Source: a bacterium (GTDB lineage Bacteria; Zhuqueibacterota; QNDG01; JAFGCO01). From it: a stretch of 64,000 nt of DNA. The notes beneath the pieces are model-generated. The model searched no databases and was not told where the DNA came from. It saw only the letters and a program-made list of their open reading frames with translations. The stretch lies in assembly GCA_016932575.1 (NCBI GenBank), contig JAFGCO010000065.1, positions 1 to 64,000 of the forward strand, given 5' to 3'. Of this stretch, positions 1-64,000 are shown piece after piece; positions within the stretch are counted from its first letter, which is position 1, and each line of letters opens with the position of its first letter. A program made the translations under genes and the position numbers.

Positions 1-86
1 AATATAGTAATTTGTGAAATTTATCGCTCTGAAAATGGCCGGTTTTAAAGTGCCCTTAAGTGGCCGGTTTTGACTGCCCCCCGACA
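1..86. mobile_element. IS21-like insertion sequence terminus (partial)
   Basis: The edge at 86 reads, outward to inward on the minus strand, TGTCGGGGGGCAGTC. This has the TG...CA end and G-run that I recall from IS21-family termini. Two copies of TGGCCGGTTTT (36-46 and 61-71), 25 bp apart, fit the repeated transposase-binding sites inside IS21 ends. No istA/istB coding sequence is visible because the element would continue leftward out of the window. The family assignment is from memory of the terminus; the repeats and the abrupt junction with antitoxin-like coding sequence are seen directly. Confidence 0.55.
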
Positions 87-168
87 CGATTACAGCAGTT
101 TTATGGATCAGATTAATTATGCTGAGCCTGGCCGCCACTTTTCCAGAGAGGATTTAAATGAACGATAA
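87..168 (+). pseudogene. C-terminal remnant of an antitoxin gene
   Basis: An open frame reads from about 87 to a TAA at 166-168. It encodes a short tail with FMDQINYAEPGR followed by HFSREDLNER, which resembles the toxin-binding C-terminus of small antitoxins. It overlaps the PIN toxin start (158) by 11 bp, the usual coupling of antitoxin and toxin. The 5' part is replaced by the IS-like terminus ending at 86, so the antitoxin is probably truncated. Which antitoxin family it belonged to cannot be told from so short a piece. Confidence 0.5.
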
Positions 169-610
169 GTGCTTTATTGATACAAATATTTTTATCTACA
201 CCTTTGATCATTCAAATGTTAAAAAACAAAAAAAATCAAGGGAAATCATCGCAAATGCGCTCGAAAAATCAAACGGCATTATCAGTTATCAAGTCATTCA
301 AGAATTCTTAAATGCGTCTACGAAAAAATTCAAATCCCCTCTATCAATTGCAGATTCTCAAAGATATTTAAGTGTTATACTCGAACCACTGTGTGAAGTA
401 TTTTCAAGCATTGAATTATATCATCAGGCCCTGGATATCATGGAACGATGTCAATACTCATTCTATGATTCACTGATAATATCCGCTGCATTAAAGGCTG
501 AATGTCAAATACTCTATTCTGAAGATCTGCAGCACAATCAAAAGATACAAAACTTAAAAATAATCAATCCATTTATATTAAATGACGGGCTGACTGGTAT
601 TTTCAAATAA
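158..610 (+). CDS. PIN-domain (VapC-like) toxin ribonuclease
   Basis: This is a 150-residue single-domain PIN protein. The acidic residues expected to bind metal are present: D8 in the start motif FIDTNIFIY, E49 in QVIQEF, D104 in FYDSLI, and E122/D123 in YSEDL. PIN toxins of type II toxin-antitoxin systems are Mg2+-dependent endoribonucleases that cut tRNA or rRNA in the cytoplasm. The ATG at 158 follows a GAGAGGA Shine-Dalgarno and overlaps the end of an antitoxin-like frame, as in vapBC operons. The antitoxin appears broken by an insertion element, so this toxin may be orphaned, silent, or neutralised by an antitoxin elsewhere. The fold assignment is firm; the RNA target is unknown. Confidence 0.85.
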   Translation: MNDKCFIDTNIFIYTFDHSNVKKQKKSREIIANALEKSNGIISYQVIQEFLNASTKKFKSPLSIADSQRYLSVILEPLCEVFSSIELYHQALDIMERCQYSFYDSLIISAALKAECQILYSEDLQHNQKIQNLKIINPFILNDGLTGIFK

Positions 611-943
611 AAGGTACTCACGTAAATCCTGTAAATAAGATGAAAAATCTTGGACAGAAGCTATTTGATCGAAGCTGCATCAAAATCCCTGAAATGGACG
701 GTTTTATGGTCTTAGATTCAATACTTTGAAGCTAAAAATCGCCTTTTGATACAGCCTCAAATTTTTAAACCTCTGTCTTATTTTTTATATGATACAGATG
801 ATGAAACCCGCCCGAATCAAAATATACATCCTGTTGAAAAACAGGTATCCAGTTTACAATCGTGCATGTGGAGTAATAGTAGGACGTTTCATCTTTGTAA
901 ATTTTATATCTTTTCATTTTAAACATTTCATGGTACTGAAGAC

Positions 944-966
944 AGGGCTATGAAGCCCTTTGTTTA
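944..966 (+). terminator. Small hairpin, possible plus-strand terminator
   Basis: AGGGCT (944-949), loop ATGA, AGCCCT (954-959), followed by TTGTTTATT. The 6-bp stem plus T-rich tail would suit a weak intrinsic terminator on the plus strand, although the PIN gene ends more than 300 bp upstream. Confidence 0.35.
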
Positions 967-970
967 TTGC

Positions 971-994
971 GCCCTGGATTGTGAAATCCAGGGC
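971..994. other. Perfect 10-bp inverted repeat with 4-nt loop
   Basis: GCCCTGGATT (971-980), GTGA, AATCCAGGGC (985-994). The stem is perfect and GC-rich with a tetraloop, but no U-tract follows on either strand, so it does not look like an intrinsic terminator. It lies about 65 bp beyond the stop codon of the FISUMP lipoprotein, downstream of its variable-looking 3' end. Short stem with 4-nt loop hairpins occur downstream of variable regions in some DGRs, so that role is possible but unproven. Confidence 0.6.
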
Positions 995-1058
995 AATCGG
1001 AACATCAATATATCTGCGCAGTGTGCCTCTGCACTCTGATGGTTTTCTCTGGGCACAC

Positions 1059-2063
1059 CTAATCCCGAATAAGCCGTACACTAAAACCGCTCTCCAGATT
1101 GCTGCGGAGACGGTTCACGCCTGAATTAGTGTAACTCAGGTACCGGTGCCACGCGTAATAGGTACTGCTCTCGGGAGACGACCAGAAGTACGCGCCGCGG
1201 CCGAGAGCGCCAAAGCCGCCATCGCCGCTACTACGGTAACCGGCCGGAAGCGCGGAAAAGCCGCTTACGCCAAACGCATCTATATTTTCAAGACTTCCAT
1301 CATTCCATAAATGAGCTCTGCCTGCAAGTTTGCTGCCTATATAAGTACCGCGACCGCGAGAACCCGTATCATCTGCTTCTGACTGGCTCATGCCCAAATA
1401 CATCTCCAGTTCTTTCCATTCTTCATCAGTCGGCACATGCCAGCCTTCAGGCGCTATATTGCGGCTGTCGACAACTGCACACCAGTTATATAAATAACCA
1501 TAAGTATCCGCGATGGTTTCATTGTTGTCATAAGCGCATCGTGCGGCTGTTGATACTGCCCAAGTTGTATTGTTTGTTACTTTGGGGATAGCCTCACCGT
1601 TCCGGTAGTTGGTGACTTTAAAATTCTCCGCAATCCACCATTGACTTCCAATTTTTATAGTTCGGTATACATTACCGTCAATGTCCGTAACTGTTCTATT
1701 AACTGTAATATCAAGCGTTATATTCCCGGTGATTTCAAGATTTTGCTGTTCATGAGTCTCAATATCATTACCTGTAACTTGCAGTTTATACTGACCTGAT
1801 GTTGATATTTGAATGGAATATTCACCCTGCTTATTGGTAGATCCACTGAATATGTTTCGGGAATCAGACTGATTTGTTATAGAGACTAGAGCATTTTCTA
1901 CTGGCTCAGCACCACTTCCAAGATATTCTGCACCATTATCTCTGACAACTCCTTGAAGAATAAAAGTTACTGGAGTGTTTTCAGTTGGACTTTTTTTATT
2001 ACAACCAGATAAAACCATTATAAATAACACAGTAATTATAAGTAATGATACTTTGTTTTTCAT
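1059..2063 (-). CDS. FISUMP-domain lipoprotein, probable DGR variable protein
   Basis: This is a lipoprotein of about 334 residues. The N-terminus is a hydrophobic signal with lipobox LSGC (acylated Cys near residue 21-23), so it is probably anchored in a membrane, facing the periplasm or the outside. A carboxypeptidase-regulatory-like beta domain (about 35-125) is followed by a Fibrobacter succinogenes major paralogous domain (FISUMP, about 127-336), recognised by DGNVYRTIKIGSQWW, EGWHVPTDEEW, FSALPAGYR, YFWSS and the end SGFSVRLIRD. FISUMP domains have, as I recall, a C-type-lectin-like fold that displays loops for ligand binding. The last 55 or so residues are encoded by a GC-rich stretch whose codons look like adenine-mutagenised AAY codons. 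Three ATGs follow AAGGAG; the third (2063) gives the best spacing. No reverse transcriptase lies in the window. Ligand unknown. Confidence 0.8.
   Translation of the reverse strand: MKNKVSLLIITVLFIMVLSGCNKKSPTENTPVTFILQGVVRDNGAEYLGSGAEPVENALVSITNQSDSRNIFSGSTNKQGEYSIQISTSGQYKLQVTGNDIETHEQQNLEITGNITLDITVNRTVTDIDGNVYRTIKIGSQWWIAENFKVTNYRNGEAIPKVTNNTTWAVSTAARCAYDNNETIADTYGYLYNWCAVVDSRNIAPEGWHVPTDEEWKELEMYLGMSQSEADDTGSRGRGTYIGSKLAGRAHLWNDGSLENIDAFGVSGFSALPAGYRSSGDGGFGALGRGAYFWSSPESSTYYAWHRYLSYTNSGVNRLRSNLESGFSVRLIRD
1075..1250 (-). other. Putative DGR variable region in the lipoprotein 3' end
   Basis: On the coding strand this part of the gene is markedly GC-richer than its surroundings. Positions that in relatives are commonly Asn carry NNC or NNT codons: CAC, TAC, AGT, ACT, GGC, CTC, CGC and AGC. 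All of these are reachable from AAC/AAT by changing only the A's. CTG and GAG near the end are likewise reachable from AAG. Invariant anchors (YFWSS, GFSVR) are retained. This is the footprint of adenine-specific mutagenic retrohoming. The template repeat and reverse transcriptase were not found here. Confidence 0.6.
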
Positions 2064-2117
2064 CATCATCTCCTTATTTTTGCATTTGATATGTTAAAGT
2101 TATTTAATTTACTCTAA

Positions 2118-2714
2118 TTATATATTATGCTCACTAAACAACATGAATAGTAGCAAACTTATTAAACTTGCTAAAATTAAATGAACGCCGCATATTAATA
2201 CCTTTTGCTCCCTGGAGTAATTAAATGAAGATATTTTCGCCATTTCTATTCTTTGAATTACACATGAAGGTTGAATTCCATATGAAGCTTGAATAATTAT
2301 TTTTTTTAATGGAATAACAATTAGAAAAATACCAAAAACTAAGAAAAAACTGCAAATTAGATTTGGATAATGCAAACCTAACTCACGAATACCCAATCTT
2401 ATTCTATCATATTGAATTGTTTTAGGGTTGGATAGATAAAAATAGAATTTTTCTTCTATCAATTTTTCCTCATCACGCTTTATAATTACAAAACGAAAAT
2501 GATTAGGTGCAAACTTTGATAATGCCTTATAGTCATCTTTAAAAATAATACTACACGACTCACCTTCTTTTAAACATAATCTTTGACTATCACGTGCATT
2601 TTTAGTAAGAATTAAATAATCAAAAATTCCAATCGTAAATATAATTAGTAAAATCCAACGAAATTCAATCGGTATTACGGTTAGTGGTTCATATATTTTT
2701 TTTTCGCTTGCCAA
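2118..2714 (-). CDS. Hypothetical membrane protein
   Basis: I do not recognise this 198-residue protein. It has three likely membrane helices (about residues 19-37, 115-136 and 172-193). A charged, mixed alpha/beta stretch lies between the first two and probably sits on one face of the membrane. It appears to start at TTG (2714) behind AAGGA. It lies between the FISUMP lipoprotein and a helical-repeat gene, all on the minus strand and AT-rich, in a region of mobile-element debris, so it is probably accessory. It has no catalytic motif that I can identify. Confidence 0.6.
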   Translation of the reverse strand: MASEKKIYEPLTVIPIEFRWILLIIFTIGIFDYLILTKNARDSQRLCLKEGESCSIIFKDDYKALSKFAPNHFRFVIIKRDEEKLIEEKFYFYLSNPKTIQYDRIRLGIRELGLHYPNLICSFFLVFGIFLIVIPLKKIIIQASYGIQPSCVIQRIEMAKISSFNYSREQKVLICGVHLILASLISLLLFMLFSEHNI

Positions 2715-2845
2715 TGGTCAGTATTCCTTAAATAAACCAAATAATCCCCTGCATAACGGGATGAAAACAAACCGAAAACTTTCCTTGAAAATGTTATTCT
2801 ACTAAACTTAAATTGATGAAAATTCGTACGTGTTTTCATTCCCTG

Positions 2846-3529
2846 TTAATGCAGTTTATATGCGCCATTTCCATAATTAATAATTTCATCTTTAGTCATC
2901 TTACTATACAATTCCTTAGAAACTTGCCATATCGCATACTTGTTTTTAATTATGTAACTCTTACTATAATCTTTCCAGATTGTATATCCATTTTTTAAAA
3001 TATCTGATATCTCAATCAGATATTTTTTTAATTTATTATCACTTTCATTGTTAAGATGTCTTGATATATAATCTAGAGCAGTTAATTTGTCAATATGTAG
3101 AAGTTCATTGTAGGCAAACTTTCGACATCTCTTACTTGCATCGCTCATTCCATTATGTATAATAAGGTTTTTTAAAGAAACATTTTTTATCATTGAGGAA
3201 ATAAGAATAATATTTCTTCTTACGAGCCATTTCTTTGAGTGACTCAATTCCAAAATGATATTTTCCAACTCTGGAAAACTAGGAGCAAATTCAACAATCA
3301 ATGCACCGGCACAATCGTGAAATATTACCTCCCATGAATGACTTAAACCATCTCTGATAATTTTGATCGATTCTTTAGTGATTAAATTGTCTTCTTGGAT
3401 TCTGAAAAAAGCTGTGATAATTTCAATGATGAAGTGCTTATTCCTTTTATAGTGATATGAAAGATCACTATTAAAATAAACATCCCAGGCCTTGATTGCC
3501 TGCTCAAGGTTTTCTATTATTTTAACCAT
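2846..3529 (-). CDS. HEAT-like helical repeat protein, possibly 5'-truncated
   Basis: The product is an all-helical protein of about 227 residues, rich in Leu, Ile and Lys with paired-helix periodicity that suggests HEAT/ARM-type repeats. No family could be named. The ATG at 3529 (a TTG at 3538 is in frame just upstream) has no Shine-Dalgarno; the preceding bases are simply AT-rich. The 3' end of a group II intron fragment ends about 25 bp upstream, and the reading frame stays open right up to it. The original 5' end may therefore have been displaced by the intron. Codon use is AT-rich like its neighbour at 2118-2714. Confidence 0.55.
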   Translation of the reverse strand: MVKIIENLEQAIKAWDVYFNSDLSYHYKRNKHFIIEIITAFFRIQEDNLITKESIKIIRDGLSHSWEVIFHDCAGALIVEFAPSFPELENIILELSHSKKWLVRRNIILISSMIKNVSLKNLIIHNGMSDASKRCRKFAYNELLHIDKLTALDYISRHLNNESDNKLKKYLIEISDILKNGYTIWKDYSKSYIIKNKYAIWQVSKELYSKMTKDEIINYGNGAYKLH

Positions 3530-3584
3530 ATTTAACAAAAAATTATATTTTGATCGGGTAGGTCACGGGGCTTGTGCCCCGATT

Positions 3585-3626
3585 CCCCCTCAGAACTGTA
3601 CGTGACAGTTACCCCTCATACAGCTC
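3585..3626 (-). other. Group II intron domain V
   Basis: On the minus strand GAGCTGTATGAGG ... CACGTACAGTTCTGAGG forms the short, highly conserved hairpin of bacterial group II domain V, with the bulge region and terminal loop in the right places. A domain VI-like stem (GGGGC...GCCCC) follows at about 3565-3582. Confidence 0.8.
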
Positions 3627-3693
3627 AAGCGTTTCCAAAGGTTACCGTGTTGGGGCAACCCGACAATTATCCTCAATAAATCGCCAGTCTTAA

Positions 3694-4014
3694 TTATCTG
3701 GCTGAAAGCTCCCGCCAAAGCTTCGCTTCCTTCACATGCCTGCGTGTCCAGAAATATTTTCCATATTCAGGCGGGTAAGGATTTGCGTCCGCTTTGATCT
3801 TTCTGTGTCTCCTGATTCCTATGGAACATACTCTGATAACCTGATATATTTTGAGTTTGTCTTTAAGTCTGATGCTTACTGCAAAGATAACCTTTTTACC
3901 GGAAATTGTCCAATACTTTTTGGACGGCCACTTTCTGGATTTATGATGGTGTCTCTTACGCACCATACGCCACAGCTCATCAATGAACAATATTATATGC
4001 CATTCCGAGTGATG
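3694..4014 (-). pseudogene. ltrA: Group II intron reverse transcriptase/maturase, C-terminal fragment
   Basis: The frame encodes the C-terminal maturase part typical of LtrA-type proteins: RKRHHHKSRKW, then KKYW, then RHRKIKADANPYPPEY and KYFWTRR. These are the 'RHVKIKGxANPYDPEW' end motifs of the family. It is open only back to a TAG at 4015-4017, and the polymerase domain with its catalytic YxDD is absent. A nominal TTG at 3990 is not a real start. The remnant marks the intron as dead. Confidence 0.8.
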
Positions 4015-4407
4015 CTAAGGACACCCTTAAATTATCTGTGGGCTAAAAATCTGTAATCATCGCTGAGGTTCACATGAACTTATTCGGTCAGGGGGCGCAG
4101 CCAACGGATCTGTAGATCACAGGTCTCTCTCCGCCGGCTGGCGGATCGAGACGACAGCCTCTTCTGTCATCCCGAGCAGAGTCGAGGGATCTGTAACAAG
4201 CACCAAGCACCGCATACGTCAATCCGGTCATTGTGTATATCCATGGATCCTGCGGATCACAGGTCTCTCACTGTATTCAAGTGCACAGATTTTTTCACTT
4301 CTCATGAAATGACAAAGATGCGTATGTTTTCGCACAGTCTCTCTGTTGGAAGCATATAAACAGGAGATACTCGCACGCAGCAGAAATATTTTAATTTTAA
4401 TTGAATT
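4015..4407. repeat. Intergenic debris with interspersed repeats
   Basis: There is no gene here. A 15-bp direct repeat GATCACAGGTCTCTC occurs at 4115-4129 and 4255-4269. Between them, at 4165-4194, is a segment beginning TGTCATCCCGAGCAGAGTCG and ending in GGGATCTG. I recognise it as a dispersed intergenic repeat common in many metagenomic FCB-type genomes. The rest is unremarkable and lies downstream of the MerR gene. Confidence 0.6.
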
Positions 4408-4800
4408 TTAATCGAAATCGAGCATTTGGTCATCAAAGGCCGGGGGTTCCTCAACCGGTCCATCCGAATCGAGCAGATCTAAAATGGCTTCAAGTTCCTG
4501 AATGATCATGGGAATGGAAAGTTGTGAATGATCGGCTTTTTCTATAAGCGGCGCAATTTCAGGATGATTGAGCAGATATTCTATTTCATCGTCAGAGTGT
4601 CCCTGATCTTTCAGAGTCTTTATGCGCCGGATAACTTCCAGATCCTTGTCTTTGTACAGCCTCCGTCCCGTTTTACTGACAGAAGGCCTAAGCTCGGAAA
4701 ATTTCGTGCTCCATTGCTTTAAATCATACGGGCGCACATGAACAATGTCACAAACATCCTGGGTCGAATAGTACAACCTCCGGATTTCCGGACCAGACAT
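4408..4800 (-). CDS. MerR-family transcriptional regulator
   Basis: This protein has 130 residues. An N-terminal winged helix of MerR type (about residues 8-68) contains YYSTQDVCDIV, LKQWSTKF and TGRRLYKDKDLEVI. The Trp in the second helix and the GRRLY wing are hallmark features. The C-terminal part is short and acidic (ends DDQMLDFD) with no Cys, so it is not a metal sensor. It resembles the small MerR proteins found beside translation/competence clusters rather than classical MerR. ATG at 4800 is preceded by AAAGGA. It is the last gene of the cluster that contains pnp. Targets unknown. Confidence 0.85.
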   Translation of the reverse strand: MSGPEIRRLYYSTQDVCDIVHVRPYDLKQWSTKFSELRPSVSKTGRRLYKDKDLEVIRRIKTLKDQGHSDDEIEYLLNHPEIAPLIEKADHSQLSIPMIIQELEAILDLLDSDGPVEEPPAFDDQMLDFD

Positions 4801-4818
4801 GGAATGATCCTTTCCGAT

Positions 4819-5625
4819 TTATTTGTTGTACCGTTCAAATTTTGAAGGCTTGACCAGCGATGTACCATGGGAACAAAAATTAACAGCGCGCAATTTTATA
4901 TTTTCAATAACCCGTCCCCAATGATGATCCAGTTTGGCCTTCAAGCTCCACGCATTATCGAAAAGATAATAAGCTTTTCTTTCAAATACAAATGATAGAT
5001 CGTTCTTTTTTCGGATCCAGAAACCACAGCCATGCCGATAGCCCGCTTGCCTGCATTCGTGAATCACCTCATCATTATACCTGCCAAACGGGAATGATAT
5101 AAAATGAACAGGTTTACCTACCTGATCTTCCAGGTGTGATTTGGATTGTGTCAGTTCCTTTATCAGCGTATCCCGCGAAATCCTTGTTAAATCAGGATGA
5201 TGCACGGTATGAGATCCTATTTCAAATCCTGATTCCGATAACGTTTTGATTTTGGCCCAGGAAAGATGCCGGAACTTGATACCCCCGAGATTCACATCCC
5301 AATCGTTCAAAGAGCCGGCAAATCCTGTAATGACGAAAACTGTTGCCGTATATCCAAACTCCTGTAATATCGGATAGGCATATTCATAAATACTGTCATA
5401 TGAATCATCAAAAGTGATAACAAGGGGAAATTCTGGTAATCTCTGGTTCTGATTGAACAGATCATAAAGAGATACGGTTTGATAGTGATTGGCCTTGAGA
5501 ACAGACAGTATTCTTCTGAAGTGCTGGGGGTTTACTCTTGTTACCCCCCATTCAAAAGCGGGGTCTACTTTATGAAAAACCAGAACAGGAACCTCATTCC
5601 GGAGCATGGAACCATTCTCAATCAT
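4819..5625 (-). CDS. Polysaccharide deacetylase (NodB/CE4 family)
   Basis: This 268-residue enzyme has the CE4 motifs in order: motif 1 ITFDD at 70-74 (catalytic base D73, metal-binding D74), motif 2 SHTVHHP at 138-144 (metal-binding histidines), motif 3 FPFGRYN near 178-184. CE4 enzymes remove N- or O-acetyl groups from peptidoglycan, chitin-like or exopolysaccharide chains. No clear signal peptide is seen at the N-terminus (it opens VPVLVFHKV), so export is uncertain. The ATG at 5625 has an AGGAG box 6 nt upstream. It follows pnp by 84 bp and precedes the MerR gene by 18 bp, as the end of the same transcription unit. Confidence 0.85.
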   Translation of the reverse strand: MIENGSMLRNEVPVLVFHKVDPAFEWGVTRVNPQHFRRILSVLKANHYQTVSLYDLFNQNQRLPEFPLVITFDDSYDSIYEYAYPILQEFGYTATVFVITGFAGSLNDWDVNLGGIKFRHLSWAKIKTLSESGFEIGSHTVHHPDLTRISRDTLIKELTQSKSHLEDQVGKPVHFISFPFGRYNDEVIHECRQAGYRHGCGFWIRKKNDLSFVFERKAYYLFDNAWSLKAKLDHHWGRVIENIKLRAVNFCSHGTSLVKPSKFERYNK

Positions 5626-5709
5626 TTAAGCTCCTGATCACACTCCATGACGCAGCCGACCGATTTTCAGCTGATTTCAAAGTTTCATGTTATATTACAA
5701 TAAACCGGC

Positions 5710-7791
5710 TTACTGATCTTCTTTCTGGATCGCCTTGATACTCAGATCCATCTTGCCATCCGGAGTCATGCTGAGCAGTTTCACTTTAACTTCATCGCCC
5801 ACTTTCAGATGATCTTCAACCCTGTTGATACGCTGATGAGAGATATTCGAAATATGCAGTAATCCCTCTTTTCCAGGAAGGATCTCGACAAAAGCACCGA
5901 AGTTGGTGATCTTTTTCACCTTGCCATTGTATATCTTTCCGGATTCGGGTTTTTGAACCAGTGCCTTGATCATGTCAATGGCCTGGTTACAGGCATTCTC
6001 ATCTTCTGCAGCGATTTGAACCGTGCCGTCATCTTCAATATTGACTTCTGCGCCAGATTTCTCAACAATTTCCCGTATCATCCGGCCACCCGGGCCAATC
6101 ACAAGACCAATATCTTCCATATCAATTTTAATCAAGATAATTCTCGGTGCATAAGGAGACATGTTTTCCCTGGGTTCAGCAATCGTCTGATCCATAATAT
6201 CAAGAATCTTCATACGGGCCACGCGTGCTTTTTCAAGGGCAGAAGCCATAATTTCAGAGGAAATACCGGTAATTTTGATATCCATTTGAAAGGCAGTGAT
6301 TCCATTTTTGGTGCCTGCCACCTTAAAATCCATATCTCCCAGGTGATCTTCGTCCCCCAGTATATCCGTAAGAATCGCGACTTTGTTATCTTCTTTTACC
6401 AGCCCCATGGCAATACCTGCGACAGCAGACTTAACCGGGACTCCAGCGTCCATCAAAGAAAGTGAGCCCGCGCACACTGTGGCCATGGAAGAAGAGCCAT
6501 TCGATTCAAGAATGTCAGATACAATACGGATTGTATATGGAAAAGCCGCTTCTGCTGGAATCATCGGTTTAATCGCCCTTTCAGCCAGATTACCATGCCC
6601 GATTTCCCTCCTTCCAGGGCCCCTGAAAGGCTTGACCTCACCTACACTGAACGGGGGGAAGTTATAATGCAGCATATAACTTTTCCAGGAAGATCCGTCC
6701 AATCCTTCGATTTTCTGTTCGTCAACTTTTGTTCCCAGTGTTGCAACTGTCAGACTCTGGGTTTCTCCGCGGGTAAAAAGTGCCGATCCGTGGGTTCTGG
6801 GTAAAACAGAAATATCACAGAAAATATCGCGGATATCATCAAGGCCTCTACCGTCGATCCGTTGCTGCTTATCTAAAATCATTGAACGGACCAGTTCTTT
6901 CTCGGTATCATTGAAGATTTCATTAATTTCATATTCATGCTCCGGATATTCCTCGGCCAGTTTCGCCTGAATCTGATCCAAAAGCATATTTTTTGCATCC
7001 CGCCGGTCCATTTTGTTTTTATTTTTCAATGCGTCCATCAGATTGCCTTCAGCGAGTTGCTTCACCTTTTTAATCAGCGTCTTGTCTATTTCTTCGGATA
7101 TTATTGCCTGTTTGCTTTTACCGACTTCCTTGATCAGCTCGTTTTGAAGCGCGATGATTTTTTTTATGGCTTCATGCCCGACTTCAAGTGCTTCGAGCAT
7201 ATCCGCTTCGGAAATCTCCAGCGCTTCGCCCTCCACCATCGCTATGGCATCTTCTGATGCAGCCACAACAACATTCATATCACTTTGTTCAAGCTGTGAG
7301 AATTTCGGATTAATCACCCACTCACCATGAATTCGGCCCACATGAACAGCACCGATGGGGCCTTCAAAGGGAATATCTGAAATCGATAGTGCGGCAGAAG
7401 CACCTATAGTTCCGAGAACATCCGCATCATTCTCACGATCAGAGGACAGAACCGTAATGGCCACCTGGACTTCACGGTTGTAATCTTTAGGAAAAAGCGG
7501 TCTTATCGGACGATCAATCAGACGCGCGCTTAATACTTCTTTTTCAGAAGGTTTGCCTTCACGTTTGAAAAATCCTCCGGGAATTTTTCCCGCTGCATAC
7601 GCCTTTTCCCGGTACTCAACAGAGAGAGGGAAAAATCCCATTTTTTCTTTAGCAGAGGACGAAGCCACAGCCGTGGCCAATATCACCGTATCACCCAACT
7701 GCACCAAAACAGAGCCATTTGCCTGCTTGGCCATACGCTGGGTTTCAATTTTTAACTGTCGTCCTGCAAGTTCAATTTCTTTACATAACAT
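5710..7791 (-). CDS. pnp: Polyribonucleotide nucleotidyltransferase (PNPase)
   Basis: This 693-residue protein is the expected length. It has two RNase PH-like halves separated by an alpha-helical linker, then a KH domain (GxxG loop in VIGPGGRMI near residue 565) and a C-terminal S1 domain (about 624-690, GKVKKITNFGAFVE). The enzyme degrades RNA 3' to 5' with phosphate, or adds tails in reverse, in the cytoplasm and often within a degradosome. Conserved pieces such as GGFFKREGKPSE, LIDRPIRPLFP and FTRGETQSL are present. It follows rpsO by 48 bp, the widespread rpsO-pnp order. GGAG precedes the ATG. Confidence 0.98.
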   Translation of the reverse strand: MLCKEIELAGRQLKIETQRMAKQANGSVLVQLGDTVILATAVASSSAKEKMGFFPLSVEYREKAYAAGKIPGGFFKREGKPSEKEVLSARLIDRPIRPLFPKDYNREVQVAITVLSSDRENDADVLGTIGASAALSISDIPFEGPIGAVHVGRIHGEWVINPKFSQLEQSDMNVVVAASEDAIAMVEGEALEISEADMLEALEVGHEAIKKIIALQNELIKEVGKSKQAIISEEIDKTLIKKVKQLAEGNLMDALKNKNKMDRRDAKNMLLDQIQAKLAEEYPEHEYEINEIFNDTEKELVRSMILDKQQRIDGRGLDDIRDIFCDISVLPRTHGSALFTRGETQSLTVATLGTKVDEQKIEGLDGSSWKSYMLHYNFPPFSVGEVKPFRGPGRREIGHGNLAERAIKPMIPAEAAFPYTIRIVSDILESNGSSSMATVCAGSLSLMDAGVPVKSAVAGIAMGLVKEDNKVAILTDILGDEDHLGDMDFKVAGTKNGITAFQMDIKITGISSEIMASALEKARVARMKILDIMDQTIAEPRENMSPYAPRIILIKIDMEDIGLVIGPGGRMIREIVEKSGAEVNIEDDGTVQIAAEDENACNQAIDMIKALVQKPESGKIYNGKVKKITNFGAFVEILPGKEGLLHISNISHQRINRVEDHLKVGDEVKVKLLSMTPDGKMDLSIKAIQKEDQ

Positions 7792-7807
7792 TCGATTTTC
7801 TCCTTAC

Positions 7808-7828
7808 GCTGCATGACATTCATGCAGC
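7808..7828 (-). promoter_or_regulatory. Stem-loop in the rpsO-pnp intergenic
   Basis: GCTGCATG (7808-7815), ACATT, CATGCAGC (7821-7828): a perfect 8-bp stem between the rpsO stop and the pnp ribosome-binding site, without a U-tract. In several bacteria the rpsO-pnp spacer carries a structure cut by RNase III or used in pnp autoregulation. A processing role is likely here but inferred. Confidence 0.5.
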
Positions 7829-7839
7829 ATGACATCCGT

Positions 7840-8109
7840 TTACCTTCGAATGCCCAGTTCCTTGATTAATTCCCGATATTTTTCAAGATCTGTCCGGATC
7901 ATATAATCCAGCAACCGGCGGCGTTTTCCGACCAGTTTTAAAAGACCCCGTCGAGAATGATGATCTTTTTTGTGTGTTTTAAAATGTTCGGTCAGGTCTT
8001 TAATCCGTTGAGTAAGCATTGCAATCTGTACGGAAGAAGATCCCGTATCCTGTCCATTCTCACCATACTTGTTAATAATCTCCTGTTTCTTTTCTTTTGC
8101 TAATGGCAT
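7840..8109 (-). CDS. rpsO: 30S ribosomal protein S15
   Basis: At 89 residues this is the exact family length. S15 hallmarks are present: [45 protein letters not shown]15 binds the 16S central domain early in 30S assembly. The start has a strong AGGAGG 6 nt upstream. The gene sits 3 bp after ribF and before pnp. Confidence 0.98.
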
Positions 8110-8112
8110 ACA

Positions 8113-9051
8113 TTACCTCCTGATATATGACGCGAGCACCGCTCGCGCTTTCTGCAGATCATTTTCAATCTGTTGTACCATTGTTTCTGAAGATTCAAAT
8201 TTCTCTTCATCCCGAAGCCGTTTGATAAAACGAATTTCCAGATCTTTATTGTAAATAATTTCTTTGAAATTATCAATATAAATTTCAAGTCCATGGGCTT
8301 TTCCGGGAATTGTCGGTGCATAACCGATATTCGCAAGCCCCATGAAAATTTCCGATTCATAATGGATTAACACGGCATAAACACCATCTTTCGGCAGTAA
8401 TTTATCTTTAGGAACATCAAGATTGGCTGTAGGGAAACCAAGCTGACGTCCAAGTTTTTTTCCAGAAATCACATTACCCTGAACCGAATAGGGACGTCCG
8501 AGCCATGCATTGGCGCTCTCAAGATCCCCGTATAAAAGCATCTGCCTGATGCCCGTGCTGCTGACAATCTGATCATTCATTTTAACAGGATCAATACACT
8601 GAATAAAAAAACCGAGTCGTTCGCCGATTTCTTTTAAAGCTTCCGGTGTTCCTGTTCGGTCATGGCCCAGGCTATGGTTAAATCCGATCAACAATCCTTT
8701 TAATCCGATCTTCTTCATCAGTACTGTCTGAATAAATTCAGAAGCACTGAGTTTTGCCATGCCGAGTGTGAATGGCAGGAACAAAACATTGTCCAGGTGA
8801 CTTTTTTGAAAAAAATACTTTTTTTCCTGATTTGTCGTCAGCAGCAAGACCGGCGTTTTTTCTTTATTGACAACGGTCAACGGATGCGGATTAAAAGTTA
8901 CCAGCAGGTGCCGCGCTTTACGATGTTCGGAAACCGACAGAAGATCCCTGATAATCTCCTGATGTCCAAGGTGAATACCGTCAAATGTACCAATGGTAAT
9001 CACAGTATTTTCAAAGAACGGAATGTCTTCAATCGTTTGGTATAGATGCAT
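8113..9051 (-). CDS. ribF: Bifunctional riboflavin kinase / FAD synthetase
   Basis: This 312-residue protein makes FMN from riboflavin and then FAD. The N-terminal nucleotidyltransferase half has GTFDGIHLGH (about 22-31) and VTFNPHP, plus GFNHSLGHDRTG. The C-terminal flavokinase half has GKKLGRQLGFPTANL and a Glu-rich metal/ATP region (HGLEIYI). The start overlaps the end of truB by 23 bp, so the two are translationally coupled, an order common in many bacteria (truB-ribF-rpsO). Confidence 0.96.
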   Translation of the reverse strand: MHLYQTIEDIPFFENTVITIGTFDGIHLGHQEIIRDLLSVSEHRKARHLLVTFNPHPLTVVNKEKTPVLLLTTNQEKKYFFQKSHLDNVLFLPFTLGMAKLSASEFIQTVLMKKIGLKGLLIGFNHSLGHDRTGTPEALKEIGERLGFFIQCIDPVKMNDQIVSSTGIRQMLLYGDLESANAWLGRPYSVQGNVISGKKLGRQLGFPTANLDVPKDKLLPKDGVYAVLIHYESEIFMGLANIGYAPTIPGKAHGLEIYIDNFKEIIYNKDLEIRFIKRLRDEEKFESSETMVQQIENDLQKARAVLASYIRR

Positions 9052-9712
9052 CGCTACTTATCATTAATTTAAATTGATCCAATGGCAATGCCTGATCTAC
9101 ATGATACGAACCTACAGAGACTCTCCTTAACTCGGTTAAATATCCGCCTGTTCCCAGATCATTGCCGATATCTCTTGCCAGCGATCGAATATAGGTACCC
9201 TTGCCACACCGGACCCGTATCTCTATGAACGGGGATTTCCATGCCAGCAATGTCATATTATAAATGACCACTTTGCGAGGTTTTAATTCAGAATAAATTC
9301 CTTGCCTTGCCAGTTGATAAAGCCGTCTTCCATTTTTTTTCAAAGCTGAAAATTGCGGGGGCACCTGATCGATTTCGCCACAATATTGTTTAAGGGCATT
9401 TTCTATATCTGATTGTGAAAACGCCGGCACTTCCCGTCGCGTCAGCACACTGCCTTCCGCATCATCCGTATCCATGGTTTTTCCTAACTCAATCGTCCCT
9501 TCATAAACCTTTTCCAATGCCATCAGTCCCGGCACCTGTTTCGTGGATTTTCCGGTACAAATAATCAGTACGCCGGTTGCCATAGGATCCAGCGTGCCGG
9601 CATGTCCCACCTTTTTACATCCTGTCCATTGACGAATCCGCTTGACAACCTGAAATGATGTCAGTCCGGATGGTTTATCAATATGAATAATGTCTCCACA
9701 CTCAAAATGAAT
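9029..9712 (-). CDS. truB: tRNA pseudouridine(55) synthase, non-canonical start
   Basis: TruB makes pseudouridine at position 55 of the tRNA T-loop. Its motifs are GDIIHIDKPSGLTSF, then KKVGHAGTLDPMATGVL with the catalytic Asp in LDP, and RCGKGTYIRSLARDIG. If translation began at the first in-frame ATG/GTG/TTG (GTG at 9610), the essential N-terminal strand with the KPSG motif would be lost. The frame is open upstream to a TGA at 9724-9722, and within it there is no ATG, GTG or TTG before 9610. A GAGGAAG box (9723-9717) points to ATT at 9712 (4 nt spacing, about 227 residues). A second GGAGA box points to ATT at 9688. I chose 9712. A sequencing or assembly error is the alternative. Confidence 0.85.
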   Translation of the reverse strand: MHFECGDIIHIDKPSGLTSFQVVKRIRQWTGCKKVGHAGTLDPMATGVLIICTGKSTKQVPGLMALEKVYEGTIELGKTMDTDDAEGSVLTRREVPAFSQSDIENALKQYCGEIDQVPPQFSALKKNGRRLYQLARQGIYSELKPRKVVIYNMTLLAWKSPFIEIRVRCGKGTYIRSLARDIGNDLGTGGYLTELRRVSVGSYHVDQALPLDQFKLMISSDASIPND

Positions 9713-9820
9713 GATTCTTCCTCAATTTGTTACTTGCCTGTACCCGATTTTACTTTGGTTTAATTGGCTGAACAACGCCATTGACTGTCGTTCAGTGTCT
9801 TTCAGCTGCCCCAAAAAATA

Positions 9821-10807
9821 TCAATATTTTTCATTCAGATAGTGTTTTAAAACTTCTAATATTTTCTGTTTCACCTGACTGAGGCTTCCGGTCAGTTCAC
9901 AACCGGAAGCTCTAATATGTCCTCCTCCTCCAAATTCACTGGCCACCTGATTTACATCAATTAGGCCTTTTGATCTGAAGCTCACTCTGAATTCGTGATG
10001 ATCCTTTTCCATCATAAAAAAGCTCGCTTTAACACCATCGATACCTGCTATGGTGTCCACGAAACCTTCGGTATCCACGGGACCCGAATGACAAAGATAC
10101 TCATTTTCCAAAACCATACACGTGATCTGATTATCGAAATGAAATTCGAGTGAGGAAAGTGCTTTTGCATATGCCCGCATGGTTTCCGGCGTATTTCGAT
10201 TATAAAGCATCTCAGAAATATGTGAGGGATTGGCTCCATATCTGACCATCTCTGCACAAATAAATAAAGCATCAGCAGAGGTATTCGCAAATAAAAAACG
10301 ACCCGTATCACTAAAAATCCCGGTATAAATCATTGTCGCCATGGCAGGCGTCCAGGCAGTTCCTGAGAATTTCACCAGATGGTACACCAGTTCTGCGGTA
10401 CTGCTTTTATCCGCATCAACAAGATTGATATGGCCAAAATGCGTATTTCCAGGATGGTGATCAATATTGATAATGGTTTGATCTCCACTTATAAGGGACT
10501 TCACACTTCCGATCCGATCCAGATCAGAAGAATCCAGAGTAAGTACATTCTCGCAGACATCACACACCTCTTTCTGATCGTATTTTTGAATGCGTTGAAT
10601 CCCCTCCAGATAATAAAGCTTTTTGGGAATGCAATCATCAATCAGAATACAATAATGTTTTTGATAACAATTCAATATCTCAGATAAAATCAATACCGAG
10701 GCTATAGAATCTCCATCGGGTCTTACATGCGTGGTAATCAGAAAATTATTTTTCTCTTGAAGAGCTTGCGCGATGGTTTGATAGGTCTTAATATGTTCAG
10801 CAGTCAT
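9821..10807 (-). CDS. nrnA: DHH-family oligoribonuclease / PAP phosphatase
   Basis: This 328-residue protein has an N-terminal DHH phosphoesterase domain: THVRPDGDS (metal-binding Asp residues), LTLDSSD, and the signature IDHHPGN. The C-terminal DHHA1 domain has GGGGHIRASG for substrate binding. NrnA degrades short RNA oligonucleotides (nanoRNAs) and 3'-phosphoadenosine-5'-phosphate in the cytoplasm. It starts 8 bp after rbfA, in the common rbfA-nrnA-truB arrangement. About 100 bp separate it from truB. Confidence 0.95.
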   Translation of the reverse strand: MTAEHIKTYQTIAQALQEKNNFLITTHVRPDGDSIASVLILSEILNCYQKHYCILIDDCIPKKLYYLEGIQRIQKYDQKEVCDVCENVLTLDSSDLDRIGSVKSLISGDQTIINIDHHPGNTHFGHINLVDADKSSTAELVYHLVKFSGTAWTPAMATMIYTGIFSDTGRFLFANTSADALFICAEMVRYGANPSHISEMLYNRNTPETMRAYAKALSSLEFHFDNQITCMVLENEYLCHSGPVDTEGFVDTIAGIDGVKASFFMMEKDHHEFRVSFRSKGLIDVNQVASEFGGGGHIRASGCELTGSLSQVKQKILEVLKHYLNEKY

Positions 10808-10815
10808 AGTGAAGA

Positions 10816-11187
10816 TTATACATCCACAATATCAGAAGACGCATTTCCTATTTCGAGTTTTTGCAGAATTTTATCAATACGTTCGTAATCATCATAACGG
10901 GTATCCAGTTGAAATGTAAGAACAGGAATGTAACGAAGCCTGATTCTGGAGGCAATTTCTTTTTGAATAAAGGCATGTGCATTCTGTAATCCCTGAATTG
11001 TTTCTGTCTTTTGATGATCGGAACCCATCACTGAGATACGAACCAATGCATGCTTCAAATCGTTCGACAAATTCACTTCGGTCACGGTAACAAATCCGAC
11101 ACGGGGATCTTTCACCCGTTTTCTGATGATATCACTGATTTCTGATTTGAGAAGTTCACCGAGTTGTCGTGTACGTTTGTTTTTCAT
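10816..11187 (-). CDS. rbfA: 30S ribosome-binding factor A
   Basis: This protein has 123 residues, the usual family length, with the KH-like fold motifs KRTRQLGELLKSEIS, DPRVGFVTVTEV and LSNDLKHALVRISVMG. RbfA binds the immature 30S subunit and helps process the 5' end of 16S rRNA. It lies between the DUF503 gene and nrnA, as expected for the infB cluster. Confidence 0.96.
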   Translation of the reverse strand: MKNKRTRQLGELLKSEISDIIRKRVKDPRVGFVTVTEVNLSNDLKHALVRISVMGSDHQKTETIQGLQNAHAFIQKEIASRIRLRYIPVLTFQLDTRYDDYERIDKILQKLEIGNASSDIVDV

Positions 11188-11335
11188 AAGTGCTTCTTTA
11201 TTGAAAAATATCTTTGCCGTCAGGATACTCCGGCGCTAATTGTATATGATAACACGCATGATATGCTGGAAATCTTTCCAATGGATCATTCTTTTGTGAA
11301 TATGACTAACGAATACCCTGTATCATTCATTTGTT

Positions 11336-11617
11336 TTAAAAAATTTCTAATAGGTGATCCAGCACTTCCACCCGGGATTCCCGTTCAATATATTGAAAAG
11401 CCCTGTTTAATACCTCTTCAATATGCTTCTTTGTATTTGATACTGTGGCAACAGCCAATACGCATCTCTGCCATTTATCCTGATAATCCACCTCAGCTGC
11501 GGAAACGTTAAAGCGGTTTCGAATTCGCGTTTTCATTCCCTTAATAATGGCACGCTTTTCCTTTAACGAAAGGCATCCTGGAAGGAATAACTCGACTTGT
11601 AATGTTCCGACCAGCAT
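11336..11617 (-). CDS. DUF503 (YlxP-like) protein
   Basis: This 93-residue ferredoxin-like-fold protein of the DUF503/YlxP family is recognised by LFLPGCLSLKEKRAIIKGM and the RNRFNVSAAEVDYQDKWQ segment. These small proteins are nearly always encoded between infB and rbfA, exactly as here: the ATG comes 3 bp after the infB stop. The molecular role is not established; a ribosome-maturation role has been suggested from context. Confidence 0.92.
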   Translation of the reverse strand: MLVGTLQVELFLPGCLSLKEKRAIIKGMKTRIRNRFNVSAAEVDYQDKWQRCVLAVATVSNTKKHIEEVLNRAFQYIERESRVEVLDHLLEIF

Positions 11618-11620
11618 ATG

Positions 11621-14251
11621 TTACAGTGTTCTGGCTATCTCAATAATTTCATAGGCTTCTATCACGTCACCAACTTTAATATCATTATAGTTATCCAATG
11701 TGATGCCGCATTCATATCCGGAATCCACTTCGCGAACATCATCTTTAAAACGTTTAAGCGTGGAAATTTTCCCATCATGAACAACGGTACCATCACGGAC
11801 CAGCCTCACACGATTATTACGATTTACTTTTCCCTGAAGAACAAAACATCCGGCAATATTGCCAATCTTTGAAGCTTTAAAAATATCACGAATTTCAACA
11901 GTTCCCACGACTTCTTCGGTTTTTTCCGGTTCCAGCAGTCCTGACAGCGCCAGCTTCACATCATTCACAACTTCATAGATTACTTTGTATGATCTGATAT
12001 CAATATCTTCTTTTTGGGCCAGTTCTCTGGCTTTTAAAGTCGGTGTCACATGAAAACCGATAATCACTGCTTGAGAAGCTGTCGCCAAAACAACATCTGT
12101 TTCTGTAATGGCGCCGACACCCTTGTGAATAATACGAACGCTGACATTTTCATTTCCCAGTTCCATAAGAGAATCACTGAGGGCTTCTACTGAGCCGTCA
12201 ACATCAGCTTTAATAATAATAGAAAGTTCACGGACTTCCCCTTCGGCGATCCGTTGTGAAATTTGATCCAACGTCAGACGACGATGCTGGCGGAAAGATT
12301 GTTCACGGCGCAACTGCTGCCGCTTTATACTGATCTCTCTTGCTTCCTGCTCTGAGTCCACCACCACCAGGTGATCACCGGCTTGAGGTGTTCCATTAAA
12401 TCCGGTAATGAGTACGGGGGTTGAAGGAGGTGCTTCTTTTACCGGATGATTACGCTCGTCAAACATGGCCCGGACACGTCCACTGTATTGACCGGCAACA
12501 AAAATATTACTCACACGTAAAGTGCCTCGCTGAACGAGAACTGTTGCAATAGAACCGCGCCCTTTCTCCATCTTGGCTTCAATGAGCACCCCTCTTGCCT
12601 GAGTATTTGGATTGGCTTTAAGCTCCAGCATCTCCGCCTCAAGCAGAATTTTCTCAAGTAAATCTTCAATTCCCTGTCCGGTCTTTGCTGAAATCTCTGC
12701 GGATTGTACTTTACCTCCCCAATCTTCCAGCAAGACATTCTGATCAGATAATTCTTTGCGAACGCTTTCAGGATTTGCATTGGATTTATCGATTTTATTA
12801 ATTGCTGCTACTATTGGTACGCCAGCTGCTCTGGCATGATTGATTGCCTCGATCGTTTGCGGCATGACTTTATCATCTGCAGCGACAACCAATACCACAA
12901 TATCCGTTGCCTGAGCACCTCTCGCACGCATTGCAGTAAATGCTTCATGCCCGGGTGTGTCTAAAAATGTAATTTGCTTTTCACGAAATGTAACTTCATA
13001 TGCACCGATATGCTGGGTGATTCCCCCAGCCTCACCGGCAATAATATTACTGCTTCGAATGTAATCAAGAAGGGAGGTTTTTCCATGATCGACATGCCCC
13101 ATAATAGTGACTACAGGCGGACGGGGTTTTAAATCTTCAGGAGCATCCTCTATTTCATGTTCAATCTCTTCTTCACCATATTCTGATAAAAATTCTACTT
13201 CATATCCAAATTCATCTGCGACCATTAGAATCGTATCTTTATCCAAACGCTGATTGATAGACACCATTAATCCAAGCGACAAGCATACGCGAATAACTTC
13301 ACTGGAATCGACATTCATTAATCCTGCCAGATCTCCTACCGAGATAAATTCAGTCGTATGGATGGTATTTTCATCTTCCTCTTCAACTTCAACAACATCC
13401 TTTTCTTTCTTGCGGCGTTTTTTCTTGGTTGTCTCCCCCATTTTCGCCAGGGTTTCTTTAATAGAGGCTTCAATTTCTTTTTCATCAATTTCAACGACCG
13501 GTTTTTTCTTTTTCTTTCGCCGCTTCTTCTTTTTTCGAGGAGACCTTTCCTCTTCTTCTTTTTCGAATCCTGCTTCTGTTTTCTTTTTTCTTTTCTTTTT
13601 GTCTATTTCAATAAACTGGTCTTCTTCTTCCACCTTTGGGCGTCTTTTCAAATGCCGTTTGGTTTTTCCCTTTTGAGTATCCTTGGATTCCTCTTTCAGT
13701 TCAATCGAGTCTAAAACTTTCGGCACCTGAATCTCTGAAACCGGTTTTTTATCCGGTTTTTTCTTTTTTGATTTTGCTTCTTTATCTTCAAACTCTGATG
13801 GAAGTGCTATTTTCTCGGGTTTTTCCTCGATTTTTACTTTTTCTTTTATTTCTTCAATTTTAATCTTCTTAATTTCTTTTTTCGGCGGCTCCGCCTTTTT
13901 TATTATGACTTCTTTCTTTTTATGTTTTTCTTCTTTTGATTTGCTCACCCGTTCATAAAAATCAACACTTTTTGACAATTCAAGAATCTCATCAATTTCC
14001 TGACGAATAGCTTCTTTTCTTGCCTCTTCTTCTTGTTTTTTTGCTTGAATTTTACGACGGAAATCCGTTTCCTGGCCCACTTCTCCCTCATCATGGCCAA
14101 AATGTTTATGTACCAAATCCAACATTTTGTCATTAAGCTGAGCCATATGATTACGGACTTTGAATCGATTTTCTTCAAGAAAATCGATCAGGGCTTCGTT
14201 GGAAATATGATATTCTTTGGCAACTTGATATATGCGCTTTTTACTACTCAC
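11621..14251 (-). CDS. infB: Translation initiation factor IF-2
   Basis: This 876-residue GTPase brings initiator tRNA to the 30S subunit. There is an N-terminal IF2_N helical domain (about 1-55), then a long Lys/Glu-rich low-complexity linker (about 65-300), and a second IF2_N-like segment. The G domain has G1 GHVDHGKT near 385, G3 DTPGHEAF near 430 and G4 NKID near 487. Domains II-IV follow to the C-terminus. Translation starts at GTG (14251) behind AAGGG. It follows nusA by 100 bp. The linker produces long but meaningless open frames on the opposite strand. Confidence 0.98.
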   Translation of the reverse strand: MSSKKRIYQVAKEYHISNEALIDFLEENRFKVRNHMAQLNDKMLDLVHKHFGHDEGEVGQETDFRRKIQAKKQEEEARKEAIRQEIDEILELSKSVDFYERVSKSKEEKHKKKEVIIKKAEPPKKEIKKIKIEEIKEKVKIEEKPEKIALPSEFEDKEAKSKKKKPDKKPVSEIQVPKVLDSIELKEESKDTQKGKTKRHLKRRPKVEEEDQFIEIDKKKRKKKTEAGFEKEEEERSPRKKKKRRKKKKKPVVEIDEKEIEASIKETLAKMGETTKKKRRKKEKDVVEVEEEDENTIHTTEFISVGDLAGLMNVDSSEVIRVCLSLGLMVSINQRLDKDTILMVADEFGYEVEFLSEYGEEEIEHEIEDAPEDLKPRPPVVTIMGHVDHGKTSLLDYIRSSNIIAGEAGGITQHIGAYEVTFREKQITFLDTPGHEAFTAMRARGAQATDIVVLVVAADDKVMPQTIEAINHARAAGVPIVAAINKIDKSNANPESVRKELSDQNVLLEDWGGKVQSAEISAKTGQGIEDLLEKILLEAEMLELKANPNTQARGVLIEAKMEKGRGSIATVLVQRGTLRVSNIFVAGQYSGRVRAMFDERNHPVKEAPPSTPVLITGFNGTPQAGDHLVVVDSEQEAREISIKRQQLRREQSFRQHRRLTLDQISQRIAEGEVRELSIIIKADVDGSVEALSDSLMELGNENVSVRIIHKGVGAITETDVVLATASQAVIIGFHVTPTLKARELAQKEDIDIRSYKVIYEVVNDVKLALSGLLEPEKTEEVVGTVEIRDIFKASKIGNIAGCFVLQGKVNRNNRVRLVRDGTVVHDGKISTLKRFKDDVREVDSGYECGITLDNYNDIKVGDVIEAYEIIEIARTL

Positions 14252-14351
14252 AGGAACCCTTTTTTTTCATAACTTATTCAATACAGGCCGGAAACTCATA
14301 TCAACCAGACAACGCTTAATTCTCCGGCGTCACTATAATTCAAGACCTTGT

Positions 14352-15662
14352 CTATACGGTTTCTTCCTCTTCTTCATGTTCTCTTTCATTTTCTTCGATG
14401 AATTCTTCCTGTGTTTCAACTGTTTCTTCTTCATAATATGAATTTAGGATATCCAGCAATCGTTCCACAGTTTTTGCACCAAAGCCTTTCAGTGAAAGAA
14501 TTTCTTCCTGTCCTGCGTCTAAAACTTCATCAGCAGTTACATAACCCGCGGCCAGTAATTTTTCCAAAACATTTTTAGAGAGTTCGGGCACATCTTCGAG
14601 CATCAATTTTTCTTCAGGTTGCTGTAAAGCCAGCCAATCCGATTCTTTTTCTGTGGTCACTTCATAACCGGTTAAACGGGATGCCAGCTGACGATTCTGA
14701 CCGCCTTTGCCTATGGCAAGCGAAATTTGATCGTCGGGAATCACCGCTGTGGCGGTTTTTTCTTCTTCATTGATGATAATTCGATTTGGCTTTGCCGGAC
14801 TCAACGCACGCTGAATAAAAATCTCCGGTTCACTGCTCCAGTTAATGACATCGATTTTTTCATTATTCAGCTCTTTGACGATCGATTGAATACGAACACC
14901 TTTTAATCCAACACAGGCACCGACAGCATCTATCCGCTTGTCATTTGAATAAACCGCAACCTTGGCCCGGTCTCCCGGAAAACGCGCCACACCTTTTAAT
15001 TCAATAATCCCATCATAGATTTCAGGTACTTCGAGTTCAAACAAACGGATTAAAAATTGAGGATGCGTTCTCGAGACAAGAACCTCCGGCCCCCGATTGG
15101 TCTGAGCCACTTCTTTAATCACGGCGCGAATATTATCCCCGCGATGGTATCTTTCATTATAAATCTGATCCTGCTTCTTTAAAAGCACTTCCATATTGTC
15201 TACAGAAATAAGAATTTCATCCCGATTCATCTGACGGACATCACCAATGATAATTTCGCCGACACGATCTTTAAATTCATTGAAAAGCACCTCTTTTTCA
15301 GCCTCGCGAATTTTTTGTGTAAGACTCTGTTTGGCGCTTGTAATCAGCCGCCGCCCGAAACTGGACGGATCAATAATTTCCACGAACTCATCACCCAGTT
15401 CAAGATCGGGTTCGACCTGCTTTGCTTTTTCAAGTGTTATTTCTGTCACTTCATCTTCCACTGTCTCGACGATCGTCTTTGTCTGGTAAATTTCAACTTC
15501 GCCCTTATCCATACTGACAAAAATCTCGAAGTTATCCGAGGTACCGTATTTTCGTTTAATCATTGCCAGAAAAAGATTCTCAATAATATCGCTCAGTACT
15601 TCCCGCTTAATATTGCGTTCTTTTGCGATCTGAGTGACAGCTTCAACAATATCCACATTCAT
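14352..15662 (-). CDS. nusA: Transcription termination/antitermination factor NusA
   Basis: This 436-residue RNA polymerase-associated factor has an N-terminal RNAP-binding domain, an S1 domain (about 135-200) and two KH domains (VGACVGLKGVRIQSI; IAIGKGGQNRQLASRL). A C-terminal helix-hairpin-helix segment follows (LSLKGFGAKTVERLLDIL), with an acidic Glu-rich tail. NusA controls pausing, termination and antitermination. A strong AAGGAGG lies upstream. It is encoded directly after rimP (16 bp gap), the standard rimP-nusA-infB order. Confidence 0.98.
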   Translation of the reverse strand: MNVDIVEAVTQIAKERNIKREVLSDIIENLFLAMIKRKYGTSDNFEIFVSMDKGEVEIYQTKTIVETVEDEVTEITLEKAKQVEPDLELGDEFVEIIDPSSFGRRLITSAKQSLTQKIREAEKEVLFNEFKDRVGEIIIGDVRQMNRDEILISVDNMEVLLKKQDQIYNERYHRGDNIRAVIKEVAQTNRGPEVLVSRTHPQFLIRLFELEVPEIYDGIIELKGVARFPGDRAKVAVYSNDKRIDAVGACVGLKGVRIQSIVKELNNEKIDVINWSSEPEIFIQRALSPAKPNRIIINEEEKTATAVIPDDQISLAIGKGGQNRQLASRLTGYEVTTEKESDWLALQQPEEKLMLEDVPELSKNVLEKLLAAGYVTADEVLDAGQEEILSLKGFGAKTVERLLDILNSYYEEETVETQEEFIEENEREHEEEEETV

Positions 15663-15678
15663 GGAAAGGTTGTCCTCC

Positions 15679-16143
15679 TTACCATTTCAATTGAATCCGT
15701 GCCTGACGGATGACCCTTAAAGGAATTTCTTTGACTTGATCTTTTACCATAACACGAACATAATCCTTCTCAATCCCAACGACTCGACCTTCGACAGACG
15801 ATTCTTTCTCGTCAAGATCATACTGAATGCGTACAACCTTGCCAATATTCCTGCTAAAATCATTCACTGTTTTTAAAGGCCGATGCACACCCGGCGACGA
15901 TACTTCCAACCGGTACTGTGGAACATCAGGAAATGTCATATCCAATACATCCGTTATCTGGCGTGAAATCCTTGTACAATCATCAATATTAATGCCTGCA
16001 TCACGATCGACAAATACCTGAATGATTGGCCGATTGGCACGACCTCCGCATTTTATCTCAATCAAATCACAACCTGCATTCTTAACAATTGGAGCGAGCA
16101 CTTTTTCTAATTGACCGGTATCAAAATTCATCATGTCCACCAT
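15679..16143 (-). CDS. rimP: Ribosome maturation factor RimP
   Basis: At 154 residues it is the usual length. It has a YlxS/RimP N-terminal domain with DDCTRISRQITDVLD and YRLEVSSPGVHRPLK, and an Sm-like C-terminal barrel. It is needed for maturation of the 30S head. Several in-frame starts are possible (ATG at 16143, 16134, 16131). The first directly abuts the U-tract of an upstream hairpin, so the later ATGs may be the ones used. Confidence 0.95.
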   Translation of the reverse strand: MVDMMNFDTGQLEKVLAPIVKNAGCDLIEIKCGGRANRPIIQVFVDRDAGINIDDCTRISRQITDVLDMTFPDVPQYRLEVSSPGVHRPLKTVNDFSRNIGKVVRIQYDLDEKESSVEGRVVGIEKDYVRVMVKDQVKEIPLRVIRQARIQLKW

Positions 16144-16144
16144 G

Positions 16145-16173
16145 AAAAAAAGTGGGTCGTTAAACCCACTTTC
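16145..16173 (-). promoter_or_regulatory. Terminator-like hairpin just upstream of rimP
   Basis: On the minus strand AAAGTGGGT, a short loop, ACCCACTTT, then a run of T's that ends at the rimP start codon. This is a textbook intrinsic terminator shape placed in the leader of rimP-nusA-infB. It can end the upstream TPR transcript or attenuate the translation operon. Confidence 0.65.
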
Positions 16174-16191
16174 AGAGCTTAAATTTAATAA

Positions 16192-16220
16192 AATATTTCT
16201 CTTTATGCAAGAGAAATATT
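16192..16220 (-). promoter_or_regulatory. Second hairpin between the TPR gene and rimP
   Basis: AATATTTCTCTT (16192-16203), a 5-nt loop, AAGAGAAATATT (16209-16220): a perfect 12-bp AU-rich stem immediately after the TPR gene stop. It is followed on the minus strand by a moderately T-rich segment. It forms a tandem pair with the hairpin at 16145-16173. Confidence 0.6.
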
Positions 16221-16230
16221 AATCTGACAT

Positions 16231-16908
16231 TTAAGATGCCTTTAATGATTCTAATAAAAATGCAACTTCCTCTGAAATCGGTGCATCGGGATACGCATCC
16301 ATGAGACGCTGATAAATAGACTTGGCCTTCTCCTTTTGATCAGACAATACATAACATCGAGCAGCATTTTTTAAATAAAATGGAACACTATAACTGTCAT
16401 CTGCGGATTTCGATGCTTTTTCATACATAACAGCTGCTTTTTCAAATTGCTTTTCATTCTCCAGGCAAGCGGCAATTCCTGCGAGACTCGAATGATTAAA
16501 ATAGCCAATCTGACCGTAATTATCCACATATTGCTGATAATATTGACGTGCTTCTGAATAATTTTCTTTTTCATAATAAGCATTCGCAATAAAGAATACT
16601 GCCCGGCCTGCGGCAGGTGTCCCTTTGAATTGTTCTGTAAAGGCAAGCAAAGCATTGATGGCCCTTTCATAATCCTTGCTAAAATAGATTTGTTCGGCCA
16701 ACACAATTTCTTTTTCAGCCCTTCTGGCATTATCTTTTTTATTTTTTGAATCAAATATAATATAGACACTCAATAATATCACGGCCACCAAAATAATATT
16801 AATGGTTTTGCCGTGGTTTTGTAAAAATTTTTGAACACGAACATACGCGGTCACCAGAGGATCTTCTTTTATTTCTCTTTTCGTGATTTTTTTCCGGGCT
16901 TTAAGCAT
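16231..16908 (-). CDS. Membrane-anchored TPR protein (YfgM-like)
   Basis: This 225-residue protein has a basic N-terminus (about 1-35), one membrane helix (about 36-52, INIILVAVILLSVYIIF) and a periplasmic part made of tetratricopeptide-type repeats (QIYFSKDYERAINALLAF; NAYYEKENYSEARQYYQQYV; AVMYEKASKS; KAKSIYQRLMDAYPDAP). The layout matches YfgM-type TPR proteins that associate with the Sec translocon or chaperones; that role is inferred from architecture only. It lies between a response regulator gene and the rimP leader hairpins. Confidence 0.75.
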   Translation of the reverse strand: MLKARKKITKREIKEDPLVTAYVRVQKFLQNHGKTINIILVAVILLSVYIIFDSKNKKDNARRAEKEIVLAEQIYFSKDYERAINALLAFTEQFKGTPAAGRAVFFIANAYYEKENYSEARQYYQQYVDNYGQIGYFNHSSLAGIAACLENEKQFEKAAVMYEKASKSADDSYSVPFYLKNAARCYVLSDQKEKAKSIYQRLMDAYPDAPISEEVAFLLESLKAS

Positions 16909-16940
16909 TTCTTTCTGTTCTCCAGATTCCAGTCATCAGT

Positions 16941-17327
16941 TTATTTAACTTCAGATTTATAAGTGCCTTCCAGCACATCCTGAACAATCTTAGATACAGT
17001 GGTCTGCAGATCGGCAGGTTTCGTAAAAAATGGATACCCATGACTTTTTTGCTGTTCAAGAACTTCAGCTTCATCAGCATACCCGGTCATTAAAATAATT
17101 TTTTGATCCGCTTTCTTTTTACGGATCGCATTGGCCAGTTCAAATCCATTCATCTTGGGCATTCGGATGTCACTGATAATTAAATCCGGCTGATAATTTT
17201 CCCAAAGTTCAAGTGCTTCCTGTCCATTAAATGCGATACGCACCTCGTATCCCATTCTTTCAAGAAATCGTGCATAAACACGGGCAATGGTATCGACATC
17301 GTCAACAACCATAATTTTCTCTTTCAT
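16941..17327 (-). CDS. Single-domain response regulator (CheY-like)
   Basis: This is a 128-residue receiver domain without an output domain. The acidic pocket is D9-D10, the phosphorylation site D53 (in ISDIRMPKMNG), the switch Thr T81 (LMTG) and the conserved Lys K103 (FTKPAD). All catalytic residues are intact. It would receive phosphate from a histidine kinase encoded elsewhere and act through protein contacts. A GGGAGG box precedes the ATG. The closest gene is the TPR protein 32 bp downstream. Confidence 0.93.
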   Translation of the reverse strand: MKEKIMVVDDVDTIARVYARFLERMGYEVRIAFNGQEALELWENYQPDLIISDIRMPKMNGFELANAIRKKKADQKIILMTGYADEAEVLEQQKSHGYPFFTKPADLQTTVSKIVQDVLEGTYKSEVK

Positions 17328-17379
17328 TCCTGCCTCCCCTTGCGGGTCATTTGATTTAAATTGTTCCTCTGATACAATG

Positions 17380-17452
17380 TACCCCAGGCAGGAGTTGAAC
17401 CTGCGGCCAACGGTTTAGGAAACCGCTGCTCTATCCTCTGAGCTACTGGGGC
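17380..17452 (-). tRNA. tRNA-Arg(CCU)
   Basis: A 73-nt cloverleaf is readable on the minus strand. The 7-bp acceptor is GCCCCAG/CTGGGGT (first pair G-U), the D arm is AGCTCAGAGGATAGAGC, and the anticodon stem GCGGT/ACCGT encloses loop TTCCTAA with anticodon CCT. The T arm is GCAGGTTCAACTCCTGC. CCA is not encoded. It decodes AGG. Confidence 0.95.
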
Positions 17453-17602
17453 ATTAGATCAGTAAAAAGTATTAAAATGAAACTGAAAAGGCAAGCTTTT
17501 TTTTCTCTTATCCTTATAATGTACTTGTATCTAAAGAATATCTTTACTATCATCAATAAACAGTCATATTCCTGATCTTCAAATCATAACCGGGAGCCTT
17601 TT

Positions 17603-18841
17603 ATGAATACATCTTCATTTCAATCTCTAACAAAACGAATAGACACCTATAGGGAGGAAGTGATTACTTTTCAAAAAACCTTGACACAGATTCCGGCGAT
17701 CGGGCCTGAAAATCAGGGCTGCGGGGAAGCCGGGAAATCCAGAAAAATTATTGCTGCCCTGAATAAATTGGGCATAGATGAGCTGATCGAACTCAATGCA
17801 CCGGACCCGAGAGTTCCTGAAGGATATCGCCCCAATCTTTTAGTAAAAATCAATGGGCAATCAAATGATAGAACCCTCTGGATCATGTCTCATATGGATG
17901 TTGTCCCTCCTGGAGATCTTGATCTATGGGAAAGCGATCCGTTTGACATCGTTATAAAAGATGGAAAAATCTATGGTCGCGGCACAGAAGATGATCATCA
18001 GGGAATTGTTTCATCTTTACTGCTCCTGAAAGCATTGCGCGAAGAACAAATTGTGCTTCCGTTCGATCTCGGATTTGCAATTGTTTCGGATGAAGAAGCC
18101 GGTTCCGAATACGGCATTCAATATGTGTTGCAACAGCGGTCTGATCTTTTTCAACCTGCGGATTGGATCATTATCCCGGATGCAGGGAATGATGACGGGA
18201 CGATGATTGAAGTCGCCGAAAAATCCATTCTGTGGATTAAATGCGAAATCAAGGGCAGACAAACCCACGGTTCCACTCCTGAAAAGGGAATCAATGCACA
18301 TTCTGCCGGTGCCCGCTTAATTGTGAAAATGGATCAATTGTATCAGGAATTTAATCATTCTGATCCATTGTATGATCCTGAGATATCAACGTTTGAACCT
18401 ACAAAAAAAGAAGCAAACGTAGACAATATCAATACAATTCCCGGCAGCGATATCATTTATTTTGATTGCAGAATACTGCCGGATTATTCTATTGAACAGG
18501 TAAAAAATAGAATCCGACTGTATGCGGACGAAATAGAAGAAAAATTCGGAGTCAAGATTTCCCTTTCTTACCCACAGGATGTACCAGCGCCCTCTCCGAC
18601 ACCAGCGGATTCTCCGGTGGCTCTGGCATTACAGAAAGCCGTAAAATCGGTTTTAAATCGTGACGCCAGATCAATGGGCATTGGAGGAGGCACTGTTGCT
18701 GCATATTTCCGTGAAGCAGGCTTGCCGGCGGTTTGCTGGTGTACGGTGGATGACACACTGCACGGACCAAATGAATACTGCAGGATTGAAAACGTTCTTA
18801 ATGATACAAAAGTATTCGCACATGTATGTTTACAAAAATAA
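17603..18841 (+). CDS. M20-family metallo-hydrolase (peptidase/deacylase)
   Basis: This 412-residue di-zinc enzyme of the M20/ArgE-DapE superfamily has SHMDVVPPGD (metal-binding His96/Asp98 region), GRGTEDDHQG (bridging Asp near 129), DEEAGSEYG (catalytic and metal Glu near 163-165), and a late metal His in TLHGPNEY near 387. The dimerisation domain lies in the middle (about 195-310). The close fit is to the subgroup annotated 'M20 family metallo-hydrolase', whose substrate is unsettled (acylated amino acids or dipeptides). GGGAG precedes the ATG. epmA follows after 32 bp. Confidence 0.9.
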   Translation: MNTSSFQSLTKRIDTYREEVITFQKTLTQIPAIGPENQGCGEAGKSRKIIAALNKLGIDELIELNAPDPRVPEGYRPNLLVKINGQSNDRTLWIMSHMDVVPPGDLDLWESDPFDIVIKDGKIYGRGTEDDHQGIVSSLLLLKALREEQIVLPFDLGFAIVSDEEAGSEYGIQYVLQQRSDLFQPADWIIIPDAGNDDGTMIEVAEKSILWIKCEIKGRQTHGSTPEKGINAHSAGARLIVKMDQLYQEFNHSDPLYDPEISTFEPTKKEANVDNINTIPGSDIIYFDCRILPDYSIEQVKNRIRLYADEIEEKFGVKISLSYPQDVPAPSPTPADSPVALALQKAVKSVLNRDARSMGIGGGTVAAYFREAGLPAVCWCTVDDTLHGPNEYCRIENVLNDTKVFAHVCLQK

Positions 18842-18873
18842 TCCAATGAGACATATTTTAAATTAACCGATTA

Positions 18874-19899
18874 ATGATGCACCAAAAAACCAATTGGCAA
18901 AAACTGAAAAATGTGGATCTGGACTGGTCCATATTTCATATCCGTGCAAAGATGCTTGATCATATACGGAAACATTTTAACCAGCAGGGTTTTTTTGAAA
19001 CCGAAGCACCGATAGTAACACACAAACCAACCCTGGATAATAACATTGATTCAATTGCATGCAAAGTCAAAACACCGGATAATAAATCATATCCCTGTTA
19101 CCTGCACACCTCGCCTGAATATGCGATGAAAAAATTATTGTCTGCAGGATCAGGCAATATTTATTATTTGGGCAAAGTCTTCCGGGATGGCGAGTTAACA
19201 GTACTGCATAATCCTGAATATACGATGGCCGAATGGTATCGGGTTGAAGCGGACTACCATGACATCATGAAAGACGTACAAAATTTAATTTGCGATTGTG
19301 CAAAGGCTTTATTTAATAAAACGGCTTTCATGTATAAAAATTATCGTGTGGATCTCGAACCGCCGTGGCCGGTTTTAACGGTTTCAGAACTATTCGAAAA
19401 ATTATTGGCAGTATCGTCTTTTGAATTGCAAAAAAAAAACGCCCTTGCAAAAACTGCTGATAAACATGGTATCCATTATACACCTGATGACGATTGGGAA
19501 ACACTGTTTCATCGTTTGTTCATTGAGAAAATCGAACCGGCACTCGATCCGTCAAAACCAACTTTTATTATCGATTATCCCATTCGCCTGGCTCTTATGG
19601 CACGTCATAAACATGAAGATGATCATTTTGCAGAACGGGTAGAGCTGTATATCGCCGGAATGGAATTGGCCAACGGATATTCTGAACTGACGGATCCTGA
19701 CGAACAGCTTATCCGCTTTAAAGAAGCGCTAAATCAGAGATCCCGTTTCAATGCCGGTCAGATTGATCATGATCTTATTCAAGCATTGCAATTCGGAATG
19801 CCGCCCTGTGCCGGTATGGCACTGGGCGTGGATCGCCTGCTGATGTTTTTTCTTGACAAGTCGCAAATTCGGGATGTATTGCTTTTTCCGTTTATATAA
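18874..19899 (+). CDS. epmA: EF-P lysine aminoacylase (EpmA/GenX/PoxA)
   Basis: This 341-residue protein corresponds to the class II lysyl-tRNA synthetase catalytic core without a tRNA anticodon-binding domain. Motif 2 lies in VFRDGELTVLHNPEYTMAEW, motif 3 is GMALGVDRLLM, and YLHTSPEYAMKKLL is typical of GenX. EpmA attaches (R)-beta-lysine to a conserved Lys of elongation factor P, which helps ribosomes through polyproline. Its partners EpmB and EF-P are not in this window. The start is weakly supported (an ATGATG pair at 18874). Probably cotranscribed with the M20 gene. Confidence 0.93.
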   Translation: MMHQKTNWQKLKNVDLDWSIFHIRAKMLDHIRKHFNQQGFFETEAPIVTHKPTLDNNIDSIACKVKTPDNKSYPCYLHTSPEYAMKKLLSAGSGNIYYLGKVFRDGELTVLHNPEYTMAEWYRVEADYHDIMKDVQNLICDCAKALFNKTAFMYKNYRVDLEPPWPVLTVSELFEKLLAVSSFELQKKNALAKTADKHGIHYTPDDDWETLFHRLFIEKIEPALDPSKPTFIIDYPIRLALMARHKHEDDHFAERVELYIAGMELANGYSELTDPDEQLIRFKEALNQRSRFNAGQIDHDLIQALQFGMPPCAGMALGVDRLLMFFLDKSQIRDVLLFPFI

Positions 19900-20061
19900 A
19901 AATTAATGATCCTGCATTGATATGCCTGTATGATTGTTATGTTCTTACAGAACATTGTACTTCATTTATGTCTCATTTCTCTAAACCATTGACATCCAAT
20001 ATTAAACAGTATTGATCACGCTGAATCGCCACAACCTGAGTTTGTGGTTTTTGCCAACAAT

Positions 20062-20100
20062 AAAAAAAGCGAAACATCATGAAAATGTTCCGCTTTTTTT
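20062..20100. terminator. Bidirectional intrinsic terminator
   Basis: AAAAAAAGCG-AACAT-type stem (20062-20077) pairs with ATGTTCCGCTTTTTTT (about 20085-20100), with one mismatch and A/T tracts on both sides. It lies between convergent epmA and the transglycosylase gene and can serve both. Confidence 0.85.
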
Positions 20101-20124
20101 AAAATAAATCAAGTCAGTTTCAAT

Positions 20125-20910
20125 TTACATGGTTCTGGATACATAATTATTGTACAATGATTTCACCGCCGGAATATAATTTCGTGTTTCTTCCCAGAGA
20201 TATTTTTCATCTTTCCCGTTGGCCATATAAACTGCAGCAATACGCTCACCGCCGTTATAAGCCGCAAGAGCGCCCTCCAAATCATACTCTTCGATTAAGG
20301 TCGATAAATATCGGGATCCCATTTGAATATTATAAACCGGATTAAATAAAACATCTTCCGGTTCAGTCCAGGTTATATTCTCATATTCGGCCAGAAACAT
20401 ACCAGTAACCGGCATGATCTGCATCAATCCCATTGCGCCTGCGGGTGACAATATCTTGGGATCCCACGTATTGGCGCTTTCATGAGTAATAACTGCGCAC
20501 AACAAATCAATATCAAGATTCGTGTATTTCAGAGACATTTCATGAACAGTATTGGCAATATCATAAGCCTCATCAGAGGGAATAGAAGCATTATGATCGC
20601 GGATAATTTGAATCACTTTTTGTAATTTATACTGCCGCACCGTATCTGTATTCATTGCGGACCGTAAATCAACAAGCTCTCTTTGTAATCGGGTGACAGT
20701 CAGTACATTCAGATAAAGATAGTAACCGCCAAATGCGATAATGACAATTAATGCAAACCGAAAAGCGATTTTAATACCATATTTCAGAATTTCTTCGATA
20801 CCCGGTAATCTGCGCTTATTGATCGCTTTTGTCGCTTTTTGTGTTTTGCGTTTTGAATCCATTTTTTTGACAGATTGATTCTGCTGCTTTTGTTGCTTTT
20901 GTTTTTCCAT
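20125..20910 (-). CDS. Membrane-anchored lytic transglycosylase (SLT domain)
   Basis: This 261-residue protein has a Lys/Gln-rich cytoplasmic N-terminus, one membrane helix (about 50-70), and a periplasmic goose-lysozyme-type SLT domain (about 110-255). The catalytic Glu is E144 in ITHESANTWDP, followed by SPAGAMGLMQIMP and AAYNGG. Lytic transglycosylases cleave peptidoglycan glycan chains with 1,6-anhydro product formation, for wall remodelling or to let machinery through. GGGAG lies 5 nt before the ATG; a terminator follows directly. Confidence 0.92.
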   Translation of the reverse strand: MEKQKQQKQQNQSVKKMDSKRKTQKATKAINKRRLPGIEEILKYGIKIAFRFALIVIIAFGGYYLYLNVLTVTRLQRELVDLRSAMNTDTVRQYKLQKVIQIIRDHNASIPSDEAYDIANTVHEMSLKYTNLDIDLLCAVITHESANTWDPKILSPAGAMGLMQIMPVTGMFLAEYENITWTEPEDVLFNPVYNIQMGSRYLSTLIEEYDLEGALAAYNGGERIAAVYMANGKDEKYLWEETRNYIPAVKSLYNNYVSRTM

Positions 20911-21135
20911 ATAACTCCCTATTAAGTTATTGTTTTCTTGTCAATTGGCTTTGAGCAATAATTATACCGATAAATAATAAATATAAAATATTTATAACAT
21001 TGAGAACATAATTACACCCCTTAATCATTAATTTATATAAACTTATCATTTTATTTGAACTTGTCATCCGTATATGCCGGCTTTAGGTCAAAACCAGCAA
21101 TATTTCATTTTCGTCACAAATATTTCAAAACTGAA

Positions 21136-22098
21136 TTAAGAAGGATTTCTTGAGTGGCCATTTTCACGCCACCCCATACGCGGGATAAAAATCAATCCGA
21201 TAATGGCAGGAATCATAACGTTGATTAGAAATAAAAGAAAAGCACTGTTAAATGCTGTGACTTTTTGGATACCGAAATTTTTAAAAAAATAAATGGCGGC
21301 ACCCTCACGGATTCCCAGATCGCCTATGGAAAACGGAAGAATAATTTTAGTAACCATTGTTGATGTGGTGGAGGTGATCAAAGCGTTCAGTGATATCTTT
21401 TCAAAAGCCAATGCCAGCAGGCTAAATTGAAAAATATAAATAAAATAAAGCGTGAGAGACAAAAAAATAAATGGTTTTGCGTTTTTAGGATGAAACTGGT
21501 CCAAACCATTGATAAACTCTTTCAGCTTGTCTCGAAAAGGCAGCAGCAATGACACATGATAAAAAAATGACCGGACATGTTTTGGATGGATCAATAAGAA
21601 AATGCCGATTCCGGTAGCCAAAATACCGAAGCCGATGAGTAGAGCCATGAGAAATATATTTAATCTCAATTGAAAAAACATAAATGAAACCAACCCCCAG
21701 ATTCCAAATACAATGATGATTACAGATGCATAAAACTTATCAATAAAAATCAGACTTAATGTTTTAACATGGTCGATGTTTGATAAAAATAGAGCTCTGC
21801 CAAATTCTCCAATACGTCCGGGCGTTACCATACCCACAGTCAGCCCGCCAAACAATGAGACCATTGATTCTTTGAATGTAATATCCGGTTTGATTAAACG
21901 CAGAAGATAATACCATCGATACCATTGTAATCCGATATTAAGAATTAATATCATGGAAGCAAAAACGATGAAACGGGGCGATTGTGGATTCTGGAAAGTA
22001 TTTATTATGGTTTTATAATGAACCTTATGAACAACCCATAATAGAACGACAATCGCTAAAATGATTTTTAAAAAGAAAAATAATCTTCGTTTACGCAC
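21136..22098 (-). CDS. YbhN/LPG-synthase-TM family membrane protein
   Basis: This 320-residue polytopic inner-membrane protein of the UPF0104/LPG_synthase_TM ('flippase-like') family has about eight helices. The family signature is VGMVTPGRIGEFGRALFL near residue 90, with a late GDLGIREGAAIYFF motif. Relatives are transmembrane flippase-like parts of lysyl-PG synthases or stand-alone proteins of unclear substrate. The start is GTG at 22098. No soluble synthetase domain is attached. Confidence 0.85.
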   Translation of the reverse strand: MRKRRLFFFLKIILAIVVLLWVVHKVHYKTIINTFQNPQSPRFIVFASMILILNIGLQWYRWYYLLRLIKPDITFKESMVSLFGGLTVGMVTPGRIGEFGRALFLSNIDHVKTLSLIFIDKFYASVIIIVFGIWGLVSFMFFQLRLNIFLMALLIGFGILATGIGIFLLIHPKHVRSFFYHVSLLLPFRDKLKEFINGLDQFHPKNAKPFIFLSLTLYFIYIFQFSLLALAFEKISLNALITSTTSTMVTKIILPFSIGDLGIREGAAIYFFKNFGIQKVTAFNSAFLLFLINVMIPAIIGLIFIPRMGWRENGHSRNPS

Positions 22099-22170
22099 AG
22101 ATTACTACCAAATTAAATAAATAAAAATCAGGCGTAAAATATATGCAAATTTCACGTATGAATCAAGAAA

Positions 22171-22213
22171 AAAAATACCTGCCACATACAAATCGTCAGT
22201 GACAGGTATTTTT
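22171..22213 (-). terminator. Intrinsic terminator of the DUF4097 gene
   Basis: On the minus strand AAAAATACCTGTCA pairs with TGGCAGGTATTTTT (one mismatch), followed by a long T run. It lies just after the stop of the DUF4097 gene. Confidence 0.8.
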
Positions 22214-22220
22214 AATCAAA

Positions 22221-23147
22221 TTATTGTATTTTCTCGATAGAAATCCCACCTCCTGATGTCCGGAGATAAATCATTGGCCCTCCCCCATTAATTTGAGCAT
22301 TCAAAGAATGACCGGAAATATTCCCTTTTACCGTGACAGGAAAATCTGTATACACTTTTCCACCGCTGGTTTTGGCATCCACATTGACATGAATATTTTC
22401 CGCAAGCGTTACATGAATCGAACCTCCGGACGTTCTCAACTCACAATCACTCGCAGGTTGTTTTGTAATTTTTGTCTTTACTGAGCCGCCTGAAGTGTGG
22501 GCACGAACGGTCCCCTGCACTTCATCAACTGTAATTCCGCCTCCGGAAGTATGCGCTTCCACCTCTCCCATGACTTCTCCGATATGTATACTGCCGCCCG
22601 ATGTGGAAACATCGACCGGACCTTTGCATTTTTCCAGACGAATGCTTCCGCCTGAAGTTTTCCCGTCCACTTCGCCTGTGATTCCGCCAAATTTCAGACT
22701 GCCCCCTGACGTGCGGCTCCATACATTACCCTCCAGGTCTCCTACAGCGATACTTCCCCCGCTGGTCCTCAGTTTCACATGGTATTGTTTGGGAACCGAT
22801 ATTTCAAAATTGACCTGATATTTCTTCCACCAATTTCCAAGAATACTCGTGCGTTCCTTCTGAAGAACAACATTGACATCATTCCCTGATTGCTTGATTT
22901 GTATATCCAAATCCCGGATGCTTTCTTTCAATCGTTCTGAACTGCCTGTTCTGGTTTTAAACACAATCAGTACATTCACTTCATTCTTTTTCTGCGGAAT
23001 GATCTCAATCGATCCAAATTCAGCATTTACATCCAATGTTCCACCTGCATTGACTTGAAATGACTTCTCAATCCGTTCTTCTCCTGCATAAACAGTAATG
23101 GCAGCAATCAATAATGCAGCAATGAGAGCTGATTTTTTTATCACCAT
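22221..23147 (-). CDS. Secreted DUF4097-type beta-solenoid protein
   Basis: This 308-residue protein has a signal peptide (about 1-21, ending TVYAG). The body is a DUF4097-type beta-helix built of short rungs that mostly carry the motif TSGG. I count nine TSGG copies from about residue 129 to the end (for example RTSGGSIAV, KTSGGSIRL, HTSGGGITV, RTSGGGISI), spaced about 15-30 residues. The protein should lie in the periplasm or on the surface; no enzyme motif is present. AAAGGAG precedes the ATG and a terminator follows, so it is a single-gene unit. Function of the family is unknown; adhesin-like labels are used. Confidence 0.85.
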   Translation of the reverse strand: MVIKKSALIAALLIAAITVYAGEERIEKSFQVNAGGTLDVNAEFGSIEIIPQKKNEVNVLIVFKTRTGSSERLKESIRDLDIQIKQSGNDVNVVLQKERTSILGNWWKKYQVNFEISVPKQYHVKLRTSGGSIAVGDLEGNVWSRTSGGSLKFGGITGEVDGKTSGGSIRLEKCKGPVDVSTSGGSIHIGEVMGEVEAHTSGGGITVDEVQGTVRAHTSGGSVKTKITKQPASDCELRTSGGSIHVTLAENIHVNVDAKTSGGKVYTDFPVTVKGNISGHSLNAQINGGGPMIYLRTSGGGISIEKIQ

Positions 23148-23246
23148 TTTTTTCTCCTTTGACTTATTAAAATAATGGTTATTGTATCACTTAATTAGAC
23201 ACAGAAAATATGAAAAAGTTCACAAGGTTTCATATCAATAAACGAA

Positions 23247-23274
23247 AAAACCCATGTCAGGTTACATGGGTTTT
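23247..23274 (-). terminator. Intrinsic terminator of the aldo-keto reductase gene
   Basis: AAAACCCATGT (23247-23257), 6-nt loop, ACATGGGTTTT (23264-23274): a perfect 11-bp stem with a T run on the minus strand, 26 bp past the stop codon. Confidence 0.85.
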
Positions 23275-23300
23275 AAATATATTATTATAGTCAGTATTGC

Positions 23301-24290
23301 CTACTGAAGGATGGAATCAATTTTTTTTATTTCTGTTTCCGTAAAACCCTTATGCCTGATGCATGCCACGTTGTCCTCCAATTGCCTGACGGAAGAGGAT
23401 CCGATAAGGGCTGATGTCACTTCAGATTTTCTCAACACCCATGTCAGAGCCATTTGCGCCAGAGTTTGGCCCCGTTTCCCAGCCATTTGATTCAACTGAA
23501 TAATTTTATGGATCATATCCCCGGTAATCTCTTCTCTTTTCAGAAATCCATGCGATTTCGATGCCCTTGATCCTCTGGGAATTCCTTTCAGATAACGGTC
23601 GGTTAACAGCCCCTGCGCCAGCGGAGAAAAAACAATACATCCCATCTGAAGTCGATTCAGGATATCAAAAAGGCTGTTTTCCGGTTCCCTGAAAAGCATG
23701 GAATATTTAACCTGATGAATCAGGCATCTTACCCCCATGGATCTGAGAATATCGTAAGCCTTTTCAGTGGCCTCGGATGGATAGTTGGAAATGCCGGCAT
23801 AGAGCGCCTTCCCCTGCTTAACCGCCATGGCAAGTGCTTCCATGGTCTCTTCCAATGGAGTATCGGGATCAAAGCGGTGTGAATAAAAAATATCGACATA
23901 TTCCAGGCCCAATCGTTTTAAGCTCTGGTCCAAACTGGCAGAAAGATATTTTTTGGATCCCCATTCCCCGTAGGGTCCAGGCCACATATAGTATCCTGCC
24001 TTCGTTGAAATAATCAGCTCATCTCGATACGAACGAAAATCCTTATCAATTATTTTTCCAAAATTCTCTTCTGCAGAACCGGGAGACGGTCCGTAATTAT
24101 TCGCCAGGTCAAAATGTGTTATTCCCAGATCGAAGGCACGGCGTACTATTCTCCGCGCTTGATGAAAACAATCAACGTCCCCGAAATTATGCCATAAACC
24201 CAGAGAAATTCCGGGCAGTTTCAAACCGCTGTTTCCGCACCTGACATACTTCATATGATCATAACGTGTCGAGACTGCCTGATATTCCAT
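23301..24290 (-). CDS. gpr: Aldo/keto reductase of the Gpr/YghZ type
   Basis: This 329-residue NADPH-dependent (beta/alpha)8 reductase closely follows E. coli YghZ. It shares LSLGLWHNFG-type, FDLANNYGPSPGSAEENFG, LIISTKAGYYMWPGPYG, SLKRLGLEYVDIFYSHR and SPLAQGLLTDRYL segments. Catalytic Asp, Tyr, Lys and His are in those motifs. YghZ reduces L-glyceraldehyde 3-phosphate and methylglyoxal, a detoxification role. It stands alone between two terminators. Confidence 0.92.
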   Translation of the reverse strand: MEYQAVSTRYDHMKYVRCGNSGLKLPGISLGLWHNFGDVDCFHQARRIVRRAFDLGITHFDLANNYGPSPGSAEENFGKIIDKDFRSYRDELIISTKAGYYMWPGPYGEWGSKKYLSASLDQSLKRLGLEYVDIFYSHRFDPDTPLEETMEALAMAVKQGKALYAGISNYPSEATEKAYDILRSMGVRCLIHQVKYSMLFREPENSLFDILNRLQMGCIVFSPLAQGLLTDRYLKGIPRGSRASKSHGFLKREEITGDMIHKIIQLNQMAGKRGQTLAQMALTWVLRKSEVTSALIGSSSVRQLEDNVACIRHKGFTETEIKKIDSILQ

Positions 24291-24383
24291 GATTCTTCTT
24301 TCTAATATTTTTTCAAATAATTTATATAAAAAATTTCTATATTCGCCAAGCCCCTGAAGGGAAATGATTCACAAACGATTCAG

Positions 24384-24417
24384 AAAAAAAGCTGCCCGGC
24401 ATTTCATTCCGGACAGC
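24384..24417 (-). terminator. Intrinsic terminator ending the 20-kb surface-protein operon
   Basis: On the minus strand GCTGTCCGG, a loop, CCGGGCAGC (one mismatch), then seven T's. It sits 35 bp beyond the last gene of the minus-strand run 44.8-24.4 kb. Confidence 0.8.
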
Positions 24418-24451
24418 AGCGATGACAACTGATAGAGATTAAAAATAGGAA

Positions 24452-25600
24452 TTAAAATTCATATCGGAATAAAATCGCCACATCCATTCCTTCGATATTT
24501 AATTTTTTTAAATCCTCGGCACTGATTCTTTGACCAACCATATATTTTATATAAAATTCAATGAATGTGTTATATGAAAATCGGTATTCTCCCCCAAATC
24601 CTCCTCCCAGTGCTTTGGCCCATGATAATCCTGCTTCGTTTTCACCGTAAAAACGTCCGTCAACTAAAACATTTGCACCGCCGCCCTGTATGTGAAAAGC
24701 CTTCCATATAATATTGAAATCCAGCTTCGGTGAGTTGCTGTTAAAAACTTCTTCCTTGAATAACTGGCCCTGAAGCGCATAATTATTCGTTTTAGAACGA
24801 TAATTTAAAAGTGCCCAGAGATAATATTCATCATAGCGATAAAAATAACCCAGATTGATTGTCATTTTTGTCCCTGACTGAAATACATATTGAGGACTGT
24901 TGTATTTGTCTTTTTGGTAAAATGTAAAAATACCATCCAGCATGACCTTCATATCTTCATTAAAACCCAGGTCGAGGCCAAGATGCACATTGGTTTCATC
25001 TCCCGGATCATAATAGCCATCGACTTTATTTCCCTGATTGGCCCAATTTGCGCTGTAAATGGGAACAAACTTTCTTCGATACAAATAAGAGGCGCCGCCG
25101 CCAATGACGACATTATCTGAAAAGGAATGCGCAATAAGGGCACCGATTTTACCCTGAAATCCCTGACCATAGACAGGGGTTTTAAAATTGAATATGTTGA
25201 GATTTAAATGGGTTGATAAATAATATTCCTTATAATTCAGTCTTGTCTTACCCAGCGGAACACCAATCCCTCCTATGATAAGCAGCCGATTATCCCATAA
25301 AAGCAGATTTCCCTGCAGGTAGGGATCGGAAAATCCACCCATACTGGTATGACGCATATCCCAATCTGTACGTGCATATGCATAATCAAAATTTAAATTA
25401 AAATGACTGTTAACCGGAATGACCATATGCACAGGAATGGTCACCTGCATAATGGGTTTTTCAATGATAATTTCTTCCCGCCATATTTGCAGACAGGGGC
25501 CTGTTTTAATAAATCCCTTGGGAGCGCTTGGAATAATTTCTTCCTGCGCTAAGACATTTTGAAACATGAACAGTATGATTAAGATGCAAATGCGTTTCAT
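24452..25600 (-). CDS. Outer-membrane beta-barrel protein (cassette 2)
   Basis: This protein of about 382 residues has a signal peptide (MKRICILIILFMF...VLAQ) and alternating aromatic/hydrophobic strands throughout, ending in IEGMDVAILFRYEF. The terminal aromatic residue is a typical outer-membrane barrel ending. It is a paralogue of the barrel at 34643-35743: both contain a G(I/V)G(V/L)P(L/T)GKT segment, YGQG, YDPGDE plus Asn-Val, DGRFYGENE and a closing EGxD. The ATG at 25600 has AAGGA 8 nt upstream; an earlier start at 25633 has none. It follows the giant protein by 43 bp, third in the repeated lipoprotein-giant-barrel unit. It may be a porin, or an anchor or export partner for the giant. 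Confidence 0.75.
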   Translation of the reverse strand: MKRICILIILFMFQNVLAQEEIIPSAPKGFIKTGPCLQIWREEIIIEKPIMQVTIPVHMVIPVNSHFNLNFDYAYARTDWDMRHTSMGGFSDPYLQGNLLLWDNRLLIIGGIGVPLGKTRLNYKEYYLSTHLNLNIFNFKTPVYGQGFQGKIGALIAHSFSDNVVIGGGASYLYRRKFVPIYSANWANQGNKVDGYYDPGDETNVHLGLDLGFNEDMKVMLDGIFTFYQKDKYNSPQYVFQSGTKMTINLGYFYRYDEYYLWALLNYRSKTNNYALQGQLFKEEVFNSNSPKLDFNIIWKAFHIQGGGANVLVDGRFYGENEAGLSWAKALGGGFGGEYRFSYNTFIEFYIKYMVGQRISAEDLKKLNIEGMDVAILFRYEF

Positions 25601-25643
25601 CTCAATTTTCCTTGTCTTATAAACGATGGTCATCGTTAAAATG

Positions 25644-28600
25644 CTATTTTAAAAGAATCATCTTTCGTGTCGCTACTTTTCCTGCGGCTTTCAACTTATA
25701 TATATAAACTCCAGAAGCCAGCTTCATGCCCTGGTCATTCGTTCCATCCCATATCACCTCGTGGTGACCGGTTCCACAATCGTTTTGAGCGATCTTTTTC
25801 ACCTGCTGCCCCAATGCATTGAAAATGATGATTTCCACGTCTGATTTTCGAGGCAGACTGTAATAAATCTTAGTCGCGGGATTAAATGGATTGGGCGAAT
25901 TGGGATAAAGCTTAAATACGGCCGGTTCCAGTGAAATGCCATCACGATGCTGCTGAACAAAGGCTTCATTTCCGGCAATAATTTTAAAGGAACGCCTGGT
26001 GCTTTTCTTTTTGGTATTAATTGTGTAAATCTTTTTCATCTGGAGATCCGCAGCCACTTCATTTTCGGGATCAATTAAATAAGCCTGCCAGTTGTCCGGC
26101 ATGGCCTGGATGAATTGCCAGGAAATCTGATACTTATGATTTTTTGACGGACAGTCCACATCAATATTCCAGACATGCCCCTCTGAATTGCTTTTACGAA
26201 TATCAGCCATATATTTTCCCGGCTGATATTCCCATTCTGAATGATCAAAATAAAGCGATGTGCATTCAAAAAAGGAAGGCGGTGGTTCCGGTCGATCATA
26301 AGGATCGTACATGATATGGGCTTTCGGCCGCATTCCGGCATAATTATAGACATCGCGGCCGTAGTCATCAGATGCAGAAAATTGAATGAGCCAGGCATTT
26401 TCTTCCAGATTTTCCAATAACCGGTATTCAGAAACCTTCGATTTGCTCAGGGAGGATTCACGAGGCTGAATGTAGAGATATTCAGATTCATCCCCGGAAT
26501 GATATACCCAGTATCCTACCCATGGCTCCAGAACCTGAATATCAGGTTCATAACCGTCTTGTCCCCATTCATAAGGCGGTGTAATAGTGCTGGAAGAGAC
26601 AGCACAATCCGACCATTTTACATTAAAATTATAGGGATTGCCGATCATATTCCAACCTGGTGCCAGCTCTTTTTCAAAACTGTTTGCTGTAGAAACAGTC
26701 TTGCCGGGGCGGAGCTGGAAGTTCCGTTCAATATTACTGACAAGCCAGTATGCCCGTCCGGGAGGCAATGAGAAAAATACCGCATTGTCGTCAATAATCT
26801 GATTACCTTCGCCTCTTTTGGCATATTCAATATAATCATCATGAAAAGGATCCAAAGCATACAGGGGGCTTTTTGTGGGATCCCACCAGAATAGGCGCCA
26901 TTGAAACGGATCATACTCAGAAATAGACACATCCACAAATACAGTATCCGGATCGTAGGTATCCAGTGAAAACGGAACAGAAAACATAGCAGCAAGCTGA
27001 TATTTTCCCAGTTCATTTCTCTGTGCCGCGTAATGCATTTGCGTGATCATAGTCTCAAATCGGATCTGCATAGAAAGCGGATTGTGCACTGCATCCACAA
27101 CCGGATATGTATATGTCCGTTGCGTTTGCGATACCATATGGATATAGTATTCGAGGCCGCGTAATGTCACACTGTCCGCAGGAATATTGGCCTTAAAAAC
27201 AATATCACTTTCAGGAAAAGCAGATATCGAATGGTATTCTTCCATACCCGCCTGCCTGTAAAATATCTTTACTGATGACGGATTGACTTCATAAGGCACT
27301 TCGATGGCTATAGTGACCGGATCTCCCGCTTTTGGATGGGCTGGTGTCGGAGTGAGTATTTTTATCCCTGCATCATGAGGCATATTAAAACTCCAGACTT
27401 CACGATCAATGTTTGAAAATCGGAATTCATCCAGATATCCCTGAAAATATCCGGAATAGCCTCCGGTTTTTCTCTCTGCTGCGCCAAGGAGCAGCGGCCG
27501 GACTGCATCTGCTTTTGGCTGGCCAATATCCCACTGTTTATTCCAAATTTCGATCCAATCAATATACATGCTTCCGGAACGGGTATGTGAATCATATACA
27601 AAAGCCATATGGTGCCAGGCATTATCATTGACACGGGGGCCTGCGCCATCGAAGCCATTGACAATTAAATGCCCGGTACTTCCAATCTTTATAACGAAAT
27701 CACCCTGCATCAAAGAATCCTGATATCCCTTGCCTATTAAAACCTGTGAAACCGTATCGGTCCTGAAATAGCACTCTAAAGTAATACTTTCCCTGCTCAA
27801 ATCATTCTGAAAAATATCCTTCCCGGGAATTTCAATGCGATCATTGTATCCGTCAAACCGGACACCGGCTGTATAAAATCCCTTATTGGGTTCGATCCGT
27901 GCGCCATTCCACAGAAACCCCTGAAATTTATTATCTGAGTAATCAAGCACTGTATCACCTCGAGATTCATTAAAATGATAAAGCGCCAATGTATACCGAT
28001 CGGATGTATATTCTGCTGCACCCGGATTCTTGTAACCATATCCTTCTAAAGACAGGTTCACAGTGGGTGAATTCTCTGCATTACTGTGCAATGTAAACTG
28101 ATATTGGTAATTAATCGCTTCAAGTACCGGTTTAAATGAAATTGGCAGATACATGGAATCAAGACGATCCACTGAGAATGACTTTAAACTGTCCGGTATG
28201 CTGAAAATAGTATCCGCTCCTGTAACATGATGTATTTTCAGCGACTGATCCCCAAGATTCTTGATCAGTACATCCAGGGTGCGTGTAAAGCCCAATTTCA
28301 CCCCTTCATAATACAACTGATAGGAGGATACGTTAATTTGAGGCGGAACCACATTCAGATCCCACGATTCCCGATTGATATTGGAAAAACGGATTTCATC
28401 CACGTACCCATAGAATTGCCGCGCATTGTCATAATCCGCTCCGAAATGGATTGTCCCGTCTCCAAGATCCAATAATTCACCCAAAAAAGCCAGGCTGTCT
28501 TGTACAATGCCGTTGATCATAAACCGCACCCAGTTGGCATCAAGAGAAACAGACACGTGATACCATTGATTGACATCGATCTCATCCAAAGCATACCCGT

Positions 28601-31600
28601 GCAGGCTGAAACCATCGTTTTGCTGATTCCAGATTCGAGCCATAATTTCAGGGCTTTCACCGCTGGTAAAAAGAATTTCATACTGTTTCACGCCATCGGT
28701 TTCCTGCTGTACAAGAATGCCCCCATTGTCAGGTTTCACTGAAAGATTAAACCAGGTTTCAACAGTAAAATAAGAACCGACCTTTCCCGTAACTGCGGTT
28801 CCGGGAATCTCAAGAGAACCTCCGTAAAATCGAAGTCCCTTCCCAAATCGGCCGGTATCCGACAGTGCAACATTGCCAACCAGCTTGCCATGAATGCCAT
28901 TTCCCGACGAATCCGCCAGAGTCTCCCCGTCCTCTCCAATTTCATCCAGATGGAAAAGTGCGAGAGTAAACTCATCTGAAGAATACGCATCCTGGCTGAT
29001 CTCCGGAATGCCTTCGCCATATAGATTGACATTCCTTTGCGGCCAAAAAGGATCGTTTGTAAAAAATGTGATTTTCCCTGAGTGTTCACCCAGATCATGA
29101 GCCGTATATGTAATCCGCATCCTCCGGCTCTCTCCGGGAGCCAGTTGAAATCCGGACAGGTCCGTTTTAAAATAGTCATCCAGATCGATCGCCACCGTAT
29201 CAACCACCAGTGTATCGATACCCAGATCATTGTTCACAGTTAATTCGAGAACCCGGCTCGATCCCAGATATACTTCCCCAAAATTTAATTTGGAGGAGGA
29301 TACGGTGATCCTTGCCATATCCACATTAAATTCCCAGGTTTGCCTGCCAATGCCGGAAATTCGGACTTCGTCAATATTGCCATAAAATGCATTGTTGGTT
29401 ATCCAGCTCCCTCCAACCAGCAATGAAAGCGTATCCATAATGGCATGGGTTTGTTCATTCGCAATGGTACCGACGAATCCGGCTTGATCAATTTGGTTTC
29501 CGTTGATATAAAGAAACAGGCTGTCCACACGCTGAACCAGTGCCACATGATACCATTGATTGATTTGAATCGGACCCAAGTCTGCGCTATTCACTTCAAA
29601 AAAATCCTGGGATCCATTGTATATTCGTCCAATCAGTCTTCCACCATTGTCTATATACAGATCAAACTGATTGGCTGACGCACTTCCCCGGCGCATTAAA
29701 ACACTCTGCGTAAATGGAAATTGATCCATCCTGAACCAGCTTTCAACAGTAAATCCGCCCCACTTTGATTCTAATACATCATCCGTCTCCGGACGAACAA
29801 CCATCCGTTCATCATCCGCTTTAAATTTAAGAGAGTACCCTTCTCCAAATTTCTTCTGATCACCGTCATAACTCACCCCTCCCTGAAACGCACCGTCCAT
29901 TCCCTGACCGGAACTATCGGAAGCTCCAGAAAGTAAATAGTCGTCGAAATGATATAATCCCAACGTAAAATGATCTGTCTCATACCGGCCTGCTTTAAAA
30001 CTGCTGACAGCTCTTCCTTTAATCGGTACGTTAAATGTAGGATAGGTCGGATCTGAATTGACAATGGTAATGATATGTGAATCTGCATGATCCGATTCCT
30101 GCTGTGGTGAATAAGTAATCCAAAAAGTAGTAGACGTATTGGGAGATAAGGATATGGGGTAACTGGCATCAATATTCACTGAACTGTAATTGGAATATAT
30201 ATTTTGCACAGTAAGCAACTGTGAGCCACGGTTTCGGATAGTGACAGGTACTGTGCGGCTCTTCCCAAACAATACATTACCAAATTCGATTGTCGAAGGC
30301 TGGAGTGATATTCTCGCACGGTTTACATGAAATTCCCACGGCTGCCGGTCAATGATTGAAAGACGAATTTCATCAATCAGGCCGTTAAATGGCAAATATC
30401 CTGTCGAAGTTGCACCGATGGCCATGGGTTCTGAGTTTTGCAAACGCAATTGCCCGGATACATATGTCGCTGATACTTTATCACCATTTAAATACAGACG
30501 CAGACTGTCTGTGTCCCAGGTCAAAGCCGCATGATACCATTGACCGACATTCAGGATGGACATCGAACCGGACGTCACTTGATGTACTGTGCCATTTTCA
30601 TCCCAGACACTTCCTATCAATCCTTTTTCGTTTTGATTGTCCAATGCCAGTTCGACCTGGCGGCTGGTGTCATTGCCGCGGCGCAGCAGGATGGCATATG
30701 TCTCAGGTTTTTGTGCGATATTAAACCAGGCTTCAATCGTGAAAGGAGTATCATAAAAATTCAGCGCACTGTGATACGGAATGTATATATAATCCGATTC
30801 CCCATCCAGATCAAGCGCTTTATTCAATCCGGTACGTGAATCCGCCTGATCAGGAGCTCCTTCGACAAGGGCATCTTTTTCATAAAGCGATGCATCCTCA
30901 ACCGATGTAGACACATCACCGTCATCCATATGATAAAGACCGACTGTAAATTCATCCCGCTCATAAGGTCCCTCACTCACCGGCATGGAAATGCGTCCCT
31001 GCAATGTTATCTCAACCGTTGATTCATCGGGATCATTTGTGTATATATACGCCTTATCCACCTGGGTCGGATCAGCAATATCGGCTGTTGGAGAAAAACG
31101 AACCACAATCTGATGTGTATCTTCGCGGGCAACAGAAAAGGCGGTTTGACTAAAGGAAAACAGCGGGTTCAGCCACTGGATATTCTCAATCCGAAGCTGA
31201 GTGCTCCCCTGATTAATAAATCTTAATATTCTCGGTCTGGATTCTCCCGGCGGAACCGGTCCGAACTCCAAAGGGCTGGAAGGAGTAATTGAAATATCCG
31301 GCTGAACGGCACTGCTGAATACATAGAGCCCGTCATTTCCGTCCGCCATGACAACATACCCCTTATAAGGAGTAATGTCAAGAGCCAGAGGCGTCTCCTG
31401 GGTTTCATAATAACCTGTCTTTAAAAACACACCCGGCGTCGAAAAATCATATACAAGCAAGCCAAATTCTGCATCTGTAAGATAAATTGTTTTCTCTTTA
31501 ACATAAATATCTGTGATCATACCGCCGGTAGCCACCCGGTTGACACTGTTGGTTTGTATATTCCATATAAGAAATCCGTATCTGCCATTAGCAACAAACA

Positions 31601-33209
31601 CTGTATCGCCGACAATATCCAGGCTGAAGGCTTCGATGTTATCCGTTAATGAATTGATCTGAACAGGGGGGCCCGGCAGATCGATAATATTATACACATA
31701 CACACCGCTGGAATCTGCCAAAAAGGCTCGATTGTCATGAACGATAATTTTCCTGGCAGATCCCGGTGTATTAATTTCATGCTTTTTTGTAAAATTAAAA
31801 CCACTGTGCTCAATGACCATCATTCCAAGACCGCCGTAGGCCAGGAGTGCATAACTGCTGCCGTCTTCATTATAAATGGCCGCATCGTAACATGTATCGG
31901 TTTCGGAATTCCAGTATTGACCATACGATTCTGGAGAAGCAGGATTATCCATATACACAACATGCAGACCTTTCGATCCGTCCGCCAGGAATGCGAAACC
32001 GTCCTGAACCTGAACGCTTCTGACTTCACCGGGTGTATTGTATTCACTCAACAGTTCCAAATGATCGAGAGTCTCTTCGTCATAATTCAGGTCAAATATT
32101 TTAAGTCCGGCATGCCCTGCTGCCACGTAAGCATAATGCTCATCCGTATCAACGTCATAAGCCAGATCAGAACTGGGCAGGATGCTCTCTATACTGATTT
32201 GGGAACCTTCCTGGACATCAGCCAGAACCAATCCGTTAGGACCGTCACATACATAAGCCGTATCTCCTTCCACCCAAATACGGTTCGAGATACCGTCAGT
32301 ATCCAGGGGCGGAAATGGCAGAATTTGATTTTCAACAGTGACGGGATTCGAAACATCAATCGGTCCCCACACTCCATCATGTCCGCATACAATATATATA
32401 TCACTTCCGGAATGACGCATATCAATCACATTCAGGGGTTGCGAATAATACCATCGGCCTTCTTCTTTTAAGTCCGAAGGATCCTGAATATCAATGATTC
32501 TTAATCCTCCCCACCCTGTTGCCGCATAGGCCATGCCGCCGATTGCAATCACATTCTGTGCCTTTGGTTCTGGCAATTGATAGCCGCTGAAAACAGAAGC
32601 AAAATCCAGTGAATCGAGCAAAACCGGGGTTTCTTTGACTTTTGTGCTAATCATAAACAGGCCGGATATGTCGGCAGCGACCAGTGCGAGCGTATCACGG
32701 ACCACCCAGACATCACGGGCAGGCCTGCTGGTCGCATATCTTCCCTGAATATAAGGATCATATATATTATTGACATTGATAATCAACATTCCCTGGGAGC
32801 CCGCAGCCACATATGCATGTTTGTAATTTTGACTCACGCCGGAAGCATATCCCCAGGTTCCAATTTCACGAATACGGGTCAGCGTCTTGTTTATTGTATC
32901 CATCTGTACGATCTGAAGACCGGCATGACCGCAGGCTACATAAATATCCTGTAAATTGGAAACCACCCAAATATCCTGTACAGCAGCTGGTAAAAGCAAT
33001 TCCTTATAAAACTTCATTTCATGATTATCATGTTTATCCAGATATACCTGCAGATAGGCACCGTTGCCAACAAATGTAAAATCACCGCGCCGGAAAATGG
33101 CCTCACACCGGCCTTCAGCCCATCGGGCTTCACGTTCCACATTATCTTGACCCAATGCCCATTGAACACACAATGACAGGCTTATAAGTACGAAGATTTT
33201 TTTAAGCAT
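25644..33209 (-). CDS. Giant LVIVD-propeller/LamG surface protein (cassette 2)
   Basis: The protein has about 2521 residues. After a signal peptide (ends ALGQ) comes a long run of LVIVD-type propeller blades (about 25-640; for example YVAAGHAGLKIFDL, FVANGRYGFLIWNI). Then there are four modules, each a 'choice-of-anchor D' Ig-like domain (about 100 residues, LxFGxVxxGxSR) plus a LamG/concanavalin A-like domain (about 210 residues, with FTIEAWF, NQWYHVAL, LYLNG and a closing GxIDEIRLS...RQPWEFN). Module starts are near 640, 965, 1300 and 1625. An Ig-like domain (about 1950-2045), a conserved block with WNMIGNPYNFNV and EPWVGYWVY, and a C-terminal sorting-type domain (about 2430 to end, YPNSPNPFNP ... 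ASGVYIYKL ... RKMILLK) finish it. The ATG at 33209 follows GAGGAG. Export probably uses a type IX-like or related route, which is inference. Confidence 0.85.
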   Translation of the reverse strand: MLKKIFVLISLSLCVQWALGQDNVEREARWAEGRCEAIFRRGDFTFVGNGAYLQVYLDKHDNHEMKFYKELLLPAAVQDIWVVSNLQDIYVACGHAGLQIVQMDTINKTLTRIREIGTWGYASGVSQNYKHAYVAAGSQGMLIINVNNIYDPYIQGRYATSRPARDVWVVRDTLALVAADISGLFMISTKVKETPVLLDSLDFASVFSGYQLPEPKAQNVIAIGGMAYAATGWGGLRIIDIQDPSDLKEEGRWYYSQPLNVIDMRHSGSDIYIVCGHDGVWGPIDVSNPVTVENQILPFPPLDTDGISNRIWVEGDTAYVCDGPNGLVLADVQEGSQISIESILPSSDLAYDVDTDEHYAYVAAGHAGLKIFDLNYDEETLDHLELLSEYNTPGEVRSVQVQDGFAFLADGSKGLHVVYMDNPASPESYGQYWNSETDTCYDAAIYNEDGSSYALLAYGGLGMMVIEHSGFNFTKKHEINTPGSARKIIVHDNRAFLADSSGVYVYNIIDLPGPPVQINSLTDNIEAFSLDIVGDTVFVANGRYGFLIWNIQTNSVNRVATGGMITDIYVKEKTIYLTDAEFGLLVYDFSTPGVFLKTGYYETQETPLALDITPYKGYVVMADGNDGLYVFSSAVQPDISITPSSPLEFGPVPPGESRPRILRFINQGSTQLRIENIQWLNPLFSFSQTAFSVAREDTHQIVVRFSPTADIADPTQVDKAYIYTNDPDESTVEITLQGRISMPVSEGPYERDEFTVGLYHMDDGDVSTSVEDASLYEKDALVEGAPDQADSRTGLNKALDLDGESDYIYIPYHSALNFYDTPFTIEAWFNIAQKPETYAILLRRGNDTSRQVELALDNQNEKGLIGSVWDENGTVHQVTSGSMSILNVGQWYHAALTWDTDSLRLYLNGDKVSATYVSGQLRLQNSEPMAIGATSTGYLPFNGLIDEIRLSIIDRQPWEFHVNRARISLQPSTIEFGNVLFGKSRTVPVTIRNRGSQLLTVQNIYSNYSSVNIDASYPISLSPNTSTTFWITYSPQQESDHADSHIITIVNSDPTYPTFNVPIKGRAVSSFKAGRYETDHFTLGLYHFDDYLLSGASDSSGQGMDGAFQGGVSYDGDQKKFGEGYSLKFKADDERMVVRPETDDVLESKWGGFTVESWFRMDQFPFTQSVLMRRGSASANQFDLYIDNGGRLIGRIYNGSQDFFEVNSADLGPIQINQWYHVALVQRVDSLFLYINGNQIDQAGFVGTIANEQTHAIMDTLSLLVGGSWITNNAFYGNIDEVRISGIGRQTWEFNVDMARITVSSSKLNFGEVYLGSSRVLELTVNNDLGIDTLVVDTVAIDLDDYFKTDLSGFQLAPGESRRMRITYTAHDLGEHSGKITFFTNDPFWPQRNVNLYGEGIPEISQDAYSSDEFTLALFHLDEIGEDGETLADSSGNGIHGKLVGNVALSDTGRFGKGLRFYGGSLEIPGTAVTGKVGSYFTVETWFNLSVKPDNGGILVQQETDGVKQYEILFTSGESPEIMARIWNQQNDGFSLHGYALDEIDVNQWYHVSVSLDANWVRFMINGIVQDSLAFLGELLDLGDGTIHFGADYDNARQFYGYVDEIRFSNINRESWDLNVVPPQINVSSYQLYYEGVKLGFTRTLDVLIKNLGDQSLKIHHVTGADTIFSIPDSLKSFSVDRLDSMYLPISFKPVLEAINYQYQFTLHSNAENSPTVNLSLEGYGYKNPGAAEYTSDRYTLALYHFNESRGDTVLDYSDNKFQGFLWNGARIEPNKGFYTAGVRFDGYNDRIEIPGKDIFQNDLSRESITLECYFRTDTVSQVLIGKGYQDSLMQGDFVIKIGSTGHLIVNGFDGAGPRVNDNAWHHMAFVYDSHTRSGSMYIDWIEIWNKQWDIGQPKADAVRPLLLGAAERKTGGYSGYFQGYLDEFRFSNIDREVWSFNMPHDAGIKILTPTPAHPKAGDPVTIAIEVPYEVNPSSVKIFYRQAGMEEYHSISAFPESDIVFKANIPADSVTLRGLEYYIHMVSQTQRTYTYPVVDAVHNPLSMQIRFETMITQMHYAAQRNELGKYQLAAMFSVPFSLDTYDPDTVFVDVSISEYDPFQWRLFWWDPTKSPLYALDPFHDDYIEYAKRGEGNQIIDDNAVFFSLPPGRAYWLVSNIERNFQLRPGKTVSTANSFEKELAPGWNMIGNPYNFNVKWSDCAVSSSTITPPYEWGQDGYEPDIQVLEPWVGYWVYHSGDESEYLYIQPRESSLSKSKVSEYRLLENLEENAWLIQFSASDDYGRDVYNYAGMRPKAHIMYDPYDRPEPPPSFFECTSLYFDHSEWEYQPGKYMADIRKSNSEGHVWNIDVDCPSKNHKYQISWQFIQAMPDNWQAYLIDPENEVAADLQMKKIYTINTKKKSTRRSFKIIAGNEAFVQQHRDGISLEPAVFKLYPNSPNPFNPATKIYYSLPRKSDVEIIIFNALGQQVKKIAQNDCGTGHHEVIWDGTNDQGMKLASGVYIYKLKAAGKVATRKMILLK

Positions 33210-33254
33210 AGGTTGTGTTCTCCTCAAAATTCAAAACCATTATCCCGCCTATAA

Positions 33255-34628
33255 TCATTGTTCCGGTGGGCTCGGGGGTTCGGATAACATGTAAGGAATG
33301 ATGGGAGCAGATGAAAAACTGGCTTCAACAAAAGGATTCCGAGAGTTCTGGCCGGGTAGTATCTGATTATTTTGCTGAACGCCCAACCATTGCAAACGGT
33401 TGTACGGGCTGACCAGGTCTGGTGGAGGCATAAAAACCAGTCGCGCTCTTCCCTTGGCTGTCGTTTCAACCATATGACGCACCTCGTAACTGACACGCAT
33501 CTGATTATAATTGTGTGTGACTTCCCAAATATCCGGATTCACCATATAATCCCGTGCAGCAACAAAATCACCGTCATATTTTATTGCCCGATGAAAATAA
33601 TTCTGGGCCAGTCTAAAACTGCTTTGATCCATCGCATCAAGGCCCTGGCAGTAGCTTAGAAACGCCGCTATATCCTCAGTGGGTATCTCTAAAAGTTCAT
33701 TCCGCTCCTGATCTGTAATAAATATTCCAAAAAAATCAGAAATTCGCAGAGCCAATTCTTTCTCAATCTTGAAAAATCTCGCAATATTACCATCAAAATT
33801 CATGGTGGAGGCGATTGTATTGTTATCAGCCGCAACAATTTCAGCATCCAGTGTCATCTTTAAATTATCTGTGATCAGGTATGATCCCCGAATGAGATAC
33901 CGAACACCTAAGAGACGTGCAACTCTCTGCTGAACCTCCGGTTCACGAACGCTCATCGGATCAAGTCCCAACTCAGTCATCAAACTGTTGAGCAATGATC
34001 GATCAACCACAGTCAGATTCGATATGCATGAAAGATCCCGGACCAACAGATCAGCCAGACCTTTTTGCAATGGCGCCCACTCCGGATCATCACTCAGATT
34101 CAGAAAATAAGTTACAGCAACGCTGCTCTCAGGAAATTCATCAAATCGCCTGATATCTTCGCTTTCCATTGCTTTCTGCAATTCCCGGCGCACATGAACC
34201 TGTTTGATCCAATCGAGGCGTCCAAACATAAAGTAACGATAAGGATCATTTTCATTCAATGACGGGTAACTTTTATACGTGGCGATGGCAAGATCTTCCT
34301 GTCCCAAGGCCTCCTGACACATGGCTAGAAAAAATGCGGCTTTTCCATGTGCTGGATCCTTTTCCAAAACAGTTTTAAAAATCTTTGCAGCCGAGTTGTA
34401 ACTCTGCTTATGCCAGTAGGCCACTCCAATACCGGTCACTGCCTCCCGATCGTACATGATAAACCGTTTTCCGTCACGAATACGAGGCTGCAGCATTTTC
34501 AGATAATTCCGAATGGCCTGGTCATATTCTTTCTGGTCCAGAGCCTCTTCTGCTGCCTGGTATCTTGAAGTGGCGCATCCTGCCCATAAAAGGCAGAATA
34601 TCAGGATGCTTGCAAGTTTCCATTTCAT
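33255..34628 (-). CDS. TPR/CsgG-like lipoprotein (cassette 2)
   Basis: This 457-residue protein has a lipoprotein signal (lipobox WAGC, Cys near 18). An N-terminal TPR region (about 20-130, with AAEEALDQKEYDQAIRNYLK and YNSAAKIFKTVLEKDPAHGKA) is followed by a CsgG/FlgO-like alpha/beta domain (about 165-300: VAVTYFLNLSDDPEW, LADLLVRDLS, LTVVDRSLLNSLMTELGL, LGVRYLIRGSY). A TPR-like pair (SYCQGLDAMDQSSFRLAQNYFHRAI) and a Pro-rich tail come last. CsgG forms the outer-membrane export pore of curli; most CsgG-like proteins of this shape have unknown roles. It is a paralogue of 42540-43982 and lies 27-45 bp upstream of the giant gene it precedes, so it may help assemble or export it. Confidence 0.8.
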   Translation of the reverse strand: MKWKLASILIFCLLWAGCATSRYQAAEEALDQKEYDQAIRNYLKMLQPRIRDGKRFIMYDREAVTGIGVAYWHKQSYNSAAKIFKTVLEKDPAHGKAAFFLAMCQEALGQEDLAIATYKSYPSLNENDPYRYFMFGRLDWIKQVHVRRELQKAMESEDIRRFDEFPESSVAVTYFLNLSDDPEWAPLQKGLADLLVRDLSCISNLTVVDRSLLNSLMTELGLDPMSVREPEVQQRVARLLGVRYLIRGSYLITDNLKMTLDAEIVAADNNTIASTMNFDGNIARFFKIEKELALRISDFFGIFITDQERNELLEIPTEDIAAFLSYCQGLDAMDQSSFRLAQNYFHRAIKYDGDFVAARDYMVNPDIWEVTHNYNQMRVSYEVRHMVETTAKGRARLVFMPPPDLVSPYNRLQWLGVQQNNQILPGQNSRNPFVEASFSSAPIIPYMLSEPPSPPEQ

Positions 34629-34642
34629 AAAAACCTCTGCAT

Positions 34643-35743
34643 TTAGATTCTAAACTTCAAACTTGCCAAAATATCGATTCCTTCCACATCAATTTCCTTA
34701 AATGCCTTGATGCTGCCCATCAAATATTTCACATTGATTTTTCCTGTAACCGTCGGGCTGAATTGCTGCTGAGCTCCCATGCCAAAGCCGTAAATTGAAG
34801 CACTTCCGAACCCGTCTTCATTTTCGCCATAAAACCGGCCGTCCCACAACACTGAAAGCCCACCCCTGGGCCATTGTTTAAACTGCCATAATCCATCGGT
34901 CTCAAATTGGTCGCCGATCGTTTTTTTCGAAATTTTGGTCTGATTGGGAACAAACAGATCGTTTTTTCCCCTTTGGCGGAATCGCAGGGCGCCATAAATA
35001 AATCCGGATGTCATTTTGTAGGCAATTGATGTATTTATCAGAATTTTGTCTCCTGCATCTATAAAATCCTCACCCCCCAATTGATCGGCACTGTATATGG
35101 AGTAAACAATATCAGTGCTCCATTTTCCCTGTTTTCCGAGAGGCACACTGATTCCGGCAACCACATTGAATTCATCTCCGGGATCATACTCCTGATCAAT
35201 ATATTTCACCCATTGATAAGGGGACTTGATCATATAATTGAGCCCCAATCCGATTATCGAGCCTCCCTCCATGGGAAACGCCATTCCCCCGCCAGCTTTA
35301 AAGATCAATCCCTGACCATAGGAAGGCAGTCGGAATTTAAGAGCATTCTCACTCAATCCCTGCACCAAACCGAATTCTTCAGCACTCAGTTCTGTTTTAC
35401 CTGTGGGCAGGCCGATCCCGATATTGAACATAAAGCGTTCGTTTGCTGCAACATAGGTCGTTCGAATCCAGGTGTCTGACAGTCCGGAAATTGTGCTGTC
35501 TTTGTATGAAGCGGTTGCCGGTGAATTTGAAATGTTTAAATACCAGTTGGGCGAAATCGGATAAAAGCAGACAATCGGTGCGACTGTCTGACGCAGCGGA
35601 TCATCCATATATTCATTTGTCCACTGTTGATAAGACAAACCGGTCGAGACAAATCCGCCGCTCTTCGGAGGAATCAACCCTTCTATTCCCAGAAGATAAG
35701 CCGGAATCAATATTAATAAAAATCCTTCTTTAAATTTATTCAT
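34643..35743 (-). CDS. Outer-membrane beta-barrel protein (cassette 1)
   Basis: The protein has about 366 residues: signal peptide (MNKFKEGFLLILIPAYLLG), then beta-strand-rich sequence ending VEGIDILASLKFRI. The motifs GIGLPTGKTELS, YGQGLIFKAGGG, EYDPGDEFNVV and WDGRFYGENEDG are shared with the barrel at 24452-25600. The ATG at 35743 follows AAAGGA. It is the third gene of the first cassette and is followed after 14 bp by the lipoprotein that opens the second cassette. Function is inferred only from the barrel character and its conserved place. Confidence 0.75.
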   Translation of the reverse strand: MNKFKEGFLLILIPAYLLGIEGLIPPKSGGFVSTGLSYQQWTNEYMDDPLRQTVAPIVCFYPISPNWYLNISNSPATASYKDSTISGLSDTWIRTTYVAANERFMFNIGIGLPTGKTELSAEEFGLVQGLSENALKFRLPSYGQGLIFKAGGGMAFPMEGGSIIGLGLNYMIKSPYQWVKYIDQEYDPGDEFNVVAGISVPLGKQGKWSTDIVYSIYSADQLGGEDFIDAGDKILINTSIAYKMTSGFIYGALRFRQRGKNDLFVPNQTKISKKTIGDQFETDGLWQFKQWPRGGLSVLWDGRFYGENEDGFGSASIYGFGMGAQQQFSPTVTGKINVKYLMGSIKAFKEIDVEGIDILASLKFRI

Positions 35744-35772
35744 AATGAGTCCTTTACAGTATGAACCAATCA

Positions 35773-36048
35773 TTACCCATATTTTTCTGGATAAAGAAGG
35801 GAATCAGTCAATATAAATATAGGTAAAATAGCAAATGACAAAACAACAATTCCAAATAAAGACCAAATTCTAAAATCCAATGCACAAAAGCCATTCATGA
35901 AATCGATGATAACGCTTGAAAACAAAACAAGAAGCCAAATATGAATGATCGGGCAATCTGATATCACCAAAACGCAAATAAAATTTTGTTTGTCATTTGG
36001 ATTTTTGTATTTATCTGTCATTTGGATTTTGTTTTTTTTATTTTTCAT
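35773..36048 (-). repeat. Repeat-derived spacer with a probably spurious 91-codon ORF
   Basis: The spacer between the first giant gene and its barrel contains the direct repeat TGTCATTTGGATTTT at 35991-36005 and 36016-36030. It also holds related 'CAAATGACA'/'GAATTTGGTCTTTATTTGGA'-like text that I know as a low-complexity dispersed intergenic repeat in many environmental genomes. An ORF fills it (hydrophobic C-terminal half, two possible membrane helices), but its protein sequence is simply a reading of the repeat, and I see no Shine-Dalgarno. I treat it as non-coding, with a small chance that it is a real membrane peptide. Confidence 0.6.
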
Positions 36049-36116
36049 ATAATATTGTTATTTTTCCCCGTCTGTCCAGTGATAAATTAAAGACATAGCT
36101 AAACGAGTGACAGGGA

Positions 36117-39100
36117 TCATTGAATCAGAATCATTTTTCGAATGGCTACACGACCCGGATACTCCAGCCGGTAAAAATAAACACCGCTGGAAACCCGTGT
36201 TCCGCGATCACTCACACCCGACCAGTGCAATTCATATTCACCTGAAGTCTGTTCTTCATTAACCAGTTGAGTGACCCTCTGTCCAAGCATATTAAATATG
36301 CTGAGACGGACACGCCCGCTTGCCGGCAGCGTGTATCGGATGGTGGTTTCCGGATTAAACGGATTCGGATAATTCTGATAAAGATGAAATGCAATGGGAG
36401 CAATGACATTTTCCACCTGCTTTTCCACATATTCCGGCAAACCTGCAATACACTGAAATTTGCGGACATTCGGTGTATCCTTTCCGGTCACAATGGCATA
36501 CTCATTTTTCGATATCATGTCGATAACCACGTTCTTATCTGGATCCACGAGCCGAACCTGCCAGTCTTCCGGCATGGATTGATGCAATATCCATTCGAAT
36601 TCAACTAAGGATTTTTGCAGACGCGTCTCAACAACAACGTTCCAGGTGTATCCTTCATGATTGATCTCTCGTATGTCGGCAGCATAGGTTCCGGGATGTT
36701 GTTTCCAGTCCGAATGATCAAAATACACGGAAATATAGTCTCCCATGGGCGGCGGTTCTGCACGATCCCGAAGGTCCCATGCTTCCATTGCATCATGCCG
36801 GACGCCAAAAAAATTATCCAGGTCTTCGGCTGTTTCCGTTCTCGCTGAAAGCTGCCATACCCAGTCTGTTTTTATCATTTCATAAACAATGCTTCCCCTG
36901 ACAGGTGCTTGTTTTGTCAAAGCTGCCGGTTCCCTTGGCGGAACATACAGATCCTGATAGGTCTGTGAAGCATTGTATATCCAATACCCGCCCCACGGTT
37001 CAAATACGGGCCAGTCGAGCCTGTATCCCTTGCCGTCATAATAATACAGGGTCTCAAGAGAATCAGAAGTAAGCGCACAGTCGTTCCAGTTCACCTGAAA
37101 TGCAAACGGAGAACCGATCATATTCCACTGCGGCCGGATATGATACCGGCAGGGTGTTTCCGTGGATACCGAATATCCGGCACCGACATTCCAGCTTTTT
37201 TCACTTGCGGATATCAGCCAGAATGCCCTTCCCTGATCAAACGAAAAAATAAGGCTGTCCGCATAGGAAAGGGTGTCGTCATACTCGCAATACATGGTAT
37301 CTTTCCAGGTCAGGCAGCGCCATTTATACGGATCCCATGATCCAAGGTCGTCTTCCAGCACCGCTCCGGCATTGACATCATCCAGGTCTCCGGGAACGGA
37401 TATCATGGTATATTTTTTTCCCGGCAGGGTTGTATCAGCCATCAGTGCGTTAAATCTTACCTGTTTGGTCAACGGTCGGTTCACAGGATCATACAGCGGG
37501 TGAGTATAGGTCTCACCGGAAACCGTCATTTCTACATAAAATTCCAATCCTCGTTCCGTTACTGACGGTGCCGGAATCTCGACACTGTACTGGGTGCCGG
37601 TATCATCCCCTGCGACAGGTGTGGCCTGAAGGGTCTGATAAGACCGCTTTCCGCCCTGCCTGTAATGCAGCCATACCTCCCTTCCGGCTTCACCCTCTGA
37701 TGCAGGCAGGGTGATATCAACACTCTTAGGATTATTTTTTCTTGCATTTCCACTGATGGAGGCAAAAATACCTGTTCCTTTGAAAATCAAATCCCATGGC
37801 TGGCGCGCGATACTGGATATCCGGATCTCATCCATCTGCCCCTGGAAATATCCGGTTCTTTGGTTGGCTGCTGTTTCTCGAACACCGAAACACAGAGGAC
37901 CGGAATTGCTGATATCTGTGTCGCCGGCTTCCCATTTACTTTGTATCTGGATTTCACCATCCAGATACAGAGTGCCACGATGATTGGTCGTATCGTAAAC
38001 AAAGGCCACATGGTGCCAGACTCCGTCCGCCACATAAGCGGTTCCCTTGCCAAAACCATGAAGAGACAACAGACCATTTGTATCGATGGACAAACCGTAA
38101 TTGGCACGGTTATCTCCGCCCCGATACGGATCTTTGAAGAAAATCACCTGATTAAGTGTGTCTGTCTTAAAAAAACACTCGATGGTAAATGGTTCTGATG
38201 CCATATCGAAACGTAATCCTTCCGCATCATTCACAATGGCATAATCACTGAAGCCGTTAAATTCAAGCCCGCCGTCAAAATAGGCAGAGGCTGTCCGGCT
38301 GCCGTGCAGTGTGCCATTATATTTACCGGTGGCGTCTGCAACTGTATTGGCCGCGGCATCGCAATGATAGAGCGCAATCGTGTAATCATCCAATGCATAA
38401 GGTGCTTTTGGACGGTAATCAATCCCGGCCGCAGTTAATACGATCTCATAAACAGGCATGTCCGGGTCATTACTGTGAATGCGAAGTGTGTCCTTTACGC
38501 TGACTGCTGTTTGGGGCACGAACCGTACTGTAACAGTAATGGTCTCATTCACCGTCAGTGTGTCGTGATCCGGACTGATTTCAAAAACGGATGTTCGGGT
38601 TGTCATACTGTTGATTATGAGCGGAAGAGCGCCAAAATTGGAAATTGCAAAGGTCCGGCTGCTGTCGCTCTCGATAAAAACGGTTCCAAAATCCAGTTGT
38701 TTGGTTGCAATTGCCAAATTTGGAATTCCGACATTCAATTCTTCAGGCTGCCGGTCGATATTTGAAAACCGGATTTCATCGAGATACCCGTTGAATCCAC
38801 GGCCTGATCCATAAGCTCCGCCCATGGCCAGATCTGCCTTCGAACTGCGCAGGTTCCCGCTGAAGTCCGTTGAATCCACAATCACTCCATTCAGGTATAA
38901 CCGTAATTTATATCGGTCCCAGGTCACGGCCATATGATACCATTTTTCAAGATCCATCTCAGAATCAGGCGGGCCAAATAGTGAGAAAACCTTATTGTTG
39001 GCGGCATAAAATCGCACCACCAGTCCTTTCCCGGTGCTCAGCGTGTCATTGTACAGCACTTCGTACTGTAAATCGGTTCCTGAACCGCGCCGGAAAAGCA

Positions 39101-42100
39101 CATAGTCTTTATTCGCCGCCGGTTTTCCTGCCAGGCTGAACCAGGTTTCCATACTGAAAGGTGTGTTTGTATAATCGAACAGGGTATGATAAGGAATCCA
39201 AATCCAGCTGGTGTCTCCTGTGAAACGGAGGGCCGAAGCACCGTATTTTTTATAAAGTGTATTCCATGAAAGGCCGAGCCCTCGAAAATAACCGATCAGC
39301 CCGTTCCCGGAAGCGTCAGGAATCGAATCCATATCCACAGTCCCGTCCAGATGCCACAGACCGGATGTATAAATATCCGGCTCATAGGCTGCCAGACTGA
39401 TGGACTGAAAACCGACGCCTGAGAGCGGAATGCGGACTGTCGGTCGAAACAAATCGCTCGAGTGAAGGGTCAGCGTATCCCGAAAAGTCCGGACAGCTGA
39501 CGGTGTAAATCGGACCCAGATTGTACGGCGTCCGTCAGACGTTAATTCGAATTCCGTGTCCGAAATGTCATAGTGATTTGTTTCTGTAAACAGACTGTCG
39601 ACCGTCAGGGGGCCTTCTCCGTTGTTTCTTATTGTCATATAATAATATTTGGATTTTCCCACATAAACACTTCCGAATGCGGCACTGCTGACTGTCGTTG
39701 AAATACGTCCCGTGCTGATATTAAACTCCCACGGCTGGCGTTCCAATGCAGACAGCCGCATTTCATCCATAACACCGTGAAAAGGATGAGCCAATCCAGC
39801 ATCGTTGCCAATAGTCGCCGATATCACACCTGAAGGATACGGAACAGTCATCTGTTTCTGATCTTCAAGATTGCCGTTTAAATAAAGCTTGAGTGTACCA
39901 CCCATGGTCAGTGCCGCATGATACCATTGGTCCCTGACCAATGGTGTTTCTGTATTTGACAGAAGCGTATCGATTTTCTGAACACTTTGTGATGACAGTC
40001 CCATCAGACGATTTTTATTCACGCTTAATTCATAGATAATGCGGTCCCCCTCTGCCAGCCTGAACAGGACAGCGGTTCCTTCCGGAATGGCATTGAGCTT
40101 AAACCAGGTTTCAATGGTAAATCCCTGCCATTTGTCAAATGAAGGGAACTGACCAATGGATTCCAGATTGATATGGACAATATCGTTTTCATTAAAAATA
40201 AGCCCCTGATCAAACTTCCCGTCATCCGCTTTGGTGACCGTTGCACCGGTTACCGTACCATCCATCAGGCCATAGTCCGATTCATCCTGCAGAGTCGCGC
40301 CATTCAGTGCATCCATATGGTACAGTGCATAGGCATAATAATCAGGAGAATAAGCGGCCAGGGGAGTGGGCTGAATTCCCGTTCCGAGAACCGGAAGTGA
40401 ATGCGGACTGTTGACCGCATCGGTCTGCAATTTCAGTGTATCATAAATTGTAGTATAAGCGGCGGGTGTAAATCGAACAACAATATAAGCGGTTTCTCCC
40501 GCTGAAATCCATTGAGGCAGGTACAGAGCAGAAAACCGTCCTGTGTTGCAGGTCAATTCGCTGGCATACACCGCTGTGGAGCCGGTGTTGCGGACAATCA
40601 TGGACAAAGTCCGGCTTTTCCCCAGAACAACGTTTCCGAAATCCAGTGAATCGGCATCGACCTGCAGCTCTCCGGTAAAATCCGCCTGAAGATAATAGAC
40701 ACCGCCTTCACCGTCGGCCACCACCACAGTATCATCAACCACATCCACTGCATAACTGGTGCCGGCTGTGTGATACGATCCGACCGCATCAAGACTTTCC
40801 GGATTCGTCAAGTCAATCAGCCGAATGGTTCCCTGCCCGTCGGCCACGACTGCGATATCGCCGTGAAAATCCACATCATAGGCGTACCCTTCCGTATCAA
40901 TTTGATCCGAGGGCGTGATATTTTCGGTATTTGAGACATTTAAACCGAGAAGCCCGTTGGATCCGTCGGCCGCATAAATGATATTAGCGCCGGCTGCCGG
41001 AACGCCAATTGATTGAATTTCACTCTCATTGTCATAGGTGCCTGTAATTGTGTTTGTATTGATATCGAGCACCTTTAAACCGTCTGTACCTGCAGCGATA
41101 TAAACGCGGTTCGACCGTTCATCAGCAGTCACACCGATGGCGTCAAATCCATTGATACCCTCAATCAGTCCTTGATCGACCGGTTCAAGACTGTTGCTTA
41201 TATCCACAACACGAATACCTGAAGTGCCTTCGGCCACATAGGCATTGTCGCCAAAAATCGTGACATCAAGCATTTCGTTCGCAGTCTCAACCGTTGTAAT
41301 CTTCGTTGCAGTAGCGGGATTAGACACATTATAAAAAATCAAACCGCCTGTACCATCGGCAACCATCAGAACATTCCCGTCGAGAGCCAATCCCATGGCA
41401 TTCTGGGTGTTCCTGTGCGCATATATCGTGATTTTTTCATCATCAAGATGCGCATGATTGAGTATCCATAATCCGGATTCACCCCCCGCTACAAAAGTGG
41501 CCTCAGGGCTGAAAAGAACATCCATCGCCTGACCGCCGGATGTGACAGAATCAACCAGGTCAGGAGGAGCAACTGCCACATCAATTTTTTTCAAACCTGA
41601 ATTTCCTTCAGCCAGATAGACATAATTTTGATCAATATACAGAGACAAGGCGTCTCCGCCTGTTTCGCGTGATGTTTTTTCCGTCATGGTGGTTAAATCG
41701 ATGACCCTCAATCCGTATCCCTCATCAGAGAGATAGGCAGTTTCCGCGCTCACATCCACCGCTATATCACTGAGGCTGACTATCTCGGGCTCTGCGATCC
41801 ATTGACCGGCCACGTTGATATTTTCCGGATCAGTGATATTAACCGCCAGAACACCTTGATTTCGATCAGCGACAAAAGCAGTGGTTCCGCGGACTGAGAC
41901 ACCATAAGCGGATCCTGGAGTATCCGCCGTATCGAGCGCTGCAGGACTGGAAGGACTGGATATGTCAACCGCAACCAATCCCAGGGCATCCACCGCCAGA
42001 TAGGCATAATCACCCGAGACGGCCACATCCTGTACAGGAGATGAAAACTGTAAATATCCCGCAGGATCCAGTGTGTTTTCAATCACTTCGATGATATAGA

Positions 42101-42503
42101 ATCCGGACTCGCCGTCCGCCACATAGATACAGCCATCTTGATAGGCAATCCGGCGGGCCGAGCCTTCCGTATAATAATGCCCGAGTTCGTAAGGTGAAGT
42201 AATGCTCGACCGGTCCAGCATATAAATACCGATGTCTTTGACTGCCACATAAATTTTAAAAGATTGATAATAAATATCCTGAATCAATCCGGGAAATTCA
42301 TATCTCGAATAACGGCCATCCGGATTGGTGGCATCCAAAATATCGAGATAGCTGCCGTTGCCCATGTATAAAGCATCCGCAGTGGCTACGACCGATCGGC
42401 AGGGACCACTGGCCCATCGGGCGAGTAAAGATAAATTATCAACCTGCTGCGCCAGCAATGACATTGAAAACGCTGATAATACAGCAATTATTTTCCTTTT
42501 CAT
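36117..42503 (-). CDS. Giant LVIVD-propeller/LamG surface protein (cassette 1)
   Basis: The protein has about 2128 residues with the same plan as the giant at 25644-33209. A signal peptide (ends SLLAQ) is followed by LVIVD propeller blades (about 25-608; YVAEGTSGIRVVDISN is a model blade). Then come three anchor-D plus LamG modules (starting near 612, 933 and 1263; LamG closings such as MDEMRLSALERQPWEFN), an Ig-like domain (about 1583-1680), and the block WNMIGSPFAFQVNW ... EPWGGYWIY (about 1790-1850). A stretch with YFDHSDWKQHPG and a C-terminal sorting-type domain (about 2040 to end, YQNYPNPFNPETTI ... SSGVYFYRL ... IRKMILIQ) complete it. It has one anchor-D/LamG module fewer than its paralogue. 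GGGAG lies 5 nt before ATG 42503. LamG domains bind sugars or proteins, suggesting adhesion or polymer capture. Confidence 0.85.
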   Translation of the reverse strand: MKRKIIAVLSAFSMSLLAQQVDNLSLLARWASGPCRSVVATADALYMGNGSYLDILDATNPDGRYSRYEFPGLIQDIYYQSFKIYVAVKDIGIYMLDRSSITSPYELGHYYTEGSARRIAYQDGCIYVADGESGFYIIEVIENTLDPAGYLQFSSPVQDVAVSGDYAYLAVDALGLVAVDISSPSSPAALDTADTPGSAYGVSVRGTTAFVADRNQGVLAVNITDPENINVAGQWIAEPEIVSLSDIAVDVSAETAYLSDEGYGLRVIDLTTMTEKTSRETGGDALSLYIDQNYVYLAEGNSGLKKIDVAVAPPDLVDSVTSGGQAMDVLFSPEATFVAGGESGLWILNHAHLDDEKITIYAHRNTQNAMGLALDGNVLMVADGTGGLIFYNVSNPATATKITTVETANEMLDVTIFGDNAYVAEGTSGIRVVDISNSLEPVDQGLIEGINGFDAIGVTADERSNRVYIAAGTDGLKVLDINTNTITGTYDNESEIQSIGVPAAGANIIYAADGSNGLLGLNVSNTENITPSDQIDTEGYAYDVDFHGDIAVVADGQGTIRLIDLTNPESLDAVGSYHTAGTSYAVDVVDDTVVVADGEGGVYYLQADFTGELQVDADSLDFGNVVLGKSRTLSMIVRNTGSTAVYASELTCNTGRFSALYLPQWISAGETAYIVVRFTPAAYTTIYDTLKLQTDAVNSPHSLPVLGTGIQPTPLAAYSPDYYAYALYHMDALNGATLQDESDYGLMDGTVTGATVTKADDGKFDQGLIFNENDIVHINLESIGQFPSFDKWQGFTIETWFKLNAIPEGTAVLFRLAEGDRIIYELSVNKNRLMGLSSQSVQKIDTLLSNTETPLVRDQWYHAALTMGGTLKLYLNGNLEDQKQMTVPYPSGVISATIGNDAGLAHPFHGVMDEMRLSALERQPWEFNISTGRISTTVSSAAFGSVYVGKSKYYYMTIRNNGEGPLTVDSLFTETNHYDISDTEFELTSDGRRTIWVRFTPSAVRTFRDTLTLHSSDLFRPTVRIPLSGVGFQSISLAAYEPDIYTSGLWHLDGTVDMDSIPDASGNGLIGYFRGLGLSWNTLYKKYGASALRFTGDTSWIWIPYHTLFDYTNTPFSMETWFSLAGKPAANKDYVLFRRGSGTDLQYEVLYNDTLSTGKGLVVRFYAANNKVFSLFGPPDSEMDLEKWYHMAVTWDRYKLRLYLNGVIVDSTDFSGNLRSSKADLAMGGAYGSGRGFNGYLDEIRFSNIDRQPEELNVGIPNLAIATKQLDFGTVFIESDSSRTFAISNFGALPLIINSMTTRTSVFEISPDHDTLTVNETITVTVRFVPQTAVSVKDTLRIHSNDPDMPVYEIVLTAAGIDYRPKAPYALDDYTIALYHCDAAANTVADATGKYNGTLHGSRTASAYFDGGLEFNGFSDYAIVNDAEGLRFDMASEPFTIECFFKTDTLNQVIFFKDPYRGGDNRANYGLSIDTNGLLSLHGFGKGTAYVADGVWHHVAFVYDTTNHRGTLYLDGEIQIQSKWEAGDTDISNSGPLCFGVRETAANQRTGYFQGQMDEIRISSIARQPWDLIFKGTGIFASISGNARKNNPKSVDITLPASEGEAGREVWLHYRQGGKRSYQTLQATPVAGDDTGTQYSVEIPAPSVTERGLEFYVEMTVSGETYTHPLYDPVNRPLTKQVRFNALMADTTLPGKKYTMISVPGDLDDVNAGAVLEDDLGSWDPYKWRCLTWKDTMYCEYDDTLSYADSLIFSFDQGRAFWLISASEKSWNVGAGYSVSTETPCRYHIRPQWNMIGSPFAFQVNWNDCALTSDSLETLYYYDGKGYRLDWPVFEPWGGYWIYNASQTYQDLYVPPREPAALTKQAPVRGSIVYEMIKTDWVWQLSARTETAEDLDNFFGVRHDAMEAWDLRDRAEPPPMGDYISVYFDHSDWKQHPGTYAADIREINHEGYTWNVVVETRLQKSLVEFEWILHQSMPEDWQVRLVDPDKNVVIDMISKNEYAIVTGKDTPNVRKFQCIAGLPEYVEKQVENVIAPIAFHLYQNYPNPFNPETTIRYTLPASGRVRLSIFNMLGQRVTQLVNEEQTSGEYELHWSGVSDRGTRVSSGVYFYRLEYPGRVAIRKMILIQ

Positions 42504-42539
42504 AATCACTCCCTATAGGAATTATGAACTCATTGTTTA

Positions 42540-43982
42540 CTATGGACGATGCGGTGGCGGAGGCGGATCCGGCAAATACCACGGATCAACCGGATAATGA
42601 GTATTCGGCGGATCCGGAGGATCTGGCAGTCCTTTTGTTAAATCGGGAAACAGATCCGCCAGTTCACCAATATTGATTTCCTCGAAAGCTTCGCGAGAAT
42701 CACTGCCGGGGATAAATCCGGCATCCAGATACCACCCCATCTCCTGTAATCGATCAACAGGGCCGAGATGCACCCATGCATCATATCCCACATCTGTTGT
42801 TTGCGTCGACGGCCCGATTTTCAACAGCGTAATCATTTTCGTTTGCAGGGCCATCCAGTCTCTGTTTTGTGTTGCTTTGAAAACATCTGGTGAAGCCATG
42901 ATCTGATCGGCTAATATAAATCCGGGATCCAGCTTTACCGCGCTTGCCAGGTACTTTTGAGCCGTATCATACTGATCGTGGTCAAGAGCATACAGAGCGT
43001 ATGCGTAATTCAGGAAGGCCTGGAAATTGCGTGTCGAAGGCATTTTCAAACGGTTCATTTGAGAAGCTGTCAACTGAACACCCAAATCACTTAACACATT
43101 CAGAACAATTTTCTTTTGGAGCACAATAATATTCTTCAATTCTCCCTCAATATCCGATTCTTTGATATGGCGGACACCGGTAAAGGTCAACGTACGTTGA
43201 TCAATTTTCAGAATTCCGGAACCCCTCATCTCAATTTTTCCCTGAACCACAGTACCGACATTGAGCAATCTTTGCAGCTTTTCAACATGATCGATGTTCT
43301 CAAGATCTCGCGGACTCCATCCCAGGGCCTGCATTAACTGAACAGTTTTTTCTCTGGGCACCACCTGAAAACCGCCAATGCGATTAAAATCATGAATCAC
43401 CAGGCTGGCAATGCCTGCACTTATAATGGTTCCTTTTAAATCTGAGCCGGCATAATGAAAATCCAGAACAACCATGCGCTGACTTGAAAAATCCGCCTGA
43501 TCATCGGGTCCGCGTGCAGCCATCTTTTTCGCCTCTTGAATGTACTGCTGCTTATTTAAAAAATACAAACGCCCTTTCATCGCATCCCTCGCGGGATCGC
43601 CTTCGTTCAATGCCTTATAATTCGCATAAATCGGAAGGGCCAGTTTCGATTTTCCCTGTCGTTCATAGCACATCCCCAGATAAAAATAGGCGGCTCCGTA
43701 GGAAGGCGATTTTTGATTGACATAACGAAACACTTTGATTGCGCCATCCAGCATATTCATGTTTAAAGCGGAAATGCCAATTTTTGTCATGATCTCCGGT
43801 GAATATCGGATATATCGACTTCCATCTTGTGAACGAACTTGTAGAGAATTGATATAAGACTGCATTGCCTTTTGATACTCTTTTTGACTAAAATAGGCAT
43901 CACCCTGAGTCTGTTTAGATAGACCCGTGCATCCGAGCATCAAGGCAATTAGGCCTATACCTGCCCATCGCCAAATTATCAT
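42540..43982 (-). CDS. TPR/CsgG-like lipoprotein (cassette 1)
   Basis: This 480-residue lipoprotein (lipobox MLGC) has N-terminal TPRs (KQTQGDAYFSQKEYQKAMQ; DGAIKVFRYVNQKSP). A CsgG/FlgO-like domain follows (about 170-305: MVVLDFHYAGSDLKG, GIASLVIHDFNRIGGFQVVP, TVVQGKIEMRG), then a TPR-like pair (YALDHDQYDTAQKYLASAVKL). The tail is very Pro-rich (DPPDPPNT ... PDPPPPPHRP). The order of elements and several stretches (NExDP, DLGVQLT/ASQMNRL versus the paralogue's DQERNELLEIPT) match the lipoprotein at 33255-34628. AAGGAGGG precedes the ATG. The giant gene follows after about 36 bp. A polyproline tail of this kind would benefit from EF-P, which epmA in this window modifies. Confidence 0.8.
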   Translation of the reverse strand: MIIWRWAGIGLIALMLGCTGLSKQTQGDAYFSQKEYQKAMQSYINSLQVRSQDGSRYIRYSPEIMTKIGISALNMNMLDGAIKVFRYVNQKSPSYGAAYFYLGMCYERQGKSKLALPIYANYKALNEGDPARDAMKGRLYFLNKQQYIQEAKKMAARGPDDQADFSSQRMVVLDFHYAGSDLKGTIISAGIASLVIHDFNRIGGFQVVPREKTVQLMQALGWSPRDLENIDHVEKLQRLLNVGTVVQGKIEMRGSGILKIDQRTLTFTGVRHIKESDIEGELKNIIVLQKKIVLNVLSDLGVQLTASQMNRLKMPSTRNFQAFLNYAYALYALDHDQYDTAQKYLASAVKLDPGFILADQIMASPDVFKATQNRDWMALQTKMITLLKIGPSTQTTDVGYDAWVHLGPVDRLQEMGWYLDAGFIPGSDSREAFEEINIGELADLFPDLTKGLPDPPDPPNTHYPVDPWYLPDPPPPPHRP

Positions 43983-44105
43983 AGACCCTCCTTAGCTCCA
44001 CTGACTCCCCCTAAGGCATAGGTGAAGATCATGGATAGTAAACGGGAAGTAAATTTAAGGTTACGGCACCATTTTAAAGAATCATATTTTTTGGTTGTGC
44101 CTGTC

Positions 44106-44804
44106 TCACTCCATTTGCCGCTTTTTTTCTGCAATACGCAGAATTGCATCTTTCGCTTGTTGAAATTCAGGCTCGATTTCCAGAGCTTTTTTATATTGTG
44201 AATAGGCTTTCTGAAGCTGATTCTGATCCTCAAAACTCAGACCTTCTGAAAACAGAACCACCGCCTCAATCTTCAGGGTCTTTCCTGAATCCAACATTTT
44301 ACTTTCTGACTTGGTTAACCGCACAGAAAGGTCATCCAATAATTTCTTGCTCAGCTTTTTAATCAAAGACAGAATTTGCCGGGTTTTTCCTGTAGTTTCT
44401 TCTGCCTTGACCACCGATCCGGTCTCTACTTCTACAATGCGCAGATCGATACGGATTTTATCACCGGGCATCACCATATAACTGCCAAATACCAAATTCT
44501 TTGCACCCAGCATTTTACCAACCTGAATTGAAGTTGATTCAGAAATCAGTCCCGACTGCACCATTTTCAATTCATCCAGCATCTCCTGCATCCGCCGGCG
44601 TTCTACCATTTTGACCGATTCGATCCGACTTAACTCGGTGATCATCATCTCTGCCAGGCCCTGAGATAACGCGGCATAAGCATCCGCGTTCATAAAAGAC
44701 CTGTTTTCGAAATCGAGAACTGCCAGAGTGATCGTATCACCATAAATGGCCAAACCGGCGAACAATAAAAAATTGACAATCAGTATGCGGAAACAGAATT
44801 TCAT
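44106..44804 (-). CDS. CsgG/FlgO-like protein with a C-terminal TPR
   Basis: The product has about 232 residues. A signal peptide (FCFRILIVNFLLFAGLAIYG) precedes a CsgG/FlgO-like domain: ITLAVLDFENRS, LAEMMITELSRIESVKMVERRRMQ, GKMLGAKNLVFGSYM, IRIDLRIVEVETGSVV. A final TPR-like hairpin (NQLQKAYSQYKKALEIEPEF) closes it. There is no lipobox Cys, so it is probably soluble in the periplasm. It is the first gene of the 20-kb run; the first cassette lipoprotein, which carries the same domain, starts 123 bp downstream. The three CsgG-like proteins may form mixed assemblies (inference). ATG 44804 is chosen over an upstream in-frame TTG. Confidence 0.8.
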   Translation of the reverse strand: MKFCFRILIVNFLLFAGLAIYGDTITLAVLDFENRSFMNADAYAALSQGLAEMMITELSRIESVKMVERRRMQEMLDELKMVQSGLISESTSIQVGKMLGAKNLVFGSYMVMPGDKIRIDLRIVEVETGSVVKAEETTGKTRQILSLIKKLSKKLLDDLSVRLTKSESKMLDSGKTLKIEAVVLFSEGLSFEDQNQLQKAYSQYKKALEIEPEFQQAKDAILRIAEKKRQME

Positions 44805-45125
44805 AATCGCTTTCAAAGGATTGTATCCACTTGGTTTAAGTTTTTATACGTTAATAAAATTATCCATCATTGTCAAGAAAATATTTTAAAACACAAAAGG
44901 CAAGTTCTGCAACATTTGTGCCCGAATCTTTCAAAATCGTCATATTTTGTCTATTTAATTGATATTACTGGACTTAAAAAGCATAAAACCATTGTTCTTA
45001 GCGTTTGACGAATTTCATTTTTGAATGAAAACCATTCAATCTCAGGAGAGAATACCCTTGAAAATGAAAGAATTTCATATTAATTTAAGACTATCAGATC
45101 TTATGATTATTGTAAGGAAAATATA
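44805..45125. promoter_or_regulatory. Divergent promoter region with overlapping inverted repeats
   Basis: This AT-rich region lies between the surface operon (minus) and the GWxTD gene (plus). At 45013-45039 two inverted repeats share a middle arm: TTTCATT/AATGAAA (45013-45019 with 45024-45030) and TTGAATG/CATTCAA (45021-45027 with 45033-45039). A third, ATGAAA-GAA-TTTCAT, lies at about 45064-45078. The arrangement could be operators or alternative RNA hairpins in the GWxTD leader. I cannot assign -35/-10 boxes with confidence. Confidence 0.4.
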
Positions 45126-46403
45126 ATGGAAATTTTATTCAAGCAACGATGGGTCGTGCCAATGCTCTTCTGTTTTCTGGTTCACGGTAAAATTTTGGGT
45201 CAGCAGCAATGGCCGGCTGACCATTTCATGTTACAACAGACCGATCGTCAGCTATCGAAATTTTCATATCAATTCCTTGTTCTTCCAACCGCTTCTCCTG
45301 ACACCAATTGTGTGCTGCTTTATATAAAATTGTCAAATGCTTCATTACAATTCGTCAAGTCAGATACGCTGTTCAGAGGAAAGTATGAATTGTCTGTTGC
45401 TGTACAAAATGATAAAGAAATCTCCGATTCAAAAATTATACGCAGAGAATTATTGGCTGATTCATTTCATGAAACGCGTGATCCCTCGAAGATTGTCCGG
45501 GAATTTATCGATTTTCAAATGCCACCGGGGGAATATGAAGTGATCATGGAATTATATGATCTGGAAATTAAAAAACCTTTTCGAAAAAAAGAAAATTTAT
45601 CCGTTCCCGACTTTCGAAACGAATCGATTGGCAGTACGGATATTTTCTTTTTAAGTGAACTGACACGTGATGTATTGGATAATCTAAAACCACTGATGCC
45701 ACCGGTTCGCCTTGTAGAAGACACCAGTTTTTACGCGCGCATTGACTTATTTTCCTCTCAAGAACAAAACATCACCATCTTTGCATCGGTTCGAAACCAT
45801 CTTGAAAAACCGGTATTCCATGATACACTCCATATACAAATGAAAGGCCGGCGTCAGCCCGTTTTTTTCAATCTGGGTCATCGTATGTCTTTCGGGCAAT
45901 ACACATTACATCTGCATCTGGTCAGCGGAAAGCATGAAAAAAATCTTCAGGCAAAATATTATATACGATGGTACGGACATCCCGAATCGATATCAGACAT
46001 GCAGTCGGCCATAGGCCCTCTGTACTATATCATGAATAATAAAGCATGGAATGAATTAAACGCTGCGGATAATGAAGAAAAAAAACAAATTTTAGATACA
46101 TTCTGGAAAGAGCGCGATCCCACGCCTAAAACAGCACTCAATGAGCTGGAAGAAGAATTTTTCCGGAGGGTTTCTTTTGCAAACCAGCATTTTTCTGTAT
46201 ATAAAGGCAGTCTGCCCGGCTGGAGAACCGATCGCGGACGAACATACATCCTCTATGGCCCCCCCACGGATGTAGACGTCCCTCCTTTTCGCCCGGAAAC
46301 GAGGGAACGCTATGAAATCTGGATTTATCAAAACCTCCAGCGCAGATTTATTTTTTTTAATAAATACGGGGACGGGGATTATCAGCTGATATCCCAGGAG
46401 TAG
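45126..46403 (+). CDS. Secreted GWxTD-domain protein
   Basis: This 425-residue protein has a signal peptide (about 1-25, ends ILGQ), beta-rich middle domains and a C-terminal GWxTD domain. GWRTDRGRTYILYGPP begins at residue 365, preceded by the usual helical segment with FWKERDPTP (about 326-334). GWxTD proteins are typical of FCB-group and related bacteria and have no established function; the domain is usually exported. AAGGA lies 8 nt before the ATG. It is divergently placed from the 20-kb surface operon. Confidence 0.88.
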   Translation: MEILFKQRWVVPMLFCFLVHGKILGQQQWPADHFMLQQTDRQLSKFSYQFLVLPTASPDTNCVLLYIKLSNASLQFVKSDTLFRGKYELSVAVQNDKEISDSKIIRRELLADSFHETRDPSKIVREFIDFQMPPGEYEVIMELYDLEIKKPFRKKENLSVPDFRNESIGSTDIFFLSELTRDVLDNLKPLMPPVRLVEDTSFYARIDLFSSQEQNITIFASVRNHLEKPVFHDTLHIQMKGRRQPVFFNLGHRMSFGQYTLHLHLVSGKHEKNLQAKYYIRWYGHPESISDMQSAIGPLYYIMNNKAWNELNAADNEEKKQILDTFWKERDPTPKTALNELEEEFFRRVSFANQHFSVYKGSLPGWRTDRGRTYILYGPPTDVDVPPFRPETRERYEIWIYQNLQRRFIFFNKYGDGDYQLISQE

Positions 46404-46523
46404 CAGTCACCATGTTTTTTACTACCAGTCACAACATCAGACAATTCACAAATCATATATTATTTGATGTTTAATCATTGAATTACGGAAGAGAAATAAA
46501 ATATCAGATAATCAGATGATAAT

Positions 46524-46556
46524 AAACCTGCCAGATTCTGAAAATCCGGCAGGTTT
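46524..46556. terminator. Hairpin between convergent GWxTD and tkt genes
   Basis: AAACCTGCC (46524-46532) pairs perfectly with GGCAGGTTT (46548-46556). Flanking A/T bases are moderate on both sides, so it may terminate either transcript. Confidence 0.6.
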
Positions 46557-46591
46557 AATTTATGGAATCAATTGTAAAAGCGGATTAAAAT

Positions 46592-48589
46592 CTATAATTC
46601 TTTCAACCAGCAAGCTGCCATTTCAGCCACAGCAGATCCTGTAAATCCGTATTTTTCAGCAAGCACTTTGTAGGGTCCGGACGCACCGTAACTTCTCATG
46701 CCGATAAACAGAAAAGGCGCTCGAGTCAATTTGTGCCAGCCCTGTTCGACACCCGCTTCGATAAGAGCAACCGGAATATGGCCCGGAATTACAGAATCCT
46801 GATACGCCTGATCCTGCTGCCAAAATGTCTCCGGGGATGGCATGCTGACTACTCGAACGCATTTTCCCTGGCCCTCAAGAATTGTTTTTGCTTCCACAGC
46901 AATAGACACCTCGGATCCGCTGGCCACAAGGATCACATCGGGATTATCCTGATTCTCCCGGGCAATAACGTACCCGCCTTTCTGAATAATCTCGGGATTA
47001 AAATCTGAATCCCGATTCAGGACAGGCACAGTCTGTCTGGTTAAAAGGAGGGCTGTGGGTCCGTTTTTCTTTCTCAACGCGAACGCCCAGGCCATGGCCG
47101 TTTCCAGACCATCAGCGGGACGGAATACTGTAACTCCGGGTATGACACGAAGCGCAGCCGCATGCTCAACAGGTTGATGGGTAGGGCCATCTTCGCCTAC
47201 AAAAATACTGTCATGTGTGAATACATATATCACCTGCTGATTCATGATTGAAGCCAGGCGAATGGCAGGGCGCATGTAATCAGAAAATACAAGGAATGTA
47301 GAGCCATAAGGAATAAGTCCGCCGTACAGCGCCATACCGTTTAAAATACTGCCCATGGCATGCTCCCGAATACCGAAATGCAAATTCATGCCCGAATAGT
47401 CTCCCTTTTTGATCGAGGATTGGTTAACAATATTGGTTTTTGTCGAAGGAGACAGGTCTGCGGAGCCACCGATGATGGACGGTACCAGAGTGACAGCCAG
47501 ATTTAAAATCTTGCCTCCCAAACCACGGGTAGCCATTGGTTTTTCAGGCAGCGCAGCAACTAATTTTTCTTCCAGATCTTCAGGGATATTACGATCTTTC
47601 ATGGACCGCCATAATTCGAACTTTTCAGGATTTGATATCTGCCAGTCTTTATAGAGGACGGTCCATTCATCATAGACAGGTTTCAGCTGGTCTTTCCTTT
47701 TACAGAAAATCTCCCGAACTTCATCCGGGATATAAAACGAGGATTCAGAAGGAAATCCCATATTTTTTTTAGCCGCAATAACTTCCTCTTCACCCAGAGG
47801 TGCCCCATGCACACCTGAAGTGCCTGCCTGATTGGGACTGCCGTATCCGATGATTGTTTTCGCACATATGAGTGTGGGCTTTTCTTTTTCATTGATACCG
47901 GACTGAATCGCCTGTGCGATGGCTTCATGATCACGACCGTCAATTTTCACTGTATGCCAGCCATATGATTCAAAACGTCCTGGTACATCTTCAGAAAAAG
48001 CCAATTCCGTATTACCCTCTATTGTGATTGAATTGTCATCATAGATATAAATAATGTTTCCCAGACCCAGATGTCCGGCAATAGAGGCAGCCTCAGATGA
48101 AATGCCTTCCATAAGATCGCCATCACTGACAATCGCATATACATGATGATTGAAAACAGGATGTTCCGGCGTATTAAAACGATCAGCCAATATCTTCATG
48201 GCCAGAGCCATCCCCACACCATTGGACAGACCCTGTCCCAAAGGTCCGGTAGTGGTTTCCACACCTGGTACGTGTCGGTACTCCGGATGCCCCGGCGTTT
48301 TGCTTTGCCATTGACGAAACTGTCTTAAATCATTTAGAGACAGATCATATCCGGCAAGATGCAGCATGGCGTACAGCAGCATGGATCCGTGACCTGCGGA
48401 CAGGACAAAACGGTCTCTGTTGATCCATTGCGGATCCTGGGGATTATAGTTTAAAAATTTTGTCCATAATACATAAGCACAATCCGCCATCCCCATGGGC
48501 ATACCCGGATGACCTGAATTGGCTTTCTGTACACCGTCAACTGCCAGAAAGCGAATTGTATTCACTGCAAGCTGTTCCAGTCTTTGCAT
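46592..48589 (-). CDS. tkt: Transketolase
   Basis: The enzyme has about 665 residues, the family norm. The N-terminal thiamine-diphosphate domain has HPGMPMGMAD and SDGDLMEGISSEAASIAGH with the Asn in the ThDP motif; the central domain has GIREHAMG with the catalytic Glu and THDSIFVGEDGPTHQPVEH; a C-terminal domain follows. It moves two-carbon units between sugar phosphates in the pentose phosphate pathway. The ATG at 48589 follows GGGAG; the in-frame TTG at 48601 lies before the Shine-Dalgarno and is not the start. It belongs with pgi (57.6 kb) to central sugar metabolism, though they are not linked in an operon. Confidence 0.97.
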   Translation of the reverse strand: MQRLEQLAVNTIRFLAVDGVQKANSGHPGMPMGMADCAYVLWTKFLNYNPQDPQWINRDRFVLSAGHGSMLLYAMLHLAGYDLSLNDLRQFRQWQSKTPGHPEYRHVPGVETTTGPLGQGLSNGVGMALAMKILADRFNTPEHPVFNHHVYAIVSDGDLMEGISSEAASIAGHLGLGNIIYIYDDNSITIEGNTELAFSEDVPGRFESYGWHTVKIDGRDHEAIAQAIQSGINEKEKPTLICAKTIIGYGSPNQAGTSGVHGAPLGEEEVIAAKKNMGFPSESSFYIPDEVREIFCKRKDQLKPVYDEWTVLYKDWQISNPEKFELWRSMKDRNIPEDLEEKLVAALPEKPMATRGLGGKILNLAVTLVPSIIGGSADLSPSTKTNIVNQSSIKKGDYSGMNLHFGIREHAMGSILNGMALYGGLIPYGSTFLVFSDYMRPAIRLASIMNQQVIYVFTHDSIFVGEDGPTHQPVEHAAALRVIPGVTVFRPADGLETAMAWAFALRKKNGPTALLLTRQTVPVLNRDSDFNPEIIQKGGYVIARENQDNPDVILVASGSEVSIAVEAKTILEGQGKCVRVVSMPSPETFWQQDQAYQDSVIPGHIPVALIEAGVEQGWHKLTRAPFLFIGMRSYGASGPYKVLAEKYGFTGSAVAEMAACWLKEL

Positions 48590-48771
48590 GTTCACTCCCA
48601 AATTTATATTCTGTCAGAGTCACCTGAAATCGATCAACAAGATACAAAAATCATCGATCATTTACAAGCCGATTCATGGTATTTTCCCTTGCTTTTTCAA
48701 TAAACCGATATTAAATTTAAATTCCATATTTCATAATGGATGGATACCAATAACGAGGAGTGGATGATCAT

Positions 48772-50583
48772 ATGTTACAGACGCTAAGAAACAATATGCG
48801 ATATATCATGTTTGTTGTGGCGGCAGCATTCATATTAACCATTGTATTCAGCTGGGGTATGGGAGGGTTTAAAAACAAACGTACCAAAGTACAAAGCGGC
48901 ATTCTGGCAACGGTTAATAATCAAAAAATAATGTATCAAACATTTGCATTGCTCGTGGAACAGGAAATCAAGCAAATAAAAGAAAGCCAGGACAAAACAT
49001 CATTGACAGATTACGAGATTCAATCCATTCGTGAAAAGGTATGGAATGAAACACTCAGGGATCTGCTGATGACACAGGAGGTAAAACGTCTGGGCATTCA
49101 AACCACAGCGAATGAGATTTTTATGCACCTCGAAAACAATCCCCCTCCTTTTATTAAAAATCACGAAGCCTTTCAGACAGACGGCGAGTTTGACATTCAA
49201 AAATACCATCAGATCCTGAGAGACAGGCAATATGCCAATGCCTGGGTTGATGCTGAAAATTACCTGCGGAGCACATTGCCAATGCAAAAACTTGGCTCCT
49301 GGCTGTTATCAACCATCCGTGTCACAGAAGAGGAACTCAAACAGGCATATGCTTTAAAAAATAATCGTGTGAATGTGCAATATGTAAATTTCAATCCGTA
49401 TCGCTACCCGATGGACAGCATTGAGATAACAGACCAGGAAATTCAGACATATTATAAAGAGCACAAGGACGAATTCAAGCTCGAGGAACAGAGAAAAATC
49501 AAATATGTAAAGTTTAATCTGGATCCCACAAAAGAAGACACGGCTCTTTTAAAATCGGATGCCGGTGATTTAATCCTGCGACTCAGGGAAGGCGAAGACT
49601 TTGCCAGTCTGGCTCAAACCGAATCGGAAGATCCCGGTTCTGCGGAACGAGGCGGTGACCTCGGTTTTTTTGGCCGGGGAGACATGGTAAAACCTTTTGA
49701 AGATGCGGCCTTTAATGCCCCTGTCGGCAAAATCATCGGGCCAGTCGAATCCAATTACGGTCTTCACATCATCAAGGTGACCGATCGCAAACGTGAAAAT
49801 GGGGAAACCAAGGTAAAGGCAAGTCATATTCTGCTGAAATATAAGGCCAGCCCGGAAACCCATGACAGGGTCAATGAATCCGCATCATATTTTTCAGATG
49901 AGCTTTTGGAATCCGATGATTATACTTTCGATGAGCTCGCAAAAAGAGAGGGATACGAAACGGAGGAATCGACTCTGTTCAGCAAGGGAGGTTTTATTCC
50001 GGGTGTGGGCATGTCCATGACCATGAACCGCCTCACCTTTCGTGAAAATCTGGGCTATGTGAGTCCTCCTATCGATGTCAACAACCAGCTCTACGTTTTT
50101 CAAGTTTCTGATATTGAGGAAGCGCATATTCAGCCCATCAATGAAGTTAAAACAAAAATCGAACGCGCATTAAGACACGAAAAACAAAAACAGATGGCGA
50201 TGGAAGATTGCAAACTGTTTTGGGAAAAAATGCAATCTTCTGATTTTGAAGAATCCGCTGCAGAAAATTCTCTTGAGATTAAAGAAACAGGCTTGTTCAC
50301 CTTTGAATCCGGTGCTCCTCAGATTGGCAAGGATCCCAAATTAATGGGAGCTGCCTTTGGATTGTCAGTAGGAGATACAAGCAGCCCCATTGAAACCGAC
50401 CGCGGCTGTTATATTCTGAAAGTTCTGGATAAAACAGAATTCAACGAATCAGATTTCAAATCTCAAAAAGAATCGCTGAAACAAGAATTAATAAACAGGA
50501 AAATGAATACTTATTATATGACGTGGATGGAAAAACTGAAAGCGGATGCAGAAATCGAGGATTTTCGTGAGGCCTATTTCTAA
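48772..50583 (+). CDS. PpiD/SurA-type periplasmic chaperone with PPIC rotamase domains
   Basis: The protein has about 603 residues: an N-terminal membrane anchor (YIMFVVAAAFILTIVFSW, about 10-30), a SurA-N-like helical chaperone domain (about 40-200), and a parvulin PPIC domain (about 235-345) with FASLAQTESEDPGSA, GGDLGFFGRGDMV and GLHIIKVTDR. A second, degenerate parvulin-like region begins at KASHILLKYK. PpiD-like proteins sit at the Sec translocon exit and help outer-membrane proteins fold. GAGGAG overlaps the nominal GTG at 48760, so ATG 48772 is the likely start. It is divergent from tkt. Confidence 0.88.
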   Translation: MLQTLRNNMRYIMFVVAAAFILTIVFSWGMGGFKNKRTKVQSGILATVNNQKIMYQTFALLVEQEIKQIKESQDKTSLTDYEIQSIREKVWNETLRDLLMTQEVKRLGIQTTANEIFMHLENNPPPFIKNHEAFQTDGEFDIQKYHQILRDRQYANAWVDAENYLRSTLPMQKLGSWLLSTIRVTEEELKQAYALKNNRVNVQYVNFNPYRYPMDSIEITDQEIQTYYKEHKDEFKLEEQRKIKYVKFNLDPTKEDTALLKSDAGDLILRLREGEDFASLAQTESEDPGSAERGGDLGFFGRGDMVKPFEDAAFNAPVGKIIGPVESNYGLHIIKVTDRKRENGETKVKASHILLKYKASPETHDRVNESASYFSDELLESDDYTFDELAKREGYETEESTLFSKGGFIPGVGMSMTMNRLTFRENLGYVSPPIDVNNQLYVFQVSDIEEAHIQPINEVKTKIERALRHEKQKQMAMEDCKLFWEKMQSSDFEESAAENSLEIKETGLFTFESGAPQIGKDPKLMGAAFGLSVGDTSSPIETDRGCYILKVLDKTEFNESDFKSQKESLKQELINRKMNTYYMTWMEKLKADAEIEDFREAYF

Positions 50584-50738
50584 CCGATGAAATGGATATC
50601 AGATATCTAAAGCCGGCCTCTTAGAACCATAGTGACCATGTGGATTATTGAACAGGTAAAACATGGGTGCTGCGTGCTTTTTTCTGTTTATAAATATAAT
50701 AAATTCTGTCTGTCAACATCATATAGGAGCCGGGGATA

Positions 50739-51863
50739 TTGTCCATTCAGGTTCATGAAGTACACACACTTCGGCAATTAAAACAGTTTATCGATTTTCC
50801 ATACCAACTCTATCATAAGCATCCTTGCTGGGTTCCCCCCATTAGAATGGATGAAATCAATACGCTTCGCAAGGATAAAAATCCTGCATTTGAACATTGC
50901 CAGGCGAGATATTGGCTGGCAAAAAGGGAAAATAAGATTGTCGGACGTGTTGCCGGCATCATCAATCAGAAATATCTGGATACCTGGGGTAAGAAGTATC
51001 TGCGTTTCGGATGGATCGATTTTGAAGATGATTTAGCAATCTCACAGAGCCTGATGGCCGTTGTGGAACAATGGGCAACCGAACTCGGCATGGAGGCTGT
51101 TCACGGACCTCTTGGATTCACGGATCTGGACTATGAAGGTATGCTTGTGGAAGGATTTCTTGAATTGGGAACACTGGCTGCCATATACAATCATCCCTAC
51201 TACCCAAACCATCTGGAATCCCTGGGGTATAAAAAAGATATCGACTGGGTGGAATTTGAAATCAGGCCTCCCCGGGAGATTCCCGAACGGATGGACAGGA
51301 TTGCAAATGTGGCAATGCGCCGTCTGCATTTGCATGTACTAAGGGCAAGGCATAAAAAACAACTCCTTTCCTATGTTCCTCAGATATTCGAAATGATCGA
51401 TGAGGCTTACCAACATCTCTATGGCGTCGTACCTTTGACGCCCACCCAGGTATCCTACTATACTAAAATGTATTTTGGATTTATTAAACCCGATTATGTC
51501 TCGATTATATTAGATGAACACGGCAAACTGGCAGCTTTCGGCATCACCATGCCTTCGCTGTCAAAAGCACTTCAGAAATGCCGCGGAAAACTTTTGCCCT
51601 TTGGATTTATTCATCTGCTCAAGGCCATGAAAAAAAATGACACAGCGGATCTCTATCTGGTGGGTGTGCGGCCATCTTTGCAGGGAAAAGGGATTAATGC
51701 GATCATGATTCGAGAAATCAATAAAATTTATGCGCGTCATAACATACAAAAAGTAGAATCCAATCCTGAGCTGGAAACCAATCGCAATGTGCAGGGTCAA
51801 TGGAAATATTACGAACATCGGCAGCATAAAAGGCGTCGCTGCTATATTAAAAAATTAATCTGA
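50739..51863 (+). CDS. GNAT-fold acyltransferase-like protein
   Basis: This 374-residue cytoplasmic protein shows two weak GNAT-like halves. The N-terminal half has YWLAKRENKIVGRVAGIIN and the C-terminal half has YLVGVRPSLQGKGINAIMI, which fits the acetyl-CoA pyrophosphate loop (Q/RxxGxG/A). Homologues are common but uncharacterised in FCB genomes; neither substrate nor donor is known. Translation seems to start at TTG (50739), 8-9 nt after AGGAG; no ATG is available nearby in frame. Confidence 0.7.
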   Translation: MSIQVHEVHTLRQLKQFIDFPYQLYHKHPCWVPPIRMDEINTLRKDKNPAFEHCQARYWLAKRENKIVGRVAGIINQKYLDTWGKKYLRFGWIDFEDDLAISQSLMAVVEQWATELGMEAVHGPLGFTDLDYEGMLVEGFLELGTLAAIYNHPYYPNHLESLGYKKDIDWVEFEIRPPREIPERMDRIANVAMRRLHLHVLRARHKKQLLSYVPQIFEMIDEAYQHLYGVVPLTPTQVSYYTKMYFGFIKPDYVSIILDEHGKLAAFGITMPSLSKALQKCRGKLLPFGFIHLLKAMKKNDTADLYLVGVRPSLQGKGINAIMIREINKIYARHNIQKVESNPELETNRNVQGQWKYYEHRQHKRRRCYIKKLI

Positions 51864-52035
51864 TTTAATCTTTATTCAATATTTTTTACTTGCATTCCTG
51901 TTTTCCATTCCTCAAATTGCTAACAAGCCAGGCATGTCCGCATGATTAGTAATCACAGGGGATCTCTGGTGTTGAAAAAATGATATCATCAACCCCAACA
52001 TTTTTATTTCAGATGAATAAACAAGGAGGTGTATT

Positions 52036-52893
52036 ATGCTGTTCATTTTCAGTGTGCTGATCTTAATCGGCGCCATCATTGCCCTGAGCGCAACCAAAGA
52101 CAAAAAGAGCAAACTGGTTACCGGAGTGATCATTGCAATTTTTGTGCTGATCTCTTTTTCACAGCTCATCCGTGTTGTACCGGCAGGGCATGTCGGTGTG
52201 GTGGATATTTTTGGTAAAGTAAACGATCGGACATTAAAAGCAGGCATCAATCTGGTCAATCCTTTTGCCAAGGTGCTGATGTTTTCCATTAAAACTCAGG
52301 AAATGAAAGAGAACATGACAGTGCCTTCAGAGGAAGGGCTGAATGTGGGACTTGAAATCAGCGCACTGTATCATCTTGAACCGGAAGAGGCTGCGGATGT
52401 TTATAAAACTGTCGGATATAATTATCAGGATGTTATACTCGTGCCGCAATTCCGATCCGTGGTTCGGGGGGTGACCGCTTCATACGCGGCAAAAGCGCTT
52501 TACACATCAGCGCGCGAAGAGTTGTCTCAACAAATCAAAGAGCAACTCGACAATCAGGTCTCCAAAAGGGGAATTTTCATCGAATCGACCCCTTTGCGCA
52601 GCATTGCGCTGCCGGAACGACTGCGTAAGGCAATCGAAGAAAAGCTTCAGGCAGACCAGGAGAGCCAGCGCATGCAATTTATTCTGGAAAAAGAAAAACA
52701 AGAGGCTGAACGAAAGCGAATAGAAGCGCAGGGCATTGCCGACTTTCAGCGGATTGTCTCCAAAGGGATTGATCAGCAATTATTAAAGTGGAAAGGCATT
52801 GAGGCCACTGAAAAACTGGCCAATTCTCAAAACGCAAAAATCGTGATTGTGGGCGGCAAAGACGGCCTCCCGTTGATTTTGGGATCACAATAG
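52036..52893 (+). CDS. SPFH/prohibitin-family membrane protein
   Basis: This 285-residue protein has two closely spaced hydrophobic segments at the N-terminus (about 1-16 and 25-45). The SPFH/Band 7 domain follows (RVVPAGHVGVVDIFGKV through VVRGVTASYAAKALYTSAREEL), then a charged coiled-coil (about 190-245, rich in Glu/Lys/Arg/Gln) and a short C-terminal helix. Prohibitin-like proteins form large rings on membranes and influence proteases and lipid domains. An excellent AAGGAGG precedes the ATG. No NfeD or FtsH partner is adjacent. Confidence 0.92.
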   Translation: MLFIFSVLILIGAIIALSATKDKKSKLVTGVIIAIFVLISFSQLIRVVPAGHVGVVDIFGKVNDRTLKAGINLVNPFAKVLMFSIKTQEMKENMTVPSEEGLNVGLEISALYHLEPEEAADVYKTVGYNYQDVILVPQFRSVVRGVTASYAAKALYTSAREELSQQIKEQLDNQVSKRGIFIESTPLRSIALPERLRKAIEEKLQADQESQRMQFILEKEKQEAERKRIEAQGIADFQRIVSKGIDQQLLKWKGIEATEKLANSQNAKIVIVGGKDGLPLILGSQ

Positions 52894-53094
52894 AGAAATT
52901 TTAATCAACCATCAAGGGCCAGTAATAAATGTTATCTTTATACCATGACGCATTATCCCGTATCGGAACATCAGACAGACTTCCGGACACGGCATTTGAT
53001 GAAACGATGATCAAATTCTTTGAAATTGCACTTTTGTTATCTGTAGAATCGCAAAATTCAGTCCTATTTTTTATTGCTGCCCTTTCCGGAATCC

Positions 53095-54345
53095 ATGAAT
53101 ATGCCACATAGCGACATTCTCGTGATTGGCGGCGGTGCGTCCGGTATCATGGCCGCTATAACTGCCGCGCGGCATGGTGCACACGTTTCTATCCTGGAGC
53201 GAATGAACCGGATCGGGAAAAAATTGCTGGTTACAGGCAACAGCCGTTGCAACCTGACCAATCTGTCTTTGCATCCGGATCATTATCACGGCGCCCGAAA
53301 GGCATTCATAGAAAAAATTCTAAAACAATGTAATGTTCACAGTACTTTAAAATTATTTCAGAATCTGGGACTGGCCTGGAAAGTGGACAACGAAAACCGG
53401 GTATATCCGCTTTCAGAACAAGCCTCTTCTGTTCTTGATATTCTTAGATTCGCTCTGTCTCATCATCATGTCGACATTTACTGCAGCGCCAAGGCTGACC
53501 GGCTGGAATATCGTAATCATCAATTCATCGTGACACTGAAAAATCATCGCCAGTTTACCGCCGATACAACGATTCTGGCTGCAGGAGGTCAGGCCAGAAA
53601 GGATCTCGGATCCAACGGATCGGGATTTGAACTGGCTGAATGCCTGGGCCACCATATTATATCCCCTTTCCCCGCATTGGTAAAAATCAGATGCGACTGT
53701 CCATATTTAAAAAGTCTCAAAGGCACAAGAACGGACGCCGTACTGACATTATTTTCCGGGAATGAAAAGGTTGACTCTGTTACCGGAGAACTGATGTTCA
53801 CGGAAGACGGGCTTTCGGGTATTCCTGCATTAGAGATCAGTCGCCACATTCATTCAGTTGCCCAGCATAAAAAAGAATGCCGTATACAAATCGATCTGCT
53901 TCCCGCCTATCCGGCCGATAATTTAAAGACTGACCTAATCATGCGGTATCAAATGCTGGGACATATGACCGCTGAACAGACACTGATTACAATACTGAAA
54001 AAACGACTGATTATTCCTGTACTTAAATCCGCGGGGATTTCTCATCAAATCAGGGGAAACCAAATCAGCAATGATCAGGTAAATCAATTGGTCCGGGTTT
54101 TAAAAGGCTGGAGCTTTTCCGTCACAGGAACCAGGTCCTTGAATGAAGCACAAGTCACTGCCGGCGGCGTGGATACAGAAGAGATCGATTCAGAAACCCT
54201 TGAATCCCTGCTTATTCCCGGACTCTATTTTTCAGGAGAAATCATGGATGTGGATGGCGATTGCGGCGGTTACAATCTGCAATGGGCCTGGTCGACCGGT
54301 TATATTGCGGGAAAATCTGCGGCAGAAGCATCCAAAGGGGGATAA
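53095..54345 (+). CDS. HI0933/YhiN-family flavoprotein
   Basis: The protein has about 416 residues. An N-terminal Rossmann FAD-binding motif DILVIGGGASGIMAA is followed by GKKLLVTGNSRCNLTN (a family signature), an inserted middle domain, and a C-terminal FAD motif GLYFSGEIMDVDGDCGGYNLQWAW. This family of NAD(P)/FAD-dependent oxidoreductases is widespread; a few members (BaiN) reduce bile-acid intermediates, but the general physiological role is unknown. The start is uncertain: ATG 53095 or 53101 is chosen over TTG 53074. Confidence 0.9.
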   Translation: MNMPHSDILVIGGGASGIMAAITAARHGAHVSILERMNRIGKKLLVTGNSRCNLTNLSLHPDHYHGARKAFIEKILKQCNVHSTLKLFQNLGLAWKVDNENRVYPLSEQASSVLDILRFALSHHHVDIYCSAKADRLEYRNHQFIVTLKNHRQFTADTTILAAGGQARKDLGSNGSGFELAECLGHHIISPFPALVKIRCDCPYLKSLKGTRTDAVLTLFSGNEKVDSVTGELMFTEDGLSGIPALEISRHIHSVAQHKKECRIQIDLLPAYPADNLKTDLIMRYQMLGHMTAEQTLITILKKRLIIPVLKSAGISHQIRGNQISNDQVNQLVRVLKGWSFSVTGTRSLNEAQVTAGGVDTEEIDSETLESLLIPGLYFSGEIMDVDGDCGGYNLQWAWSTGYIAGKSAAEASKGG

Positions 54346-54676
54346 ACGCCTGGATCTGATGGATATTGATAAAACCTTACATTTTTTAAGAAGGCAACCT
54401 TTTTGAAAAATTATTCTTTTATAAATTTTTGTCTTTACAATGCATGGACGTAAATATAAAATTCATTATTAGAAGGTTATCTTCTGCAATTGAGAGATGT
54501 CAGCTATGTTTTTATAACTATCGAATTCTTTCAATATGATTCGTCAGTCACATAGAATCGGTATTTTTACTAAAGTTCTGAATACAATTTTACCTGAAAA
54601 AAACCGATAAAAAATCCTGTCAGGATTTCAAACACCTGACAGGATTGATTCTTATACCATAAAAATAAAAACCGGC
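54346..54676. other. Intergenic region between convergent genes
   Basis: No gene is apparent. The left two-thirds is AT-rich without recognisable structure. The right end carries the terminator at 54613-54646. Confidence 0.6.
54609..54646 (-). terminator. Strong intrinsic terminator of the FIMAH-protein gene
   Basis: AATCCTGTCAGG (54613-54624) and CCTGACAGGATT (54635-54646) form a perfect 12-bp stem. A run of T's follows on the minus strand, 30 bp after the stop codon. Confidence 0.9.
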
Positions 54677-56209
54677 TTATTCAATCTGCGAAATCAGCAT
54701 TTCAACCTTTTCCTTCAGATACACATACACCTCATCGCTGATATGTTTGCCTTGCTGGGCCTTCAGTTCATTCAAAAATGCATTTAACACGTTCAGTACC
54801 TGATCTGTCTTTTCTTTTTCAAGCTGTTTCTGAGCAGTCTCCAGCTTGACGATCAGGCTGTTGGCGAGACCTGAGGTATCGATGTCGCCCTGTTCTGATT
54901 GTTTGTTGATATACTCAATAAGGTGATTAATCGATACATCTGAATTTGAAATTTTATCAAACAACCATTTCGAATTGTAAGATAATAACAATTGTCCTTC
55001 ATTTGTTATTTTTATCCCTGTATCTTCTTCTATTTCATTCAACATTGACTGTAAAATGTTCTCTGCTAACTGATTTTCCCCTTGCTCAATATGTGATTTT
55101 GCTGTTGTCAGATAATCTAAATATTTATCTAATGTTATTTGATCTGCAATCCAACCTTTCTCAAAAGCATCCTGCAAATCATCAGCAAGTAAAGCAATTA
55201 ATTCAACATCAGATTGCTCTTTAGAAATATCAACAGACAATGGCTTTTCTGGCATATCAGAGCAACAATAATAAATATTTTCAGGGTAATTATCAAATAA
55301 TAACAATTCTCCTTCTGGTGGCAATCTTAATCGTCGCTTTAATATGGCCGATTTTGAATCAAAAATATAAACATTCCCCGGTCTATACTCAGGAGGAGTA
55401 TTTGGATTATCATCTATAACAAACTGAACTTCCTCAATAATTACATTCTGAGCATCAGGCGAAAGATATGCTTTGGATCTCCAAGGAAAGGAAATAGATT
55501 CAAAGCACTCTGCCTGGTCAGGGTCACATACTAAATAATACCTATTTTGATAGCTTTCTCCATATGAAAAAACAATTAAAGCTTTCCCATCTTTACTGTC
55601 TCTAATCCCGGTAATAAAATGAAAATTCGTTAAATCGCCACATTTCATGCTCTCATTCAGAATACCGCCATTTAAATCAGTGACTTGAAAGAATATTCCT
55701 TCTTTTTTTGGCAATAATCGATAAATTTTAGTTTCATCTTCCGATAAAAACGGCTCGCAATAAGAATATATTCCATATAATGTGTCCAAATGTGCAAAAG
55801 AATTACGATCAAACACAATCGTCATACAGGGTATTCGATCCACATCACCCAAAACCAAAATCAATTTGTTGGTTTTTGGCGCATCGAGTATCTGCAGAAT
55901 TTCATCGTCTCGTGTTTTGGACATGATTTCTGTCCTGTTATTCAAATCATTGACATCGAAAGCATAAATCTGGGAACGATCTGTATAGATCATTTTTTGC
56001 TGGTCAGGAGTGGTAAATAATTGCAATCCAATATAACAATCCGTTAATACATCCTCACTGACTCCTGTTTCTAAATCAATCCGGGAAATGTTTCTGTTGT
56101 TCCAATGACCTGAGAAAAAATATTTATAGGGTTGCGCATTCAATAGTTCTACGGATAATAACAAATTAATGCTCAAAATATAATTGATGAAAACTCTATA
56201 GCGATTCAT
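54677..56209 (-). CDS. Secreted propeller protein with C-terminal FIMAH-like helical repeats
   Basis: This 510-residue protein has a signal peptide (about 1-25, ends LLNAQ). Its N-terminal two-thirds (about 28-330) looks like a TolB/YVTN-type beta-propeller that reads as 'value display' repeats (FLSEDETKIYRL, YLSPDAQNVII, VYIFDSKSAILKRRLRL). The last 170 residues hold two helical repeats resembling the FIMAH domain (TLDKYLDYLTTAKSHIEQGE; ANSLIVKLETAQKQLEKEKT; NAFLNELKAQQGKHIS). AGGAG precedes the ATG. It starts 21 bp after the lysozyme-like gene, and the two appear to be one operon. It is AT-richer than nearby housekeeping genes. Function unknown, probably surface or periplasmic. Confidence 0.7.
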   Translation of the reverse strand: MNRYRVFINYILSINLLLSVELLNAQPYKYFFSGHWNNRNISRIDLETGVSEDVLTDCYIGLQLFTTPDQQKMIYTDRSQIYAFDVNDLNNRTEIMSKTRDDEILQILDAPKTNKLILVLGDVDRIPCMTIVFDRNSFAHLDTLYGIYSYCEPFLSEDETKIYRLLPKKEGIFFQVTDLNGGILNESMKCGDLTNFHFITGIRDSKDGKALIVFSYGESYQNRYYLVCDPDQAECFESISFPWRSKAYLSPDAQNVIIEEVQFVIDDNPNTPPEYRPGNVYIFDSKSAILKRRLRLPPEGELLLFDNYPENIYYCCSDMPEKPLSVDISKEQSDVELIALLADDLQDAFEKGWIADQITLDKYLDYLTTAKSHIEQGENQLAENILQSMLNEIEEDTGIKITNEGQLLLSYNSKWLFDKISNSDVSINHLIEYINKQSEQGDIDTSGLANSLIVKLETAQKQLEKEKTDQVLNVLNAFLNELKAQQGKHISDEVYVYLKEKVEMLISQIE

Positions 56210-56230
56210 CTTGTTCTCCTTTAATATTGA

Positions 56231-57424
56231 TTAATTCCACGGAGGACTTTGGTAAGTATCCCATGCATTATCACCGTAGCCACTACGGCCCGGTCTAGGT
56301 ATCCATTGACCACCAGTATTTGGATCTTCAGGTTCACCAACAGGAATCCATTGCCATTGATGTCCACGATTATACAACTGGAATGCTTCTTTTAGTATTT
56401 GTTCATTCGTTGTAAACTCTGTCACATTTAAATAACATGGAGGCAATTGTCCACTTTGAGCCAGATTTCTTAACCGACCAGGATAACCCAATCCCCAATT
56501 TCTTTTTTCATTAAAGACGGCAATACATCTGGAACGATTAGCCGGCCAATTCCATAATTCGTGAACTGTTGCAGGCGGGTTGTCAATTTGACCTATTCCA
56601 TAACCACCAGGTGGACCATATAACGGATTGCCATTACTGTTAAATTGACGAAACCTGGATTCATGATACATTATCACCTGTATCTCAAGACCAACACCTG
56701 CCCTTGCCTGTTCAGGTGTTGGATTTTCTCCTTTTATTCTTCTGATGTTTGATGCATCGTATATATATTGCTTATCTGCTTCCGCTAAAACATGTATTGA
56801 TACATCACCGCCAATAAATATATTATCATTGTTTTGATTCCATGTAGTTGGATTAGCGTTCATTGCAGTTGAGTTACCTTGAAAAATATGCCTTTCGGTT
56901 CTTGTCGGCAGGGTACATTCAACCTTATATTCCCATAAATACTGTACGATGCCCTTTTTATAATTTTTTAAATAGGCTTTACATATATCATGGGGCATTG
57001 ATGGAACATTTTCAATAATCAAATCAGGTGCGCCTGCCAATGGTTCTGTAACAATGAGTTCAATTTCTTCTCCCAGCGGCGCCACAATCAATGAGTCCTC
57101 GTTTGTGGTATGCAGCCAGGTCGGTTCTTCTACTGTAAACCTCACCCAGGTAGGTTCATCCGGATTTTTACCCACCACAACATAATTTATCCTTCCTGTA
57201 TAAAGCTTTTCATAAGTCGTCAAATATTTGACTGTCTGGATCTGATCCGAATCCATGGGACTGTTTTTTGCAAAGATAAACTCCATCAATTGCCCGAGAC
57301 TATCCACGTCTTCACAGTTCTGAACAATATCGATACTGTCCCGAATCACAATTTGGCCCTTTATCGAAGCATTTAACACAAGTATACAAAATAATACCGA
57401 GAAAAAATATCTATTATTCATCAT
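56231..57424 (-). CDS. Secreted protein with a lysozyme-like domain
   Basis: This 397-residue protein has a signal peptide (about 1-23). The N-terminal half (about 25-215) is an unrecognised beta-rich region, partly Ig-like (RINYVVVGKNPDEPTWVRFTV). The C-terminal half resembles a lysozyme-fold glycan hydrolase: E255 in MYHESRFRQF, then GGYGIGQID (about 273-281), the arrangement of catalytic Glu plus G-x-G-x-x-Q found in SLT-type domains, and a final LYNRGHQW. It may cut peptidoglycan, but the substrate is not shown. The end is rich in Trp, Pro and Gly (WIPRPGRSGYGDNAWDTY). GGGAGGG precedes the start. First gene of a two-gene operon with the FIMAH-like protein. Confidence 0.6.
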   Translation of the reverse strand: MMNNRYFFSVLFCILVLNASIKGQIVIRDSIDIVQNCEDVDSLGQLMEFIFAKNSPMDSDQIQTVKYLTTYEKLYTGRINYVVVGKNPDEPTWVRFTVEEPTWLHTTNEDSLIVAPLGEEIELIVTEPLAGAPDLIIENVPSMPHDICKAYLKNYKKGIVQYLWEYKVECTLPTRTERHIFQGNSTAMNANPTTWNQNNDNIFIGGDVSIHVLAEADKQYIYDASNIRRIKGENPTPEQARAGVGLEIQVIMYHESRFRQFNSNGNPLYGPPGGYGIGQIDNPPATVHELWNWPANRSRCIAVFNEKRNWGLGYPGRLRNLAQSGQLPPCYLNVTEFTTNEQILKEAFQLYNRGHQWQWIPVGEPEDPNTGGQWIPRPGRSGYGDNAWDTYQSPPWN

Positions 57425-57629
57425 CCCTCCCGTTATTTCTATAATAATATTTTGGTTATGATAAAAATTTAATATTTATAGGATAGGCATTTTACACTCA
57501 TCACCAATCGTAAAAAACAAAACATATTGACCTGTACAACCGTTTACATACATGGATTCTACATTGCTTTTTTATTATTTTTTTTATACTTTGATTACAG
57601 GAATAACCATCATTTTATCAGGAGGTCAT

Positions 57630-59258
57630 GTGCTGCTTTGCCAGGTTGAAAAAAAAGGATTCGCACCTTTTCAGGAAGGACTGAATGCCGCTGTACAACA
57701 AATAAAGAATGACAGGATTCTCGACCGAATAAATAATCACGATCATACTGTCTGGCATCCCGAGCCCGATGAAATCACCAATCGTCTTGGATGGCTGGAT
57801 ATCGCCAATCGTATGATACCGGAAATTTCCAAAATCAACCGGTTCGTTGAGGATGTGAAAGCAGACGGCTTCACTCAAGTATTGTTGCTGGGGATGGGAG
57901 GATCCAGTCTGGCACCGGAGCTCTTTACCAAAACCTTTGGCCCGCATACAGATGGTCTGGATTTGCGGGTGCTGGACAGCACAGATCCTGCCATGGTGCT
58001 TTCCTGTCGTGATTGGATTCAGCCGGAGAAAACACTGTTTATTGTATCCACCAAATCCGGAAGCACGGTTGAAACCTATTCATTTTTTAAATATTTTTAT
58101 ACCTGGATGCAATCGCTAATGAACGATGATGTCGGCAGGCATTTTATAGGAATTACAGATCCCGGCAGCCGACTGGAAACAATCGGGAATGATTTGAAAT
58201 TTCGAAATGTTTTCCTAAATGACCCGAATATCGGAGGCCGGTTTTCAGCACTCTCACACTTTGGACTGATCCCGGCAGCCTTGGTCGGAGTTGATTTAAA
58301 AATTCTTTTGAAGAATGCCATTGAAGCGGATTGGGATCTGGCTGCTGAAATCGGGGTTCTTCTGGGATATCTGACAATGACAGGTCGGGACAAATTAACT
58401 TTCATTCTCTCGCATGAACTTCAAAGTTACGGAGACTGGGCGGAGCAGCTGATTGCCGAGAGCACAGGAAAGAATGGCCGGGGTATTCTGCCGGTGATTG
58501 GAGAAATGCTGCTTGACGCCGATCAGTATGGAGGAGACCGCTTTTTCATCCACCTGAAAATGCACGGGAACAACACGAGTGATTCCCGGATATCTGACCT
58601 TGCCCAAGCCGGACACCCGGTCTTCTGCCTGACATTGAAGGATATTTATGAGTTGGGCGAACAATTTTTTATCTGGGAGCTGGCCACAGCGGTTTGCGGT
58701 CATCTTTTAAAAATCAATCCATTTGACCAGCCAAATGTGGAATCAGCAAAAAAAGCAGCTCAAAATATGACAAGAAATTATCTCGAACATGGCGCATTAC
58801 CGCAATCTGAGACAGCCCTTTTCACCAGGGAGTCATTGATCCAGTTCCTGAATCAAAAGGAAAAGGGAGATTACATCGCAATTCAGGTCTATCTTCCCAT
58901 GACAACTGAAATCGTTGATCAAATACACATCATTCAGGCTGCCATACAGGCACACACGAACCTGGCTGTTACATCGGGTTTTGGACCACGGTTCCTTCAT
59001 TCGACAGGACAGTTGCATAAAGGCGACAGCGGAAACGGTTTGTTTATACAATTGACATGTGATGCCCGGCAGGACGTGGCCATTCCCAACAAACCCGGAA
59101 GTAAGGATTCAGATCTCTCATTTCAAATTCTCAAGACCGCCCAGGCAATGGGAGATTATCAGGCATTAAAAAATGAAAAGCGTCGTGTTATTCATTTTCA
59201 TTTTGATAATGATGTTCATCAAGCATTAAATAAATTGCATGACATGATAATACAATGA
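57630..59258 (+). CDS. pgi: Glucose-6-phosphate isomerase
   Basis: The product has about 542 residues, a SIS-fold isomerase converting glucose 6-phosphate and fructose 6-phosphate. Key segments are LLGMGGSSLAPELF, FIVSTKSGSTVET, GITDPGSRLE, GGRFSALSHFGLIP, and the C-terminal FGPRFLHSTGQLHKGDS. The sequence resembles the PGI half of the bifunctional transaldolase-PGI fusions, but no transaldolase part is attached. A longer frame begins at 57552 with a hydrophobic stretch foreign to the family. An AGGAGG at 57620-57625 places the true start at GTG 57630. Confidence 0.93.
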   Translation: MLLCQVEKKGFAPFQEGLNAAVQQIKNDRILDRINNHDHTVWHPEPDEITNRLGWLDIANRMIPEISKINRFVEDVKADGFTQVLLLGMGGSSLAPELFTKTFGPHTDGLDLRVLDSTDPAMVLSCRDWIQPEKTLFIVSTKSGSTVETYSFFKYFYTWMQSLMNDDVGRHFIGITDPGSRLETIGNDLKFRNVFLNDPNIGGRFSALSHFGLIPAALVGVDLKILLKNAIEADWDLAAEIGVLLGYLTMTGRDKLTFILSHELQSYGDWAEQLIAESTGKNGRGILPVIGEMLLDADQYGGDRFFIHLKMHGNNTSDSRISDLAQAGHPVFCLTLKDIYELGEQFFIWELATAVCGHLLKINPFDQPNVESAKKAAQNMTRNYLEHGALPQSETALFTRESLIQFLNQKEKGDYIAIQVYLPMTTEIVDQIHIIQAAIQAHTNLAVTSGFGPRFLHSTGQLHKGDSGNGLFIQLTCDARQDVAIPNKPGSKDSDLSFQILKTAQAMGDYQALKNEKRRVIHFHFDNDVHQALNKLHDMIIQ

Positions 59259-59414
59259 CCCGCGTCCAATCAGTGGGTTCCGTACCAATGACTGATTCTG
59301 TTCCGGTTCTGTTTTTAAAGGCAAGATTACATAACAAAGACGGATCATTAAAATACTTATACTGTTCGCTGAGCAAAAGACCATAAGGTATCAGGAATGA
59401 ATGGCTGTTAATTG

Positions 59415-60353
59415 ATGTCTGTTACCAAACGGAGTTCTCTATTTATCATGCCAATCTGCGCCATGCATCCAAAAATACCGATCCTGAAAGATCGCATTAA
59501 AAAGGCCTATGAGCTATTAAAACACTGTCAACTTTGCCCCCGTCGATGCGGCGTAAATCGTATACAGAATGAATTGGGATACTGCGGTGAGGGCCTGATT
59601 CCCAACGTTGCTTCCGACAACCTGCATTACGGAGAAGAACCTCCCATATCTGGATTTCAGGGATCCGGAACCCTGTTTTTTGCAGGCTGCACCATGCGCT
59701 GTGTCTATTGCCAAAACTATCCTATTAGTCATATGGGACATGGGCATCCTGTACAAATTCCGCAACTTGCCGATATGATGCTGCACTTGCAGAAACGCGG
59801 AGCACACAACATCAATCTTGTCACACCGACTCACTTTATACCGCAAATTATTACTGCACTTTACATCGCTTACCATAATGGTTTAATCCTCCCCATAGTA
59901 TACAATACCAGCGGATTTGAATCCGTGAAAGTCCTGAGATTGCTCGAGGGTATTGTAGATATCTACCTTCCGGACATGAAATACGCCAATGATAAAATCG
60001 CCCGGAGCTTAAGCAATACTCCCAATTACCCTGAAATCAATCAGGCTGCCATTCTTGAAATGTATCGGCAGGTCGGACATTTAAAACGCAACAAACAGGG
60101 AATAGCGATCAAAGGACTGATCATTCGTCATCTTATGCTTCCCGGAGAAGCATCGGGTACAAAATCTGTCCTTCAATGGATTGCGGAAAATCTGAACACC
60201 GAAACGCATATCAGTCTCATGAGACAATATTTTCCCACATATAAGGCTTTGGACATTCCGGCATTAAATAAAAAAATATCTCACGAGATATACATGGCCG
60301 CAGCTCGATATATGCAAAAGCTGGGTTTTAAGAACGGATGGCTGCAGGATTAA
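59415..60353 (+). CDS. Radical SAM protein (PflA-like activase family)
   Basis: The protein has about 312 residues. An N-terminal Cys cluster (CQLCPRRCGVNR plus a later Cys in LGYCGEG, near residues 39-58) precedes the radical SAM motif CTMRCVYCQNY (CX3CX2C near 93-100). The core barrel continues through VTPTHFIPQI, YNTSGFESV, VDIYLPDMKYA and IIRHLMLPG. This type is annotated as a pyruvate formate-lyase-activating-enzyme-like radical SAM protein. The partner enzyme is not in the window, so its substrate is unknown. The exact start is unclear (59415, 59448 or 59463). Confidence 0.88.
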   Translation: MSVTKRSSLFIMPICAMHPKIPILKDRIKKAYELLKHCQLCPRRCGVNRIQNELGYCGEGLIPNVASDNLHYGEEPPISGFQGSGTLFFAGCTMRCVYCQNYPISHMGHGHPVQIPQLADMMLHLQKRGAHNINLVTPTHFIPQIITALYIAYHNGLILPIVYNTSGFESVKVLRLLEGIVDIYLPDMKYANDKIARSLSNTPNYPEINQAAILEMYRQVGHLKRNKQGIAIKGLIIRHLMLPGEASGTKSVLQWIAENLNTETHISLMRQYFPTYKALDIPALNKKISHEIYMAAARYMQKLGFKNGWLQD

Positions 60354-60509
60354 ATGTCCGATTCGATGTTTATTATTCTGATAAAGCGCTTGAAAAATCT
60401 CCAAATACTGGCATGAAATATGCAATAAAAATATAGTCACTAGTTAAAGATATCGGCTATTATTCACCATGGATATTCCAGTCTTCCCCAAGATCCGGAT
60501 GCAAAAGCA

Positions 60510-62720
60510 ATGAGCTTAAAACCTGAAGAGATTATTCTTTTTAAAGTTGTTATCAAAGATCTTTTAATCAGTGTGAAAAACGGCACACTGTATGATTTTG
60601 ATCATCCCATTTATCTTTTATCCATCCGAAAATTAAAAGACTCTATTGAAGAATGGTTTAAAATTCAGAAAAAATTCATCCTTGGATTCTCGTCAAATCG
60701 TATTCTCATGAATTCTGAGCTGATTGAAAGCAAGGATGAGTTTTTATTTGAACTGGCCAGATTGTTACATGCCAGAGGCATTCTTTCAGTAGAATTCAGC
60801 CAGTCCGTTGAAGTGAAGGAACTGGCAGAATTTGTGTCTCATCTAAAAATGGAAACACCCGGTCAGGATGAAGAAATAGAAACGGAAGATTGGACAAAAG
60901 GCCTTCCAAATATCAAAATCAGCGAACTGGATTACCGGCTGCTTCTCACCAACAAATCTTCTGAGTATACAACCGAAGAAGAGGAAGTCTGGGCGAAGCT
61001 GTTTCGCATGGATCTTTCTCTGGAGGATGGCCTTTCCAAATCAAACATTGAATTAATGCTCAATTTTTTCAACGCCCCGACTGAATCCGCATCATTTTTG
61101 AATAAAATCTATCACGAAGCGCTTCGGAAAAAAACGGAAAAGCAGGTTGTTGACACATTTCAGCAGGCCGTTTTCAACATATGTGAATATTTCCAGGGCC
61201 AATCCAAACCCGGAGAACAGAAAGAATTTAAGGTAAACCTTGCAAAGATTGTATCACGGCTTCATCCGGATTTGATTTCACAACTTTTTGAAAGCACTGT
61301 CATCAATGGAAAAAATTTCGATATTTCCCGTGAATTGCTCAGTGATTTTACGGATCAGGACGTTGCTGAATTTATCCAGTCATTGGTTCGCCAGGATGGA
61401 TCGATCAATGAATTTCTTTTGAAAATTTTTCAAAAAATGGTGACCAGCAATCAAGACGCCCAAAATGTATCACCGCTGGTCATGGACCAGTTATTCAGTA
61501 AACATATTATCAATCCTCAGTCATTTAAACGAATTCAGCTTTCCATCAAAGAGCTTTTCAAGGATCATCCGCAAAACCACTTTCTCAACGAGATGTACAA
61601 AATCACAGTCGATGCGCTTAGCGACAGCAGCGCAAATACATTGAAATATTCTGTGCGAATGGGACCTCTGGTTAATCAGTTTGTTAAAACATACGAGGAA
61701 GGATTTTTTGGCGAAGAAAAAGCCTGGGTGCTGTTGAAAACATTGTCATCAGAAGAAAACTACATCGATTTTCAGAAAATCGGAGAACGGCTTCTGGAGC
61801 TTTTTAGAGTACTGCTCGATAAACAGGATATCAGTGTCATCAGACATCTGCTGACGTTTTATGTTTCAGAAATTGCATCGCCCTCAGAAAGAGGAGATTC
61901 ACCACTTAACCGTGAAAAAAATGCTCTCTTTAATAAAATGGTGCATGAAGATAATTTAAAAATCATTATCAATCTGATTCCGGAAGGCTCAAAAGGTGTC
62001 CTGAGCCATATTTTGCAGATTATGCTGATTACAAAATCGGCATCGGCGCCCCTTCTGATTGACACCTATCTGCATACTTCGAGTCCGCCGGTACGAAATA
62101 AACTGCTTTATATCTTTTCACAAATGAAATCCGCCATCAAATCCGAAGTCAACAGACGGATAAATAGTAGCAAACCAAAAGAGGTCAGAGATTTATTTAA
62201 AATTTTACAGGTCTGCGATCCTGATAAAATAAATCTCGCTGCCCGAAAAATGATTAACCAGAAAGATACATCATTATTATGGGACGCTCTGGAGCATTTT
62301 ATTCCCAAAACACAGGAAGATACCCGCCAGGTTATCGCGCTTTTTTTTAAGCACGACAATCCGGAAATTCAAAAAAAGGCAGCCGTCGCCATACTGAAAT
62401 CGAATAACAAATTATTTATTGAGGATTTATTTAAACGGACAAACAAAACATTTATCTCAAAAAAGTGGCTGAACAATCTTATTCACTGGAGCAGAGAAGT
62501 TAAATCGGAGCATGTATTTCAGGAATTAGATAAAGTATTCCAGAAGGAACCCGGTATTTTTAATAAGCTAAATGATAATATGCGTCTTAATGCTTTTAAA
62601 AATATGTGTCAGATTGACACGAATAGATCCATTCAATCCTATAAATCAATGCGAATTTCAGATAACGATCCATTAGCACAAAAATGTCAAAAAATTATAG
62701 CAAAATATAAAAAATCTTAA
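60510..62720 (+). CDS. Large helical protein paired with an HD-GYP-like gene
   Basis: I do not recognise a named family for this 736-residue cytoplasmic protein. Residues 1-120 form a domain with alternating strands and helices (KNGTLYDFDHPIYLL, LGFSSNRILMNSELIE, FLFELARLLHARGI, VKELAEFVSHL) that is clearly related to the N-terminus of the next gene product. The remainder is almost all helical, and the last 250 residues look HEAT-like (SKGVLSHILQIML; PPVRNKLLYIFSQMKSAI). The stop overlaps the next start (TAATG), so the two are translationally coupled. I infer a signalling or scaffold role shared with its neighbour. Confidence 0.65.
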   Translation: MSLKPEEIILFKVVIKDLLISVKNGTLYDFDHPIYLLSIRKLKDSIEEWFKIQKKFILGFSSNRILMNSELIESKDEFLFELARLLHARGILSVEFSQSVEVKELAEFVSHLKMETPGQDEEIETEDWTKGLPNIKISELDYRLLLTNKSSEYTTEEEEVWAKLFRMDLSLEDGLSKSNIELMLNFFNAPTESASFLNKIYHEALRKKTEKQVVDTFQQAVFNICEYFQGQSKPGEQKEFKVNLAKIVSRLHPDLISQLFESTVINGKNFDISRELLSDFTDQDVAEFIQSLVRQDGSINEFLLKIFQKMVTSNQDAQNVSPLVMDQLFSKHIINPQSFKRIQLSIKELFKDHPQNHFLNEMYKITVDALSDSSANTLKYSVRMGPLVNQFVKTYEEGFFGEEKAWVLLKTLSSEENYIDFQKIGERLLELFRVLLDKQDISVIRHLLTFYVSEIASPSERGDSPLNREKNALFNKMVHEDNLKIIINLIPEGSKGVLSHILQIMLITKSASAPLLIDTYLHTSSPPVRNKLLYIFSQMKSAIKSEVNRRINSSKPKEVRDLFKILQVCDPDKINLAARKMINQKDTSLLWDALEHFIPKTQEDTRQVIALFFKHDNPEIQKKAAVAILKSNNKLFIEDLFKRTNKTFISKKWLNNLIHWSREVKSEHVFQELDKVFQKEPGIFNKLNDNMRLNAFKNMCQIDTNRSIQSYKSMRISDNDPLAQKCQKIIAKYKKS

Positions 62721-64000
62721 TGCCGATGAATGACAACTCACTTCCTATAAGAGACCAGATCGAAGCGCTGATTATCCGCCTCGCTAAAGCGTCTAAAATG
62801 TACAGTATTTATCAAAGCGATCACAAGCTGACGGGGGATATTTGTATCCAGCTGTTTGAGCTGCTGGAAAAAATCCTGATAATGCGTCGTGAAGTGACCA
62901 TTGGTATCATATCCGATGAACTGGCATTCGAAAAAAAACCGTTTCTTGAAACCAGCGCAAAGGTCAGCGATTTTATTGACCGGTTAACAGAAAAAGGATT
63001 GAAAAAAATTACTTTCTGTCAGGGGATTATCCAAGAAGAAATTATCAAATTTATTGATATTATCTCTGAGGTCGCAAAACATAAAAGAACTTTTGAAGAG
63101 ACACTGCAACAATTTGAAAAACAAAATATTATCCATATTAAAATCGGCCATATCAGTCTGGAAGAAGAAGAACTGCTGCTATCCGGCGCCGATGATGTCA
63201 GGGGCCTGGCCGATAAAAGTTTTAAAAGGGGAGTAAAAACGATTGATCGTCAGCTGCAGAATATTATCGACAATAAACCAGTAGATATGGAATCAATCCG
63301 GCTGATTGCGGCTGCCCTGGTAAATTGTATGCTTGTGAATAAATCATTACTGATGATGCTGACTTCAATTAAACTGAATGATGAAGAAAAATACATTCAT
63401 AATTTGATCGTATGCGTATTTACACTGCTTCAGGCCGAAATGCTGGGTATCGACCGCAAATATTTTGTGGATATTGCCTCGGCTGCACTTTTACATAATA
63501 TTGGTATTCTATCTGCCGAAAAGACACTGGATATCGAAGAAATTAAAAAACAGGACAAGGCATTTATTGACGGCGTTATTCAGAATGGTGTAAAAATTCT
63601 GATCAACACGGAGGGTATCACACCTCTGGCACCTCTGGCCGCTCTTGAATATCCAATCCCTTATAAAAAATCCAAGCAGGGGAATCCTATTCATAATAAA
63701 GGATTGAACCTGATCAGCATGTTTATCACCATTTCCCGATATTATGACAGATTACGAAGCCTTCCCGAATACCAAAAGGATTCAGGACTCGAAAAAATAT
63801 ATGAAAAAATGATGTCCATGAGTGATATTCAGTTCCATCCCGATCTTTTGGGTAACTTTTTTAATGTAGTCGGACTTTATCCACCAGGTTCTATGGTGAA
63901 ACTGGTTACAGGAGAAGTTGGCATCGTAATTCAAAACAGTATCGTTGACATTCATCGGCCCACCGTGGAAATTATATACGATGCTGCAGGACGGGAATAT
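62720..64000 (+). CDS. Degenerate HD-GYP-like protein (partial, runs off the window)
   Basis: 427 codons are visible and the frame is still open at 64000. The ATG at 62720 overlaps the previous stop. Residues about 10-120 repeat the N-terminal domain of the upstream product. Residues about 220-350 align by position with an HD-GYP phosphodiesterase (YIHNLIVCVFTLLQAEMLGI; AALLHNIGIL; ISRYYDRLRS), and YPPGSMVKLVTGEVGIV near 387-403 is the usual C-terminal element. The HD pair is H259-N260, and the HHExxxGxGYP loop is replaced by ALEYPIPYKKS, so c-di-GMP hydrolysis is unlikely. It is probably a sensor or binding protein. Confidence 0.75.
   Translation, partial: MPMNDNSLPIRDQIEALIIRLAKASKMYSIYQSDHKLTGDICIQLFELLEKILIMRREVTIGIISDELAFEKKPFLETSAKVSDFIDRLTEKGLKKITFCQGIIQEEIIKFIDIISEVAKHKRTFEETLQQFEKQNIIHIKIGHISLEEEELLLSGADDVRGLADKSFKRGVKTIDRQLQNIIDNKPVDMESIRLIAAALVNCMLVNKSLLMMLTSIKLNDEEKYIHNLIVCVFTLLQAEMLGIDRKYFVDIASAALLHNIGILSAEKTLDIEEIKKQDKAFIDGVIQNGVKILINTEGITPLAPLAALEYPIPYKKSKQGNPIHNKGLNLISMFITISRYYDRLRSLPEYQKDSGLEKIYEKMMSMSDIQFHPDLLGNFFNVVGLYPPGSMVKLVTGEVGIVIQNSIVDIHRPTVEIIYDAAGREY

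Follow-up and report, generated by a model that had tools for sequence, protein, structure and literature searches.

Two consecutive three-gene units lie on the minus strand of a 64,000-nucleotide stretch of bacterial DNA (hereafter the window), each encoding a lipoprotein (LIPO), a giant protein, and an outer-membrane barrel (BAR). Which of these genes form the conserved unit, and what the unit does at the cell surface, are the questions addressed here.

Organization of the tandem run

The original prediction placed six open reading frames on one strand in the order lipoprotein, giant, barrel, repeated once, and our analysis confirmed both their coordinates and their order (Table 1). Its view of the extent of the run needed one amendment: the six genes stand, but an additional gene, encoding a short CsgG-TPR protein, precedes them and is the first of the run. 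The claim that all three members are paralogous between the units was upheld, with 27% identity for the barrels (E 9e-48), 27% for the lipoproteins (E 2e-62), and 32% over ~1590 aligned positions for the giants (E 0). Genes were called as the longest ORF, which leaves start sites uncertain, and the annotated gaps of the six-gene run measure 30, 343, 14, 27, and 10 bp, in agreement with the short gaps and single repeat-filled spacer described before. In that spacer, ahead of BAR 1, a 25-bp tandem repeat with AAATCCAAATGACA occupies window positions 35985-36034; the motif is commoner in the window than in shuffled sequences, and the fold of the spacer was not significant (z -1.26). The run closes, as had been claimed, with a 9-bp-stem hairpin followed by a T-run, whose loop exceeds the limit of our hairpin scan and which is therefore outside the scan output. 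Divergent from the head of the run is a gene for a GWxTD-domain protein (45126-46403, plus strand).

Table 1. Features of the tandem run in the window, listed in the direction of transcription.
Feature	Window position	Strand	Length	Remarks
Short CsgG-TPR protein	44106..44816	(-)	236 aa	Signal peptide; no clear lipobox; heads the run
LIPO 1 (P0006)	42540..43982	(-)	480 aa	Lipobox, TPR, LpoB/TolB-N-like domain (assigned by homology to P0003), TPR, Pro-rich C-tail
Giant 1	36117..42509	(-)	2130 aa	LVIVD propeller, 3 ASH + 3 LamG, C-module, type A T9SS CTD
Spacer, giant 1/BAR 1	35774..36116	(-)	343 bp	Contains 25-bp tandem repeat
BAR 1	34643..35773	(-)	376 aa	Outer-membrane barrel; start probably internal ATG
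LIPO 2 (P0003)	33255..34628	(-)	457 aa	AF2 model, pLDDT 74.7
Giant 2	25644..33227	(-)	2527 aa	LVIVD propeller, 4 ASH + 4 LamG, C-module, type A T9SS CTD; start probably internal ATG
BAR 2	24452..25633	(-)	393 aa	Start probably internal ATG
Intrinsic-terminator-like hairpin	~24391..24417	(-)		9-bp stem, 9-nt loop, then T-run; read from sequence

The giants are probably type IX secretion cargo

Both giants have hydrophobic N-termini and share one architecture: a signal peptide, an LVIVD propeller, ASH domains alternating with LamG domains, a C-module with a WNMIG block, and a C-terminal type A domain of the type IX secretion system (T9SS). The sorting-type C-terminus that had been proposed for them was borne out by TIGR04183, which scored 41.7 bits in giant 1 and 34.3 bits in giant 2 (cut-off 23), so that each pairs a signal peptide with this C-terminal domain. 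The NCBIfam scan gave no match of either giant to the type B CTD (TIGR04131) at E up to 0.1. The genome of the window encodes a T9SS core, namely SprA (contig C6, 97032-101261), PorU (916 bits), and PorV-family barrels; over a dozen PorV-family matches exceed the cut-off. Given the presence of SprA, PorU, and PorV, the giants are probably T9SS type A cargo.

SprA was found in 82/82 genomes of the phylum, probably candidate division KSB1. The T9SS has been called specific to Bacteroidota (PMC12618676, PMC7463736); its translocon here occurs in all 82 genomes of a phylum outside Bacteroidota. Our literature search for KSB1 together with type IX secretion found no paper. In the window's genome (G000), PorV-family genes adjoin genes with a T9SS-type tail at C6:44296-45507, C10:71966-73107, and C53:64339-66919, and may be cargo-specific PorV paralogues.

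LIPO has a predicted LpoB/TolB-N-like domain, and BAR matches no curated barrel model

LIPO consists of a lipobox, an alpha/beta domain flanked by two TPR arms, and a C-terminal tail that is Pro-rich and disordered. Its earlier description as CsgG-like holds only in part. Pfam CsgG matched LIPO 2 weakly (21.9 bits vs the 20.8 cut-off) and partially, over about positions 37-97 of 210, but LIPO 1 had no match, and the AF2 model of LIPO 2 is LpoB/TolB-N-like and has no pore hairpins. In that model, strands 244-252, 257-266, and 271-281 are joined by 4-residue turns (pLDDT >90 there), no transmembrane beta-hairpins are seen, and the top Foldseek matches of the alpha/beta domain are LpoB/TolB (TolB-N) and GNA1162, not CsgG. 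The PorE model NF052230 reached 13 bits on LIPO against a cut-off of 600, over the TPR part only, and Pfam gave no match to an OmpA-type domain. By comparison, the short CsgG-TPR protein at the head of the run matched Pfam CsgG at 65.4 bits and LpoB at 24.3 bits, in addition to TPR, and its gene adjoins LIPO or BAR in many relatives.

The AF2 model of BAR 1 is a 16-stranded barrel (pLDDT 79.6, pTM 0.75). No Pfam or NCBIfam family matched BAR above chance, a PDB sequence search found no family, and the fold search against the PDB returned generic barrels, a method that does not discriminate among barrels. With this limit, CdiB and FhaC, both barrels of two-partner secretion, came at or close to the top of the VIA-align ranking (Z 19.8 and 18.4); porins, CymA, and chitoporin scored Z 17-18, and BcsC and PelB Z 16-17. 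At BAR positions in the 82 genomes, TIGR03519 (PorP/SprF) gave nothing over its cut-off and no sub-threshold match was listed; PorP was likewise absent from the NCBIfam scan of both window BARs, and NF033709 (PorV) had 28 matches in the window's genome, none of them at its four BAR genes. By curated model, membership of BAR in PorP/SprF or PorV was rejected. Profile-profile comparison with hhalign gave a weak signal for BAR, 76% against PorP-like barrels and 59% against PorV, with 98% for PorV against PorP-like barrels. A SprF-like disulfide link was also rejected, as the periplasmic C-x-C tail is absent (0/86 BAR), and a Pfam scan of BAR members gave no match to the Slam barrel domain.

LIPO and BAR are the conserved core of the cassette

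The window's genome holds two further copies: contig C35 carries a third full cassette, whose giant of 1469 aa has Reg_prop in place of the LVIVD repeats, and contig C67 carries a fourth LIPO-BAR pair with no giant between. BAR occurs in 52/82 genomes of the phylum. We then called genes in 80 loci of relatives with profiles of LIPO, giant, and BAR; these loci were selected for holding BAR or LIPO, and the counts describe them rather than all genomes. LIPO lies directly upstream of 63 of the 87 distinct barrels, on the same strand. A giant or tail protein sits between LIPO and BAR in 25 of these 63 cassettes (type I), and the two genes are adjacent in the other 38 (type II); median gaps within cassettes are 15-27 bp. 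As for the remaining 24 barrels, 19 are cut by contig ends, three lie near a LIPO-like gene that is truncated or shortened, and two have none. Conversely, seven LIPO genes lack BAR in these loci: six reach, or come close to, the end of their contig or locus, and the seventh (L026) is followed by a BAR match that is not an intact ORF.

The giant behaves differently. Among the matches listed, 115 of 150 C-modules are not followed by BAR, whereas 21 of the 24 in the window's gene order are, again among the matches listed. Most type II cassettes have, directly after BAR and in the partner's place, a member of lipoprotein family X (31 members, some with CBM-, PEGA-, Big_2-, or fn3-type domains). 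Outside the phylum, as judged from 10 named loci and a further genome set, the gene immediately upstream of BAR is LIPO in L160, L161, and L162, and in L159 the two are close to each other. Two of these pairs (L160 and L161) belong to genome G282, listed as 100% complete, in which one SprA model gave no match at E 0.001. Because LIPO and BAR pair up even where SprA is not detected, and because many listed C-modules lack BAR, we conclude that LIPO and BAR form the fixed core, and that the giant is a co-inherited, optional partner. The tandem three-gene cassettes are a conserved module of an uncultured bacterial phylum, and our literature searches found no description of it.

The Pro-rich tail of LIPO contains PPxPP in 17/25 type I cassettes, both window LIPOs being examples, vs 1/38 type II cassettes. 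The single type II LIPO with this tail appears to be that of L024, a locus that the LIPO and BAR trees both place with type I.

The members are co-inherited and the duplication is old

In quick maximum-likelihood trees, in which the WIN_2 LIPO forms a long branch, both LIPO and BAR split into the window type (Ia), the C35 type (Ib), and mostly type II groups, and the trees of LIPO, BAR, and giant agree by cassette. Patristic distances correlate between LIPO and BAR (r 0.736) and between BAR and the giant C-end (r 0.789), and in neither comparison was the observed correlation matched by any of 5000 swaps of partners within genomes. The agreement between LIPO and giant was reached by 256 of 5000 swaps, and this weaker coupling is, on its own, no more than suggestive. 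Hence the predicted co-inheritance of three genes, each set serving its own giant, is supported as to co-inheritance, and serving or anchoring is the likeliest relation, but the trio is not an obligate unit.

The tandem pair of the window recurs in two genomes of another family (G010 and G011). Both window LIPOs group with their own counterparts (support 97 and 98), LIPO 1 with the upstream LIPO of G010 (97); the giant C-end of cassette 1 groups with its counterpart (99), and BAR agrees with less support. Since the pair recurs in another family and its copies group with their counterparts, the duplication is older than the family-level split (f1/f3), and both copies kept their partners. A recent tandem duplication was rejected on these trees.

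The cassette resembles, but does not belong to, known cargo-and-barrel systems

Although the original prediction knew of no named system with this composition, close analogues exist in PorE-PorP-PG1035 and SprF-SprB (PMC9143113, PMC12618676). In P. gingivalis, the TPR lipoprotein PorE, the barrel PorP, and the T9SS cargo PG1035 form one complex, and six porP-like genes of F. johnsoniae adjoin porE-like genes (PMC9143113). The cassette likewise encodes a TPR lipoprotein predicted to lie under the outer membrane, a barrel, and a probable T9SS surface protein; PG1035 has a type B CTD, however, whereas the window giants are type A, BAR lies outside the PorP model, and LIPO has the LpoB/TolB-N-like domain and scores far below the PorE cut-off. 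The second analogue comes from F. johnsoniae, where the gene for the cargo SprB directly precedes that for its carrier SprF and the cargo stays bound to the barrel (PMC12618676, PMC12635249). The window likewise has a gene for a giant, probable T9SS cargo followed directly by one for a putative cognate barrel; it differs in the type A tail of the giants, in the missing C-x-C tail of BAR, in its lipoprotein gene, and in that LIPO-BAR also occurs where SprA is not detected. Neither the PorP/SprF nor the PorV model recognizes BAR, LIPO falls short of PorE and of a CsgG channel, and the cargo is of type A rather than type B. The cassette therefore falls outside the named families, and we file it as a putative variant of cargo-plus-cognate-barrel modules.

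Two other systems serve as analogies only. PelB-PelC combines a 16-strand barrel with TPRs and a lipoprotein ring (PMC12141448), and BAR aligns to PelB with a generic Z of 16.1, but no polysaccharide genes were seen with the cassette, and its TPRs are on the lipoprotein rather than the barrel. Slam also pairs TPR and barrel in the service of surface proteins, and type II cassettes have a lipoprotein partner; in the cassette, TPR and barrel are on separate proteins, and some LIPO match only the generic TPR part of TPR_Slam.

A proposed role in surface docking

By analogy, the cassette probably docks or displays large proteins at the cell surface, using parts unlike the known ones. In the specific form that we favor, to which we give slightly less than an even chance, the run would contain two ancient tandem copies of a module for docking at the surface, comparable to PorE-PorP with type B cargo and to SprB-SprF; the likeness in composition and gene order makes a similar way of working most likely. 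Sec would deliver the giants to the periplasm, and their type A CTD would then direct them across the outer membrane through the T9SS that the genome encodes, a step strongly indicated because both the CTD and the T9SS core are present. BAR may then serve as a dock specific to its own giant, receiving or holding it at the cell surface, and LIPO, with two TPR arms around the LpoB/TolB-N-like domain, may bind BAR from below and brace it, the short CsgG-TPR protein being a likely accessory. The association of the PPxPP tail of LIPO with giants may count for this proposal, although it comes from one evolutionary split.

Several points weigh against docking. As most listed C-module proteins lack BAR, their export does not generally require it, and a general T9SS carrier role for BAR was rejected on this ground. 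Moreover, PorV ordinarily serves type A cargo and PorU anchors it (PMC12618676), so no further dock would be needed. The missing SprF-like C-x-C tail of BAR and the generic outcome of its fold search also count against docking. Finally, LIPO-BAR without detectable SprA and the 38 pairs with no giant between suggest that its basic job may be something else. It is possible, if on the unlikely side, that LIPO and BAR make up an outer-membrane display machine in two parts, distinct in kind and not dependent on the T9SS, into which varied partners (T9SS giants or X) are plugged. We consider it unlikely that BAR with LIPO is instead a dedicated carrier or translocon that exports its partner (the giant in type I, X in type II), in the manner of SprF-SprB or Slam, rather than a dock acting after export. 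The giant gene directly before BAR recalls substrate before carrier in F. johnsoniae (PMC12618676), X directly follows BAR in type II, the TPR arms of LIPO resemble those of Slam (though that match is generic), and CdiB and FhaC lead the VIA-align ranking; yet the barrel Z values are generic, PorV paralogues are plentiful, BAR is not PorP/SprF by curated model, and the listed C-modules without BAR weigh here too.

A channel for uptake or export of small molecules or glycans, with the giant or X as surface receptor or binding partner, is doubtful. The fold of BAR lies near porins, CymA, chitoporin, BcsC, and PelB, PelC lipoproteins cap PelB (PMC12141448), LamG, PEGA, or other binding domains occur on giants and some X, and LIPO-BAR is found without detectable SprA, but the barrel similarity is generic and no sugar, polysaccharide, or transport gene family travels with the cassette in the loci read. 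That LIPO is a CsgG-type outer-membrane pore exporting the giant is very improbable: Pfam CsgG matches 7/8 LIPO members scanned, but the match is partial in LIPO 2 and missing in LIPO 1, the 4-residue turns in place of transmembrane hairpins largely refute a pore, Foldseek favors LpoB/TolB, and the giants carry a T9SS signal; this candidate was rejected. Chance neighborhood or a recent, functionally unlinked duplication is scarcely credible, even though the C-modules and tails of giants abound in the phylum, because gene order is kept across many families and a few distant genomes, tree agreement exceeds within-genome swaps, and the tandem pair predates the f1/f3 split; for LIPO-BAR, chance neighborhood is refuted.

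The literature that we found gives no account of what keeps T9SS cargo on the cell surface in phyla other than Bacteroidota. If LIPO-BAR does dock such cargo, a different phylum would have solved display a second time with other parts, and partners could be predicted by matching dock families to cargo families; finding LIPO-BAR in a genome where SprA is not detected suggests an outer-membrane module that has yet to be named.

In four genomes, a gene with the FGE-sulfatase fold lies between LIPO and giant (L060, 15431-16621; L080, 2406-3551; L095, 14497-15636; L104, 12720-13862). The same fold is used by PorK, GldK, and GldJ of the T9SS and gliding.
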